Source of the DNA: Chondrilla cf. caribensis
Lineage: Eukaryota; Porifera; Demospongiae; Chondrillida; Chondrillidae
Length of the DNA: 64,000 nt
Assembly (NCBI GenBank): GCA_964020155.1
Contig: OZ026546.1
Span: 5,113,900 to 5,177,899 of the forward strand
Direction: 5' to 3'
Part shown: in pieces, positions 1 through 64,000 of the stretch
Position numbering within the stretch: position 1 is the first letter of the stretch
Layout of the letters: each line of letters starts with the position of its first letter
Translations under genes and position numbers: made by a program
Notes under the pieces: generated by a model
The model's input: only the letters and a program-made list of their open reading frames with translations
Databases searched by the model: none
Told to the model about the DNA's origin: nothing

Positions 1-406
1 TGTTGCAATCATCTCTAAGACTTTCTATGTCCAAAAGGTATACCTCCGGCCATTAATTTAAAATTTTAACAAAGTAATCAATATTAAGTAAATACTTCTA
101 GTTATACAGAGCCTGTAGGGTGTGATGTAAATTATTAGCAATGGTCAGCACTACAAAATTATAACTTAAGTGAGTGTATAGTAACAGCACCCGTACATGT
201 TACTTCAATTATTATAATGAATGAAATAAATTATAATTGATACAAAAGTGCATGATCACTCAGTTATATATGATAGATAAAAGATGTTTAATTGTATAAC
301 GACTCAATGGAAATAATGGTAAGAAAGAATAATAATAATATAATAATATACTACTTTTATATTCTTGATGAATTGAATGGTTGCTTCATCTGTATGCTAA
401 TTTAAC

Positions 407-1290
407 AAGTAATTCGAGTTTAAAAACTCGTGGGGCTGCCGCCCCCCGCACTCGAATTACTTGGCGTCTTTGTTAGGTTTAAAAGAACCTTCGCTGAAGT
501 TATTACGTTCGGCGGAGCTTCAGCGCACGAATTCTAGCCCAATTTCAAATTGTCAGCGTTCGAAATCGGCCATCTTTATTTCGCGCAATATAAATTCTAA
601 TATAAATTCATTGTTGCGGTTACGCGTAGGAACACATATTATATATACATAATATATCTATATATATGTGATAGGATCTGAGAAAAGGGGTCTTATGGCG
701 CCAACATTCGATTCCGAGTTAACCCTACTAACTTAAAACACGTGTACTAATCTACAGAATGCCGCTGTAAATTTCTGTATAGCTCATTTGGTTCCGAAGA
801 TACACGCGATTGAATGTTACCGTACACGTAACCACCATTCCGAGAAAATGCGATGATTGCTTACGTCCGAACATTCCGTATATCTTCGTATAATTCGTGA
901 CGTCATCTGGGCCTGTAGACTAGACTTGTATAATTCCATTGCGCGCGTGAATCGCGGTGTCCGCATAACTTCGTAACGAATAAAAATGGCGTATTTTCGG
1001 TAGATAATAATCAGTAGTAGCTCTATAACGCAAGATCGAACGGTCACCGCGCTTTCAGGGAACCTTCTACTAAACATTTAGATTGGATTTATTGCAGAAA
1101 AAAAAATTCAAAAAAATTACATGAAAACATGTTTTGACTCGTATCTCAGTTTACACAACAACGCCATAAGACCCCTTTTCTCAGATCCTACCACATATAT
1201 ATTATATATATCTATCTATCTATCGGACGAGCGTTACATACCGGAAGTGGAAATGAAAACAATATAGGGGCTGCCACAGGCAGCCCCTAA
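407..1290. repeat. Dispersed repeat A, copy 1, interrupted by a TIR element
   Basis: The repeat starts with a stem-loop (aagtaattcgagt ... actcgaattactt around a GC-rich loop) and ends with an aggggctgcc / ggcagcccct inverted pair. The same sequence occurs at 12057-12402 as about 346 bp without interruption. Here the body is split by the TIR element at 667-1195. A degenerate copy of its start is visible at about 8394-8425. No coding capacity is evident. Confidence 0.8.
667..1195 (-). mobile_element. 529-bp TIR element (copy 1) with an 86-codon ORF
   Basis: The ends are near-perfect inverted repeats (taggatctgagaaaagg ... ccttttctcagatccta, continuing through tcttatggcg). A second copy lies in the opposite orientation at 18675-19200. 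Both copies keep an 86-codon ORF (817-1077 minus here) starting MFSRRFPESAVTVRSC, with only a few substitutions. The ORF resembles no transposase I recognise, so a non-autonomous MITE is the simplest reading. The insertion interrupts repeat A in an AT-rich tract, so the target duplication (perhaps TA) cannot be resolved. Confidence 0.85.
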
Positions 1291-2150
1291 AAAAATTGAA
1301 TCACTACACATGTGTGCACAATTTCATAAGATTCTTATACACAGAATATGTATACAAACTTAAATACAAACACATAGAGCAAGAATCACAGGCCAGGAAA
1401 TAATGTACAATGACAAGTAGTGCATACAGTAGCATACACTGTCAGGTACCCTCTTACTTACACATACAGTAGCCCAGTCACACCACAATAAGAATACAAT
1501 ATTTCAAACTGAAAGTGAAGAAGCCATTGAATTACGCACGGTTCAGACACCAAGCAATTACCATACAAACAAACTAATGGTAACAAGAACAAACATGAAG
1601 AGGACGTGGACAGCAATTGAAACTCAAACAGTAAATAGTCTGGAAATCACACACTCATGCAAGCATGCACGCATCCACCACACACGCGTACACACACACA
1701 CATACATACACTTGAGGCATAGACACTTCACAGTTGGCACTCATGGATAACAGTATACGAACATACAATACAATCACTGAAGACATTAGGATATTATAGT
1801 GAAAGACTCACAGAAAGTAACTATCTATCATGACTAATATAAATTACATGCATGTGTTGGTGGACCTGTGCTCAGATTGGACTTCCGTACAATGTCATGG
1901 TTCACGAGTTGCAGGTAAAAGGAAGACTTTGTGGAGAACCATTGCTGGAATCAGTTGAATTATTCTATATTAATTAATAAGAATAGTGAAGTAAAATGAC
2001 TCCTATATATACATAAACACACAACAATCATGTACATTACATGGGTTCTTGTAGATTTAATTTAGCAGGCGGCTGAAGGTACTTCCTCTGTTAGAGTATT
2101 ATATCCACAACTCATCTAACAATAATTTACAGAAATAAATGCATGATCAA

Positions 2151-2598
2151 TAAGTCGTAATAAGTATAGTTCGTGAGATCGCACTACCATAATCTTTGTG
2201 GTCTGAGGTAGACTCCTGTAAACGCTGTTTTGGAATAATGTCTTTCCGGGCTTCAAAACTATTGACTCCGCTTCGGCACGGAAACAATTAACCTCGCTCG
2301 CGCTCGGTGATGATGATATTCTCGTCTTCCTAGGTATTCTTTGTCCTGGCTGTATTATTTTGTGTAGCAGAAGGTGAGCTTGTCCATCCGCGTATTGATT
2401 GTTGTTGTTGAGTAAAATGTGATTGATCGTTAATTTCGCTCTTAGATAGTTGTCTCTGTTAGATTTCTGAATCAGTGGAACTTACCGTCTGTGGTGTCCG
2501 ATAATCGATGTTTTGCTCTATTCCATGCATAATATACATTTCGAATTGTCCCCACACCAGTTAACATCATAAACGCTGGAATATTATAATTATTATAG
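2151..2598. other. Non-coding gap
   Basis: No gene is seen. A stretch at about 2278-2314 (ggaaacaattaacctcgct followed by a cgctcggtgat block) recurs at 37392-37424, the right end of the DNA inserted in the R5 signal exon. A ggtgtccgataatcgatg-type stretch near 2490 resembles the end of the foldback element at 20055-20829. These look like debris of dispersed elements. Confidence 0.4.
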
Positions 2599-2986
2599 TG
2601 TAACGTCGGGTATTACGGGACACCTAAGGAAAAGTCCTTCAATTTAATCGAATACAACGCCTTATCGGGAACATATTAGTTAGGATACATAGAGTGGATG
2701 TCCTCCATTCACAGGAGTAACTAGACCTCCGTCCGATTCTGCGTGAAGAAGTTACAAAGTGTTATGTGGAGACCGTGTGTAGTATCTGTATGTACCCATT
2801 ATTACTTTAGAGTTCACAGTTATTTGAACTAGGCTTATCTTGTGTTCTACTTGTGATGTAATGCATGTGGTTTTGCTTTATAGGGTATGATTCATCTGTG
2901 ACACACGTGTAGTGCCACGTGGTTCTTGTAGTTGACTTATTGGTGATTTATTGTTGAACGAGTGAAGTGTTGTTCGCGATATCACA
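2599..2986 (+). repeat. Putative 5' LTR of a Ty3-type retrotransposon
   Basis: A 388-bp block starts TGTAACG and ends CA at 2986, directly before a tggcgacgagg leader and the gag reading frame. Position and TG...CA ends fit a 5' LTR. No second copy is present downstream in this window, so the boundaries rest on position and end dinucleotides only. Confidence 0.45.
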
Positions 2987-3006
2987 TTTCTGGCGACGAG
3001 GATGGG

Positions 3007-3606
3007 ATGGCTACCCCGTATGGACAGATCGCGGCATTTCACCCAGAGTCCGACTCAATCAAGGCTTACCTTGAGCGCGTTAAATTGTACTTCGTGGCCA
3101 ACAAGGTGAACGAAGAGGTTCAAGTCCCCATTCTACTCAGCTGTATCGGCGCGCCCACTTATTCGCTCCTCAGTGATCTCCTCGCGCCGTCCGCGCCCAG
3201 TTCCAAGTCCCTTCAGGAAATTTCAGACGCGCTATCCAAGCATTTTGAGCCTAAGCGTGTGATAATTGCCCAGCGATTTCACTTCCACAAGCGCGATCAG
3301 CTGGAAGGTGAGAGCATGGCCGATTATGATGCCAAACTAAGGAAGCTGGCCACCCACTGTGATTTTGGAAACCACCTGGAGGAGGCACTACGTGACCGTT
3401 TCGTGTGCGGTCTTCGGCACGAAGCAATCCAGCGCCGGCTACTCTCTGAAGTGGACCTCACCTACACAAAGGCTTTGGACATCGCCAGTGCCATGGAAGC
3501 GGCCAATAGGGACGCGAAGGCCTTTCAGTCGGTGGAGCCAACGCTTAAGAAATTGCACAGCCGAGCCAAAGCTAAGGATACTCAGCCATGTTTTCGATGT
3601 AAATAG
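3007..3606 (+). CDS. gag: Ty3-type Gag (capsid/nucleocapsid) with broken zinc knuckle
   Basis: A Gag-like protein of about 199 residues. The start at 3007 (MATPYGQIAAF) is preferred over an in-frame ATG at 2962 because it follows the putative LTR and leader and matches the usual Gag start. The body has the helical capsid look of retrotransposon Gag. The frame stops right after the first half of a CCHC zinc knuckle (CFRC near 3590-3601); the rest of the knuckle (GH....C) continues one frame over in the pol frame. In an intact element Gag would package the RNA and Pol. The single-base break suggests an inactive copy, although a programmed shift cannot be excluded. Confidence 0.75.
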   Translation: MATPYGQIAAFHPESDSIKAYLERVKLYFVANKVNEEVQVPILLSCIGAPTYSLLSDLLAPSAPSSKSLQEISDALSKHFEPKRVIIAQRFHFHKRDQLEGESMADYDAKLRKLATHCDFGNHLEEALRDRFVCGLRHEAIQRRLLSEVDLTYTKALDIASAMEAANRDAKAFQSVEPTLKKLHSRAKAKDTQPCFRCK

Positions 3607-5548
3607 GCCAGGCCATAGTGCTACCACCTGCAAGTTTAGGGAGGCGGAATGTCACGCCTGTGGCAAGAAGGGCCACATCGCCCCAGCCTGCAGATCCAAG
3701 AGCAAGGGTTCGGCCCAGCCACAAAAGCAGGGGAAGCCCAGCAGGAACCACCACAAAGCCCATCAGATTTGTTCGAAAGAGGTGCCGACAGGGGAGGATT
3801 CCAGCAGCGACGAGTATTTTCTGCACAAGCTTGGCGAGAAATCCAGCCCCATCACCGTATCGCTGGTAGCCAATGGAAAGCCCTTGGAGATGGAGGTAGA
3901 CACTGGGGCCGACATCTCAATCATCTCAGAAGAGACCAGAAAGGTACTGTTCCCCAACCAGAAGATCTACAAATCTGACCTGGTTTTGAAGACATACACC
4001 GGTGAGCCGATCACAATCATTGGTAACCTGCATGTACACGTGCAGTACAGGGATCAGTTTGCAAAGTTGGTCCTAGTTGTGGTGGAAGGCAATGGTCCCA
4101 GCCTTCTCGGCCGAAATTGGCTCAAGTATATCAAGTTAGATTGGGGCAGAATTGCCCAGATGCATTCCACGCGGCTGACGACCTTGAATTCCGTTCTTGA
4201 CCAGCACCAGGCACTTTTCAAGGAAAGCCTGGGGACCATAGAGCCTTACCGAGCCACCCTTCATGTGCAACCGGATGCCACCCCCAAATTTTTCAAACCA
4301 CGCCCGGTGCCCTTGGCAATCAAGGATGCTATTGGTCGGGACCTTGATCGGATGGAAAAAGATGGTGTCATTGAGCGTGTGGACCACAGTCAATGGGCCG
4401 CACCCATTGTAGCTGTTCCAAAGAAAGACGGGAGTTTCCGTATCTGTGGAGATTTCAAGGTGACTATCAATCAAGCCCTGGCTGTTGACCAGTATCCCCT
4501 GCCCAAGCCAGAAGAGCTTTTCGCCACACTCACTGGAGGCAAGGTCTTTACTAAGCTAGACCTTTCGCAAGCTTACCTCCAGCTGCAGCTCGATGAGGAG
4601 TCCACTGCTTACGTCACCATAAACACCCATCAAGGCCTCTATCGGTTCAAGAGACTCCCATTTGGAGTTGCCTCTGCTCCCGCCATGTTCCAGAAACTGA
4701 TGGACACAGTGTTGCAAGGACTACAGGGAGTGATTTGCTACATTGATGACATACTCATCAGCACCAGTGACGAAAGGAGCCATTTGGACGTCTTGGGGGA
4801 AGTACTAACTCGTCTGGAGAAGCACGGGTTTCGCCTCAAGCGGGAGAAATGCCAGTTCCTGTTGTCATCTGTCGAGTATCTGGGACATCAGATCAATGCC
4901 AGTGGAATTCAGACTACACCCGACAAGATCGACGCTGTCGTCAAGGCACCACCCCCAGAGAATGCTACGGAACTCCGCTCATTTTTAGGGTTGGTGAACT
5001 ACTATGGGAAATTTGTCCCACACCTCTCCACAGTTTTGCACCCTCTCAATCACCTCCTCAAAGACAATGTGAAGTGGAGTTGGACACAGGAATGCTCCGA
5101 GTCGTTTAGCCGAGCAAAGGAAGAATTGGCATCCGCCCGTGTCCTCACACATTATGATCCGAAGTTGCCTCTCAACATGGCCGCTGATGCCTCAGCGTAT
5201 GGCGTGGGAGCTGTACTTTCCCACGTCTTCCCAGATGGTACTGAAAGACCTGTTGCATTCGCCTCACGTACCCTGTCTCCCAGCGAGAAGAACTACGCGC
5301 AGGTGGAAAAGGAAGCTCTCTCTCTGATTTTCGGGGTGAAGAAGTTCCACCAATACCTGTATGGGAGACGGTTCACCCTTGTTACTGACCATAAGCCACT
5401 CACAGCTATCCTCGGCCCTAAGAAAGGCATTCCATCTCTAGCCGCTGCTAGACTCCAACGATGGGCAATCCTCCTTTCTGCCTATGAGTACAGCATCGCA
5501 TACAAGCCATCATTGGAACACAGCAATGCAGATGGGTTGTCTAGGTAG
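3602..5548 (+). pseudogene. pol: Ty3/Gypsy-type Pol: protease, reverse transcriptase, RNase H; no integrase
   Basis: The open frame actually runs from 3359, but its first part only shadows gag. From 3602 it holds the second half of the first zinc knuckle and a complete CHACGKKGHIAPAC knuckle. An aspartic protease DTGAD site follows (about 3898-3912), then the reverse transcriptase with the YIDD catalytic motif (about 4738-4749) and an RNase H domain (ADASAYGVGAVLSH, about 5184-5225), ending NADGLSR-stop. The domain order is that of Ty3/Gypsy elements. The integrase that normally follows RNase H is absent, and no 3' LTR is seen. The copy is therefore 3'-truncated and could not transpose by itself. 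Confidence 0.88.
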
Positions 5549-5919
5549 TTTCGGGACAGTCTCGAGAACTGAAAAAGTCCTATTTCGAAAATCCTACCTA
5601 AAATAAAGATGCTAATCTTCTATATAACCATTGTGTTCCAAAAGTTATCCGTCTCTTCGTTGTGGACTTACCATAGACACTCTATACGTAGTATAGAGAG
5701 TCTATGGACTTGTATACGATGGATTAAATACGCCGCAATTACTGAACGCTTATGCTATTTCTGGACAACGTATTAGAGCCCCGTAAAATATAGAGCAGGT
5801 CGGAATTTTGTAAATATGTGAGCCTATGTTATTTTCCAATGTTCCTATGCTATAAATCAATGCACCAATTTTTCTATAAACAAAAACTATAATAACACTA
5901 TTTTGCCCAATGGCATATA
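5549..5919. other. Non-coding gap after the retrotransposon
   Basis: No gene, integrase remnant or LTR is visible. The only structure is the perfect palindrome at 5671-5707. Confidence 0.5.
5671..5707. repeat. Perfect 37-nt palindrome
   Basis: Arms ccatagacactctatac and gtatagagagtctatgg flank a 3-nt loop (gta). The single central a of each arm is the only non-pairing position. It could be a cruciform-prone site or the tip of a decayed foldback element. Confidence 0.7.
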
Positions 5920-6622
5920 TGTAAGAAGCAAGAGAGTGAGAAGGATGCTAGTTAATAGAGGAGGAACAGCACCATTGAGATGGGAAGGTGGCAAGGAGTG
6001 GAGAGGGAAAGAAGAATATGCAAAGAATGTGAGAGGCTCAGTGAGGGAATAAAAGATGTCTGCCACTTGCTATTTGCAGTGCCCTACCTGGGAACACTTG
6101 AGGATACCATTGATTGATAAAGTCGCTGAGATGGATGGTTTTAAAGGAAAGAGTAACAGGGAGAAGACAGTGTTCATATTATCACAAACCTGTTCAAAGA
6201 ATAATATTTTAAACCATCTTAGTGTAATGTGGTCAGCCAGATTTGGCGTGAAACTAATTATTTTGTCATTGTGATGGATTTCATTTAGTGTACTTAGTCT
6301 AGATACTCCATAGTTAGTTCTGATGTGTATTGATGCTATAGTGCTACATAGGACCATTGGCATAGGCAGAGGAATGCATGGTTTGGCAAGTGAGGGGGGG
6401 GGGGGGGCTGAAGGCAATGGTGCTGAACTCATGAATAATATTGCAATTGCGTCCATACATGCAATACTCTTCATAGACATTCTTGGCCCCACCTTTGTGA
6501 TGAGTGGGGGGCATGGCCCCCCTGGCCCCCATGCACTGTTCCGCCGCCTATGATTGGTATGTCCTAGCACCTTCGAGTTTGCTGCCCTCAAATTATTATT
6601 GATTGATTGATTGATTGATTGA
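5920..6622 (+). mobile_element. LINE 3' end relic with zinc-binding RT C-terminus
   Basis: Translations in neighbouring frames give RRICKEC followed by CYLQCPTWEHLRIPLIDKV (6068 on) and an open stretch to 6274. This is the C-x2-C ... C-x3-C cysteine cluster and following helix seen at the C-terminus of non-LTR retrotransposon reverse transcriptases. At least one frameshift separates the cysteine pairs. A 3' region with a G-run (about 6396-6408) follows, then an (attg)n tail at 6597-6622, which is a typical LINE 3' terminus. Confidence 0.55.
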
Positions 6623-7544
6623 TATAATGGTATTCTTTTCTTTTACTATATTATAATCCCTTTTGGCTACTATGAAGTTGTGGGGAAGGTGAAAATGGAT
6701 TTTTAAACTTTTTTGGAATTAAACATGGCATGTTTTGTCATGCACATGAGAACATTGCCAGACCATTATTTTTCTGCAACATTGCTCACAAGCTTCAAAA
6801 TGATCTTATGAATTTGATAATATAAGTAGAAAAATTGCCATGAGTGGGCATGGATTGATTATACAGGGTAATTCTTAGCAGTGATTGATACCAAAAAATT
6901 AGCTGGATATCATAAGGTGTTGAAAAACGTAGGCATGCATCCAGGAGAAGTGCTACTTTTAGCTAAAACCCACACATTTCAAAGATCATACTCCACGTAT
7001 AATTGTACTAGCCCTGGTAATGTCCAGTGCCCAGTAATTGCCTCCTTCTCAAAATACCCGTGACATTACTCTATCCCATATTTCTGCTATGGAATGTTTC
7101 TCTTTAAAATTATTCACCACACTCCCACTTCCGCAGTATAGGCTTGATGTGAGTTTTTGAAAGTGATTTTGAAATAAATAATAGCAATCTAGACAAATTT
7201 TAATGTAAGCAGAATTTCAGCATGTGGCCAAGAAACTGTTCTCGCAAATCACTACTAAATTCTCCTACCCCTCGGGATGAATATCAACTACCAAATTGCC
7301 AACAGCCCCTTTTTAACCAGTGAGAGGCATTCACGTTGATAAGTACACAAGCATTAGTGTACCCCACTAAAAACCGAGTACACTAGGAGTAGTAGTGAAG
7401 ATAGCTAACGAAGTTAGTAAGAACAATAGAACATCAACTCGTGATAATCCACACAGCCGTGTGGTCTCGCCGGTGTGTGACTGCAGTTAGCAGTAGTCAC
7501 CGGTGTAGTATGAAAGGAGAATTGTGTAGGCTGGTTTCTGTGGT
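6623..7544. other. Non-coding gap upstream of R1
   Basis: This is where the signal-peptide exon and promoter of receptor R1 would be expected. No exon resembling the MTVSS... signal exons of R2-R7 is found, and the promoter motif shared by the other members is absent. R1 may have lost its 5' end or gained an unrecognised one. Confidence 0.45.
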
Positions 7545-7612
7545 GGCTTCGTGGCTCAGTGGTTTATGACGGTTTTAGTCAGACACCCTGGGTTCGAGTC
7601 CCGCAGTTGCCG
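7545..7612 (+). repeat. tRNA-like Pol III unit (tRNA-derived SINE head or tRNA pseudogene)
   Basis: TGGCTCAGTGG at 7552-7562 matches the Pol III A box and GGTTCGAGTCC at 7591-7601 matches the B box exactly. A T5 run at 7614-7618 could terminate Pol III. Spacing fits a tRNA, but the acceptor and T stems have several mismatches, so a functional tRNA is unlikely. The unit sits about 130 bp upstream of the R1 Ig exon. Confidence 0.5.
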
Positions 7613-7748
7613 GTTTTTCGCTTTTCTCCTTTCTCTCTCAGCAGGCTGAATTCCACTTAGCTTTCGTATTAGCGTACCTTGTATCACAATTGCTCCTGTA
7701 TCTGTTGCTTGGATAATCTGCCATTTTATACTCCTATATATAATGTAG

Positions 7749-8292
7749 GCAACCTGACACCAGGTGGTATGGTCTCAGTGGACTTTGGTAGTGCACAGAC
7801 CTTCATTTGCAGAGTACCTGATAAACCACTCGGCTGGAATATCACTGGATTGAGTGGGATAAATATAACAGGACCTTTCCATGCACGTTATGCATCCTTC
7901 ATGAATCCCAGGATCCCTTCTAATGATACCGGAGAGACTACTCAGGTTGGTGTGTCTACTCTTACTATCTCTGGATTCAGTACTGTAACATCAGACAATG
8001 GAGGAACTATACAGTGTATTAACACACATAATGGTAAGGTTAAGGGAATGGCTACAATATCAGTAGGTGAGTTAGTGTGTTTATAATATGCAAAGATATT
8101 ATGCAAGGATGTGCTTTTGAGGTGAATACCTTTGTGCTTCTTTGCATGTATCATATATTTCAAATATGGGATCGAAAAGTGTGGTATTGAAAGACTTATT
8201 AACAAATTTACACATGCCATAAAATGAACTATATTTCCTTTAGTGAGCTTTACCATCAATGTTTCATTGTTATAATAGATACACACGCGCGT

Positions 8293-8348
<56 letters not shown>

Positions 8349-11011
8349 CACGCACACACACAGTGTGTGTGCATATATGAATGAAAAGTAGCAAGTAATT
8401 GGAGTTATAAACTCATGGGGCTGATGCCATATACATACTACCACCCCCAACACATGTTCTTCTAATTTAATGTATACTTCCTGTCGACCTACAAGTGAAT
8501 CTGCTAATCTGAGTGCAGACCTGGAGGTATGTAATAGTATTACTCTACATCTACAGTGGTCCCAACCAAGTGAACCTATTGACATCACCTCTTCAGTTAG
8601 CTGTACTCCACCATCACCAGGTTGTACTGAAGTACAACCAGTCCATGTACTAAACAATTCTCGCAAAAATGTGCAACAAAGTTCAAAAAGTGCATAATAT
8701 CACCACATTCATTTTAATTGTTATTATACTGATGGTCTGTGTGTTAAAAGTGTATCGGATTGCAGCCATGAAGTGAAGGGACTTTGAAGTGTACTTAATA
8801 TATAGTGTTTCTTAAAGTTAAATTCTTAAAATATATGTTATATGTGGTATAATTGCCTTGATCCTCTTCTTTGTTATATTGTCTTGTAGACCTACTGCCA
8901 CTTCCACCTCCAACTAATGTAACTGCAACTGTAGAGACATGTAACGTTACTCTACAGTGGGACCAGCCGAGGGAACCTAATGACATCATTGCTTCAGTTA
9001 GTTGTACACCAGGTTGTAGTGCCTGTACAGCCAGTCCATGTACTATCACTGGTCTCAATCCAAGTACTGAGTATGAGTTTACTGTGACTCTCAAAAGTGG
9101 ACAGTGTAGAGCTAGCATGAATACAACTACAGCTAGAACAAATTGTGAGATCCCAACTTTGCTTGATATGTATTAATGATTTCTTAGCAGCTTGTGTCAA
9201 TCATCTCCCTGTAGGCCCAGAACGTATATCCCTGTTTGTGTAATCATGAATGATATCCTTGTGTTACCACCCAAGGCCATGCATGAATTATAGAAAAGCC
9301 TGGACAGTGACACTTCCCGGTCTCCCTTAGGATTTAGAACAGCTTGTATGTCTCAGACATGTGCTCATTACCAGTAGAAATGCCATTGATCAGTATATAG
9401 TGGACTCTTTTCCAATAGGTCTTTATTGTATGAATTATTAATAAGTATATGTCTGAGAACTGGCAAAATATGTGGACTGCATGCTGACATTGTGTTGTCT
9501 ATTACACCATTCTCCTCCCTTGCAGTTGAGAGGCTTCCTTCATGTCCCTCGAGTGTGGTGGCTGTTGGCAAGGGTGACAATGATGCTATTACTGTTACCT
9601 GGCAACAACCTCCTAATACTCCTCCAGTCACATCCACTACAGTCACCTACTGTCCTACATCATCACCGAACTGTGGAAATAGTATGACCTGTTCCAGTCC
9701 ATGTACTATTAGTGGACTAGATCCTGGTACAGAGTATCAGTTTACAGTTATTCCAAACAACAACTGTGGAAGTCCTACTGGATGTACTGGGAATACTGCT
9801 ACTGCAGAAACAGCTTGTGAGTGGAGCTAAGTGTTTGAGAACGAGTCAGAGGACTATAATTTGTATATAGGCTTTAATATTCAGGAATGTTGTTAACATT
9901 TTAACTCGATGAACCACTACTTGGCTATATTTCATTTTCAAAATCATTGTTTTACCCCATATAGCATGATATTATCCCATGCACCCACACAAATCTGCAT
10001 GTACAGGATGAGATCTGCTCATATACCATGTAGATATCGATATACAGCATGAATAGTAGTTTCCTAGCACACAAGTACTAAATATCACATAATAATTTCC
10101 ACTACAATCCAATGAAAGAGAACAGTCTTTAGGGTACAAACGTATTATTCAAATCATGTCATTTGGTACGTTTTCATATAATTTTAATAATATATAATAA
10201 TACAATGTCTTATAATATGGTGGATACCTGCAATGTCTTCATTGACATACGTACAAAGGGCCAAACTCAACACTATATCGCTATCTTCAATGAATATTGA
10301 ATAATGTTTTTTGTTATATAGGACTTGGTGACTGTATAGACCTTATGGAATATTTATGTTTTCTAATCATTACTAGCCCTGAGAATTGGCTGTAATTGTC
10401 AAATCGATTATCAGTACATATCATCTGATTGATTAATCGATTAGTAATTGAGTGGGCATAACTGGAAACCACTCCCACCTCACTAGACTGAGTAGTCATC
10501 CAATAGACTTGAAGTCCATAGAGTCCTTTTCACATTTTAGGTACAATACTGAACCCATGGAGTGAATGTTCTGGGTAATAAGGTGGGGTTGGCTTCCTGT
10601 TCTACTCACTTATTAATTATTTCTGTGATTAATCGATTTGCTTGCACTAGTAACGGTAGTCAGATTTAAAATGATTGATTAGTCAATTAAGCACAGCACT
10701 AATTATTACATACATCTTGTATATATTATCCCACTTGTATAGGTATAGTATTATGTCCAACATGTACATCTCAGTCATGTACATGTCCACCAGTCCAACT
10801 TCTAACTGGCATCATACCAACTGTTGTGCTCTTGTTGGCTAATGTGGTCAGTGTAGTGGTCGTCTTTTTCATAACAAGACACTGCTACAAGAAGACATCT
10901 CAAAAGAGTTCTCCTTCAAAAGGTGAAGATGTCTATGATCAAGTGGAGGGACCAAAGACCAATGAAGACATTGTAATGTCTGACAGTCCAGCATATGGTC
11001 CAGTGAAGTAG
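7749..11011 (+). CDS. R1: Ig-FN3 receptor with short tyrosine tail (5' end not found)
   Basis: Exons: Ig-like 7749-8066, FN3 8890-9144, FN3 9526-9816, transmembrane-tail 10743-11011 (stop). All internal borders are AG/GT in phase 1, and the joined frame is open (about 377 residues without a signal peptide). The Ig exon has the FIC cysteine, a Trp (LGW) and the SDNGGTIQC D-x-G...C motif. A short cysteine-rich stalk precedes the membrane helix (GIIPTVVLLLANVVSVVVVF) and a basic anchor. In the tail the first ITAM-like tyrosine is Asn (TNEDI instead of TYEDI), leaving YDQV and YGPV. A further FN3 between the Ig and first FN3 exons is decayed (8490-8660). Likely a type I membrane receptor; the ligand is unknown. 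Confidence 0.75.
8293..8347. repeat. (CA)n microsatellite
   Basis: An almost pure CA run of about 55 bp in the first visible R1 intron. Both flanks also contain CA/GT-rich sequence. Confidence 0.95.
8490..8660 (+). pseudogene. Decayed FN3 exon of R1
   Basis: The translation carries the family core (ITLHLQWSQPSEP ... SVSCTPPSPGC). The splice acceptor AG has become CG (cctgtcg before acctac), and similarity stops after the CCATGTACT position, so the second half of the domain is missing. It is probably never spliced in. Confidence 0.75.
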
Positions 11012-11402
11012 GAAAAGACCTGGTGTGTGTGGTGTGACTGATCTTATACTATAACATAGAATGTAGGTTAACTGGTAGGTTGACCGTAGTTAATGGGGTC
11101 ACTCGTAACTAGACTGCTCTGGTGGCTACGTAAGCGTCGAGTATTGAGTGCTCTGTGATCACAGTAACCTCAATAGTAGTCTCGCGATGTGCGGCCGACG
11201 CGCATACGGAGCATGCGCATATAGGTGCTACCACGCCGTTGTGATCTCAGCCTGGAAACCCTCTGCATAGGTTAGATTCTTGAAGTACTGTTTCGGGGCA
11301 TCACAGCTTCCAACTACTACATATGCACAACTACTTGTTGTCAATGACTATAAGAGCTTAAACAAGCCATCTCAGCTGCAGACTTGATCTGTCTTGACTT
11401 GA
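11012..11402. other. R1 3' flank
   Basis: No gene is seen. The first part (gacctggtgtgtgtggtgtgactgat) matches sequence just after the stop codons of R3 and R5, so it is shared 3' UTR. Confidence 0.5.
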
Positions 11403-12056
11403 CTAAATCTTAGGTCTTTAATTGGTTCGAATTACATACTGTATAGCCAAGGCCAACACTGTAGGGTTGGGGTCACTTGCATAAAGAACTACCAGAGCGT
11501 CACTATTCTCAGGACTAATATAAGCTTTCCTTTCAATTGTAACAATTTGCATGATGAAAAGCAGGCAATGTGTCAAGCCAATTAAACACACTATATCCAT
11601 TATTATCTTAACTTTATAATATAAAACTGCAAAGAATAACAGTGGTGTGCACATGTTGCAATAGCACCTGGTGATATTAATACATGCATTAATTACGGAA
11701 AAACCTTCTTGATACAAAATATAGTTGAATGTATGTTCACACACGGTTGCTTAATATGGTGAGATCTAACTGAACAATTTTAACAGAAACTGTAAGAAAA
11801 GAAGAGCAAATAAATACTTTTTCATTCTACGTACATATTAACAAGAAAAGAATACAAAGTATATCACCTACAGATGTATGTATGTGTACACTATACACAC
11901 ACAAATACATGCACATTAATAATATACACATATGCGCATAAGGATGCACATGCACACACACACACTCACGCAGGCACACACACATGCACACACACATGTA
12001 CATACACACATGTACACACAAAAACATGCAATTAAAATCACAAGTCAGCATAAAAC
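11403..12056 (-). repeat. 3'-flank repeat of the minus-strand receptors, copy 1
   Basis: A conserved block (gtagggttggggtcacttgcata ... gcaatgtgtcaagccaatt) also occurs at about 26900-27345, 42890-43400 and 44500-45240, on the 3' side of minus-strand receptors. A 108-codon minus frame exists in this copy only (11418-11744); it is broken elsewhere, so I treat the block as non-coding 3' DNA. A CA-rich tract occupies 11885-12020. Confidence 0.6.
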
Positions 12057-12402
12057 AAGTAATTCGAGTTTAAAAACTTGTGGGGCTGCCGCCCCCCGCC
12101 CTCGAATTACTTGGCGTCTTTGTTAGGTTAAGAAGAACCTTCGCTGAAGTTATTACATTCGGCGGAGCTTCAGCGCACGAATTCTAGCCCAATTTCAAAT
12201 TGTCAGCGTTCGAAATCGGCCATCTTTATTTTGCACAATATAAATTCTAATATAAATTCATTGTTGCGGTTACGCGTAGGAACACATATTATATATATAT
12301 ATATATATAATTATATATATATAATATATATATCGGACGAGCGATACATACCGGAAGTCGAAATGAAAACAATAATATAGGGGCTGCCTGCAGCAGCCCC
12401 TA
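12057..12402. repeat. Dispersed repeat A, copy 2 (uninterrupted)
   Basis: Same sequence as 407-1290 without the nested TIR element. The equivalent site in the R4 flank (27350-27360: gcataaaattatg) lacks it, so this is an insertion that arose after the flank duplications. Confidence 0.85.
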
Positions 12403-13259
12403 ATTATGCAAATCACATGTACCATGAATATAATGGTATAGCGATGTCATACACCGGTTGACTCTTCGACCTCAATAGAGGGTACATACACATATAATTC
12501 CACTAACACCATAACAAAAATATATAATTAGACTAAAGGTGCGTGAGGAAGCCCTTCAAGTTCTGCACACACTAACGGTAACAACAACGACAATGAAGTT
12601 GAAACCAATGATGCTAACTGAAACAATAAACAGTCGGGATGACCTCCAAGAGATGCTGACCCATTTTCATGACTGTCAGCATTATCTGTCTACAACCACG
12701 GACACAGATAATGCAAACACTGCAACTACTTCAACCGCTACAATAGTCAATACATGACTTAACAATCATGAACAAATGATTTAACTACATGAGTATAGGT
12801 GTATGCTACTGGCCAGTATACAATGATAGACAACTGAAATCCCCTCCAATTAAGTATATAAAATCTGTATATTAGAGCATATTATACAGATATATAAACA
12901 CTAGGACATGTAAAACATGCACTTGCCTATTACAATCCACCAGTTACAAGTGAACAATTACGCATTCGTATGTTCATGTGATTCTGTAGTTAGATTGGCA
13001 GATTATCCTTCAATAAAGGTTGTGTATACTTACACTTGGCAAGCTTGTACACAAATGTGACTGGAAAGCATACATGTACTGCTACATAGCATGGACCACT
13101 CAGGGATGTATTAAAATGTGTACAATGTACAGAGTATATCAATCCAAACCACACACATTTACTCTTTCCAACATATTGGCTGATACATTACTCAGCACAC
13201 ATATGTATACACATATACAACGTCCACATACGCACTTGTGGTTGGTAGACCTAGTGCTC
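12403..13259 (-). other. 3' flank/UTR of R2
   Basis: Follows the R2 stop codon on the minus strand. It aligns with 27361-28265 (R4) and 45241-46127 (R6), so it was duplicated with the genes. No further exon is recognised. Confidence 0.5.
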
Positions 13260-13355
13260 TCACACAGCTGCATATGTTACTTCGTCTGCTGTTGAGTGGA
13301 TTACATTAATATTTCCTTTACGATGGCCCGAGAAGTCGAGAGTGGCATATGTGAT
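13260..13355 (-). CDS. R2 terminal exon: tandem ITIMs
   Basis: Begins right after cttacag with ITYATLDFSG, ends DEVTYAAV-stop. Both tyrosines meet [SIVL]-x-Y-x-x-[ILV], spaced 25 residues apart. Homologous exons are 28266-28361, 46128-46223 and the orphan 42543-42635. Confidence 0.9.
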   Translation of the reverse strand: MTYATLDFSGHRKGNINVIHSTADEVTYAAV

Positions 13356-13610
13356 CTGTAAGGAAGTAGTGATGATGCAATGGTGTCATTTTCAACCATT
13401 TTTCAAAACAACTACTGTAAAGTGATGCACATCACAGGATAATCCACTACAAATTATAAAAGAACTTAACAGAAATGACACAAACTTTGTAAGGAGGATA
13501 TTATAGAGATGTAATGTGTTTTTAAGGATTCTTAAGACTATCATGTGTACACAGGGTACTTTTGTCAAGGGTCTGTCCCACTAGACTGTCAATAGTGATA
13601 TACTGTACGG

Positions 13611-13680
<70 letters not shown>

Positions 13681-16600
13681 CAGGTTCCAATAATCGGAAC
13701 ATAATAATGTACATAGTAGATGTTAAGCAATACTGTAGATCTCATAACTGCACAGGAAGCTTCTCAAACACACCCCTTCCTCATTTCCTTGCTGTTCAAC
13801 TGTTTCATCCGTGATGACATCCTGTAGACAAGTACAATGGGATAAGTTAATTACATTGACAAAATCCACTCAGTCTGGTAGGTATATGTGCGTACAAAAA
13901 GTAAAGAGGAAACAATGGAAACAATGGACTGTAGGTGAGGAGATGGACACTCACTACCTGGAAGACTAATGTACATGAACACACCTCATCATCATCTCCT
14001 AGCTGCTCTGCTGTTTCGTAAGTAACATGCTGCACATATGAAGAGGAGCAGACAAGACAAATTATTGATAACATTGAGACATACATAGTGTGACCAAGTG
14101 TTAACTATTCAGCAATACGTACATATAAGAACACGCATAAACCAATCAACAATGCAAAGTGAGAGGCACTCTTCCCCCACACAAACATACCTCTTGCTTA
14201 TTGCCTATTTGATCCTTGTTTTCCTCTCCATCATTAAAAAACTGGATATAAAACAGAGTTTGAATAGGTATATATTCTTTGTGTGTCTACATGTACAAAC
14301 ATAAGTATGTTGGTACATGAGCATCAGGCTAGGTGGACACAAGCAAACCACTTAAAAAGACATCAGGAATTTGTTCTGAAATGACCACCTCAAGGTGTTT
14401 TATGACATAAAGGCAACACACCTTTCCCTTGTTTACATTCTGATGCTCCTCCTCCTCCCTAGGGTGATGGGACTTCATTAGCCTGTCAGTGGAGAGAATT
14501 AATGGTCACCAGCAATACAGACAAGGACAGTGTGAAACATATACATACTCTGTAGAGTTGCATCTGGGAGACTTATCTATGGAACAGAGGAAGAGTCAAA
14601 ACAACATGTGACAAATGTGATAACATAATTATAGTACTTACAGTACGCTCAGTTTAATATTAAAAGCAGAAAGTCATAAAATAACAAAGTTCATAAGTGC
14701 ATAGTCCATAATTGACATGGAATACTTCAAGTAGTCATTCAGGTACATTTACAGCTATACAATAATGATCAATACGTATGTGCATGTATTCTGACCTTTC
14801 CTGAAACAGCCACAACACCAGAATACTTCACAGTAGCCTACAAGTACACAGGAAATAAAAAGGGTTCTATATGATCATGAAACATACTCACACGCGATAT
14901 TCACTATAGTGTAAGCCATACATCACTGAGCATAGGAAAACAGAAGACATACAACAGTACAAGTGCCTCACTTTTATTTCTAAAGCAGCAATATTTGGCA
15001 ATGAGAACTCCCAGGGGGTAGATCAAGGGTATGAGCAGTACCAGGAGTACTAGAGCAGCCAGGGGAGCTGGTGATGTGCTAACTGGAGTATCTGGAGAAG
15101 TATCTATTACAGACAAGATCAAAAATGAGGTTTTCAACATAGGGTGCATGGATCATGACATAACATGACACATACAAACAAATGTCCTCCCAGCTATACT
15201 GTAACTATGTACAAATAGAGAATAGGTATCCCATAATGTACAAGTAAGGGGAACAGGGAAGATTAATGACTGTATCATTCCAGGATCAGAGATAGATGTT
15301 GTGGACATCCTCATGTTTTAGGTCAAGTAGTGTACAATAACAAAACTTGAAGCCATATATGTATGTACGCACAGGAAGGAATTCGGTGGAATTGCACTTA
15401 CACTTACCATTACTATTGCTGTTGGAGGCAACGCAGAAACTGGTGTCTGTGCAAGAAAGAACTATTACATATATACTGTGGGATTCAACTGCTGTAGTGT
15501 AATGAATTGCTACAATTGTTGCAGAGGAAGGATGCTTTAGATTTCACAAGTAGGAAATAATATGTACATAAGCTGATTGATTTTCAGAATAGGAGTCAAA
15601 ATTAATATAATAATTTAGAAATTAAGCAATGCTTCAATAGTGTTTCATCCTTGTCGATGAAGAAACTGGTACCTTCCTCCTGTGAAATACGTATTATGTA
15701 GCACACAAGATCTCACCAATCTGGAAAGCTTCAGTCTTGTTCCTGGAGGTGCCACACACCCTACTATTGAGAGTTACAGTGAAATTATACTTGTTACTTT
15801 GAGTAAGACCAGTGATAGTACATGGACTGGTTGTACATTCAGCACAACCTGGTGATGGTGGAGTACAGCTAACTGAAGTGGTCATGTCAGCAGGTTCACT
15901 TGGTTGGGTCCACTGTAGAGTAACAATGTCACAAGAGCCCGACTCTGCAACTACATCAGTAGGTGCACCTAGTTCTACAGAAGGTATAGGATACTTAAGC
16001 AGCAATACACTTATTGCTGTGACCAATCAATTGCAGCAATGGAAATTTAGAAACAATGCATCTTATTACAGGAAAATGACTACTATAATAAAGTATATAC
16101 TACAGATTATATATAGAGTTGGCAATGTATTATTATAATATTATAATTATAAGGCTTGTCTTTGAGGCACTTAACATAATGTTGAAGACGTTATCATTCT
16201 CCAAAATGTCTTCATCCACTATTAAACCCTCAACTCGGTGCACACTGTTAGTTGTAGCACAATAGTCTAGTGGGTACCACAATTACATGAACATATTTAT
16301 TATTTTACACGATCGATCTCACCCATGGTTCTTACTACTGTTGTATTCATGCTAGCTCTGCACCCTCCACTACTGAGAGCCACAGTAAACACATACTCAG
16401 TACTTGGATTGAGACCAGTGATAGTACATGGACTGGTTGTACATTCAGCACAACCTGGTGATGGTGGAGTACAGCTAACTGAAGAGGTGATGTCATTAGG
16501 TTCACTTGGTTGGGTCCACTGTAGAGTAACTGTATCACATGACTCCACAACTGACCTCAGATTAGTAGGTGCATTCAGGTCTACAGAAATTACAATCAGA

Positions 16601-19600
16601 TTATTACTAACATAGCTACAGGATTAACATCCTTCACAAGACATCAATGGAAATTTAGCAATGTGCAGTGCATTAATTATAACTGTACTGCATGCATGGC
16701 AGTATGTACGTATGCCTAAGTATGTATGCCTCACTCATATTGGACCAATAATTCACTAAAGACAAATAGGGAATTCTATGAGCCTGTATACATTGTAGCA
16801 ATAATTAACATACATATACGTATATGTACATACGTATGTATATTTTAAACAATATACGTACTAGCAAATCATACCAAGTAGGAGAAATTATTAGCTGATA
16901 GAAATTGATGATAAAAATAGGTGTTCATTTATTTACAGACTGTACTTATATTAATAGTTACAATTGTAATTGATTCAATTGTCTATATACCACAAATTTC
17001 AGATGCCTGACACAACCATACATGCACCCATGACACACTGGATCTCACCCATTGTTCTAGCTGAAGTTGTGTTCATGCTAGCTCTGCACCCTCCACTATC
17101 GAGAGTCACAGTAAACACATACTCAATGTTTGGATTGAGACCAGTGATAGTGCATGGACTGGTTGTACATGCAGTACAACCTGGTGATGGTGGAGTACAG
17201 CTAACTGAAGTGGTGATGTCATTAGGTACACTTGGTTGGGTCCACTGTAGAGTAACTGTATCACATGACTGTACAGTCACATCAACATTATTAGGTGCCT
17301 GTAGGGCTACAGAAAATACAGTAATACACATCATGGTATATCCTTAATGACAAATTTACTAATCCATGTACATGAAATCTTTGAGTATATATGAACCCTG
17401 TACTAATCTTAACTCATCATGAACACTGACTCCATTATCCTACGTAAAATTCAACGCTTAAAAATCCTTCACCTACAACTGTTCTCTCTACTGAGGGACA
17501 CTTTTTGATGCTTAGAAGATAACCACGGAAGTGTGAAAGAATAGCCTTGCCCTGTTTGGAAGAATCGAAGATTCACGGCCAAGCAGTGACTTTTACATAG
17601 GGTGTTAAAGTGTTAAAGGCAGAAAATATACCACAACTCATACTACACTGAACCCTCGAGACAAAGACCCGAAAGGCTAAAATTCCAGCCAATACTCTGC
17701 TTAGCAGAGATTGACAACTCAGAACATTGTCCAGTGCTACTGATGAGGAGTGGTTTTCTCCGAAAAGGCCTTCTAGCACATTGGCAAAGAAAGGAACTTT
17801 ACCAATTCGGATCAAAAATGCTTTACCAATGAATATGATCCTTGCCTTAATGATAGACATATCGTTCTGTTCAAAATATTTGGCTGCTGCCATATTTTTC
17901 TTTTTGACACTCTTGATCTCACCTCTTGTTCCAATCCCTGTTGTTTTCATGGACGTTCCGCATTTTCCACTATTGAGAGTCACAGTAAAGACATACTCAT
18001 TACTTGGATTGAGACCAGTGATATTACATGGACTGGTTGTACATTCAGCACAACCTGGTGATGGTGGAGTACAGCTAACTGAAGTGGTGATGTCATTAGG
18101 TTTACTTGACTGGGTCCACTGTAGAGTAACTGTATCACATGTCTCTACTTTTGCAACGACATTAGCAGGTGCACGCAGTCCTGTAGATAGTAAAAGCCAT
18201 GACAACACACTTAGCAAGTAATCAATGCAAATTCAATTTGGAAACAAATGTACAGAACATGTTACCATACCAAATTTTCTTGTGAAAAGTAACAGAGAAT
18301 GCTGAGAGCACAGTGAATGATGCAATACATAACATAGGTATGAAACACATAGAATTTATCAAGTCTGTCCCATCACCCTCATGTCATGTTTGAGATCACA
18401 AATGATGAAATAGTAAAATGGAGGCACAGGATTTGAACAAGGCCAGATCAGCAGATGAAGGATTGATATGCACTGATGATTATTTTGGCAACCTACGCAC
18501 CACTGAATGTAGGACATACAGCTACTAACTGTAATTACACAATTTACATCAAATCATCAATTCCAAACTGCTGCCAACCTATTATGATAGTCAAAATGAA
18601 ATATTCTCATGAATACCTACATACTTTGGACTGACCTTGAGGTCTTCAATGTCAGCGGACTAACGTACATAATATGTGGTAGGATCTGAGAAAAGGGGTC
18701 TTATGGCGCTGTTGTGTAAACTGAGATACGAGTCAAAACATGTTTTCATGTAATTTTTTTGAATTTTTTTTTCTGCGATAAATCCAATCTAAATGTTTAG
18801 TAGAAGGTTCCCTGAAAGCGCGGTGACCGTTCGATCTTGCGTTATGGAGCTACTATTAATTATTATCTACCGAAAATACGCCATTTTTATTCGTTACGAA
18901 GTTATGCGGACACCGCGATTCACGCGCGGAATGGAATTATACAAGTCTAGTCTACAGGCCCTGATGACGTCACGAATTATACGAAGATATACGGAATATT
19001 CGGCCGTAAGCAATCATTGCATTTTCTCGGAATGGTGGTTACGTGTATGGTAACATTCAATCGCGTGTATCTTCGGAACCGAATGAGCTATACGGAAATT
19101 TAAAGCGGCATTCTGTAGATTAGTACACGTGTTTTAAGTTAGTAGGGATAACTCAAAATCGAATGTTAGCGCCATAAGACCCCTTTTCTCAGATCCTATA
19201 TTATATATAATTATTATAATTATTGGTTTAGTTAATTATACCAAATCTGAAGTTTAGGAATTGACAAACTTTTATGGATAAGTGCTAAATTAAATGTGAT
19301 TACATGGTTATCAAAGTAGACAACATATTATCTCCAAAAATACAGGAGGTGCGAGTGAGTTGAAACTTACTCTAGCCTAGTGTAGTCATGACAAAAACGT
19401 TAAATAAATGTAGGCAAATCAAGGTATAAGGCCTAGATGGTGGACCAGTTAGAAGGATGGGTCCAGATGCATATAATACCTTCACATATATAAATCCCTG
19501 TACATGTACAAAATTTAATTTAGTCTGTTAATACACGTAGCTAAACCATATACTAGTATAACAACTTACATGTATGATAAAAAAGGATAATATAAAAGGT

Positions 19601-20962
19601 ATGTTTCTTAACTGACACAAATCTCGCATAACCACTCACCTACTGATATACTAGCCATTCCCCAAACACTACCATCATCCTTGTTAATACACTGAATAGT
19701 TCCTCCATTGTCTGACTTACTGAATCCAGAGATAGTGATCCTAGACACACCAGTCTGCAGTGTTTGTCCGGTATCGGGAGACTTAATCCTGGAATTGGTC
19801 ATGGCTTCATTTCGTGCCAGGAAAGGTCCCTCACTAACCCCACTCAATCCACTTGTAGTCCATTCAATTGGTTTATTAGGTATTGCACAATCAAAGGTCT
19901 TTTTACTACCACAATCCACCGTGATGGTGCCATTTGGAGTGAGCATACCTACACGAAAAAAGATTGGCAGATTGAAAATTAATAGTGGCCGGAAAGTATC
20001 AATTAAAACGAACACCACCTACATTAAGCACGTCTTGAACGCCATAGAGATTAACTCAGTGTAGTAGAGCATCAATTATTGGACACATAAATTTGCTTAT
20101 TTTTTGATAACTATAAAACCTACTGACTCCCAATAAACTGCGTTTTATAGACCATTACATGTAGTCGCTCTCCACTCATGCAGGAAGATCCTCGTAGCTT
20201 ATCGCATCGTTCTGCTAGAGACGATCAAAAAGTGTCCGAAAATAATCCGTATTCGGAGAGAGCCGGATTAGCTTGCGCACAGACTTCACTACAGAGTGGA
20301 GAAGCGACAAAGAACCCCGGAAACATCACAAGTTGCCGATAGGAATCTGTATTGAGGAATAACGCCATTCAGCCTATGTAAAGTCCCAAAATATTAATAG
20401 ACTAGTACAAAATTCGTCCGACATATTATGTTTTGATCTTTTACAAAGGGTTAGACAACATGTTCGGATTTCCTGAAAGTGATACATATCCTCCTCTAAC
20501 TTTCACATTTCAAAGTAGATCACGTAGAGCTATTACTTCTGATGTTTTCTCGATACCTTGTCGCTTCTCCACTCTGTAGTGAAGTCTGTCCGCTAGCTAA
20601 TCCCTCTGTCCGAATATTTATTATTATCGGACGCCTTCTACTATCTTCTCTATCAGAACGATGCGATAAGCTACGAGGATCTTCCTGAGTGGAGAGCGAC
20701 TACATGTAATGGTCTATAAAATGAAGTTCATTGGGAGTCGGTAGGTTTCACAGTTTTCGTGAAATAGCCAATATTAGGTGTCCGAATATACGTAGATGGT
20801 GCCCGATAATAGATGCTTTACTCTATACTATACTAAATTGATTTCTATGGCTTAAAAGACTTACTTACTAACAACTAAACCGGACGTACGTAAAGGCTCA
20901 CCTTGCACAACATTTGACACTACAATTAGAATGAAGGATATGTTTGAAGACGAAACTCTCAT
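13260..20962 (-). CDS. R2: Ig + four FN3 receptor with ITIM tail (complete)
   Basis: Thirteen exons read high to low: signal 20902-20962; Ig 19640-19948; FN3 17923-18180, 17049-17306, 16323-16580, 15717-15974; stalk 15408-15446; transmembrane 14972-15103; Cys-rich 14796-14837; then 14549-14576, 14422-14482, 13985-14029, 13774-13821 and 13260-13355. All borders are AG/GT. The total is 1893 nt, predicting 630 aa with no stop. Residues: signal 1-20 (MRVSSSNISFILIVV...), Ig 21-123, four 86-residue FN3 units 124-467, membrane helix about 495-517, YCCF plus a second cysteine cluster, a Glu-rich juxtamembrane part, and ITIMs at Tyr602 (ITYATL) and Tyr627 (VTYAAV). By established rules a phosphorylated ITIM pair binds tandem-SH2 phosphatases, so an inhibitory receptor is inferred. 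It is divergent from R3. Confidence 0.85.
13615..13677. repeat. (CA)n microsatellite in the last intron of R2
   Basis: Pure dinucleotide run. The last introns of R4 (28616-28637) and R6 (46533-46614) have one at the same place, with different lengths. Confidence 0.95.
18675..19200 (+). mobile_element. 526-bp TIR element (copy 2) with an 86-codon ORF
   Basis: Same element as 667-1195 in reverse orientation, inserted in the R2 intron between the Ig and first FN3 exons. The homologous R6 intron at about 50240 reads through without it (acgtacataatgatt), showing an insertion after duplication. The ORF at 18793-19053 is intact and near-identical to copy 1. Confidence 0.88.
20055..20829. mobile_element. 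Foldback element with ~215-nt arms
   Basis: The inner arms 20107-20322 and about 20547-20765 are inverted copies (for example gtagtcgctctccactca / tgagtggagagcgactac), and weaker outer complementarity extends to about 20055 and 20829. The loop of about 220 bp is non-coding. It lies in the R2 intron after the signal exon; the R4 and R6 introns lack it. A non-autonomous foldback or hairpin MITE is likely. Confidence 0.75.
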
Positions 20963-21060
20963 CGTAGTACGTGTGTAGCACTACCAGTCACGGAAGACCT
21001 AACAACCGTTTATTTCCGTAAATTACTCCACCAAAGGCACGTGCGCATGGTCGGATGAAA
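20963..21060 (-). promoter_or_regulatory. R2 proximal promoter/5' UTR block
   Basis: On the minus strand, TTTACGGAAATAAACGG (21006-21022) and GTGCTACACACGTAC precede the ATG. The same elements occur before R4 (34141-34158), R5 (36740-36757), R6 (51171-51187) and R7 (53756-53773), whichever strand the gene is on; R3 has a diverged version (23815-23825). Their role is inferred from conservation and position. Confidence 0.5.
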
Positions 21061-22274
21061 GGAAAGACCATTTTACCACTCGCTGAATTGTTACGACCCT
21101 TATAGTCATAGACCACCATGGAGGGTTTTGTCCAGTCTTCATTGTAACAGTTATGAATATTTAAAAGGTTACTTCCAGTCTATAGTACACACGTGAACTT
21201 ATATCTTCCTTTATCGCTCATTTGTGTTCACCGACTGCAACAGGCACACAGCTCCCACCTGAGGGAGAGGTCAGTAAACATGTTACACCCAACTTAGGCT
21301 CCGTAGTAACTAGTTTATCACAAAGTATAAATGTGCAATAAGTGAAGTATGTCAAAATTGATTTGCTTCTTCACATGAAGAATGGCCCAACGATAAAAAT
21401 TAAGCAGACAAAGAAGATCGAAGAAGAGTATACCTAAAGCTCGTTTTAGTTTTGATTTCCACGACAACAATTCAAGGTTATGGTATAACTAGTGATGTTC
21501 AAAATGTCTCTGAATGTAGTCAGATAACTGAGGATTGATGGTGAATCACAGATGCTGGATTAATTATTTAGATGTCAGGTTATGGAGGATCTGATGTGCA
21601 ATATTATCAATGTTGAACACTACACAAGTACTAATTAAGTGAGTGCACACTGTGAGGGTCAGGTATAATTTCCAGCCTGCAACGGACCGACTGGACTGGC
21701 CCACTCAGTTGATATTGTGGTATAATTTCCTGACCAACCAATTGTCAATGATAGGAAATAAAGCTTCAAATTTGGGATAAAGAGGGCTGTAGTGGGTAAA
21801 GAAGACGACAGAAAGAACACACCAGCCATAATATGTTTGGGAAAAGACTTTAAGACATATTCTCAGATCAGATATCACGAAAGAAGATACATGTAGCCTG
21901 TAATTTGGTGGTCGAATCTACAAACAGCCATTCATTAATTTGTTGATATAATTGAAGCAAGAATATGACTTTGGATTATTATAATCCAAAATTTTTATAC
22001 CGTTATGCCAGATATTTATACTGAATTCGTAATAATTCAAGCCATCATATTGAAATGTATTGATCAGTCCAATCCGGCACAGCCTGAAAAATATACCCGA
22101 CCCACTGCGAATGTACAGTAACAGCACTTGTCACTGTACATGTTACTACAATAGTGAATGAAATTATGTAAAAATTAAATGTAATAATTGATACTATTAA
22201 TGTGTGTGTTCATCATCACAACGTTTAAATCAACATAGTTGTGTGTTCTCACTGGTGTGAGACTGCACCTGGCA

Positions 22275-22327
<53 letters not shown>

Positions 22328-23200
22328 TGTGTGTGGGTGGGCATAAATCTTTTATGGTTTCCCAACTCTTTACTGTTTGAGTTTTCAATTACTGTCCACT
22401 TTCTTTAATTTATAGTGTTTGTTATTGTTACCATTCGTTTGCATGCTTGTATAATGATTGTTTGGTGTGTACTGTCAAGTGCATTTTTACTTTCAGTCTG
22501 AATTATTGTATTCTTAATTATTATTATGGTGTTAGAAGGGTATTATGTAGGACTTAGTACTCTCTATTGACGTTACCCTTCATACTATAGTGTACACTGA
22601 TCGTCACTGTATATTATTCCCTGGCCAGCGATTCTTCCACTGTGTGTTCATGTCTATGCGCGTGTTAATATTTATGTTTGTGGAAAAAAATCATAGTACA
22701 TGAAATTACACACACAGCTGTAGTAATTTGATGAACATATTTTAGCATAAATATGCAGCATTATTCAATTCTGCAGGATTGTAAAAAGTAGCCATATATT
22801 ATATTATTATTCTTTCTTACCGTTGTTTTCATTGACTTCATACAGCTAAACATCTCTTATCTATCATTAATGAGTGGAGGTATATATACTATGTGCGTTG
22901 CAGTCATTATACACGTAATTATGCTCTACAGACCCTATAATTTTACCTAATGTTTCATTCATATGCATGTTATATGTATATCTAAAAATATAAACATATT
23001 TTGTACCTATGGGTGGAAATGTATGCTTATAGATTCCATGCTGGTAACATATTTTGATGATGAAGTCCATGAGTGTACAAATAATATAAACTGGAAGTGA
23101 CCTATATTTTTCATACTAAATATGACTGGAAAATATCACCCATGGTGTTGTAGGGCTATACAGGTCATAGCAAGGGGTAAAGGGGTCTTTCCCTATATGT
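21061..23200. other. Spacer of head-to-head pair R2/R3
   Basis: No gene is seen. 21100-21480 matches the R4 and R6 upstream DNA. 21480-22230 is a copy of the dispersed spacer repeat (gtcaggttatggaggatctg). 22277-22321 is a (GT)n run. 22340-23200 is AT-rich with no recognisable exon. Confidence 0.5.
22277..22321. repeat. (GT)n microsatellite
   Basis: Pure GT run of about 45 bp in the R2/R3 spacer. Confidence 0.95.
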
Positions 23201-23208
23201 TACTTGAA

Positions 23209-23760
23209 TCAAAACAAAATAACAATATTAATAGTAGCCATTATAATAATAAACGGACTAATCGAAGTGTCATGCATGCAGATTGAGGGGACACATGCCA
23301 TCATGTTAATGGCCGTCGGATTCTTGGCTGGATTTGCAATTGTTGATTGTGTTCCTCTCAGATGAATCAAAGTTCTGTTCTTAAATATACATCTGATCAA
23401 ATGAATTGCTTGACTGTATGTCTGGTCTCTTTTCTCAGCAATTACCATAGTAGCTAATCTTTTCAATGTCATGTCCACTGCTTTTCCCATTCCACCAGTG
23501 GTGGCATGTTCTACCTCTTGGTTACATTGTTCATACTACTTCTCTGTTGTATGTGAAAGCATGCTCAATTGGTAAATCCCTGCCACAAACACAAGATTCA
23601 GGCAAGTTGGACAGTGGTCATCCATAACACAGAGCAGCAGCACAATAGGAGGCACCCTATGCAAATAGAACCGTATTTGTCAATCTGTATGTAGAAAGCT
23701 GAGCCAACTGAAAGCACCTTTCTCTCTGTTAAATTAATTAGATGCATAGCTAACTTAATG
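23209..23760 (-). pseudogene. Retroelement Pol C-terminal relic upstream of R3
   Basis: Minus-strand frames contain PESCVCGRDLPIEHAF, a C-x-C-G...H zinc-binding segment, then GMGKAVDMTLKRLATMVIAE and SQAIHLIRC...LRGTQ. These resemble the C-terminal part of retroelement Pol proteins common in sponge and cnidarian genomes. Stops and frameshifts break it. Matching relics lie at 36310-36640 and 53555-53705, and a fuller copy at 43620-44385. It runs antisense to R3 and ends about 110 bp before the R3 ATG. Confidence 0.6.
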
Positions 23761-23868
23761 CTACCTATTGGGGTCCACATCTGAACACGCATGGCATTGG
23801 GAGTAATTTATGGAATTATACATTTGTTTGGTTTTCAATGCATAGAACGTGCTATACCACACGTATGC
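23761..23868 (+). promoter_or_regulatory. R3 proximal promoter/5' UTR block
   Basis: Aligned with the R5 and R7 blocks (aatttatggaatta, agaacgtgctat, cacgtatgc before the ATG). It is the most diverged of the six. Confidence 0.4.
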
Positions 23869-25523
23869 ATGATGACAGTCCCCTCCACTATAATAATATC
23901 CTTTATACTAAGTTTAGTATTGAATATTATACAAGGTCAGCCTTTATGTGTGTTTTAATCATTATTATAAGTGTACCTTTTATGCTATTATAGAGATTAA
24001 CTTTACTACAGTAACTATACATCTATTCATCAGTTTATCTGCCAATCTTTTTCTTTTATCCTGTAGGTACACTCACTCCAAATGGCAACGTCTCAGTGGA
24101 TTGTGGTATTACACAGAACTTTACTTGTAGGGCACCTGGTGAACCAATTGAATGGACTACGAGTGGATTGAGTGGGATCAGTTAGGGACCTTTCAGGGCA
24201 CGAAATGCAGCCATAACCAATTCCAGGATCACATCTACCAATACAGGAGGTGATTCTCAGACTAGTGTGTCTAGGATCACTATCTCTGGATTCAGTAGAT
24301 CAGACAATGGAGGAACTATTCAGTGTATTAATGTGAATAATAGTAATATTCAGGGAATGGCTAGCGTGAGTATTTCATGAATTTACATTAATTATTAGCT
24401 GCTTACCATAGTGTGTTCTACTGTATTTTCTGTAGAATCTGAAGTACATGCACCTACTAAATTAAATGTAGTTGCAGCTGTTGAGCTATATGATACAGTT
24501 ACTCTACAGTGGGACCAACCAAGTGAACCTGATGATATCACCACTTCAGTTAGCTGTACTCCACCATCATCAAGTTGTGCTGAATGTACAACCAGTCCAT
24601 GTACTATCAGTGGTCTCAATCCAAGTACTGAGTATGAGTTCACTGTGACTCTCAACAGTGGAGGGTGCAGAGCTAGCATGCATATATATATATATGAATA
24701 CCTCTATTGAAACAGCTTGTGAGTGTGACTATTTGGTAGTAAGTGAGCCAGACATCTTATTTTGTAGGCCTATATTCCCATAATTTTCCTTAACAATTCA
24801 TTGACAAATGCAACGTTGGGATATTATGTTAAATTTCTAAAATCATCTATTTACTAAATACAGCATTATATTAATGCCTCCTTCGCAAATCTACATGCAC
24901 AGAATGTACTATGTGCATAATATGCTATGTAGATATACTGCACGAATTGCTAGAGTGTAGTTCTTGAATTGTCTAGAATTGCTAAAGTGTAGCTTCCTAA
25001 TACACATGACTGCCAAAATTCCAAAATAATTTCCAATGCATTAATAGTCCAATGAAAGTCACCCTTTATAGTGCAAACTCATTCTTGTATAATTTATCAT
25101 TATGGTGTATGCCTACAATGTCTCAATTAACATGCAGTGCGTCAAGCTCATGCAACACATTGTCTTTGTTATTTCTTGTTATCATAGACCATGGTGTATA
25201 GTCCTACTATTTAAATTTTGTAATCATTACATCTATGCTGCAACTGTGTACATCATTCCATTTGTATAGGTAAAATATCATGTCCGACATGTACATCTCA
25301 GTCAGCACCACTTCTAGCTGGCATCATACCAACTGTTGTGCTGTTGTTGGTCAACATCATCAGTGTGGTGGTCGTCTTCCTCATAACAAGACACTGCTAC
25401 AGGAAGACATCTCAAAAGAGTTCTCCTTCAAAAGGTGAAGAGGTCTATGATCAAGTGGAGGGACCAAAGACCTATGAAGACATTGTGATGACTGACAGTC
25501 CAGCATATGGTCCAGTGAAGTAG
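23869..25523 (+). pseudogene. R3: Ig-FN3 receptor with ITAM-like tail, broken ectodomain
   Basis: Signal exon 23869-23935 (ATG at 23869 or 23872), Ig from 24067, FN3 from 24436, transmembrane-tail exon 25270-25523. The Ig exon has an in-frame TAG at 24183-24185, where relatives have the Arg codon of GISRGPF. Its 3' end is altered, so the usual donor is gone (ATGGCTAGC then gtgagt, phase 0). The FN3 exon carries an AT-dinucleotide stretch near 24681 and then a tail resembling another FN3 type, with a frame break. The last exon is intact: helix GIIPTVVLLLVNIISVVVVF, then VYDQV, TYEDI and AYGPV. Probably a pseudogene, unless read-through or exon skipping rescues it. Confidence 0.75.
25270..25523 (+). 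CDS. R3 transmembrane and ITAM-like tail exon
   Basis: Cysteine-bearing stalk (SCPTCTSQS), membrane helix, ITRHCYRK anchor, then tyrosines in YDQV, YEDI and YGPV. YEDI-x7-YGPV has ITAM spacing but ends in Val, not Leu/Ile. YEDI also resembles the pYEEI type bound by Src-family SH2 domains. Confidence 0.85.
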
Positions 25524-26404
25524 GACAAGACCTGGTGTGTTTGGTTTGACTGATATTGTAATATTATATAATAATATATAATACTAAATACAACTGTTAC
25601 AGTAACTGTACACCTGCTGCTGTAGTGGTTTAATAATGTTTTTTGAGTGACAGGTTGTAAATTAGTAAAGATGTTTGAATTGATATAATTATATAATTTG
25701 GTATACAAGACAAGATTTGGAGGATTCACTAGAGACTATGGTATATCTTTAAAGCTGAATATGTCCATGAATGTAGTCTGATAACTAAAAATTGATGTTC
25801 AATGCTGGTTATAGAGAACCGATCTGATGTGCAATTATTATTAATGCTCAACACTCCAAAAAGTACTTATTGAGTTAGGCACATGTATAGTAACAGTGGT
25901 AGTCACTATTACCACATGCATGATTGAAATCAATACTTGATGCAAAAAGAGCAAGTTCACTTATTAGTGATGAACTAGAATTGTTCGACTGACTAACTTT
26001 AATGAAAATAACTGCTGCAAGAGAGAAATAGAGAAATAATATGTATCAAAATTAATTTCTATAATTTTGATGAAGATGATCTGCATGCTAAAGTACATAC
26101 ATCATAGTACTACAGATTTGTCCACAATTTCTACGATTATAGATAATAATAATAGATATATATACACACGTATATATATTATAATGAGAACATTAACATG
26201 AATGCACAGGGAGGGTCACAAGCTAGAAAATCGTATAAAACACACACAAACACACACTTGGTCTCCTGGACCATCCATACTTAGTCATAAGGTACTTAGT
26301 CTACACATATACACATAATCACCACGTACGCAACATTATTAAATTATCTCATACAAAATCTACAAGCATATACAGTATTACTGCAAATGTTTACATTCTG
26401 TCTA
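25524..26404. other. R3 3' flank with spacer-repeat copy
   Basis: 25735-26130 is a copy of the spacer repeat seen at 1-400 and 41350-41760. The rest is AT-rich. No gene is seen. Confidence 0.5.
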
Positions 26405-26602
26405 ATTATGGGAAGAGGCAACATCATCAGTGTCGTACAGTGGTCGCTGTCCTCGTAACAAGACACTGCTACAAGAAGACATCAGAAAAGATTTCCGCTT
26501 CAAAATTCTATAGCAGATATTTATGAATTTGTGTCCCAGGAGAGATTGAGAACCTATGAAACCATGAAAATGATTGACAGTCCAGGTTATTTTGTTCAGT
26601 GA
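26405..26602 (+). pseudogene. Relic of a plus-type transmembrane-tail exon
   Basis: Sequence matches the R3/R5 last exon (acatcatcagtg, ataacaagacactgctacaag, agtccaggttat). The membrane segment is shortened and the frame shifted. The tail still reads RTYETM ... SPGYFVQ-stop. It lies about 900 bp 3' of R3, so a second receptor once ended here or the exon was duplicated alone. Confidence 0.75.
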
Positions 26603-26899
26603 AGTATACATAGAACAAAAACTGGTGTATGTCGTGTGACAGATAGTATTTGATTGTAGTAGTGGTGGTAGTGTGTACATATCGTGTACGTGTCTTGAGA
26701 ATTGTATATTTATTATAATAATATAATATTATATATAATCTCATTGAGCTACATATATATCCCATCATATATACGTATATCTTTAGCTGTCCCTTGTACA
26801 TTATAATAGTATATACCTGAATTCCTGATTGCATTTCTCTACCTAGGTTCAATCGGATTCTTATTTCAAGGGCATTAAAGCTACACTCCCATGGCAACT

Positions 26900-27345
26900 T
26901 TGGATGCATGCCATTTCCAACTACTACATTGTCAAATACTTTTTGACTACAAGAGCTTAACTAGCAAGCCCTCTCAGACTTGATCTGTCTGGACTAGACT
27001 AAGTCTTAGGTCTTGGGTTTGAATTCCATACTGTATAGCCAACCTAACTTCTGTAGGGTTGGGGTCACTTGCATATAAAGAACTACCAGAGCTCACTCAT
27101 CTCGGGAATATTATAAGCATTCCTTTCAATTGTAAACATTTGTACGATGGAGAGCAGGTAATGTGTCAAGCCAATCATAAACACATTATATCCATTATTA
27201 TCTATTATCATGTGCCCATGTACACACACGTATACACACATACATACACATGCACGCACATGGATGCACATGTATGTACACACATGCACGGGCACACACA
27301 CATGCACACAAACAGACACTCATACAAGACTTAAAATTTACAATT
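26900..27345 (-). repeat. 3'-flank repeat of minus receptors, copy 2
   Basis: Matches 11403-11760 (catactgtatagccaa, gtagggttggggtcacttgc, tgtgtcaagccaat). A CA-rich tract fills 27215-27320. The minus frame seen in copy 1 is broken here. Confidence 0.6.
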
Positions 27346-28265
27346 AGGTGAGCATAAAATTATGTAAATCACATGTCCTATGAATATAATGGCGACATCA
27401 TACACAGGTTGACCCTTTGACCTCAACAGAGGGCAAATACACACACAATGCCTCTCACACCATAACAAAAACATAATTTAGATTGAAGGTGAGAAATCCT
27501 TTCAAGGTCTGCACACTTGTCAATTATACAAAACAAACAAATGATAACAACAACAATGGAAACCAACTAAAGGACAACTGAAACCTTAGACAGTCAGGAA
27601 GACCTCCAAGAGAAGCTAACCCATTTTCATAACTACGTCAAAGACTCTCCACACTCAGTAACCACACAGACAATGCAAATGTTGCAACTACTTCAACCAC
27701 CACAATGAATGACTTATCAATCATGAACAAAATGATTTAAATGCATGAGTATAAGTGGATCCTACTCACCAGTATGAACCTAACCTAACCTGAAATTTCC
27801 TCAATGGTAGTGTACATTGATTTATTATGCTGTACATACGCATGTTGATACACATATGTATAATCCGTACATTAATACATAATATACTACTACATAGACC
27901 ACTAGGACATAGTAAAACACTAACCTATTACAATCAATCAATTATATGTTCACGTTGTATATGTGATTTTATAGTTGAATTAACAGTTAGATTCTCCTTC
28001 GATAAAGTATGGCTTCAGACATTTAAACTTGGCATGCATGTACACCAATGTGACTGAAAGGTATGTATGACATTGTACTGCTACATAGTATGAACCAGTC
28101 AGGGGAGTATTAAAATGTGTACAATGTACAGTGTACATCAATCCCAGCCATATATATACTGTTTCCGACACATTGGCTGGTACATTACTCAGCACACATA
28201 TGTACAGTATATACATACGTATATAACACCCACATACGCACTTGTGAGTAAAAGACCTAGTGCCA
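27346..28265 (-). other. 3' flank/UTR of R4
   Basis: Aligned with 12403-13259 and 45241-46127. No exon is recognised. Confidence 0.5.
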
Positions 28266-28361
28266 TCACACAGCTGCATATGTTACGTCATCTTCTACTG
28301 AGTGGACTACATTAATATATTCTTTATGATGGCCCGAGAAGTCAAGATCCGCATATGTGAT
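28266..28361 (-). CDS. R4 terminal exon: tandem ITIMs
   Basis: ITYADLDFSG at the start and DDVTYAAV-stop at the end, with the same 25-residue spacing as R2. The linker differs (HHKEYINVVH) while both motifs are kept. Confidence 0.9.
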   Translation of the reverse strand: MTYADLDFSGHHKEYINVVHSVEDDVTYAAV

Positions 28362-31300
28362 CTGTAAGGGAGAAGTGATGGTTCAATTGTGTCACTCTCA
28401 ACTGTTCTTCAAAACAACTTCTGTGAAGTGATGCACATCACAGGATTATCCACTACAAATTATGAAAGAATTTGAACAAAAATAACACAAGCTTTGTAAG
28501 GAGGATATTATAGGGATGGTATGTGTTTTTAAGGATTCTGAAGATTATCGTATGAACACAGGGCACTTCTATCAAGGGTCTCTCCCACAAGCCCATCAAT
28601 AGTGATATACTGCGTGCACACACACACACACACACAGAGAGGGTATACAAGTTTCATTCATCACTATGTAACAGTGTACATACATAATTGTAAAAGTGAT
28701 ACTGTAAAAACAACTACTCATGAAGCTACACAAACACACCCAATTCTCAGAGCCTTGATGTTCCACAGTTTCATCCGTGATGACATCCTGTACACAAGTA
28801 CAATGAGGCAAGTGACACAATCCACTTGGTCTGATAAATAAATGTGTGTGCAAAACGTAAATGGAAGAAAATGGAAAACAATAGACTGTAGGTAAGGGGA
28901 TGGACACTCACTACCAGACGACTACTGTACATGAACACACCCCATCATCATCTCCTAGCTGCTCCACTGTTTCATAAGTAACATCATGCTACACATATGA
29001 TAAGGAACAGACAATACAAATTATTAATATCATCAAGATGGTTACACCATGTTTGTGAGTATACAAATTGTGTGACCGCGTGTTTTGGATATGCTGTTCA
29101 TATGAAGGAAAACAGAGGCTTGAATAGGTATATATTCTTTGCATATGTACATATACAAAGACATGTATGTCAGTACATGAGCATCAAACTAGGTAGACAC
29201 AAGCAAACCAGAAGGATATCAGTAATTGGCTCTTAAATGATCACCACAGGGTTTCCTTTGACATAATTAAAAGGCAACAAACCTTTTCCTTGCTAGCATT
29301 CTGATGTTCCACCTCCTCCCTATGGTGAAGGGACTTCATTAACCTGTCAGTGGAGAGAATTGATGGTCACCAGCAATACAGACATGAACAGTGTGAAACG
29401 TATACGTACTCTGTGAAGTTGTATCCAGCAGACTTAACTACAAAAAAGAGTCAAAACAATACATGACAAATTTGAGAACATAATATAGTACTTACATGCT
29501 CAGTTAAACTTTCAAAGCATAAAGTGATAAAACAACAAAGTTCATAAGTGCATTGTGCATATTTGATATGGAATACTTCAAGTAGTCATTCAGGTAATAA
29601 TCTATGCTACATTCACAGACTGCAATAATGATCAACACGTATGTGCATGTATTCTGACCTTTTCTGAAACAGCCACAACACCAGAATACCTCACAGTAGC
29701 CTACAAGTACACAGGAAATAAAAAGGATTCTACATATATGATCATGAAACATACTCACACATGCATGACACTCACTAGTGTACGGCATGCATCACTGAGC
29801 ATAGGAAAACAGAAGACATACAACTGTACAAGTGTCTCACTTTTATCTCTAAAGCAGCCATATTTGACAATGAGAATTCCCAGGGGATAGAACAAGGGGA
29901 TGAGCAGTAGTACTAGGACTGCTAGAGCAGCCAGGGGAGCTGATGAAGGGGCAACACAGGAACTGGAGTCTGTGCGAGAAAGAACTATTGCATAATTAAT
30001 ATATACTGCGGGATTCAGCTGCTGTAGTGTAATGAATTGTTGCTCCTTGGGAAGGGTGTATCAGATTTCACAAGTATAGGAGATATGTACATAAGCTGAT
30101 TGAATTTCCGAATGCAATTCAAAAGTATCCTAAATACATACTTAGAAGTTAAACAATGCTCAATAATGTTTCATCTTTGTCAATGAGGAAACTGGTACCT
30201 TCCTCCTTATGTATTATGTAGCACACGAAATCTCACCAATCTGGACAGCTTCAGTCTTGCTACTGGAGGTGCCACACACACTACTATTGAGAGTCACAGT
30301 AAACACATACTCAGCAGTTTGAGTAAGACCAGTGATAGTACATGGACTGGTTGTACATTCAGCACAACCTGGTGATGGTGGAGTACAGCTAACTGAAGTG
30401 GTGATGTCATTAGGTTCACTTGGTTGGGTCCACTGTAGAGTAACTGTATCACATGATTCCACAACAGTCCACAGATTAGTAGGTGCATTTAGGTCTACAG
30501 GAAGTATAGTCCACAGGATTAACATACTTTACAAGTCATCAATGCAGATGTATCAATGTGTAAGTGCATTTTGATACTGTATGAATGCCAGTATGAATAC
30601 TTCACTCATTTTGGTCAGAGAATTACTAAATACAAGCAATGAATCCTATAAGCCTACATTGTTGCATGGGGAATCAATACATACTGGGTGCCTTGTAAAG
30701 TAGCATATGGCTAAAAGCCTCCCCAGTTTAATTAGGTTTCCTTATAGCCTTACATATGTATAATTTAAACAACAATAGCAGCAAATCATACCAAGTAAGA
30801 GAAATCATTAGCTGATAGGATTTAATGATAAAAACCAAAGTTCATTTATTTACAAACTGAACTTGAATAATTATTGATAATTGGAATTGAAATTGATTTA
30901 ATTTGGTTATACGTATACCACAAATTTCAGACACTGGGCACTAACCATGCATGCACCTACGTATCACACACTTAATCTTACCAATTGTTCTAGCTGAAAT
31001 TGTATTCATGCTAGCTCTGCACCCTCCACTATTGAGAGTCACAGTAAACTCATACTCAATACTTGGATAGAGACCAGTGATAGTACATGGACTGGTTGTA
31101 CATTCAGCACAACCTGGTGATGGTGGAGTACAGCTAACTGAAGTGGTGATGTCATTAGGTTCACTTGGTTGGGTCCACTGTAGAGTAACAGTATTACATG
31201 ACTTTATAGTTGCAACGACATCATTAGGTGCACGTAGATCTACAGAAAATACAGTAATACACATCATGGTGAGTCGCTAATAAAAAAACTTAGTTTACTA

Positions 31301-34096
31301 ATCATGCAATGTATGTAAATTCATGAACATGATACAGTAGTAATATGTCATATGTATATACAATGTCGCGTGTTTGTCTACATAGCTGTAGGAACCTTGG
31401 GGGCAGTGGGGGCAGAAGCCCTCACTAGTACTTTTGAAAGGGCGGTAAGTTCTCACTAGCTGAGTCAAGTTTGGGCGCAAATTATTGCGTATACGTTCAA
31501 TATAGGTCCAACTGGCTAAAATCATACTTCAAGGTGGAGTTATACAGACGTTTCATCTTTGAATATATACAGACCCTGTACTAGTATTGACTGAGTGTGA
31601 GTATAATACTCAGCATAATAATAGATATATTGTTATGTTCAAAATAGTGGTCTGCTGTCATATTTTCATTTTGACACATTGATCTTACCTCTTGCTCCAA
31701 TTCCTGCTGTATTCATGGATGTTCCACACATTACACTGTTGAGAGTCACAGTAAACTCATACTCAGTATTTGGATTGAGACCAGTGATAGTACATGGACT
31801 GGTTGTACATTCAGCACAACCTGGTGATGGTGGAGTACAGCTAACTGAAGTGGTGATGTCATTAGGTTCACTTGGTTGGTCCCACTCTAGAGTAACAGTA
31901 TTACATGTCTTTGCTTTTGCAACTACATTAGCAGGTGCAGGTAGTTCTATAATATAGTAGAAGCCATGACAAGTAAGTAATCGATGCAAATTAGGAAACA
32001 TTTATCATACTTACTACATACAAACTTCTTTGTGAAGAGTGATACCCAGCAGTGAATGCTGAGAATCATTAGGAGCATAGTGAATCATGCAATACAAACC
32101 ACAGGTACAAAACAGAATTTATCGAGTCTGTCCCACTCTGCCTGATTCTCCCCCTCATGGCATGTTTAAGACCATGAATGATTGAACAATACAATGGAGG
32201 GACAGGATTTGAACAAGGCCAGATTAGCAGATGATAGATTGACATGCACTGATAATAATAATTAGCTACCTATATATGTACTACTGAATCAAGGACATTC
32301 ACCTACTGTAATTACACCATTCACATCAAGACGTCAATACCATAACAGCACATCAATCACTGACAGTGGTTGCACATAAACTGCTGCCAACGCAATATGA
32401 CAATCAAGATGAAAGTTATGAAATATTCCCATGAATACCTACATAATTTGGACTGACCTTGAGGTCTTCAATAGAAGAATCACGTACATAATGATTCTTA
32501 TTACTCTAGTTAATTGTACCATGATGCGTGGGCGTTTCCTTTGATGTGGTCGGGTGTCTTAATCGCTGAACTACCTCATTACGTATTCATGGGTGTATAA
32601 CTTTTTTCCCAAGGTGTATAACTGACTCTGTTATACACCTCGTTAGTATCATTTTATCACTTATGAGCCGAAACGAAATTTCGCGTTGATAGATCGAACG
32701 GGATGGCTAGAATTTCACTGGAAAGGGACGATCGAATTCGAACGTATCAATATAGAATTAAACCCTTCCCTCAAGCCATCAACGAAACGAATTTCACATT
32801 TAATTTAATAGATCTAGCGGGAGGGCTCGAATTTCACTGGAAAGGGACGATTGGATCGCTCTCCTACTAAAGACGGTCGGGTTAGTTATCTTCTGAATAG
32901 AGACATTTGGGCCAGGTATCTAGTAGATAGAGACTGACAGCGGTAGCTTACTTCAAGATTTGTATCTTGCACCAAGCAGCTTGGCTCTCGAAACAATCCG
33001 GCTCTTCGTATAGCTAATAGTCTTAGAACTACATTTGGACTGTTAAGAATCGATTTATCCATATAACTTGAGAGAAAGAACAAGTTAAATGAAGACTGGC
33101 GGTCGAAACAAGTAACCTACATCCTCAGGCTGCGGATGTCTTGCATCATGGTACAAGATAGTTATACAATGGGAACGGAAGTTTAGCGATCAACACCTTC
33201 GGGCTCCGCCCTCAGGTGTTTAAATCGCTAAACCTTCCGTTCCCATTGTATAACCTATACTTATACCATTTTTGAAATCTAAAGTCTTGTAAGTGTGATT
33301 GGATATCAATGCAGGCAACATATCTAATAATAATATACTGGTGAGGTGAGTGTCACAGATGTTAATGTAGACAAGTCAAGGTAAGCAAGTAGACAAGTCA
33401 AGGTAAGCCCTGGATGCTGGACCAGTTAGAACTAGGAGGATGTGGGCAGACTCATATACCTTCACCCATACATATCCCGTACAAATTTAATTTAGTCTGT
33501 TAATATACATATTTAAACCATAATATACTAGTATCTCAACCTACATGCATGATCAAGCAGGATAAGAGGTAGTTTTTAACTGACACAAATCTCACACAAC
33601 CACTCACCTACTGATATACTAGCCATTCCCCGAACATTACCGTCCTCCGCGTTAATACACTTAATAGTTCCTCCATTGTCTGATCTACTGAATCCAGAGA
33701 TAGTGATATCAGACACACCGACCTGAGTATCACCTCCAGTATCGCTAGACGTGATCCTGGGATTGTCTATGGCTGCAGGTCGTGCCCTGAAAGGTCCCCG
33801 ACTAATCCCACTCAATCCACTCGTAGTCCATTCAATTGGTTCACCGGGTGCATCACAATCAAAGGTCTGTCTACTACCACAATCCACTAAGACGTTGCCA
33901 TTTGGTGTCAGCGTACCTACACGAAAGTGAAACAGATTGGCAGATAAATTGAATAGCCGTATAATTAATATTGAATTGATCTCAATAGCGTATAAGGCTT
34001 ACTTAATAATAACTAAACCGGGCGTAGAGGCTTACCTTGCACGACATTTAACACTACAATTAGAATAAGGGATATGTTTGTCGACGAAACTGTCAT
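28266..34096 (-). CDS. R4: Ig + three FN3 receptor with ITIM tail (complete)
   Basis: Twelve exons read high to low: signal 34036-34096; Ig 33608-33916; FN3 31689-31946, 30982-31239, 30237-30494; stalk plus transmembrane 29841-29969; Cys-rich 29659-29700; 29410-29437; 29283-29343; 28941-28988; 28740-28787; terminal 28266-28361. The total is 1596 nt, predicting 531 aa, fully open. Unlike R2 and R6, stalk and membrane helix are one exon. Residues: signal 1-20 (MTVSSTNISLILIVV...), Ig 21-123 (FDC, IEW, SDNGGTIKC), FN3 124-381, helix about 397-418 (LAALAVLVLLLIPLFYPLG). Three tyrosines fit the ITIM consensus: Tyr473 (VTYETV), Tyr503 (ITYADL) and Tyr528 (VTYAAV). Divergent from R5. Inferred inhibitory receptor. 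Confidence 0.87.
28616..28637. repeat. (CA)n microsatellite in the last intron of R4
   Basis: About 20 bp, the short allele of the repeat found in the last introns of R2 and R6. Confidence 0.9.
32507..33160. mobile_element. TIR-bounded insertion in an R4 intron
   Basis: ttgtaccatgatgc (about 32514) and gcatcatggtacaa (33144-33157) are inverted ends. The R2 and R6 introns read through this point, so the DNA was inserted in R4. Two internal stretches (agcgggagggctcgaatttc, ggaaagggacgat) are repeated about 120 bp apart. No protein is recognised. Confidence 0.5.
33161..33254. repeat. 94-nt hairpin with 30-nt arms
   Basis: gttatacaatgggaacggaa and its complement, extended through gtttagcgat / atcgctaaac, flank a GC-rich loop that itself contains aacacct / aggtgtt. 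It directly abuts the TIR insertion and is missing from R2 and R6. Confidence 0.8.
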
Positions 34097-34170
34097 CGTG
34101 GTACGTGTGTAGCACGTACAAGGCACGGAAGACCTAACACCCGTTTATTTCCGTAAATCATTCACCAAAT
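34097..34170 (-). promoter_or_regulatory. R4 proximal promoter/5' UTR block
   Basis: TTTACGGAAATAAACGG (34141-34157, minus strand), then TTCCGTGCC and GTGCTACACACGTAC, before the ATG. Confidence 0.5.
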
Positions 34171-36309
34171 TCACGCGCGGTCGGATGAATTAAAGGAAAG
34201 ACCCTTCTACCACTCACCGAATTGTTGCGACCTGTATAGTCGTAGACCACCATGGGAGGTTTTGCCCAGTCTTAATTGTTATGAATATTTAGAAGGTCAT
34301 TTCCAGTTTGTAGTATTTTCCTTCATTGCTAGAATGTGTTCACTGACTGCAGCATGCACATATTACGTAGCACCGAGGGCAAGGTCAGTAAACATGTTGT
34401 GCCCAACCAAAGCTCTGTAATGAATTATAGTTATATCTCAAGAAATAAAAGTCCAAAAAGAGAACTATGTCGAATTTAAATTTATACTTCTTTGCAGGAA
34501 GAATGGCTGAATGACTATAAGCAGACACTGGAGAAGAAGAGTATACCCCTGAAAATCAATTTATAAGAGCTCGATTCATCTTTGCATTATGCTACTCTAG
34601 CAATAATGTGCAGGAATTCACTCAGCGAGGGCTCTGGTATAACTTGTGATATTCTAAATGACTCTGAATGTAGTCGGATAACTGAGGATTGATGGTGAAT
34701 TTGATTGTGATGATGATGAATGATTATTTAAATGTCAGGTTATGGAGGATCTGATGTGAATATTTATTAAAATGAATGTTCAGCACTATAAAAAACAGGT
34801 TATTTTATATACTGTCCAATTATTACTTAACTGTTATCCGGATTTGCAGCTGTTTTTTATCACAATATCAGATAGAAGCAATAAACATTGCTTGTTTTAT
34901 CATTTCTTGACCGATGAATCTCATTACTGGCTTTAAGCTGGCTCAAACTGAAGAAGCCGATAATATGTTGACTCATAATTTGGCTTCATTCAGGTGATAT
35001 CTAATTATGGACATGTCAACAATTGACCACTTTATTGTTAACTCAGACTCACGTCTGCACAATGTCCTGAGATGTTACCAATAATAAAAGCTCAATTGGT
35101 TGTTTCATTGGTATGTGAGGGTCACTAATTAGTGGACTCTACCTGGGTAGGGTCAACTACTTTGGTGACCCTACCTGGATTCATGCTTATTTACTGTAAA
35201 TGTGTGAAGCAGCTGATGGAAATGCATAACAAAACACACAAAATCCTATACTGTTAAATAATTGAAAGGTATAATATTATAATAACCTGTTAAAAGTACT
35301 AATAAAGTGAATTCACACTGTCAGTGTATGGTAACAGCTCTTATCACTGTACATGTTACTACAAGAGGGAATGAAAGCATGTAAACTGTAATAATTGACA
35401 GAAAGAGATAAAATAATACTATTAGATAAGAGAATCTGATATTTAACTGTATATAATGTCAATGAAACTCACTCTAGGAAACTATCAGGACTGGCATAAA
35501 TTGCATGTGTTGGTGGACACTGTTGACCTTTGTACAATGGTTAAAGGCACTGTAACAGTTACAGTATCACACATATCATATAAATTGACACAGATATTAT
35601 ATCCTGTAACATTATATCCTTGATCCACACATATGTAAATACCAAGTGTACATATACAAAATCACTGATGACATCCTGTACACATGTATACAAATGAATA
35701 CCTTATATATTATAATGTGTGCATGTGTGTATGTGTGTGTGTGTGCACGTGTCATTGTATGCATGTGTAAGATAGTAACACACACGCCACATGCAGTTTC
35801 ATCTTGTTGCTTTACAGTTTTGAAGGTAACGACACACTGTACATACAAAAGGGCATACAATACTTTATTTGTGTCATCATACTAAGGATGTATGCAATTA
35901 AGTATGCAAGGTACACATGCAAATCATATGTAAACAATTGGCTACCAGTGTGTGAGGTATGTGCTGTGTCTCCCTCAGTGACCTCTTAATATTTCATAAT
36001 AATATTATGTATATCACTGGAAATACCCCCAGTGTGTAGGGCTACATAGGTCATAGCAAAGGATAAAGGGAGTTTCCCTATGTTACTTGAATCAAAACAT
36101 ATTAACAATATTAATAATAGCAATTATAATAATAAACGGACTAATCAAAGTGTCAGAGTGAGGGACATGCCCCTCAGATACAATCATGTTAATGGCAGTC
36201 AGATTCTTGACTGGATTTGCAATTGTCGTTTGTGCTCCTCTCAGATTGATGCATTGAAGTTCTAATCACAACCATTCATCTGAACAAACAAATTACTTGA
36301 CTGTATGTC
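34171..36309. other. Spacer of head-to-head pair R4/R5
   Basis: 34171-34600 matches R2/R6 upstream DNA and 34610-35440 is a spacer-repeat copy. 34780-35240 contains sequence not seen in the R2/R3 spacer. 35655-35832 holds receptor tail relics. No intact gene is seen. Confidence 0.5.
35655..35832 (-). pseudogene. Relics of two ITIM-type tail mini-exons
   Basis: On the minus strand 35786-35832 reads VTFKTVKQQDETACG, then gtgtgtg, the counterpart of HVTYETVEQLGDDDG with Tyr to Phe. 35655-35675 reads DVISDF just after tgtacag, the counterpart of DVITDET. Order and spacing match the intact minus genes. A minus-type receptor tail once lay inside this head-to-head spacer. Confidence 0.6.
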
Positions 36310-36640
36310 AGGTCTCTTTACTCAGTAATCATAGCAGCTAATCTATTCAATGTCATGTCCACTGCTTTTCCCATTCTACCAGTGGTGGCATGTTCTACCT
36401 CTCGGAAACCTTGTTCGAACAACTTATGCTGTAGAGATGGGAATACTTCCCCAGTGCATGTGAAAACATGCTCAACTGCATCCCCTGCCTCAAGCACAAG
36501 ATTTTGGCAAGTTGGATAGTTGTTATCCATAACACAGAGCAGCAGCATAATAGGAATCACTCTTATGCAGATAGAAACTGTATTCATCAATTAGTAGAAC
36601 GCTAAGCCAACTGAAAGCACCTTTCTCCTCTGTTAGATGC
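36310..36640 (-). pseudogene. Retroelement Pol C-terminal relic upstream of R5
   Basis: Minus frame includes AGDAVEHVFTC, then REVEHATTGRMGKAVDMTLN and RLAAMITE-stop. It is the same family as 23209-23760, but with an internal deletion that joins the zinc-binding part to the C-terminal part. Confidence 0.6.
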
Positions 36641-36804
36641 ATAGCTAACTACATGCTACCCGTTGCGATGTAGATCTACATCCAACCACGCGCGGCTTTG
36701 AGAGTAGATCTTGATCTTGAGTAGATTTGCATGAGTCTAATTTACGGGAATAAACGTTTTTGGTTTCCGTTAAGCATAGAACGTGCTACCCATACGTACG
36801 CACG
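36641..36804 (+). promoter_or_regulatory. R5 proximal promoter/5' UTR block
   Basis: Contains TTTACGGGAATAAACG (36741-36756) and AGAACGTGCTACCCATACG immediately before the ATG at 36805. Aligned with the R7 block at 53700-53815. Confidence 0.5.
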
Positions 36805-39800
36805 ATGACAGTCTCGTCCGCTTCGAACATAATACTAGGCGTGCACTACGTGCAGGACCTCGCTGTTACCATAGTAGATTGGTCCCATAAAAAAAAAACT
36901 AAAAAGGTTGGACGCAACCGATATAAGATTCGCAAACGTTCCAGGGCAATGACGTCATACAAAATGTCCGCCAAAATGGACGTCATCATGGCTGACCAAT
37001 TCGAAGGCCCGAAAGACGATTCACTGAACCCTACTCCGAAGCTCGATAAAATCAAAATTTCTTATTCAGTACCTTTAGAAATATATAGCGTCTTTAGTTT
37101 AAGACTCTTCGTTGCCATCTGGCATTGAAAATGACGTTATGAGGGAGTAAAACGGTGAGTGAATTCAATTACGCTTCGTACTACCATGACTTAGTTAATA
37201 CAAATATCTCTTGGCTCACTATGTAGCACAGTCGTGCCCCCTTTTGTAGGAATGTACGAATTGTTGCGTTCTGCTAAAACCATTTTGTAACTTTCGACGA
37301 AAGCAAATGCAGCTGGGCCCTAATGTCATAATTTCTAGACCCGAAAGTCATTAAGTGCGTGGGCGACCTCGATCGGACTCCCCAATGTGACGGAAACAAT
37401 TAACCTCGCTTCCGCTCGGTGATTATCCTTTATTCTGATTGTAGTGCTGAATATTGTACAAGGTGAGCCTTCACATCTGGTTTAATCATTATTAAGTAAG
37501 CCTTTTATCTGCCAATCTGGGTTTTTCCGCGTAGGTAGGCTGACACCAAATGGCAACGTCTCAGTGGATTGTGGTAGTAGACAGACCTTTACTTGTTCAA
37601 TACCTGGTGAACCAATTGAATGGACTACGATTGGATTGAGTGGGATTAGTCGGGGACCTTTCAGGGCACGAAGAGAAGCCATGACCAATCCCAGGATCAC
37701 GTCTACCGATGACGGAGATGGTGCTCAGAGGAGTGTGTCTGATATCACTATCTCTGGATTCAGTAATTTAAAATCAGACAATGGAGGAACTATTCAGTGT
37801 ATTAACGCGAGGAATAGTAATGTTCGGGGAATGGCTAGTATATCAGTAGGTGAGTGGTTATGCGAGATTTGTGTCAGTTAATTGAAGAATACCTCTCAGT
37901 CCAAAGTATTACGTAGTACACGTAAGTATTCATGAAAATACTTCAGCCTTGACAGTCACATTGTGTTGGCTGTAGATTATGTGCAACCACTGTATGTGTT
38001 TATGTACTGTTATAGAATTGTCAACTTGATGTGAATGGGATAATTACTGTAACAGTTACTAACTGAATGCCCTACATTCAGTAGTATGTACGTCAATTGC
38101 CAATAATTATTAACAGTGCATGTCAAATCTTCATCTACTAATCCGGCCTTGTTCAAATCCTGTCCCTCCATTTTATCATTAATTTTATCATTCATAGTCT
38201 TGAACATGATACATAGTAGTTAATGTCACAGTGAATGCTGTCAATGGTTTTGGTTTTATCCCAGCCAGGTAATGTGTGCAGTTTTGGAAAAATAGATATT
38301 TGACAGCTGTCAACCTAGTACGTATATGTGTACCTATACACCTATACTCAACCTACGTATATACAGGAGTCCAGCAGGTTGACAGACAGTTATTATATGG
38401 TGTGAAAGCATCGTGTTATTTACATGAGAATGTCCTCCTGGGAGTGCAGGGGAATTCGAACACCAAGATAGATTTAAACACTGACAAATTGCGACAGACA
38501 ACATTACTATACAAATTAGTGAAAATGATCGAAGCTACAGGATTGGCAGATTCTATTATAATAGATGATCTTGGCAAATACCTACATAAACCAGAATGAA
38601 CGTAGGCTCACATCAATAATATCAGGTTTTGCTTGTACTTCAACTTGATGTTGGCTTGCTCTGAGTATCATTTGTAACTGTCCACCATTTCTGCCATTTT
38701 ATTGTACTCTTGGTCATATGTGTATAAAAACTTATCATCATGATATTGCGAAGAGCTGGTCAAATGTTTAAGGCATGTAAATCTAACCATGTAAAATGTG
38801 CTAAAATCTCTTGTGAACAAATTTATAGATATACCGAAAACTTTCTACCTGTCAAAAATTGCACACTTCCAAAACATGCATTGAACAGATAAAGGAATTA
38901 TGATGTCCACATGAGGGAGGGGGTCAGGGAGAGTGGGACAGACTTGATAAATTCCATTTATACCTATGTTCTGTATTGCATGATTTACTATGCTACTAAT
39001 GAGTCTCAGCATTCACTGTTGGATATCACTTCTCAGGAAAAAATCTGTGGGGGTAAATTATATAATGATATTGTATAGTATTATACTGAATGTTCCCAAA
39101 GGTGCATTGATAATATGCTAATTATATAAATGTGTTGTCATGGCTTCTACAATCTGTAGGACTACGTGCACCAGCTAATGTAGTTGCAAAAGCAGAGTCA
39201 TGTGATACTGTTACTCTACAGTGGACCCAACCAAGTGGACCTGATAAAATCACCACTTCAGTTAGCTGTACTCCACCATCACCAGGTTGTGCTGAATGTA
39301 CAACCAGTCCATGTAATATCACTGGTCTCAATCCAAGTACTGAGTATGTGTTTACTGTGACTCTCTATAGTGTAATGTGTGGAACTTCCATGAATACAGC
39401 AGGGATTGGAACAATAGGTGAGATCAGGTTTGAAAACAATGAAAATATGCCAGCAGTTAACTATTTTAAGCATAGCGATAAATTGATTATTATGAGAACG
39501 TGAGTATTATACTCATGTTCAGTCAAGACTAGCACAGAGTTAGGATTCTCATCTTTCACTCCCCCCCCTTTCAAAAGTACTTTTGAGGGCATTACCCCCC
39601 ACTGTGCCCCCAAGGTTCCTACAGCTTTGTAGACAGAATCACATGAAATTGTATAATACATAATATATTAATAATATTCCATTATGCTTACCATTACTAT
39701 AATGTGCTTAAATTTACATTCTGTATTCCATATTTTCTGTAGACCTACGTGCACCTACTAATGTAGCTGCAACTGTAGAGTCATGTGATACAGTTACTCT

Positions 39801-41220
39801 ACAGTGGGACCAACCAAGTGTACCTAATGACATTCACACTTCAGTTAGCTGTACTCCACCATCACCAGGTTGTGCTGAATGTACAACCAGTCCATGTACT
39901 ATCACTGGTCTCAATCCAAGTACTGAGTATGAGTTTACTGTCACTCTGAATAGTGGACAGTGCAGAACTAACATGAGTACAACTATAACAAGCGGTGAGA
40001 TCCCAATTTTGCTTGACAATAATATGGTATGTATAATTTCTTAGCAACCTGTGTCAATCATTTGTAGGTCCAGAACACATCCATCCATTATGTTATTGTA
40101 CATGTCACTCTTGTATTACCACCCAATGGCATCCATGAGTTATAGAAAAACCTATACAGTGATGCTTCAATGACCTCCCTTGACATTGAGAACAGCTTGT
40201 GTGTATTCAAACATGACCTTACATTACCAGTAGAGACTACCTTTGATCAGTATATTATATATATTATGTAGTTGACTATTCCCTAACATGCCTTTACTGT
40301 ATTATTTACAGGGGGACCTCTCTATAAAGGACACATTGGGACCAGCTAACTTGTCCACTGTCAAGAGGTTATCCACTCTTCAGAGATGGAAAATGTATTA
40401 GCACTATAGGAAAGAATATTATAATTTTGTTGCCTTAGAATGTGTCCTTTGTAGGGAGGTGATTACTATAATGTCCTTTATTGGGAGTGTCTTTTAGTAG
40501 AGGTTCCACTGTAATCATGTAACTGTGAGAACTGGCACAATATTTGGACTATGACATTAACTAAACATTGTGTTGTCTTTATCAACATTCTTGAGCTCCC
40601 CGTTTGCAGATGACAGGCTTCCTTCATGTCCCTCAAGTGTGGTGGCTGTTGGCAAGGGTGACAATGATGCTATTACTCTAACCTGGCAACAACCTCCTAA
40701 TACTCTTCCAGTCACATCCACTACAGTCACCTACTGTCCTACATCATCACCAAACTGTGGGAATAGTATGAACTGTACCAGTCCATGTACTATTAGTGGA
40801 CTAGATCCTGGTACTGAGTATCAGTTTACAGTTATTCCAAACAACAACTGTGGAAGTCCTACTGGATGTATTGGGAATACAGCTACTGTAGAAATAGCTT
40901 GTGAGTGTGGCCATTTGTTTTGTAAATGAGTCAGATTATTGTAATTATCACATCTTTGTTGTGTACATTCCACCTGTACAGGTAAAATATCATGTCCTCC
41001 AGCATCACTTTCAGCTGGCATCATACCAACTGTTGTACTCTTGTTGGCTAATGTGGTTACTGGAGTTGTCGTCTTCCTCATAACAAGACACTGCTACAAG
41101 AAGACATCTCAAAAGAGTTCTCCTTCAAAAGGTGAAGAGGTCTATGAACAAGTGGAGGGACCAAAGACCTATGAAGACATTGTAATGACTGACAGTCCAG
41201 TTTATGGTCCAGTGAAGTAG
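36805..41220 (+). CDS. R5: Ig + three FN3 receptor with ITAM-like tail (signal exon interrupted)
   Basis: Signal exon in two pieces, 36805-36833 (MTVSSASNI) and 37422-37462 (LSFILIVVLNIVQG), split by inserted DNA. Then Ig 37535-37849, FN3 39160-39417, 39743-39994 and 40610-40900, transmembrane-tail 40982-41220 (stop). Every exon after the signal is open and in phase 1, and the lengths sum to a continuous frame (about 451 residues). The third FN3 (DDRLPSCPSS...) is of a different subtype, shared with R1 and R9. The tail has VYEQV, TYEDI and VYGPV; YEDI-x7-YGPV is ITAM-like. Best-preserved plus-type gene; expression as a membrane protein needs another signal sequence or removal of the insert. 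Confidence 0.8.
36834..37421. mobile_element. ~588-bp insertion inside the R5 signal-peptide exon
   Basis: R7 and R3 have one uninterrupted exon here. In R5 the reading passes from cgaacataata into unrelated DNA and resumes at attatcctttattctg. The last ~30 bp (ggaaacaattaacctcgct...) recur near 2278-2314, marking a dispersed element. No clear inverted ends or GT...AG intron borders are seen. Confidence 0.6.
38370..38599 (+). other. Unrecognised ORF in the R5 intron between Ig and FN3
   Basis: After a possible acceptor (tatatacag), a phase-1 frame reads VQQVDRQLLYGVKASCYL ... LLYKLVKMIEATGLADSI ... GKYLHKPE-stop. A homologous, broken stretch is at 55725-55930 in R7. It might be an alternative terminal exon giving a secreted Ig form, or a captured gene fragment. 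I do not recognise the family. Confidence 0.3.
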
Positions 41221-42542
41221 GACAAGACCTGGTGTGTGTAGTGTGACTGATAGTATTATTGTACTACAAACACAAGTCGTAGTGCAGCTACTGTACTGGT
41301 AAAATAGTGGTGTTTTGAGTGACAATTTCTAAATTTATTAAGTAATGATTATTGAAATCGATTGCATTTTGACTCACACAACAACAATTTGGAGGAAAAT
41401 CACTCGAAGCTATATTATAACTGGATACATAACTAAGGATCGATGTTGAAGTATTGAGGATGCTGTATTATTAAGATGTCAGGTTATGAAGAATTTTGTG
41501 TGCAATTATTAATTTTCAAAACTACATAAGGACTAATTGAGTTCATGCATATTGTACCTTCACTTGTCACTGTTACTACAAGAATAAATAGAATTATTAA
41601 CTCATGCAAAAAGTATGTTCCCTTGTTAATGATAGATACAGTGAGATGTTTGACCACATCATTGAAAAGAACTGTAAAAATGCAATGCAATTAATATCCA
41701 TTACTTTCTATAATTTCACTGAATTGAATAATTGCTACATCTGTAAGCTGAACTACGTACATCAAACTACAGATGTGCACACAATTTTGTGTATGATTTT
41801 TTTGTACACATGTGTATACAAACATAATACAAACACACACACAGTGCATGAATCGCTGGCCATTAAATTGTATACAGTGCAAACAAAATAATGGTAATAA
41901 TAACAAACACAAAAACGGAAGTGGGTGGCAGTTGAATACTCAAAAAGTAAACAATCGGAAAAACATACAAGAGTCATACACATACAAATGCATACTTGAG
42001 GCATAGACACTCAGCACTCATGGATAGTAAGTACAGCAACTGAAACCACTAGAATATAGTGAAAGACTCAGGGGTGGGTATCTATCACAACTGACATATA
42101 TTACATGCATGTGTTGGTGGTTAAAGACAGTGTATTACACATACATAAATTGACACAGATATCATATCCTGTACTCTGGAATGGTCTTGACTACATGCAT
42201 AGAACATTAGATAAGTGCAAAATACTTACCAGCACAATCCATGAATTACAGTAAGTATGTATGTGTAAGTAAACACTACATGCCAATATACTGTCATGAA
42301 CAGCTATAGAATATCACTCAATATTACATGTGTATATATTATAATACCTAGTGCATATACATAGATGAGACTGGGAGAAAGGTCACTGCAACATGTCAGT
42401 CATTACCAGGTATAGGACTATGTGCAGTGTACTTGGAATGTCTGTCCAAACCACACATCGACTCACACAGGCACATTAGCTAGTACATATACATACAAAT
42501 GTCATACATACATACACATACATGAAAGACCTCCTGGCTTCA
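41221..42542. other. R5 3' flank and spacer repeat
   Basis: 41221-41340 is shared plus-gene 3' UTR. 41350-42300 is the spacer repeat matching 1-2150. No coding exon is seen before the orphan tail exon at 42543. Confidence 0.5.
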
Positions 42543-42635
42543 TCACAGAGCTGCGTATGTTACAGTATCTACTGTTGAGTGTATCACATCTCTTTCTCTC
42601 CCATGTCCTGAGAAGTTTAGAGCAGCATATTGGAT
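42543..42635 (-). CDS. Orphan ITIM tail exon
   Basis: Directly after cctaacag on the minus strand, 31 codons read IQYAALNFSG ... TVDTVTYAAL-stop. Both tyrosines are consensus ITIMs, with Leu at +3 in each. Only one linker codon is missing relative to R2/R4/R6. No partner exons (mini-exons, transmembrane) are found between here and the 43620 pol relic. It is either a remnant of a lost minus receptor or an alternative, distal terminal exon for R6. Confidence 0.7.
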   Translation of the reverse strand: MQYAALNFSGHGRERDVIHSTVDTVTYAAL

Positions 42636-42889
42636 CTGTTAGGAAGAAGAGAAAGATTTGTTGTGTCAGTTTCAGCTGGTTTACAAAACACTTATACTGT
42701 ACGAAGACCATGAAGTGTTACACCTTACACGATTATCAGTCACAAAATCGTATCAGATATTTCACAGACAAATACTATAGAGGTACTAAAACTGTAGAAA
42801 TTTAGGACCATTACATATATATGTACACCAAGGTTTAAGCATGAATATTAATTAGGACAGCATTCTATTTCTTGTACAGAGGCATATGT

Positions 42890-43400
42890 GCATAATGAAT
42901 GACCAGAGCCTCAGCCATCTCAGGTATATTAAACATTCTGTTACATTGCAACATCTGCACGATTGAGAGCCAGCACAGTGTTAAGCCAATTGGAACACAC
43001 TTTATTCATCATTATCTTTCCATAACACTGCAAATACGGTGATGTGCACATGCTGCAACAGTACTGGGCAATAGTCATAGAATGCAATAAGAGCTCTGTA
43101 TGTAGGGATGACGGGAAAACAAAATGGCCACTTTATTTTATGCATAATAATTAATACTACGTGCATGAATTGTGGAAACAAAAATTCATTGATACAAAAA
43201 GTAGTTAAATAGATGTCCACACAAGTTGATTGATAAGGTGTGAACTGACTGCAGAGCTTCAACAGAAACTGTAAGTAAGGAAGAACACATGAATTATGTC
43301 TTATTTTATAATGGCCAAAAACATATTGTACATTGATGTACACAAATACACAAGATAAAATCACAAGTAAGCATAAAGGGATTATGCAAATCGCATGTAC
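42890..43400 (-). repeat. 3'-flank repeat of minus receptors, copy 3
   Basis: Matches 11480-12050 and 44700-45240 (atctcagg.ata, gtgttaagccaattggaacaca, ttgatacaaaaagtag). Copies 3 and 4 are split by the pol relic. Confidence 0.55.
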
Positions 43401-43619
43401 TGTAAAAAGGTACAATGGTGCAACGGTTGACCCTTTAATAGAGTGTACTTTTTTCCTTCACATAGTCATTATTACTTCAAATTTTAATATTCTGTATGAT
43501 AAATAATAGTTTATAATATAGTTAAAGAATAATGTTGTAATGTTATAAATGATATAGTTAGCGTGGTAACCGGACATTGCCTTCACTGACTGCTAGCTGA
43601 ATTGACTCTGGACCTCTAG

Positions 43620-44385
43620 CTGCATAACCAGATTTCGAGCGGGCACCTCTTAGGCACAAGATAGCTGATCTTAAAAGCGAGAAACTCAAGTGGCATCTCA
43701 TCCAACCTATCACAATATGGTATGGCTGTTTTCCTTTGCTGCATGGCTATTTGGGAGGCTAGTCGTTTGTAGAAAATGTTGGCTGCTTTTACCATTCCTC
43801 CTGTTGTGCTGAAACAAGTGGGGTGAAGGATCCATGCTCAATGTCACAAATTCACTGTTCGTACATTCTCTTCTTTGCTTTTTCATGGAAAGTGTATCGT
43901 GATGATAGTGGGTGCTGTTGGTTGGTTTGCGCATTAGGGTTAAACACCTTTACATCAAAAAATGGACGTTGTTGTGGACAGCCCCAAAATCTTTTCACTC
44001 TAATGCCCACTCTAGCTCCTTCTTGTACAGTTGTGCTGGCTAATCTCATCTGCTCTCCTTCTAGTGGTGTCAGTTCTGGTTCCATGCACACATCAGAACA
44101 TACTTCTGCTAGCAAGTTGGCGGTGAGGTCTCTTATTTCATTATGTTTCATTGTAGGAAATGCTCCCTTGGGACAGCTCATAGTATGCATGGTCAATGGT
44201 AAAGGCCTCTTTGCAGTCACATTAGGATGGGAGATGATGGGACATTCATCCATATCTGAGGTGTATTGCATCTCGGAATGCACTTTTATGGAGTGCAAAG
44301 CCATGTGCCTCAATTGGAAGGGTGGTCAGCCAGTTAGATGCTCCCTTTTTGCTTCCCAACTCCTTCGCTCTCTCTAGGTGTTTTG
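43620..44385 (-). pseudogene. Retroelement Pol C-terminal region, longest copy
   Basis: Minus frames read in order [87 protein letters not shown], then after a stop and frameshift EHGSFTPLV and FYKRLASQIAM. This is a conserved block found C-terminal to reverse transcriptase in retroelements of sponges and cnidarians (family memory, not a search). Stops at about 43849 and frame changes make it inactive. It sits between two 3'-flank repeat copies. Confidence 0.65.
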
Positions 44386-44499
44386 GCAGTTGTATATTGT
44401 TGGTAATTACAAGGATAAATTATTGCAAAACACATGATGTAGTATGTACTGGAATTCCTAGAATTAATGCAGTCCTCTGCTGTAGTTTAATTCATGAAG

Positions 44500-45240
44500 T
44501 ACTATTTCAAGGGCATGTAGACTTATGCACCCTTCTCCACTGGATGCATATATCAAAATACTTGTAGACTAAGGGAGCTTAAGCAAACCCTCTCAGACTC
44601 AATCTGTCTGGAATATGTATATAGACTAAGTCTCAGGTATTATAGGTTCTGTACTTAATAGTCAGCATAACCTCTGTAGGGTTGAGGCAGATGCATAAAG
44701 AACCAGAGCCCCCTCTCATGCATCTCAGGAATACTGTAAGCATTCCGTTAGATTGTTCCCTTCTGCATGATGGATCACGAGAGACGGCAATGTGTCAAGC
44801 CAATTAGAACACTTAATCCATCATCATCGTTATATAACACTCCAAAAAATAAAGGTGATGTGCACATGTTGCAACAACACTTAGCAATATTACTAAATGC
44901 ATGAATTGTGGAAAATTCATTGATACAAAAGTAAATAAAATTCATGTCCACACACGTTGTTTATCAATGAATAAAGTGTTATCTGACGGAACAATTTTAA
45001 CAGAATCTATAGGAAATGAAGAGCAAACAAATTATTTCACATTCTTTATTTACCGGAAAAGAATGCAAAGTACATCACCCAGAAATGTGTGCATAATACA
45101 TTTTACACACACACACACACACACACAAACAAACAAACAAACATACTCATATATACGCATACATACACACATACACATACACGCAACATAATAATCACAA
45201 GTCAGCATACAATTATGTGAATCATACTATGGATATAGCG
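44500..45240 (-). repeat. 3'-flank repeat of minus receptors, copy 4
   Basis: Matches copies 1-3 (gtagggttgaggc, gcaatgtgtcaagccaatt, tgaattgtggaaaattcattgatacaaaa) and lies 3' of R6. It includes a short CA/CAAA tract at 45103-45145. Confidence 0.6.
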
Positions 45241-46127
45241 ATGTCATACAATGATAGACCATTTGACCTCAATAGGGGGAGTATATTCACATAATGCCAC
45301 TCCTGCCACAACGAAAAAATATATTATAGACTTAATTGAGGAAGCTTCTCAAGGTCTGTACACTTTACAATCATACAAAACAAACTAATGGTAACAATAA
45401 CAATGAAAATGAACTGAACATCAATTGAATGATAACTGATGCTGAAAATAGTCAGGTAGGCCTCAAAGAGTCACCAACCCGTTATCTTGACTCACAGACA
45501 CTCCAAACTCAGGAACCACACAGATAATTATAATGTTGCAACTACTCGAACCACTAGAATGTATGACTTGACAATCACGATTGACTTGAGTATAACAGGT
45601 GGTCCATGGATCCTATATACTAGCTAGCATACAGTGATAACATCTAAATTCTCCCCCAATGCAAATGTATATTCATGATATGCCGCATGCAAGTATATTG
45701 ACTCACAGAATCTGATAATATTATCCTGTACACTAGAACAAAATATACAGCTACATAGGCCACAAGGACATGGTAAAACACTTGTCTATTCCAGTCAATA
45801 CATGTGTAAACTTATATGCGTATGTAATACTATAGCCGCTACACAATGATGAACAGTTAGATTCTCCTGCAATAAAGGATGATTGCACATATCTAACCTT
45901 AGTATGCATGTGCACAAATGTAACTGGAAGGTATGTTCTGCTAAAAGGTCTGTTCAAATCAGGGAGGTAAAACAACTGTGTACAATGTACATAGTATGCT
46001 AATTCAAGTGGAACATTCACTGTATTCAGACAACACATTAGCTGTTACGCTACACAGTACAAAATACTTATACACATATAATATATGCAACGTCCACACT
46101 CACCTGCGGTTGGTAGACCTAGTGTTC
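45241..46127 (-). other. 3' flank/UTR of R6
   Basis: Aligned with the R2 and R4 3' flanks. No exon is recognised. Confidence 0.5.
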
Positions 46128-46223
46128 TCACACAGCTGCATATGGTACTTCGTCTGCTACTGGGTAGACTACATTAATATTCTCTTTACGATGGCCTGAG
46201 AAGTCAAGATCGGCATATGTGAT
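46128..46223 (-). CDS. R6 terminal exon: tandem ITIMs
   Basis: ITYADLDFSG ... DEVPYAAV-stop. Both motifs are intact although the FN3 exons are broken, which hints that the tail may still be under selection. Confidence 0.85.
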   Translation of the reverse strand: MTYADLDFSGHRKENINVVYPVADEVPYAAV

Positions 46224-46532
46224 CTGTAAAGGAGAAGTAATGATTCAATTGTGTCAGTTCAACTATTTCTCAAAACTTAGATTACAATTTCTGACATACT
46301 GTAATTACATTCTAAATTATGAAAGAATTTTCACAGACAAACACAACCTTGTCAAGGAGAATATAATAGGGACGTAATTCAGGATTACGAAGACTATCAT
46401 ATGAAATATATATATATACATGTACTGTATATATTATAATATTATATATGCATATTTAAACAGGGCACCTCTATCAAGGGTCAGGCCTATTGGATTGTCA
46501 ATAGTGATATGCCACACACACACACACTCACT

Positions 46533-46614
<82 letters not shown>
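46533..46614. repeat. (CA)n microsatellite in the last intron of R6
   Basis: About 80 bp, the longest of the three equivalent repeats. It generates a spurious Cys/Val frame on the minus strand. Confidence 0.95.
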
Positions 46615-46622
<8 letters not shown>

Positions 46623-49286
46623 AAGTACACATTTCATTCATCACAACATATAACATTGTGCATACATAATTGATATTAAGTGATACTGTAAAAACAACTA
46701 CTCAGGAAGCTACACAAACACACCCAATCCTCATATCCTTGTTGTTCAACAGTTTCATCAGTGATGATATCCTGTACACACAAGTAAAATGGGATGAGTC
46801 AATTACATTGACAAAGTAAAGAGAAAGCAATAGGAAACAATGAACTGTGTGTGAGTGGACAGACACTCACTACCCGGAAACTACATACTGTATGTGAATA
46901 CACCCCATCATTGTCTCCCAGCTGTTCATGATCCACTGTTTCATAAGTACCAACATGCTATGGAGAGGAATAGACAAGACATTGTTATTCATATCATCGA
47001 GATGGTTACATACGTAGTGTTTGTGAGTATACTAGTTTGGTGACCAAGTGCTGACTATGCAGCCATATAAGGACACACACAACTGCTCAACAATGTGAGA
47101 GAATTTCTTCCCACACACAAACACACCTCTGTTTTATTTCCTATTAAATTTTGATTCTTGTTTCCCTCCCCATCAGTAACAAATTGGATATGATATAGGT
47201 AAATATATATACTCTGCTTGTTTATATGTACAAACACATGTATGTCAGTGCATGAGTATCAAGCTATAGGTGGACACAAGCAATCCAAGAAGGATATCAG
47301 TAATGTGATCTGAAATTACCACCTCAAGGTATTCTTTGACATGAAGGTAACACACCTTTACTTTGCTTGCATTCTGATGCTCCATCTCCTCCCTAGGGTG
47401 AGGGGACTTCATTAGCCTGTTAGTTAAGAGAACTAATGGTCACCAGCAAAGCAGTGTACAGTGTAAAACACATACGTACTCTGTGGATTTGTATCTGGGA
47501 GATGTATCTACAGGAAAGATTCAAAATAATACATGACAAATTTGATAACATATAGTACTACTATGCTACTAGTGCTCAGTTTACCATTATGAGCAGAAAG
47601 GTCATAAAACAACAAAGTTCTTAAGTGCATTGTGCATATTTGATAAGAGATACTTCAAGTAGTCATTCAGGTAATTCTGTATGTTACATTTACAAACGGC
47701 AATATAACCAACACATACGTATGACATTGTGCATGTATCCTGACCTTTCCTGCAACAGCCACACCACCAGAACACTTCACAGTAGCCTACAAGTACACAG
47801 GACATATGAATGGGTTCTATATGATCATGTAACACACACTCACATGTGATACTCACTAGTGCACACCATGCATCAGTGAGCATAGGAAAACAGAAGACTT
47901 ACAACTGTACAAGTGCCTCACCTTTATTTCTAAAGCAGCAATATTTGGCAATGAGAATACCCAAGGGGTAGAACAAGGGTATGAGCAGTACCAGGAGTAC
48001 TAGAGCAGCCAGGGGACCTGGGGAAGTGAGTGAGTATTTGGAGAAGTATCTATTACAGACAACACAAAGAATGACGTTCTCAACATGTATTGGATCAAAC
48101 ATGGTACATACAAACAAATTTCCTGCCAGCTACACTGTAACTATGTACAAAGAAAATGGGCATCCCAAATTGTACAGGTAAGGGGAAGAGGGAAGATTAA
48201 TGACTATATCATTCAAGGATCAGAGGTAGCTGTTGCAGACCCCCTCACATACTAGGTCAAGCAGTGTACAATAACAAAACTTGAAGATATGTATGTATGT
48301 ACATGCACAAAGAGGAAGGAATTCAGTAAAATTGCACTTATACTTACCATTACTAATACCTTTGGAGGCATCACAGGAAGTGGCGTCTGTGTGAGAAAGA
48401 AATATTGCATATATAGCGTTGCAATCAGCTGCTGAAGGGTAATGAATTGTGGCATATCAGAGGTAGGATGATTCAGATTTCACAAGTAGGAGATATATAC
48501 ATAAGCTGACTGTATTTCAGAATACAAGTGAAAATTAACCAAATTAATGTACGTACAAATGTTCTTAGAATACGTTGGAACAGGGAAAATAAACAATGTT
48601 TCGATAGTGTTTCATCCTTGCCAATGAGGAAACTGGTACCTTCCTCCTGATCTATATGTATTATGTAGCACACAAAATCTCACCAAACTGGAAAGCTTCG
48701 GTCTTGTTACTGGAGGTGCCACACACACTACTATCGAGTCACAGTAAACTCATACTCAGTACTTGGATTGAGACCAGTGATATTACATGGACTGGTTGTA
48801 CATTCAGCACAACCTGGTGATGGTGGAGTACAGCTAACTGAAGTGGTGATGTTATCAGTTCCACTTGGTTGGTCCCACTGTAGAGTAACAGTATCACATG
48901 ACTCTACAGTTGCAACTACAATAGCAGGTGCATGTAGATCTACAAAAAAATACAGTAATACACATCATGATGAGCAGCTAATAACAGTTTACTCATTAAT
49001 GCACATAAATTCCTGAACATATGTATAGTAATAATACATATATTACGTATATGTATATATGTACAATGTCATGTGTCTGTCTACATAGGTAGCAACCTTG
49101 TGGGCAGTGGGGGGCAGATGCCCTCACGAGTACCTTTGAGGGGTGAAAAGGCCCCAACTAACTGAGTCATATTTGTACACAAAATTATTATCATCCATAT
49201 AATACCTTCAATATAGGTCCATGCAACTGGCTAAAATTGTACTTCAAGGTGGGGAGTTATATGGATGTTTTATCTTTAAACATATA

Positions 49287-49303
49287 CCCTAACCCTAACC
49301 CTG
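49287..49303. repeat. Short interstitial telomere-like repeat
   Basis: ccctaaccctaaccct (2.7 units of CCCTAA) in an R6 intron. The homologous R4 position (31570) reads only gaccctgt, so about 11 bp was gained. Confidence 0.7.
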
Positions 49304-51125
49304 TGCTATAGTCTTGACTGAATTTGAGTATAATACTCGGCTCAATAATTGACATATTGTTATGTTCAAAACATTTGTTTGCTGCCATATTGTCATTGTT
49401 TGGCAAACTTGATCTCTCCTCTGGTACCAATCCCTGTTGTATTCATGGAAGTTCCACACATTACACTATTGAGAGTCACAGCAAAGACATACTCAGTACT
49501 TGGATTGAGACCAGTGATAGTATACATGGACTGGTTGTACATTCAGCACAACCTGGTGATGGTGGAGTACAGCTAACTGAAGTGGTGATGTCATTAGGTA
49601 CACTTGGTTGGGTCCAATGTAGAGTAACAGTATTACATGACTCTAGTTTTGCAACTACATTAGCAGGTGCACGTGGTCCTGTAGATAGTAGAAGCCATGA
49701 CAACACACTTAGCTTGTAAACAACGCAAATTTGGAAACATACAGTACATATTTACCACACAAACTTCTTTGTGAATAGTGATATCCAACAGTGAATGCTG
49801 AGGATCATTAGTAGCATAGTGAATCATGCAATACAAACCACAGGTATACAATAGAACTTATCCAGTCTGTCCCACTCTCCCTGACCCCCCACTGCCATGT
49901 CATGTTTGAGGCCATAAATGATTGAACAATAAAGTGGAGGTTCAGGAATTGAACAAGGCCAGATCAGCAGATGATGGATTGACCTGCACTGGTAATAATT
50001 ATTAGCAACCCATGTACATGCTACTGAACATAAGACATTCAGGTACTAACAGTTACTGTAATTACATCTTTTACATCAGTCGTCAGTCGTCAATTCCATA
50101 ACAGTTCATCAACCACAGTAAGTGGTTGCTCATAAACTGCTGCCAACCCATTATGATAGTCAGGATGAAAGTTATGAAATATTCTCCTGAATAAGTACAT
50201 ACTTTGGACTGACCTTGAGGTCTTCTATGTCAGCGGACTTACGTACATAATGATTAATTACACCAAATCTGAAGCTTTTAAAGATAAGTGCTAATGTGAT
50301 TGGATATCAAAGCAGACAACATATCTAAAAAGAACACAGGTGGGGTGAGTGAGTTGAAAATTAGTCTAGTCGTGTGTACGTAGTCATGACACAAATGTTA
50401 ATGTAGGTAATTTGAAATCAAGTTAAGGCCTAGATGCTGGACCAGTTAGAACTAGGAGGATGGGCTCTACTCATATTCATGTATGCAAATGCCTGTACAC
50501 ATACAAAATTTAATTTAGTCTGTTAATACACATAGTTAAACCATATACCCATTATACAACAATTTACATGCATAATCAAACAGGGTAAAGGTATTCCTTA
50601 ACTGACACAAATCTCGCATAACCACTCACCTACTGATATACTAGCCATTCCTCGAACATTATTATTATTCGCGTTAACACACTGAATAGTTCCTCCATTG
50701 TCCGATTTATTGAATCCAGAGATAGTGATCCTAGACACACTATTTTGAACATCACCTCCTGTATCGGTAGACGTGATCCTGGGATTGAGTATGGCTGCAA
50801 TTCGTGCCTTGAAAGGTCCCCGACTAATCCCCTTCAATCCACTCGTAGTCCATTCAATTGGTTCATCAGGTATTGAACAAGCAAAGGTCTGTGTACTACC
50901 ACAATCCACTGAGACGTTGCCATTTGGTGTCAGCGTACCTGCGCGGAAAAAAAATACAAAATGGCAGATGATATTGATGAATAGCCGTATATGTTATTAT
51001 AATTGATCTGTATAACGTAAAGGCTTATTTGATAGTAGCTAAACCAGACGTAAAGGCTCACCTTGTACAAAATTTAACACTAAAACTAGAATTAAGGATA
51101 TGTTCGAAGCGGACGAGACTGTCAT

Positions 51126-51190
51126 CGTGCGTACGTATTTAGCACGTGCTAGGCATTGAAAACCTAAAAACCGTTCATTTCCGTAAACTA
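51126..51190 (-). promoter_or_regulatory. R6 proximal promoter/5' UTR block
   Basis: TTTACGGAAATGAACGG (51171-51187, minus strand) and AGCACGTGCTA-type sequence before the ATG at 51125. Confidence 0.5.
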
Positions 51191-51865
51191 CTCCTCAGCC
51201 ACAAGGGAGAGACCCTTTTACCACTCCGCTGTTTTATTACGACCTGTATAGTCATAGACCACTATTGGGGTTAATTTCCAATCATAAATTGTTATGAATA
51301 ATCATGTGGTCACTTCCAAATTATAGTGTTTGTACATGCACTCATCGTCCTTACCACAGTGTAATCAGCTTGGAATTTCAGCAAAATTTTCTCATCCATG
51401 GGCAGTAAATATGTTTATAGTTATAGATTACTTAGAAATTATGTTTACAAGATGTTTAATTTTTAATAGAAAGATCCTCAGAATACTATGTATGTGAAGG
51501 GCAGAGGAAGTGCCTTTGCATTCAGTCTATACCTACTGTCGAGATTGAAATTGATTGCAAGGATGGTTTGTGTGTTTGGTATTCACATGAGGTTGTGTTA
51601 GGCATGAGTACAACAGGAACTATAATAAGAAGTGAGACTCCAATTTTGATATACATTATTTTGCATGTAGTAGTAATTATTTCCTAGCAGCTTGTGTATA
51701 ATATCTCTATAGGTTTGAAAGGTATACCTCCATCATTATCAAGTGAACAATGAAACATTAAGTAAATAGTGCTAGCAATACAGGGCCTGTTGGGCATTAT
51801 TGCGTATTCATTGACTACAGCTGGCACATAGCACTTATTAATAAGCTTGATGTCAGTAAAATGTT
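51191..51865. other. R6-side spacer of pair R6/R7
   Basis: 51191-51420 matches R2/R4 upstream DNA; 51500-51720 includes weak matches to FN3/intron DNA (ggcatgagtacaac, aagtgagactccaattttg). No exon is open. Confidence 0.4.
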
Positions 51866-53421
51866 GCACCCAACTAGTCTGGCGTAACCGACCCTTCATC
51901 CGGGATCCGCCATTTTATTTTGTTGGCGCGGATCGCGGTTCGGCTATCCCAATGTAAGACGTGACGTAGATGATAGGTAGTCTGGCGTAGCCGACCCTTG
52001 ATCCGCCATTTTATTTTGTTGGGGCGGAGAAAGGGTCTGGTCTGGTCTGGAACCTATTTCTGTACCGGGAGGCGGAGTCGACGATGACAAATCGTAAATT
52101 TATCGCACATTATCGCATATTCTAAGGGGGTAGTTTCACTCATGCACAACGGTTGGCGAAGGATGCGTTGTCTTCGGCAGAGTTCTGTTGGCTTTGCGCA
52201 GCAATTACAATTCCAAAATATAGAAGAATTTTGAATTCTGAAGCAAACAGCCATATGTTTTGGAGATTTGTTGCAAAAGGGAGACCGCTACCCCCCGATT
52301 TGACACTGAGAGATAGATAGAGCCGACCGAATTTACGTAAACGGGTGGTTTTCACGGATTTAGACAGTCAACGATAGCCAAACTACACTTCCATACTGGA
52401 AATGAGTCATCATTAGTCGTTCACGTTTTTATGCGTCTGAAAGGCGTTCTGCAATCTGATTGGGCGCACGAATTCCTGCGCCGTGGTACAGAAATAGGTT
52501 CCAGACCAGACCTAGTCTGGCTCGCTAGACCGTCCCAACTATGCGCCTAGGGCGGCAAGAAAGGGAAGGGACGGTCTAGCGGCAATAGAGATTAGTTAAC
52601 ACCTTTTCGACCAATCAGGAGCGACTACCCGGAATCGCGGCAATTGAATTCATGACTTGCGGTTCTTCGTATAATCAATGATATCATTATATTCAGTGCA
52701 TACTGTCGCTTACGTACGTTCGCTCTAGAAAGCCTGCAGAAGTCGTCGTTGCGATTATCATCTTTTTAGTAGGATACGCTCAAGGGTATTGTTTCCGGCG
52801 ACGACACCTTCGTTGGTCTGCCTACGGGACACGGCAAGTCTATCTTGTTCGAGTGCGCGCCACACTGTGGACTTGTTGTCTTGCGATACAAAACGTCCTC
52901 TGTCCTCCGTATTTGTTATTTCACCCTTAATCGAGCTTATGAAAATTCAAGTAAAAGACCTTTGCAATCGTAAACAGACGGTTGTAAGGTTGTCTTGCGG
53001 AGTTACAATTCAAAAAGAAGCTCAACTACGTGACGGTATTGTCAGATACGTGTTTTCTTCGCCTGAGGCTGCAAACGAGAGTGAATAGAAAGCTTTGCTC
53101 ACGAGATCTAGTTTTAATCAAGGAATTGAGGCTGTCTTCGTCGATGAAGCGCACTGTGTAGAATCTTGGGGTGCCGGAGTTGAACCTTTTCGACGTACGT
53201 ACGATTAGCATGTAATTGGGCACTCGTTAATTATCGTCAATTGATAAGGCGAAGGTGTTAACTAATCTCTATTGCCGCTAGACCGTCCCTTCCCTTTTCT
53301 CGCCCTCGGCGCATAGTTGGGACGGTCTAGCAGGCCAGACTAGACCAGACCAGACCCTTTCTCCGCCCGAACAAAATAAAATGGCGGATCAAGGGTCGGC
53401 TACGCCAGACTAGCACCCAAC
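51866..53421. mobile_element. Composite TIR element, 9-bp target duplication
   Basis: GCACCCAAC flanks both sides (51866-51874, 53413-53421). The ends are tagtctggcgta (51875) and tacgccagacta (to 53412). A second copy of the left end starts at 51978, with about 70 bp of arm matching 53335-53412. Inside lie an inverted-ended unit (about 52036-52511, tggaacctatttctgtacc) and another with arms of about 82 bp (52523-52605 / 53245-53331, gctagaccgtcccaactatg). The R2 and R4 spacers carry one cccaac and no insert. A 9-bp duplication is typical of Mutator-like elements; no transposase is seen. Confidence 0.85.
52735..53205 (+). pseudogene. RecQ-like DEAH helicase relic inside the composite element
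   Basis: Successive frames give FVGLPTGHGKSILFE (Walker A, about 52809-52850), VFVISPLIELMKIQVKDLCN (motif Ia), YVFSSPEAA, then VFVDEAHCVESWG (Walker B DEAH, about 53130-53170). Order and spacing are those of the first RecA domain of RecQ-like helicases. A frameshift near 52870-52900 and a stop at about 53086 disrupt it, and the second half is absent. It was probably captured by the TIR element. Confidence 0.82.
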
Positions 53422-53554
53422 AGAGTCCCTGTTGTAACTAATTTATTCCAAAAATCAATGCCCAAAAAGTGAAGGATGTCGAATTTGAATTTGCTTCTTC
53501 ACAGAAAGCATGGCTAAAGGGTCTACAGCAGACACTGAAGAAGAGTATAGTAAT

Positions 53555-53705
53555 AAGAAGTGGACAGTGGCCATCCATAACACGGAGCAACAGCATCATG
53601 GGACGCACCCTCATGCAGATAGAAACCGTATTCTTCAATCGGTAGGACGCTGAGACAATTGGAAGCACCTTTCTCTGTGCTAGATGCATAGCTACCTTCA
53701 TGCTA
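53555..53705 (-). pseudogene. Short retroelement Pol relic upstream of R7
   Basis: Matches the distal parts of the 23209-23760 and 36310-36640 relics (gtggacagtggccatccataacac, gaaagcacctttctctgt). It occupies the same place, directly before the receptor promoter block. Confidence 0.5.
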
Positions 53706-53815
53706 CCGGTTGCGATCTACATCCAACCATGCGCGTGTGGCTGTGCATGGGAGGAATTTACGGAAATACGCGGTTGTTCCGTCAATGCCGAGAACGTGCT
53801 ACATACGGACGCAGG
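53706..53815 (+). promoter_or_regulatory. R7 proximal promoter/5' UTR block
   Basis: TTTACGGAAATACGCGG (53757-53773) and AGAACGTGCTACATACGGACG before the ATG. Confidence 0.5.
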
Positions 53816-54577
53816 ATGACAGTCTCGTCCGCATCGAGCAAAATATTATTATCCTTTATTCTAATTTTAGTGTTGAATATTGTACAAGGTAAGCCTTCAC
53901 GTCTGGTTTATTCATTATTAAGTGAGCCTTTTACACTCTAGAGACCAACTTCAGTCAGTCTGAGATTAGTAATCTGCTAGTCTATTGTTTTTTCACGTAG
54001 GTACACTTTCGCCAAATGGCAACGTATCAGTGGATTGTGGTAGTAGACAGAACTTTGATTGTTCAGTACCTGGTGAACCAATTGAATGGACTACGAGCGG
54101 ATTGAGGGGGATTAGTCGGGGACCTTTCAGGGCACGAAATGAAGCCGAAGGCAATCCCAGGATCGAGTCTACCGATACCGGAGAGACTTCTCAGGGTGAT
54201 ATGTCTGATATCACTATTTCTGGATTCAGTAGATCAGACAATGGAGGAACTATTCAGTGTGTTGTCGCGAATAGTAGTAATGTTCGGGGAATTGCTAGTA
54301 TATCAGTAGGTGAGTGGTCATGCAAGATTTGTGTCAGTTAAGGATTATCTCTTATTCTGTTTGATCATAACATGTAAGTTGTTATACTAGTATGCCCCAT
54401 ATTCTTAGTTCTAACTGATCCAGTATCTAGGCCATACCTTGATTTGCCTACATTATTATGTGATGTGACTATGCTAGGCTAGACTAAGTTTCAACTCACT
54501 CACCACGGGTCCCTGTAATTTTTTAGATATACGTATGCATGTTATTTGTTTTGATATCCAATCCCATTAGCACTTAT

Positions 54578-55071
54578 AACATGTTCTGAAGTATGTCGTT
54601 AAATTTTGTTTTAACAGTCCTCAACTATTTACTGTTTCACTGTAATTTTATGTAAACTGTTTTGAAAATTAACAGTAAACACACAACTCTTGGGTGCATA
54701 AAAACCCAAATTTGGGGAGTTAACAAAAACCCAAATTTGGGCTATTGTTACAGACACAACATTTATGTAAGATCAGAGGATTCTCTGGGATTATGTGGGA
54801 CCCACGCTGACTTTGTTCATAAACAGGTTGTTATTCAGATAGCTAGCAACTGGAATTTATTCAAAACATGCCTGAACATAATTGTCACCACCCTAAGTTT
54901 TGGCTGTTTCAAGGGATTGTTTGGATTAATGTCCTGAGAATTGACAGGTTTCAACAGTAAACAGTTATGTTTACTGTTAAAACCTGATAAATGTGATGAA
55001 ACAGCTGAATAGTCAGGTTGAGGCTTAAGGACTGTTAAAACAGAATTTAACAACATACTTCAGAACATGTT
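54578..55071. mobile_element. 494-bp MITE with TTAT target duplication
   Basis: aacatgttctgaag and cttcagaacatgtt are the inverted ends, with TTAT repeated on each side (54574-54577, 55072-55075). The R6 homologue (RC of about 50270-50290) has a single ttat at the empty site. It contains a tandem acccaaatttggg pair and no protein. Confidence 0.85.
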
Positions 55072-55724
55072 TTATCTAAAAGTTTGTCAATTCAAGGCTT
55101 CAGATTCGATGATATTAGCTAGAATAATAATAATAATCATTATGTACGTCAGCTAAATTGAAGACCTTTAATTAAGGTCTGACTCAGTTCAAAGTATGAA
55201 GAATGAATGAATTCAAGAATTGGGTTGTCAGCAATGCAACCACTGTCTGTGGTTGATGAGCTGTTATAGAATTGACGACTTAATGTAAATTGTGTGATTA
55301 GAATTAATAGCTGAATGCCCCAAATTCAGGAGTATGTAAGTTGCTAATAATAATATCATCGGTAAATGTTAATTTTTCATCTGCTCATCTGGCCTTGTTC
55401 AAATCCTGTACCTCAGTTGTATTATTATTATTATGTCACCATTCATGGTCTTGAACATGATACATAATAGCCCATGTCACAGTGAATGCTGTCAATGGAT
55501 AACTACAACAGACAGTGGACATGATTAGGGTATTCATCTAACTGGTGTTTTAGAAATGGTTACCTATCAATAGGTGGCTGATTCTTTCAGATCAATGTCA
55601 CAGTCTTATGGTTACTGTAAAAAAATATGCTAACCTAGCTCAGAAAAAGTCTGATAAGCCTTGCCTCAAGCAGGGAATATACTTTTGGATGAATTAATAT
55701 TTGACAGCTGTCTGTTCTCAATCT

Positions 55725-55930
55725 ACAGGGGTCCAGTAGGTTACATGAGAACAGACGGCTATAATATGGTGTGAAGACATGATATTTACATGAAATTGTC
55801 CTGCCTGGAGTGAAGGGGAACACAAAAATAGATTTAAACACCAACAAATTGTGACAGACTGCAATGTACTGTATTAGTGAGATTATTGAAGCTAGCTATA
55901 GGCTGGAGCAACATGCACCTACCAGAAATT
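55725..55930 (+). pseudogene. Broken copy of the 38370-38599 ORF
   Basis: Starts after ctacag like the R5 copy and keeps blocks such as aaaatagatttaaacacc, but stops interrupt the frame. Confidence 0.4.
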
Positions 55931-56979
55931 AGGCTCACGTCAATATGATCAGTTTTTGCACATACCTGATGTTGGTTCGCTCTGAGTATCATTCATGATT
56001 GTCCATCATTTCTGCCATTTTACTGTTCCCATGGTCAGATGTGTTTCCTAACTCATCATCGTGATATTGCAAAGAGCTGTTCAAATGTTTAAGATATGTA
56101 GAATAGCTAAATCCATGTGATACAGTTATTCTAAGCTGGACCCAACCAAGTGGACCTAATGACATCACCACTTCAGTAAGCTGTACTCCACCATCACCAG
56201 GTTGTGCTGAATGTACAAACAATCCATGTACTATCACTGGTCTCACTGCAAGTACTGAGTATGTAACTATACTGTGACTGTCAGTAGTGGACAGTGCAGA
56301 ACTAACACAAGTCTAACTATAACTAGAACAATTAATGGGTGAGATCACGCATGTCATAGGTGCATGCATGTTTAGCACATACATGGTATCTTTAAATTGT
56401 TGTATATAGATAATTTCAGCCTATTCTATATATTTCTATTAATTTTATCTATTCATGATCGAGAACATTTTGTAAACGAATGAGCATTAATTTTGTATCA
56501 ATTAATCCGGTCAGCTTAGTTTTTTTCCTACTTGGCATTGTTGCTATATTTATATCTGATATATAGGTATGTGTGTTTTGTAGATATTTATTCACTACGC
56601 TATTCTATTGTCTCATATTCACGTACTTATGGAAGTTCCACACATTCTACTATTGAGGGTCACTGTGAACAGATACTCAGTACTTGGATTGGATCGAGAC
56701 CAGTAATTGTGCAATGTCATGGATTTGATTATACATGTATACAATCTGGTGATGGAGTATACGTACAACTGTCTGAGGTGGTAATGTCTTCAGTTCCTTT
56801 TGGCTGGTTCCATCTAAATGTAACAGTGTCACATGACTCTGCGTTTGCAAGTACATTAGTAGGTACACATAATCCTACAGAAAGTGTATATCATGTATTA
56901 TAATAGTAAATCACAACTATTGCTATATGATCAACAATGGGCGGCACCACCTCCCCTTTTGATTTCTTTACTTAATTCA

Positions 56980-57235
56980 ATGACTTATTATATATTATTA
57001 TTATTATTATATTATTGAATTAATGTATATTATATAAGACTAGTAAGTAGTAATTAGTGTATAATAATATTTGTATATGTATAATATAATATGAGTGTAC
57101 ATGTGTATTATATTATGAATGTAGATAAATTATGATGTATTAGTATACATGTATTATTATGTAAATGTATTATGTATGTAGATGTATTACTGCATGGTAT
57201 ATTTATTTTGTAGATGTACACGTGTGTAGATAAAC
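56980..57235. repeat. AT-rich degenerate tandem repeat
   Basis: Repeated atgtattatgtatgtagatg-like units with about 90% A/T, in remnant intron DNA of R8. No coding content. Confidence 0.5.
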
Positions 57236-58020
57236 AGTAAATCACAACTCAGTAAGTAATAAATACAAATTTAGGAACATACAGTAAAATGTCATTTTGT
57301 TTATGAATTAATGTGTGTTCCCTTCACAGATGTCTAAATGTCTAACCATGAATGCTTTGGCATGCAGTGGTTGCATATAGTGAATCATGTACGCGTCGGA
57401 TAAAATTCATGGAATAATCATATTATAAGTGTTCAGTTCTTTTCAATTATGTATTTGAAGACTATCCACAGGCCTTCACAAAAGAAAATGCTGTTTTCAT
57501 TGTTGTAAGGCCCGGTTTCATGAATGATGCTTTGGAACAAGGAAATTCAACAATGCTTCAATAGTCTTTCACCCTCGAAGAAGCAGTTATTTTCCTCCTG
57601 TGCTTCATAATTGCTATTTTCACGAATGAGAATCTATGGGTCAGCCTGGACAATACCTGTTAGTAGACCTATCCATACTTAGACCTTCTTTTGAGAAGAA
57701 ATACTGCATTTGTCATGTCTTATGTCTCTTGTACATTTACCAATGTTTAAATTGTCATCAGGGTTTTTTCTCCATTGTTGACATGATGTTTTGTGTACAA
57801 GTGCCCTAATTCTTGACCGAAATTAATGATAGATGTCTGCTCTCAACATACAGGATTCCGTACATTAAAAGCTGACAGCCACTTAACATCTTACATACAA
57901 ATAAACATTACTGAGCATAGGTAAATTCCCCCCTTCCGACTCTGTCTGATCATCAACCATAATGTTAACATGCTAGTACAGATGAATTATAATTTCAAAT
58001 GTGTTGTCTTAAGACACATG
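57236..58020. other. R8 remnant intron/spacer
   Basis: Includes stretches matching R2-type intron DNA (aacaatgcttcaatagt, gaagcagttattttcctcc near 57548-57600), out of exon context. No gene is seen. Confidence 0.4.
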
Positions 58021-58053
58021 CACACACACACAAACACACACACACACACACGT

Positions 58054-58125
<72 letters not shown>
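58021..58125. repeat. (CA)n microsatellite, ~100 bp
   Basis: Longest CA run of the window, with one cgtgt interruption near 58050. Confidence 0.95.
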
Positions 58126-58126
<1 letters not shown>

Positions 58127-58267
58127 CTTACTCATCTGAATGAATTAAGTAGTCAGCTATCGATTGGTATTTATGCTATTTCCTATACATTGTCAATAAA
58201 TATTGATTTTCAAAGACACTAAATATGTTTTCCATTGTCTGCTACAGTGAAACCCGTTGACAGTGTA

Positions 58268-59065
58268 AACTATCAGGTATCAGGTATCAGGTAATCTTAT
58301 TTAGCCTGGGGAACCATTAGCCATAGGCTACTTTAGTGGCACCCAGAAAAGAAAAGAAAAATAAAGAATAAAGAAGTATAAAGAAGTAATGTACAAAGTA
58401 TAAAAGGTCTTGGAAGTCAAAATTAAAATTTAAAATTTAAAATTAAAATTCATAAAATTCGTAAATTCATGCAGCAGCAATACTAACAGGGGTCAAATGA
58501 ATATTAATAATAATAAAAGTGTCATAAAATTAACATGCACATGCAAACAATTGAAATTTAACATGGGTTAATAAGAAAATATTGATGACAAAGAGAATAA
58601 TAACTATTGAAGTCTGTAGTGTCTCTGATGTTCTGCGGAAGGGATCGCCACAGTGCTGCACCCATGAAGCTGAAAGATTTCTGTCCGTAGGAGGATCGGT
58701 TTGGAGGAAGATTGAGTTGGGAGGATGAAACAGAGCGGGTGTTGTAGTGGGAAGAAGGTGAAGAGAAAAGCTCAGAAAGATACGGAGGGGATTTAGAAGA
58801 CATACATTTGAACATGATTAGGGAAAGGTGAAACTTTCTCCTGGAAGCCAGAGTGGAGAGACCTAGTTCCCTACGAGCCACCGATGCTGAGGATCCTTTA
58901 CGCCTACGGAGGACAGTTCGACAGGCATAGTTGAGGAGAGTCTCTAACCTGTAAGCTTCAGACTTGGAGCACCCAGACCAGACAACATCGCAATAATCGA
59001 AAGAAGGGAGAATGTAAGATTTAAGGAAGAGAAGAAGAAGGGACCGAGGAAGAAACCATGAGACT
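58268..59065 (-). mobile_element. 5'-truncated LINE (CR1/L2-like) 3' end
   Basis: A single open minus frame from about 59050 to 58558 reads SYILPSFDYCDVVWSGC, ETLLNYACRTVLRRRKG, RRELGLSTLASRRKFHLSL, then PPYLSELF and SYGQKSFSFMGAALWRSLPQ. This is the thumb/C-terminal region of a non-LTR reverse transcriptase. A short 3' region follows, with a tail of three acctgat units (58272-58292), as CR1-like LINEs have. It is inserted in R8 remnant DNA. Confidence 0.8.
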
Positions 59066-59742
59066 ATGAACTATGACCATAACCATGAAACTATGACATT
59101 GTTTATTATAATTATGCCTAATATGCTTAAGACCATGAATGACAGACAGGCAGACAGCAAAACCACTTAGCTACTGATATAAGAGCCATTTCCTGAACAC
59201 TACTGTCCTCCATGTTAATATATTATACACTTATAATAGTTCCTCCATTTTCTGATATATTGAATCCAGAGATAGTGATAACGAAAATAAGAGTCTGACT
59301 ACTCTGTCCTGTATCAGAAGTGATCCTGTCATTTTTATAGCTGTATTTCTTGCCACGAAAGGCCCGGTATTCTTATCCCCCTCCAGTGATATTCCATCCA
59401 ATTGCTTTATCTCTGACGAAGTCTACAAGTGAATTCCTGTGCACTACCACAATCCAGTGAGACCATACCATTTGGTTTCACTCCACCTACACGATACAAC
59501 AGTTAGAATGGGGAGATTAATAGACAAAATTAATGCATTGCTATAGAGTAAAACATAGATTACGGCTGACACCATCTATATCGGACTCTACCGACTACTA
59601 TCCAAACTGGGTTCTATAACGTAAAATGCCAAGATAAACAAAGATTGCTTAATAATAACTAAACCAGATATAAAAGCTCACCTTGTACAACAAGTAAGAC
59701 TGAAATTAGAATCAAGAATACGTTTGAAAGAAAATCCATCAT

Positions 59743-60426
59743 GTCCAATTCACAAAAAAACTTATTGACTAATCAATTTTCGGACAAATGTATTTCTGGT
59801 CACTTGCTAGCTGGTACCTTCGTGAATACTGAGGCTATTTTAGGCCTATGTAGCTCTTCTTCCTCTTAGCGACGTCCAAGAAATTGACTTGTATGGCATG
59901 AACTGTCACAGAAGAGCACACTGAGTGCATTAAAAATATATTTTTTCTACTTGCTACAGTAAAACCCATTGACAGTGTATACTAAGACCTTGCTTATTAT
60001 CATTATAGCTATTATGCCTAAAACCATAAATGACAGACAGACAGAGAGCAAAACCACTTACATACCGATATACTAGCCGGAGAGGATCAACTGAACTATA
60101 AAAATCTGGAATGTTATCAACGCTTTACTGCGGGCTGGGTTCGTCTGCTGCCCTTGGTTGAGGATTACAGCAGGTAGATGCTAAAAACTCTTGCCTTTAT
60201 CACGGCCAATTTTGTTGCTGCAGCCTAGAATAGCACAGAAATTCACCATCCTTCTTCGAATCTTGGGACGTTGTCCTCCAATATGGCCGCCGAGATTTAA
60301 GCCCCGCCCGCTGCAAGTGGTTTGTAGTGTGTAAGAAGGAACACAGAACATGTTTCCTTGTGGTCCTTTGTATGGATCGTAAATTTTGAATACGGGCTGA
60401 ATAGTGATTTATATTGAAGATTAGTA

Positions 60427-60428
<2 letters not shown>
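59743..60428. other. Spacer between R8 and R9
   Basis: Lacks the shared promoter motif. 60040-60082 (acttacataccgatatactagcc) is a fragment of a minus-strand Ig exon end and its donor, near the repeated phrase tgacagacagacag that also precedes the R8 Ig relic at 59140. No gene is seen. Confidence 0.45.

Positions 60429-60487
<59 letters not shown>
60429..60487. repeat. (CA)n microsatellite
   Basis: Pure run of about 58 bp. Spurious Cys/Val frames lie on its minus strand. Confidence 0.95.
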
Positions 60488-60489
<2 letters not shown>

Positions 60490-60708
60490 GTATAATAACT
60501 GCTGACGTAATTGTAGGAGTCTTATTTATTGAATGAGATTCATAGTAATGCAAGATTTTTTGACCCCATTTCAGCAAATAATGATAACAGGACTGTCAGT
60601 GATAGAGTATATATAGTATAATAATATTTCAGGAGTGAATCCAACAAGTATGCAAACCAGTCCTATAGACATCGCCAAGTTAGTGCATTCTATGCACTTG
60701 GGACATAT

Positions 60709-60788
60709 ACTAGATCCTTGTATGGACTATTATTCCAAACAACAACTGTGGAAATCCTACTGTGTGAAAGGCATGATTGTTGCATCTC
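60709..60788 (+). pseudogene. 3' fragment of an FN3 exon (R9 subtype)
   Basis: tagatccttgtatggactat ... gtgaaaggcatgattg matches 61390-61485 of the first R9 FN3 exon, with the middle deleted. The intron DNA after it (agttgctttgtccc) also matches 61508 on. It is a truncated tandem duplicate. Confidence 0.75.
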
Positions 60789-61037
60789 ATAGTCAGTAAT
60801 AATATTTAGTTGCTTTGTCCCTTGGGAACTTTTATATAGTGAACATTTGCACCAGCGAGAAGACCTCTTCATGGTTGGTCTGATGTATACCGTTATACTT
60901 GCATAATAATTATCACAATAATTAATATAGTTTATTCATATCCAATGTGTGATAATATGTAGCTATTACTATTAATACAACACATAATATTATATACAAG
61001 TTTATCCCATATGCATCAACTGCACACAGGTAATCAA

Positions 61038-61090
61038 GCACACACACACACACGCACGCACACACGCACGCACACACGCACACACACACA
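61038..61090. repeat. CA/CG-rich microsatellite
   Basis: acacacgcacg-type run. A related run at 61739-61822 sits at the equivalent place in the next intron, so the intron was duplicated with the FN3 exon. Confidence 0.85.
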
Positions 61091-61205
61091 TCATTTTTGT
61101 CATCCTCCTCACTTATGGTCATTTCACTTTGTATATACAGTATACTCACATTTGGACACATCTGAATATCAACTTATTTATCTTACCCCACATAATTACT
61201 TGTAG

Positions 61206-63671
61206 GTGTTCCTTCATGTCCCTCAAGTGTAGTAGCTGTTGCACATGACGACAATGATGCTATTACTGTTACCTGGCAGCAACCTCCTAATACTCCTCCA
61301 GTCGCATCCACTACTGTCACCTACTGTCCTACATCATCACCAAACTGTGGGTATAGTATGACCTGTACCAGTCCATGTAATATTAGTGGACTAGATCCTT
61401 GTGTGGACTATAACATTAAAATCACTCCAGCCAACAACTGTGGAAGTGCTACTGGATGTACTGTGAAAGGCATGATTGCTGCTTCTCAAGGTCAGTCATA
61501 ATATGTAGTTGCTTTGTCCCTTGGAACTTTTATATAGCGAACATTTGCACCAGCTGAGAATACCTCTTCATGGTTGGTCTGATGTATACAGTCAGTAATA
61601 CTTGCATATTAATTATTAAAATAATTAAGTCTATCCGTAACCAATGTGTGATAATAATATGTAGCTATTACTATTAATACAACACAGATTATATACCAAA
61701 TTATTCTATGTACATTAACTGCACACACATAATCAGACACAAAAACACACATGCACACAAACACACGCACACACACACACACGCGCGCGCGCATGTGCGC
61801 GCACACACAAAGACACACACACAGTTCATACTATTATTATGAATTAAAAACATATTCACACACCTTCATCTATCTGTCATTTCTCTTTGTATGTACAGTA
61901 TACTCACATATGGAAACATCTGAATATAAACTTATTCATCTTACCCCGCATGATCACTTGTAGGTGTTCCTTCATGTCCCTCAAGTGTAGTAGCTGTTGC
62001 ACATGATGACAATTATGCTATTACTGTTACCTGGCAACAACCTCCTACTACTCCTCCAGTCACATCCACTACAGTCACCTACTGTCCTACATCATCACCA
62101 AACTGTGGGGATAGTATGAACTGTACCAGTCCATGTACTATTAGTGGACTAGATCCTGGTACAGAGTATCAGTTTACAGTTATTCCAAACAACAACTGTG
62201 GAAGTTCTACTGGATGTACTGTGAATAGTGCTACTGCTCAGCTAACAGCTTGTTAGTGAGAGAGTCCATTTGTATATGTATGTGTCATCATTCTGAACAG
62301 TTATTGTACGTATTCCATACCCATGTTCCATCGCAATAGACCGATTGCGCATTGACATCATCCTTTCCGGTCATGAAGACCGGAAATGGTCGCGAAGGGT
62401 GTTCGTCGTATAGATTCTCATAGTAAGACGTGTTAATAGGTTATATTTTGTCCTTGGGAAAGGAGATTTCGGAACTGTACGTATTTATTTCTCGACTGAT
62501 TGTAAATATGCCACACCGCTGTGCTGTTCCCGGTTGTACATCCAACAGCAAGACTTCTCTACAGGTGTTTTTCTTTCCACAAGTTTCCATCTGATGCAGC
62601 TCTTCGTCGTAATCGGGCTAAAAACATACGTAGAGTTGAAAGTAAGGGAGTTTGGACTATTAACAGTTCCCCACGTGTGTGTACTAAGCATTTTACTGCC
62701 GAATTGTACCACGTAAATTCGGTATCAGGTAGAAAAAGAATGCACAAGACCACATGGACAAACAGAATTTTAACATCCAAGTCCAAGTAGGATTGCAACC
62801 CACTTCCAGCAAGAGGAAAGCACCTGCCAATGCCCCAGATGGAAACTTGTGAAAGGACGTGTGGAGAAGTCTTGCTGTTGGATGTACAGCCGGGAACATG
62901 CAGCACAGTGGTGTGGCATATTTACAGTTTGGAGAATCTCTTTTCACGCAGGCAAAATATAAGGTCAGAAGAAATAACAATCATATCTAAGCACGTGTGG
63001 ACTATTCTTTGACGCTACACGAGACAGCAAAATATATCCATCGTTTACACATACACTTATGAAGACGTACATCTATAACCACAGCTATACGGCGATCACG
63101 ACGGAATATAACACCGGTATATCACATACCGCTGAACCGATTCAGCTTTTTTCCAGATCTACAAGCACTTCGATAGGCTAGCCATCATTTCAGTTGTTCA
63201 ACGTTCAAATCGTCGGGAGATTTTCCACCAGGCTAGAGCCAGGAATGTCCTTTTTCGACAATCGGTACGTGTTCCCCATAGTAAAATCCTACCCATGACA
63301 CCCTTCGCGACCACTTCCGTTCTTCATGACGTCAATGCGCAATCGGTCTATTACATGTGACGAATACTTTGTTTTATACAGTTGTACAGTTCATGTCAAC
63401 ATGACAATAATACCCCCTTTTCATAGGCAAATGTGCATCTATGGAAGCACTACTTCTAACTGGCATCATCCCATCAGTTGTACTCCTGCTGTCCCACATC
63501 ATCACTGTAGTGGTTGCTGTCCTTGTGACCAGATACTGCTGTAATAGTTCATCTCAAAAGAGTTCTCCTCCAGAAGGGGAAGAAGTCCATGAACAAGTGG
63601 AAAAGCCGGCTGCCTATGAAGATATTCCAATGTCCACTAATCCTGCTTATGTTCCAGTGGTTCAGAAGTAG
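61206..63671 (+). CDS. R9: FN3-FN3-transmembrane receptor 3' half with ITAM-like tail
   Basis: FN3 exon 61206-61490 (GVPSCPSSVVAVAHDDN...), FN3 exon 61964-62251, and transmembrane-tail exon 63427-63671 (stop), all open, phase 1 and bordered by AG/GT. Both FN3 units are the CPTSSPNCG/CTSPC subtype of R1 and R5 exon 3. No signal, Ig or first-subtype FN3 exon is found upstream. The helix is GIIPSVVLLLSHIITVVVAV. The tail differs from R3/R5: the first tyrosine is His (EEVHEQV), but YEDI and YVPV keep the exact 7-residue spacing. A TIR element lies in the last intron. Likely a 5'-truncated member. Confidence 0.75.
61739..61822. repeat. CA/CG-rich microsatellite (duplicate intron)
   Basis: Mixed CA and CG run, with flanks matching those of 61038-61090 (ataatatgtagctattac and tacagtatactcaca). 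Confidence 0.85.
62335..63352. mobile_element. ~1-kb TIR element carrying a THAP relic
   Basis: aatagaccgattgcgcattg and caatgcgcaatcggtctatt are the inverted ends, and matching continues inwards through ggtcgcgaagggtgt. A second inverted pair inside (62508-62560 and 62870-62928, tgccacacc.ctgtgct) duplicates the start of the THAP relic in reverse. No clear target duplication is seen. THAP domains are the DNA-binding domain of P-element-type transposases, so a non-autonomous relative is plausible. It lies in the last intron of R9. Confidence 0.8.
62507..62790 (+). pseudogene. THAP zinc-finger domain relic
   Basis: MPHRCAVPGCTSNSK from 62507 continues after a frameshift near 62575 as FHKFPSDAALRRNRAKNIRR, a Trp (GVW) and RVCTKHFTAELYH. 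This gives the C-x4-C ... W ... C-x2-H layout of a THAP domain with its basic stretch. A stop follows the frameshift in the first frame. Confidence 0.78.
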
Positions 63672-64000
63672 AGGATAAGACCTCGTGTTGATATTTCATT
63701 ATACATGTATCATTAATTTCATACGTATATGTATCAGATCATCTTGATAGTTATGTATACCTTTATAGTGTGTGTATTTGCAGATGTATGTGTACATGAT
63801 ATTATTATTATATTTAAAGTACAACTGCAGTACTGTACAGTTTATTTCTAACTCAATGACATGCAGGTTTGCTGTACAAAAGTCTAGTTGATGCGATATT
63901 GTAAGTATATTTTTGATAATAATTAACTAATGACATGCAGTGGAGCAAATTGATCAAGATGAAAGTCACACAGTCACATGTGTGCATATACTTATTAGTT
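63672..64000 (+). other. R9 3' flank
   Basis: AT-rich. The gaagtagaggataagacct start resembles the 3' UTRs of R3 and R5. No other gene is seen before the window ends. Confidence 0.4.

Follow-up and report, generated by a model that had tools for sequence, protein, structure and literature searches.

The window considered here, a stretch of 64,000 nucleotides from the sponge Chondrilla cf. caribensis (contig C1, positions 5,113,900-5,177,899; genome 137 Mb in 37 contigs), carries on its two strands a series of receptor genes and gene remnants, R1 to R9, assembled from signal-peptide, Ig, fibronectin type III (FN3), transmembrane (TM) and tail exons. Window coordinates of R1, R2, R4, R5 and R6 were checked by translation. 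Two of the minus-strand genes are complete predicted ITIM receptors: R2 (13,260-20,962; 13 exons, 617 amino acids) encodes a signal peptide, an Ig domain, four FN3 domains, a TM segment and a tail, and R4 (28,266-34,096; 12 exons, 531 amino acids) has the same layout with three FN3 domains. Both spliced models are free of internal stops, and all of their introns are GT-AG. The TM exon of R4 lies at 29,841-29,969 and its Ig exon at 33,608-33,916, for which AlphaFold2 predicts a V-type Ig fold (pLDDT 94.7), placing the domain in the Ig superfamily at the level of the model. The FN3 domains match the Pfam fn3 model above its cut-off (E values of 1.1e-7 and 3.8e-10). In R6 (46,128-51,125) the signal peptide, Ig, TM and tail exons are intact and both FN3 exons are damaged; the spliced frame is open when the FN3 exons are skipped. 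The last minus-strand member, R8 (56,690-59,372), is degenerate, consisting of an Ig remnant (59,226-59,372) and an FN3 remnant (56,690-56,872).

Minus-strand tails are encoded by a series of small exons. The TM exon is followed by two short exons, an exon of 20 residues, one resembling VTYETV, a related one and finally the last exon, which holds two ITIMs; E8, a small tail exon, was located by pattern. On translation the last exons read ITYATL...VTYAAV-stop in R2 (13,260-13,355), ITYADL...VTYAAV-stop in R4 (28,266-28,361) and ITYADL...VPYAAV-stop in R6 (46,128-46,223), and R4 has a third ITIM, VTYETV, in the exon HDVTYETVEQLGDDDG (28,941-28,988). An earlier note on this DNA had described consensus ITIMs in every surviving minus tail, and these translations bear it out. 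The third ITIM is full in R4 only; the corresponding exon ends in A in R2 and begins with G in R6 and is non-consensus there. In R2 and R4 the related exon lacks a tyrosine, and in R6 it has one close to the end. The window holds a fourth ITIM tail exon, absent from the earlier note, at 42,543-42,635 (minus strand; IQYAAL...VTYAAL-stop, type B) and is either an orphan or an alternative last exon of R6.

Every plus-strand gene in the window is damaged or incomplete. R1 (7,749-11,011) comprises Ig, FN3, FN3b and TM plus tail exons and is open from Ig to stop when a partial FN3 near 8,515 is omitted; no signal exon was found for it, and the second tyrosine of its tail is replaced by N. R3 (23,872-25,523) has a signal exon, an Ig exon interrupted by TAG at 24,183-24,185, a broken FN3 and an intact TM and ITAM-like tail (25,270-25,523). 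After R3 an extra, degenerate plus-type tail (YEFV...YETM...) can be recognized as a weak match at 26,437-26,600 on the plus strand. R5 (37,535-41,220), with Ig, two FN3, FN3b and a TM and ITAM-like tail (40,982-41,220), is open from Ig to stop, and its signal exon lacks an in-frame ATG. R7 (53,816-54,308) retains intact signal and Ig exons, followed by a truncated FN3 at 56,107-56,274, and no tail was found between it and the R8 remnant. R9 (61,208-63,668), composed of two FN3b exons, a TM segment and an ITAM-like tail, may represent R7's displaced tail. Ig exons thus begin at 7,749 (R1), 24,067 (R3), 37,535 (R5) and 54,000 (R7) on the plus strand, those of R2, R4, R6 and the R8 remnant lying on the minus strand. 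As noted previously, surviving plus tails share a YxxI/V pair, YEDI-x7-YGPV in R3 and R5 and YEDI-x7-YVPV in R9, with NEDI, one step off, in R1.

Other features of the window include an open frame on the plus strand at 3,359-5,548 with protease, reverse transcriptase and RNase H domains, which marks an LTR-type retroelement, and two sets of near-identical repeats, one inverted (661-1,198 and 18,672-19,209; 96%) and one direct (404-651 and 12,054-12,301; 97%), which are probably recent mobile copies; an R2 intron contains one of them. In the wider genome, silicatein, a hallmark of sponges, was looked for among cysteine-protease exons: three of five genome pieces showed the active-site stretch, all three of them cathepsin-type, which speaks neither for nor against a sponge.

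Exon-by-exon self-comparison of open frames yields three divergent minus/plus pairs in the window, R2/R3, R4/R5 and R6/R7, as had been proposed; R8, placed in the earlier note in a degenerate fourth pair with R9, is represented by minus-strand remnants. The start-to-start distance of 2.7-2.9 kb given earlier stands for R2/R3 (2.9 kb) and R6/R7 (2.7 kb), and R4/R5 measures 3.3 kb, which widens the range to 2.7-3.3 kb; gaps were taken between signal-peptide exons, that of R4/R5 running to the start-less R5 remnant. The array extends well beyond the window, which forms the middle of a zone of about 270 kb (C1:5.06-5.33 Mb). Within the sequence read from this zone there are 22 signal-peptide heads, 11 per strand, among which nine divergent neighbours form head-to-head pairs; seven of the nine are joined by near-unbroken sequence, with starts 1.2-3.9 kb apart, and the other two span unread gaps. 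The order repeated along the contig is ITIM tail, minus Ig, plus Ig, plus tail, with one element missing in some units. A blastn match between the 700 bases upstream of two heads is frequent: 93 of the 121 plus/minus comparisons give one, as do all 55 minus/minus and 38 of the 55 plus/plus comparisons. Two adjacent pairs have identical type-B ITIM exons (C1:5068827 and 5096903) located between their heads, and their plus start regions are 97% alike, pointing to a recent duplication.

Genome searches with single exons returned at least 74 plus-tail, 15 ITIM-exon and at least 116 Ig matches, counts for large families being lower bounds as each search used a single protein. All 15 ITIM-exon matches are on the minus strand (C1:5.058-5.319 Mb), and all 16 plus-tail matches within C1:5.058-5.330 Mb, some of them pieces of one tail, are on the plus strand. 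Plus-type tails outnumber the 15 ITIM tails, and at least 58 of the at least 74 plus-tail matches fall outside the zone, so that many lack an ITIM partner. A second cluster of related Ig exons, with identities up to 67% and all on the minus strand, is found at C1:7.04-7.12 Mb; ITIM and plus-tail queries gave no match there.

The two kinds of tail differ in how closely they follow the motif definitions, which are taken from the parts of PMC2832619 consulted here. All 15 minus tails carry the inhibitory consensus (I/L/V/S)xYxx(L/V), and both ITIMs together with the 3′ splice AG are kept in 15 of 15 ITIM exons, although the query itself contains the motifs and motif-less copies could escape it. 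Nine of these exons are of the ITYADL...VTYAAV type and six, two of them identical, of the IQYAAL...VTYAAL type. By way of chance expectation, 14 of the 1124 stops in the window that follow 31 open codons have at least two ITIM matches within their final 31 residues, four of the 14 being family tails. Among plus tails the ITAM-like pair is present in 18 of 20, as expected of candidate activating members of paired receptors, and most copies retain the YEDI-x7-YGPV spacing. The strict consensus (D/E)xxYxx(L/I)x6-8Yxx(L/I) is found in none of the 20, so that the plus tail is no true ITAM and is termed ITAM-like here. Database proteins resembling it (39 from ENA contigs, perhaps partly of the same genome) show the pair in 30 and the strict motif in none. 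An ITAM-like pair occurs in the last 38 residues of 34 of the 1124 open ends in the window, only three of which are intact plus tails; since the motif is this common by chance, the evidence lies in its conservation over paralogues.

Receptors of both strands share one Ig + FN3 design, in agreement with the earlier note and again from open-frame self-comparison. Amino-acid identity of the Ig domains is 75.8% between strands and 74.5% and 76.7% within them (the Ig sets omit, by length, the truncated copy at 5207422 and degenerate R8), and the Ig tree requires 9 strand changes against 7.9 with shuffled labels, and thus holds no strand signal, with none of its 20 inner branches well supported. By identity and tree alike, then, minus and plus members have similar ectodomains, as inhibitory and activating members of paired receptors do. 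Between strands the thirds of the Ig exon are 87, 81 and 90% identical and the flanks 57-71%; many upstream flanks take in the signal exon, and intron alignments are gappy. As silent-site divergence of the Ig exon between strands is 0.12 and the Ig domains form a single pool, this drop at the exon boundaries suggests gene conversion limited to the Ig exons of the two strands. The dN/dS ratio is 1.23 (0.90-1.69) for the Ig exon, 0.56 and 0.35 for the ITIM exons and 0.55 for the plus tail; the bootstrap intervals of the Ig exon and of each of the three tail sets span 1, and copy pairs are not independent. R1 was omitted, as divergent, from the identity, dN/dS, flank and silent-divergence comparisons.

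Candidate signalling partners are encoded elsewhere in the genome. Two genes on contig C12 have exons in the order SH2, SH2, phosphatase, and this architecture, together with the reading of the C-terminal SH2, the linker and the start of the phosphatase, points to SHP-type phosphatases; the one phosphatase exon searched had its best match in receptor-type phosphatases (1.7e-39), followed by SHP-2 (2e-31). A gene on C17 is, as judged from its tandem SH2 domains, a predicted SYK-type gene: SYK/ZAP-70 scored far above all others, SYK at 1e-26 and 4e-33 and the next families at 1e-10 and 7e-22. Tandem SH2 domains on C9 read like those of PLC-gamma. SH2 and kinase exons are clustered on one strand at C15:4.25-4.39 Mb; this cluster was considered as SYK and rejected, the one kinase tested being closest to CTR1/TNNI3K-type kinases. 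A big one-strand cluster of tyrosine-phosphatase exons at C6:4.3-4.85 Mb is perhaps an expansion of receptor phosphatases.

From these observations the locus is probably a head-to-head array of paired receptors, in which minus-strand genes with conserved ITIMs would inhibit and plus-strand genes with ITAM-like tails would likely activate through the same Ig + FN3 ectodomain. The paired-receptor interpretation put forward in the earlier note is thereby well supported at the sequence level by the opposite tails, the single ectodomain pool, the strict sorting of strands across some 270 kb and the SHP- and SYK-type genes of the genome, and is qualified in that the plus tail is ITAM-like and no strict ITAM. 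Such an array likely evolved independently of those of vertebrates.

Likeness to CEACAM, KIR, LILR, SIRP, Siglec, Alr and FcoR receptors is treated here as one of working principle, and no family membership is assigned. The closest known systems are vertebrate paired receptors, CEACAM in particular, with Botryllus fester co-receptors (FcoR) and Hydractinia Alr as invertebrate neighbours. Siglec-11/Siglec-16, KIR, LILR and SIRP likewise draw opposite signals from similar ectodomains, and Siglec-11 and Siglec-16 are reportedly held alike by conversion (PMC5701461). Activating members of the KIR, LILR, SIRP and Siglec type mostly rely on a charged TM residue and the ITAM adaptor DAP12, according to the sections of PMC2832619 used, whereas the motif here sits in the plus tail itself. 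Closer correspondence is seen with CEACAM, above all that of Xenopus, where ITIM and ITAM or ITAM-like members occupy one cluster in opposite transcription (PMC5112662 and PMC2832619, in the parts drawn upon). In the Xenopus paired receptors, as far as the portions of PMC5112662 drawn upon describe them, conversion is confined to the ligand-binding Ig exon and that domain diversifies, a pattern the sponge array appears to fit at the sequence level. The ectodomain differs, being Ig + FN3 here, and so does the scale, with seven to nine tandem head-to-head pairs against one or two per Xenopus CEACAM subgroup in the same portions of that source. Botryllus FcoR and Hydractinia Alr are invertebrate recognition loci whose receptors bear ITIM and ITAM-type motifs, and Botryllus genes also lie in adjacent pairs, but such a pair unites a fester-family gene and a co-receptor rather than ITIM and ITAM-like genes of one ectodomain family; a strand-sorted array is not described for either in the sections of PMC12065747 consulted. 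A search of the open-licence PMC literature found no sponge array of ITIM/ITAM pairs.

Other explanations of the locus have to be weighed against this one. It is very improbable that the array is mostly a set of decaying tandem repeats with motifs as leftovers: R1, R3, R5, R6, R7, R8 and R9 are indeed damaged or incomplete in the window, but R2 and R4 are fully open, and so are, outside it, two more genes on the minus strand and four on the plus strand, and the ITIMs are intact in 15 of 15 matches. The models are open through Ig, FN3, TM and tail for four of six minus genes (three were modelled outside the window, two of them open; the third has its tail at 5.240 Mb). Of seven plus genes modelled, four are likewise open, from signal peptide to tail; these all lie outside the window, and the first FN3 exon is shortened in the one that starts at 5.187 Mb. 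The exon finder behind the plus models favoured stop-free splice choices and imposed intron phase. Because open copies exist, a reading in terms of pseudogenes only is rejected. Somewhat less improbable, though still unlikely, is an adhesion family duplicated as an inverted pair, whose opposite tails would be real docking sites without the partners being used together. Ig + FN3 is a common design of adhesion proteins too, FN3 exons are very numerous in the genome (150 of 2016 candidates were scored), and plus-type tails are also plentiful beyond the paired zone; the separation of tails by strand (15 and 16 matches) and the exon-limited likeness across strands nevertheless fit immune-type paired receptors better, as does an Ig dN/dS near 1.2 against the lower tail values.

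A more serious, if still doubtful, possibility keeps the pairing and assigns the plus tail to uptake, its YxxV/YxxI motifs serving endocytosis or phagocytosis, such that plus-strand members would be decoy or eating receptors beside inhibitory minus-strand ones. The tail does match the endocytic ITAM-like form Yxx(L/M/V/I/F) given for CEACAMs in the parts of PMC2832619 consulted, most plus tails have three YxxV/I motifs, above what an ITAM needs, and the spaced pair of 18 of 20 tails is never a strict ITAM. The maintenance of the YEDI-x7-YGPV spacing in most copies and the SYK-type tandem SH2 gene speak against this reading; endocytic and kinase-recruiting roles can coexist.

On the paired-receptor reading, the opposite transcription of the two genes would let their Ig exons pair up and undergo mutual conversion. 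Brake and accelerator might thereby keep recognizing the same ligands, which may be self, non-self or microbial, as the pool diversifies. Homologous start regions could give the two genes matched expression in the same cells. On engagement, the ITIM tail would recruit an SHP-type phosphatase and the ITAM-like tail Src/SYK-type kinases, and the cell would read the balance of these opposing outputs. Taken further, and only tentatively, at somewhat less than even confidence, an early-branching animal may have evolved its own NK-like recognition system by copying, head to head and at least seven times over, a cassette made up of an ITIM gene, an ITAM-like gene and the start region they share. The opposite orientation would then drive conversion, holding brake and accelerator to one recognition domain while the pool diversifies, and matched opposing inputs would set a self/non-self threshold for each cell.

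Paired receptors are known best from vertebrate immune cells. The array described here is large and strand-sorted, belongs to an invertebrate and combines an ectodomain design of its own with ITIM motifs like theirs. For the recognition of self and non-self or of microbes, whose molecular basis is open in most invertebrates, it supplies candidate genes by name. If the interpretation is correct, matched brake-and-accelerator recognition arose more than once, and its genomic recipe, divergent genes with exon-limited conversion, would be repeatable.
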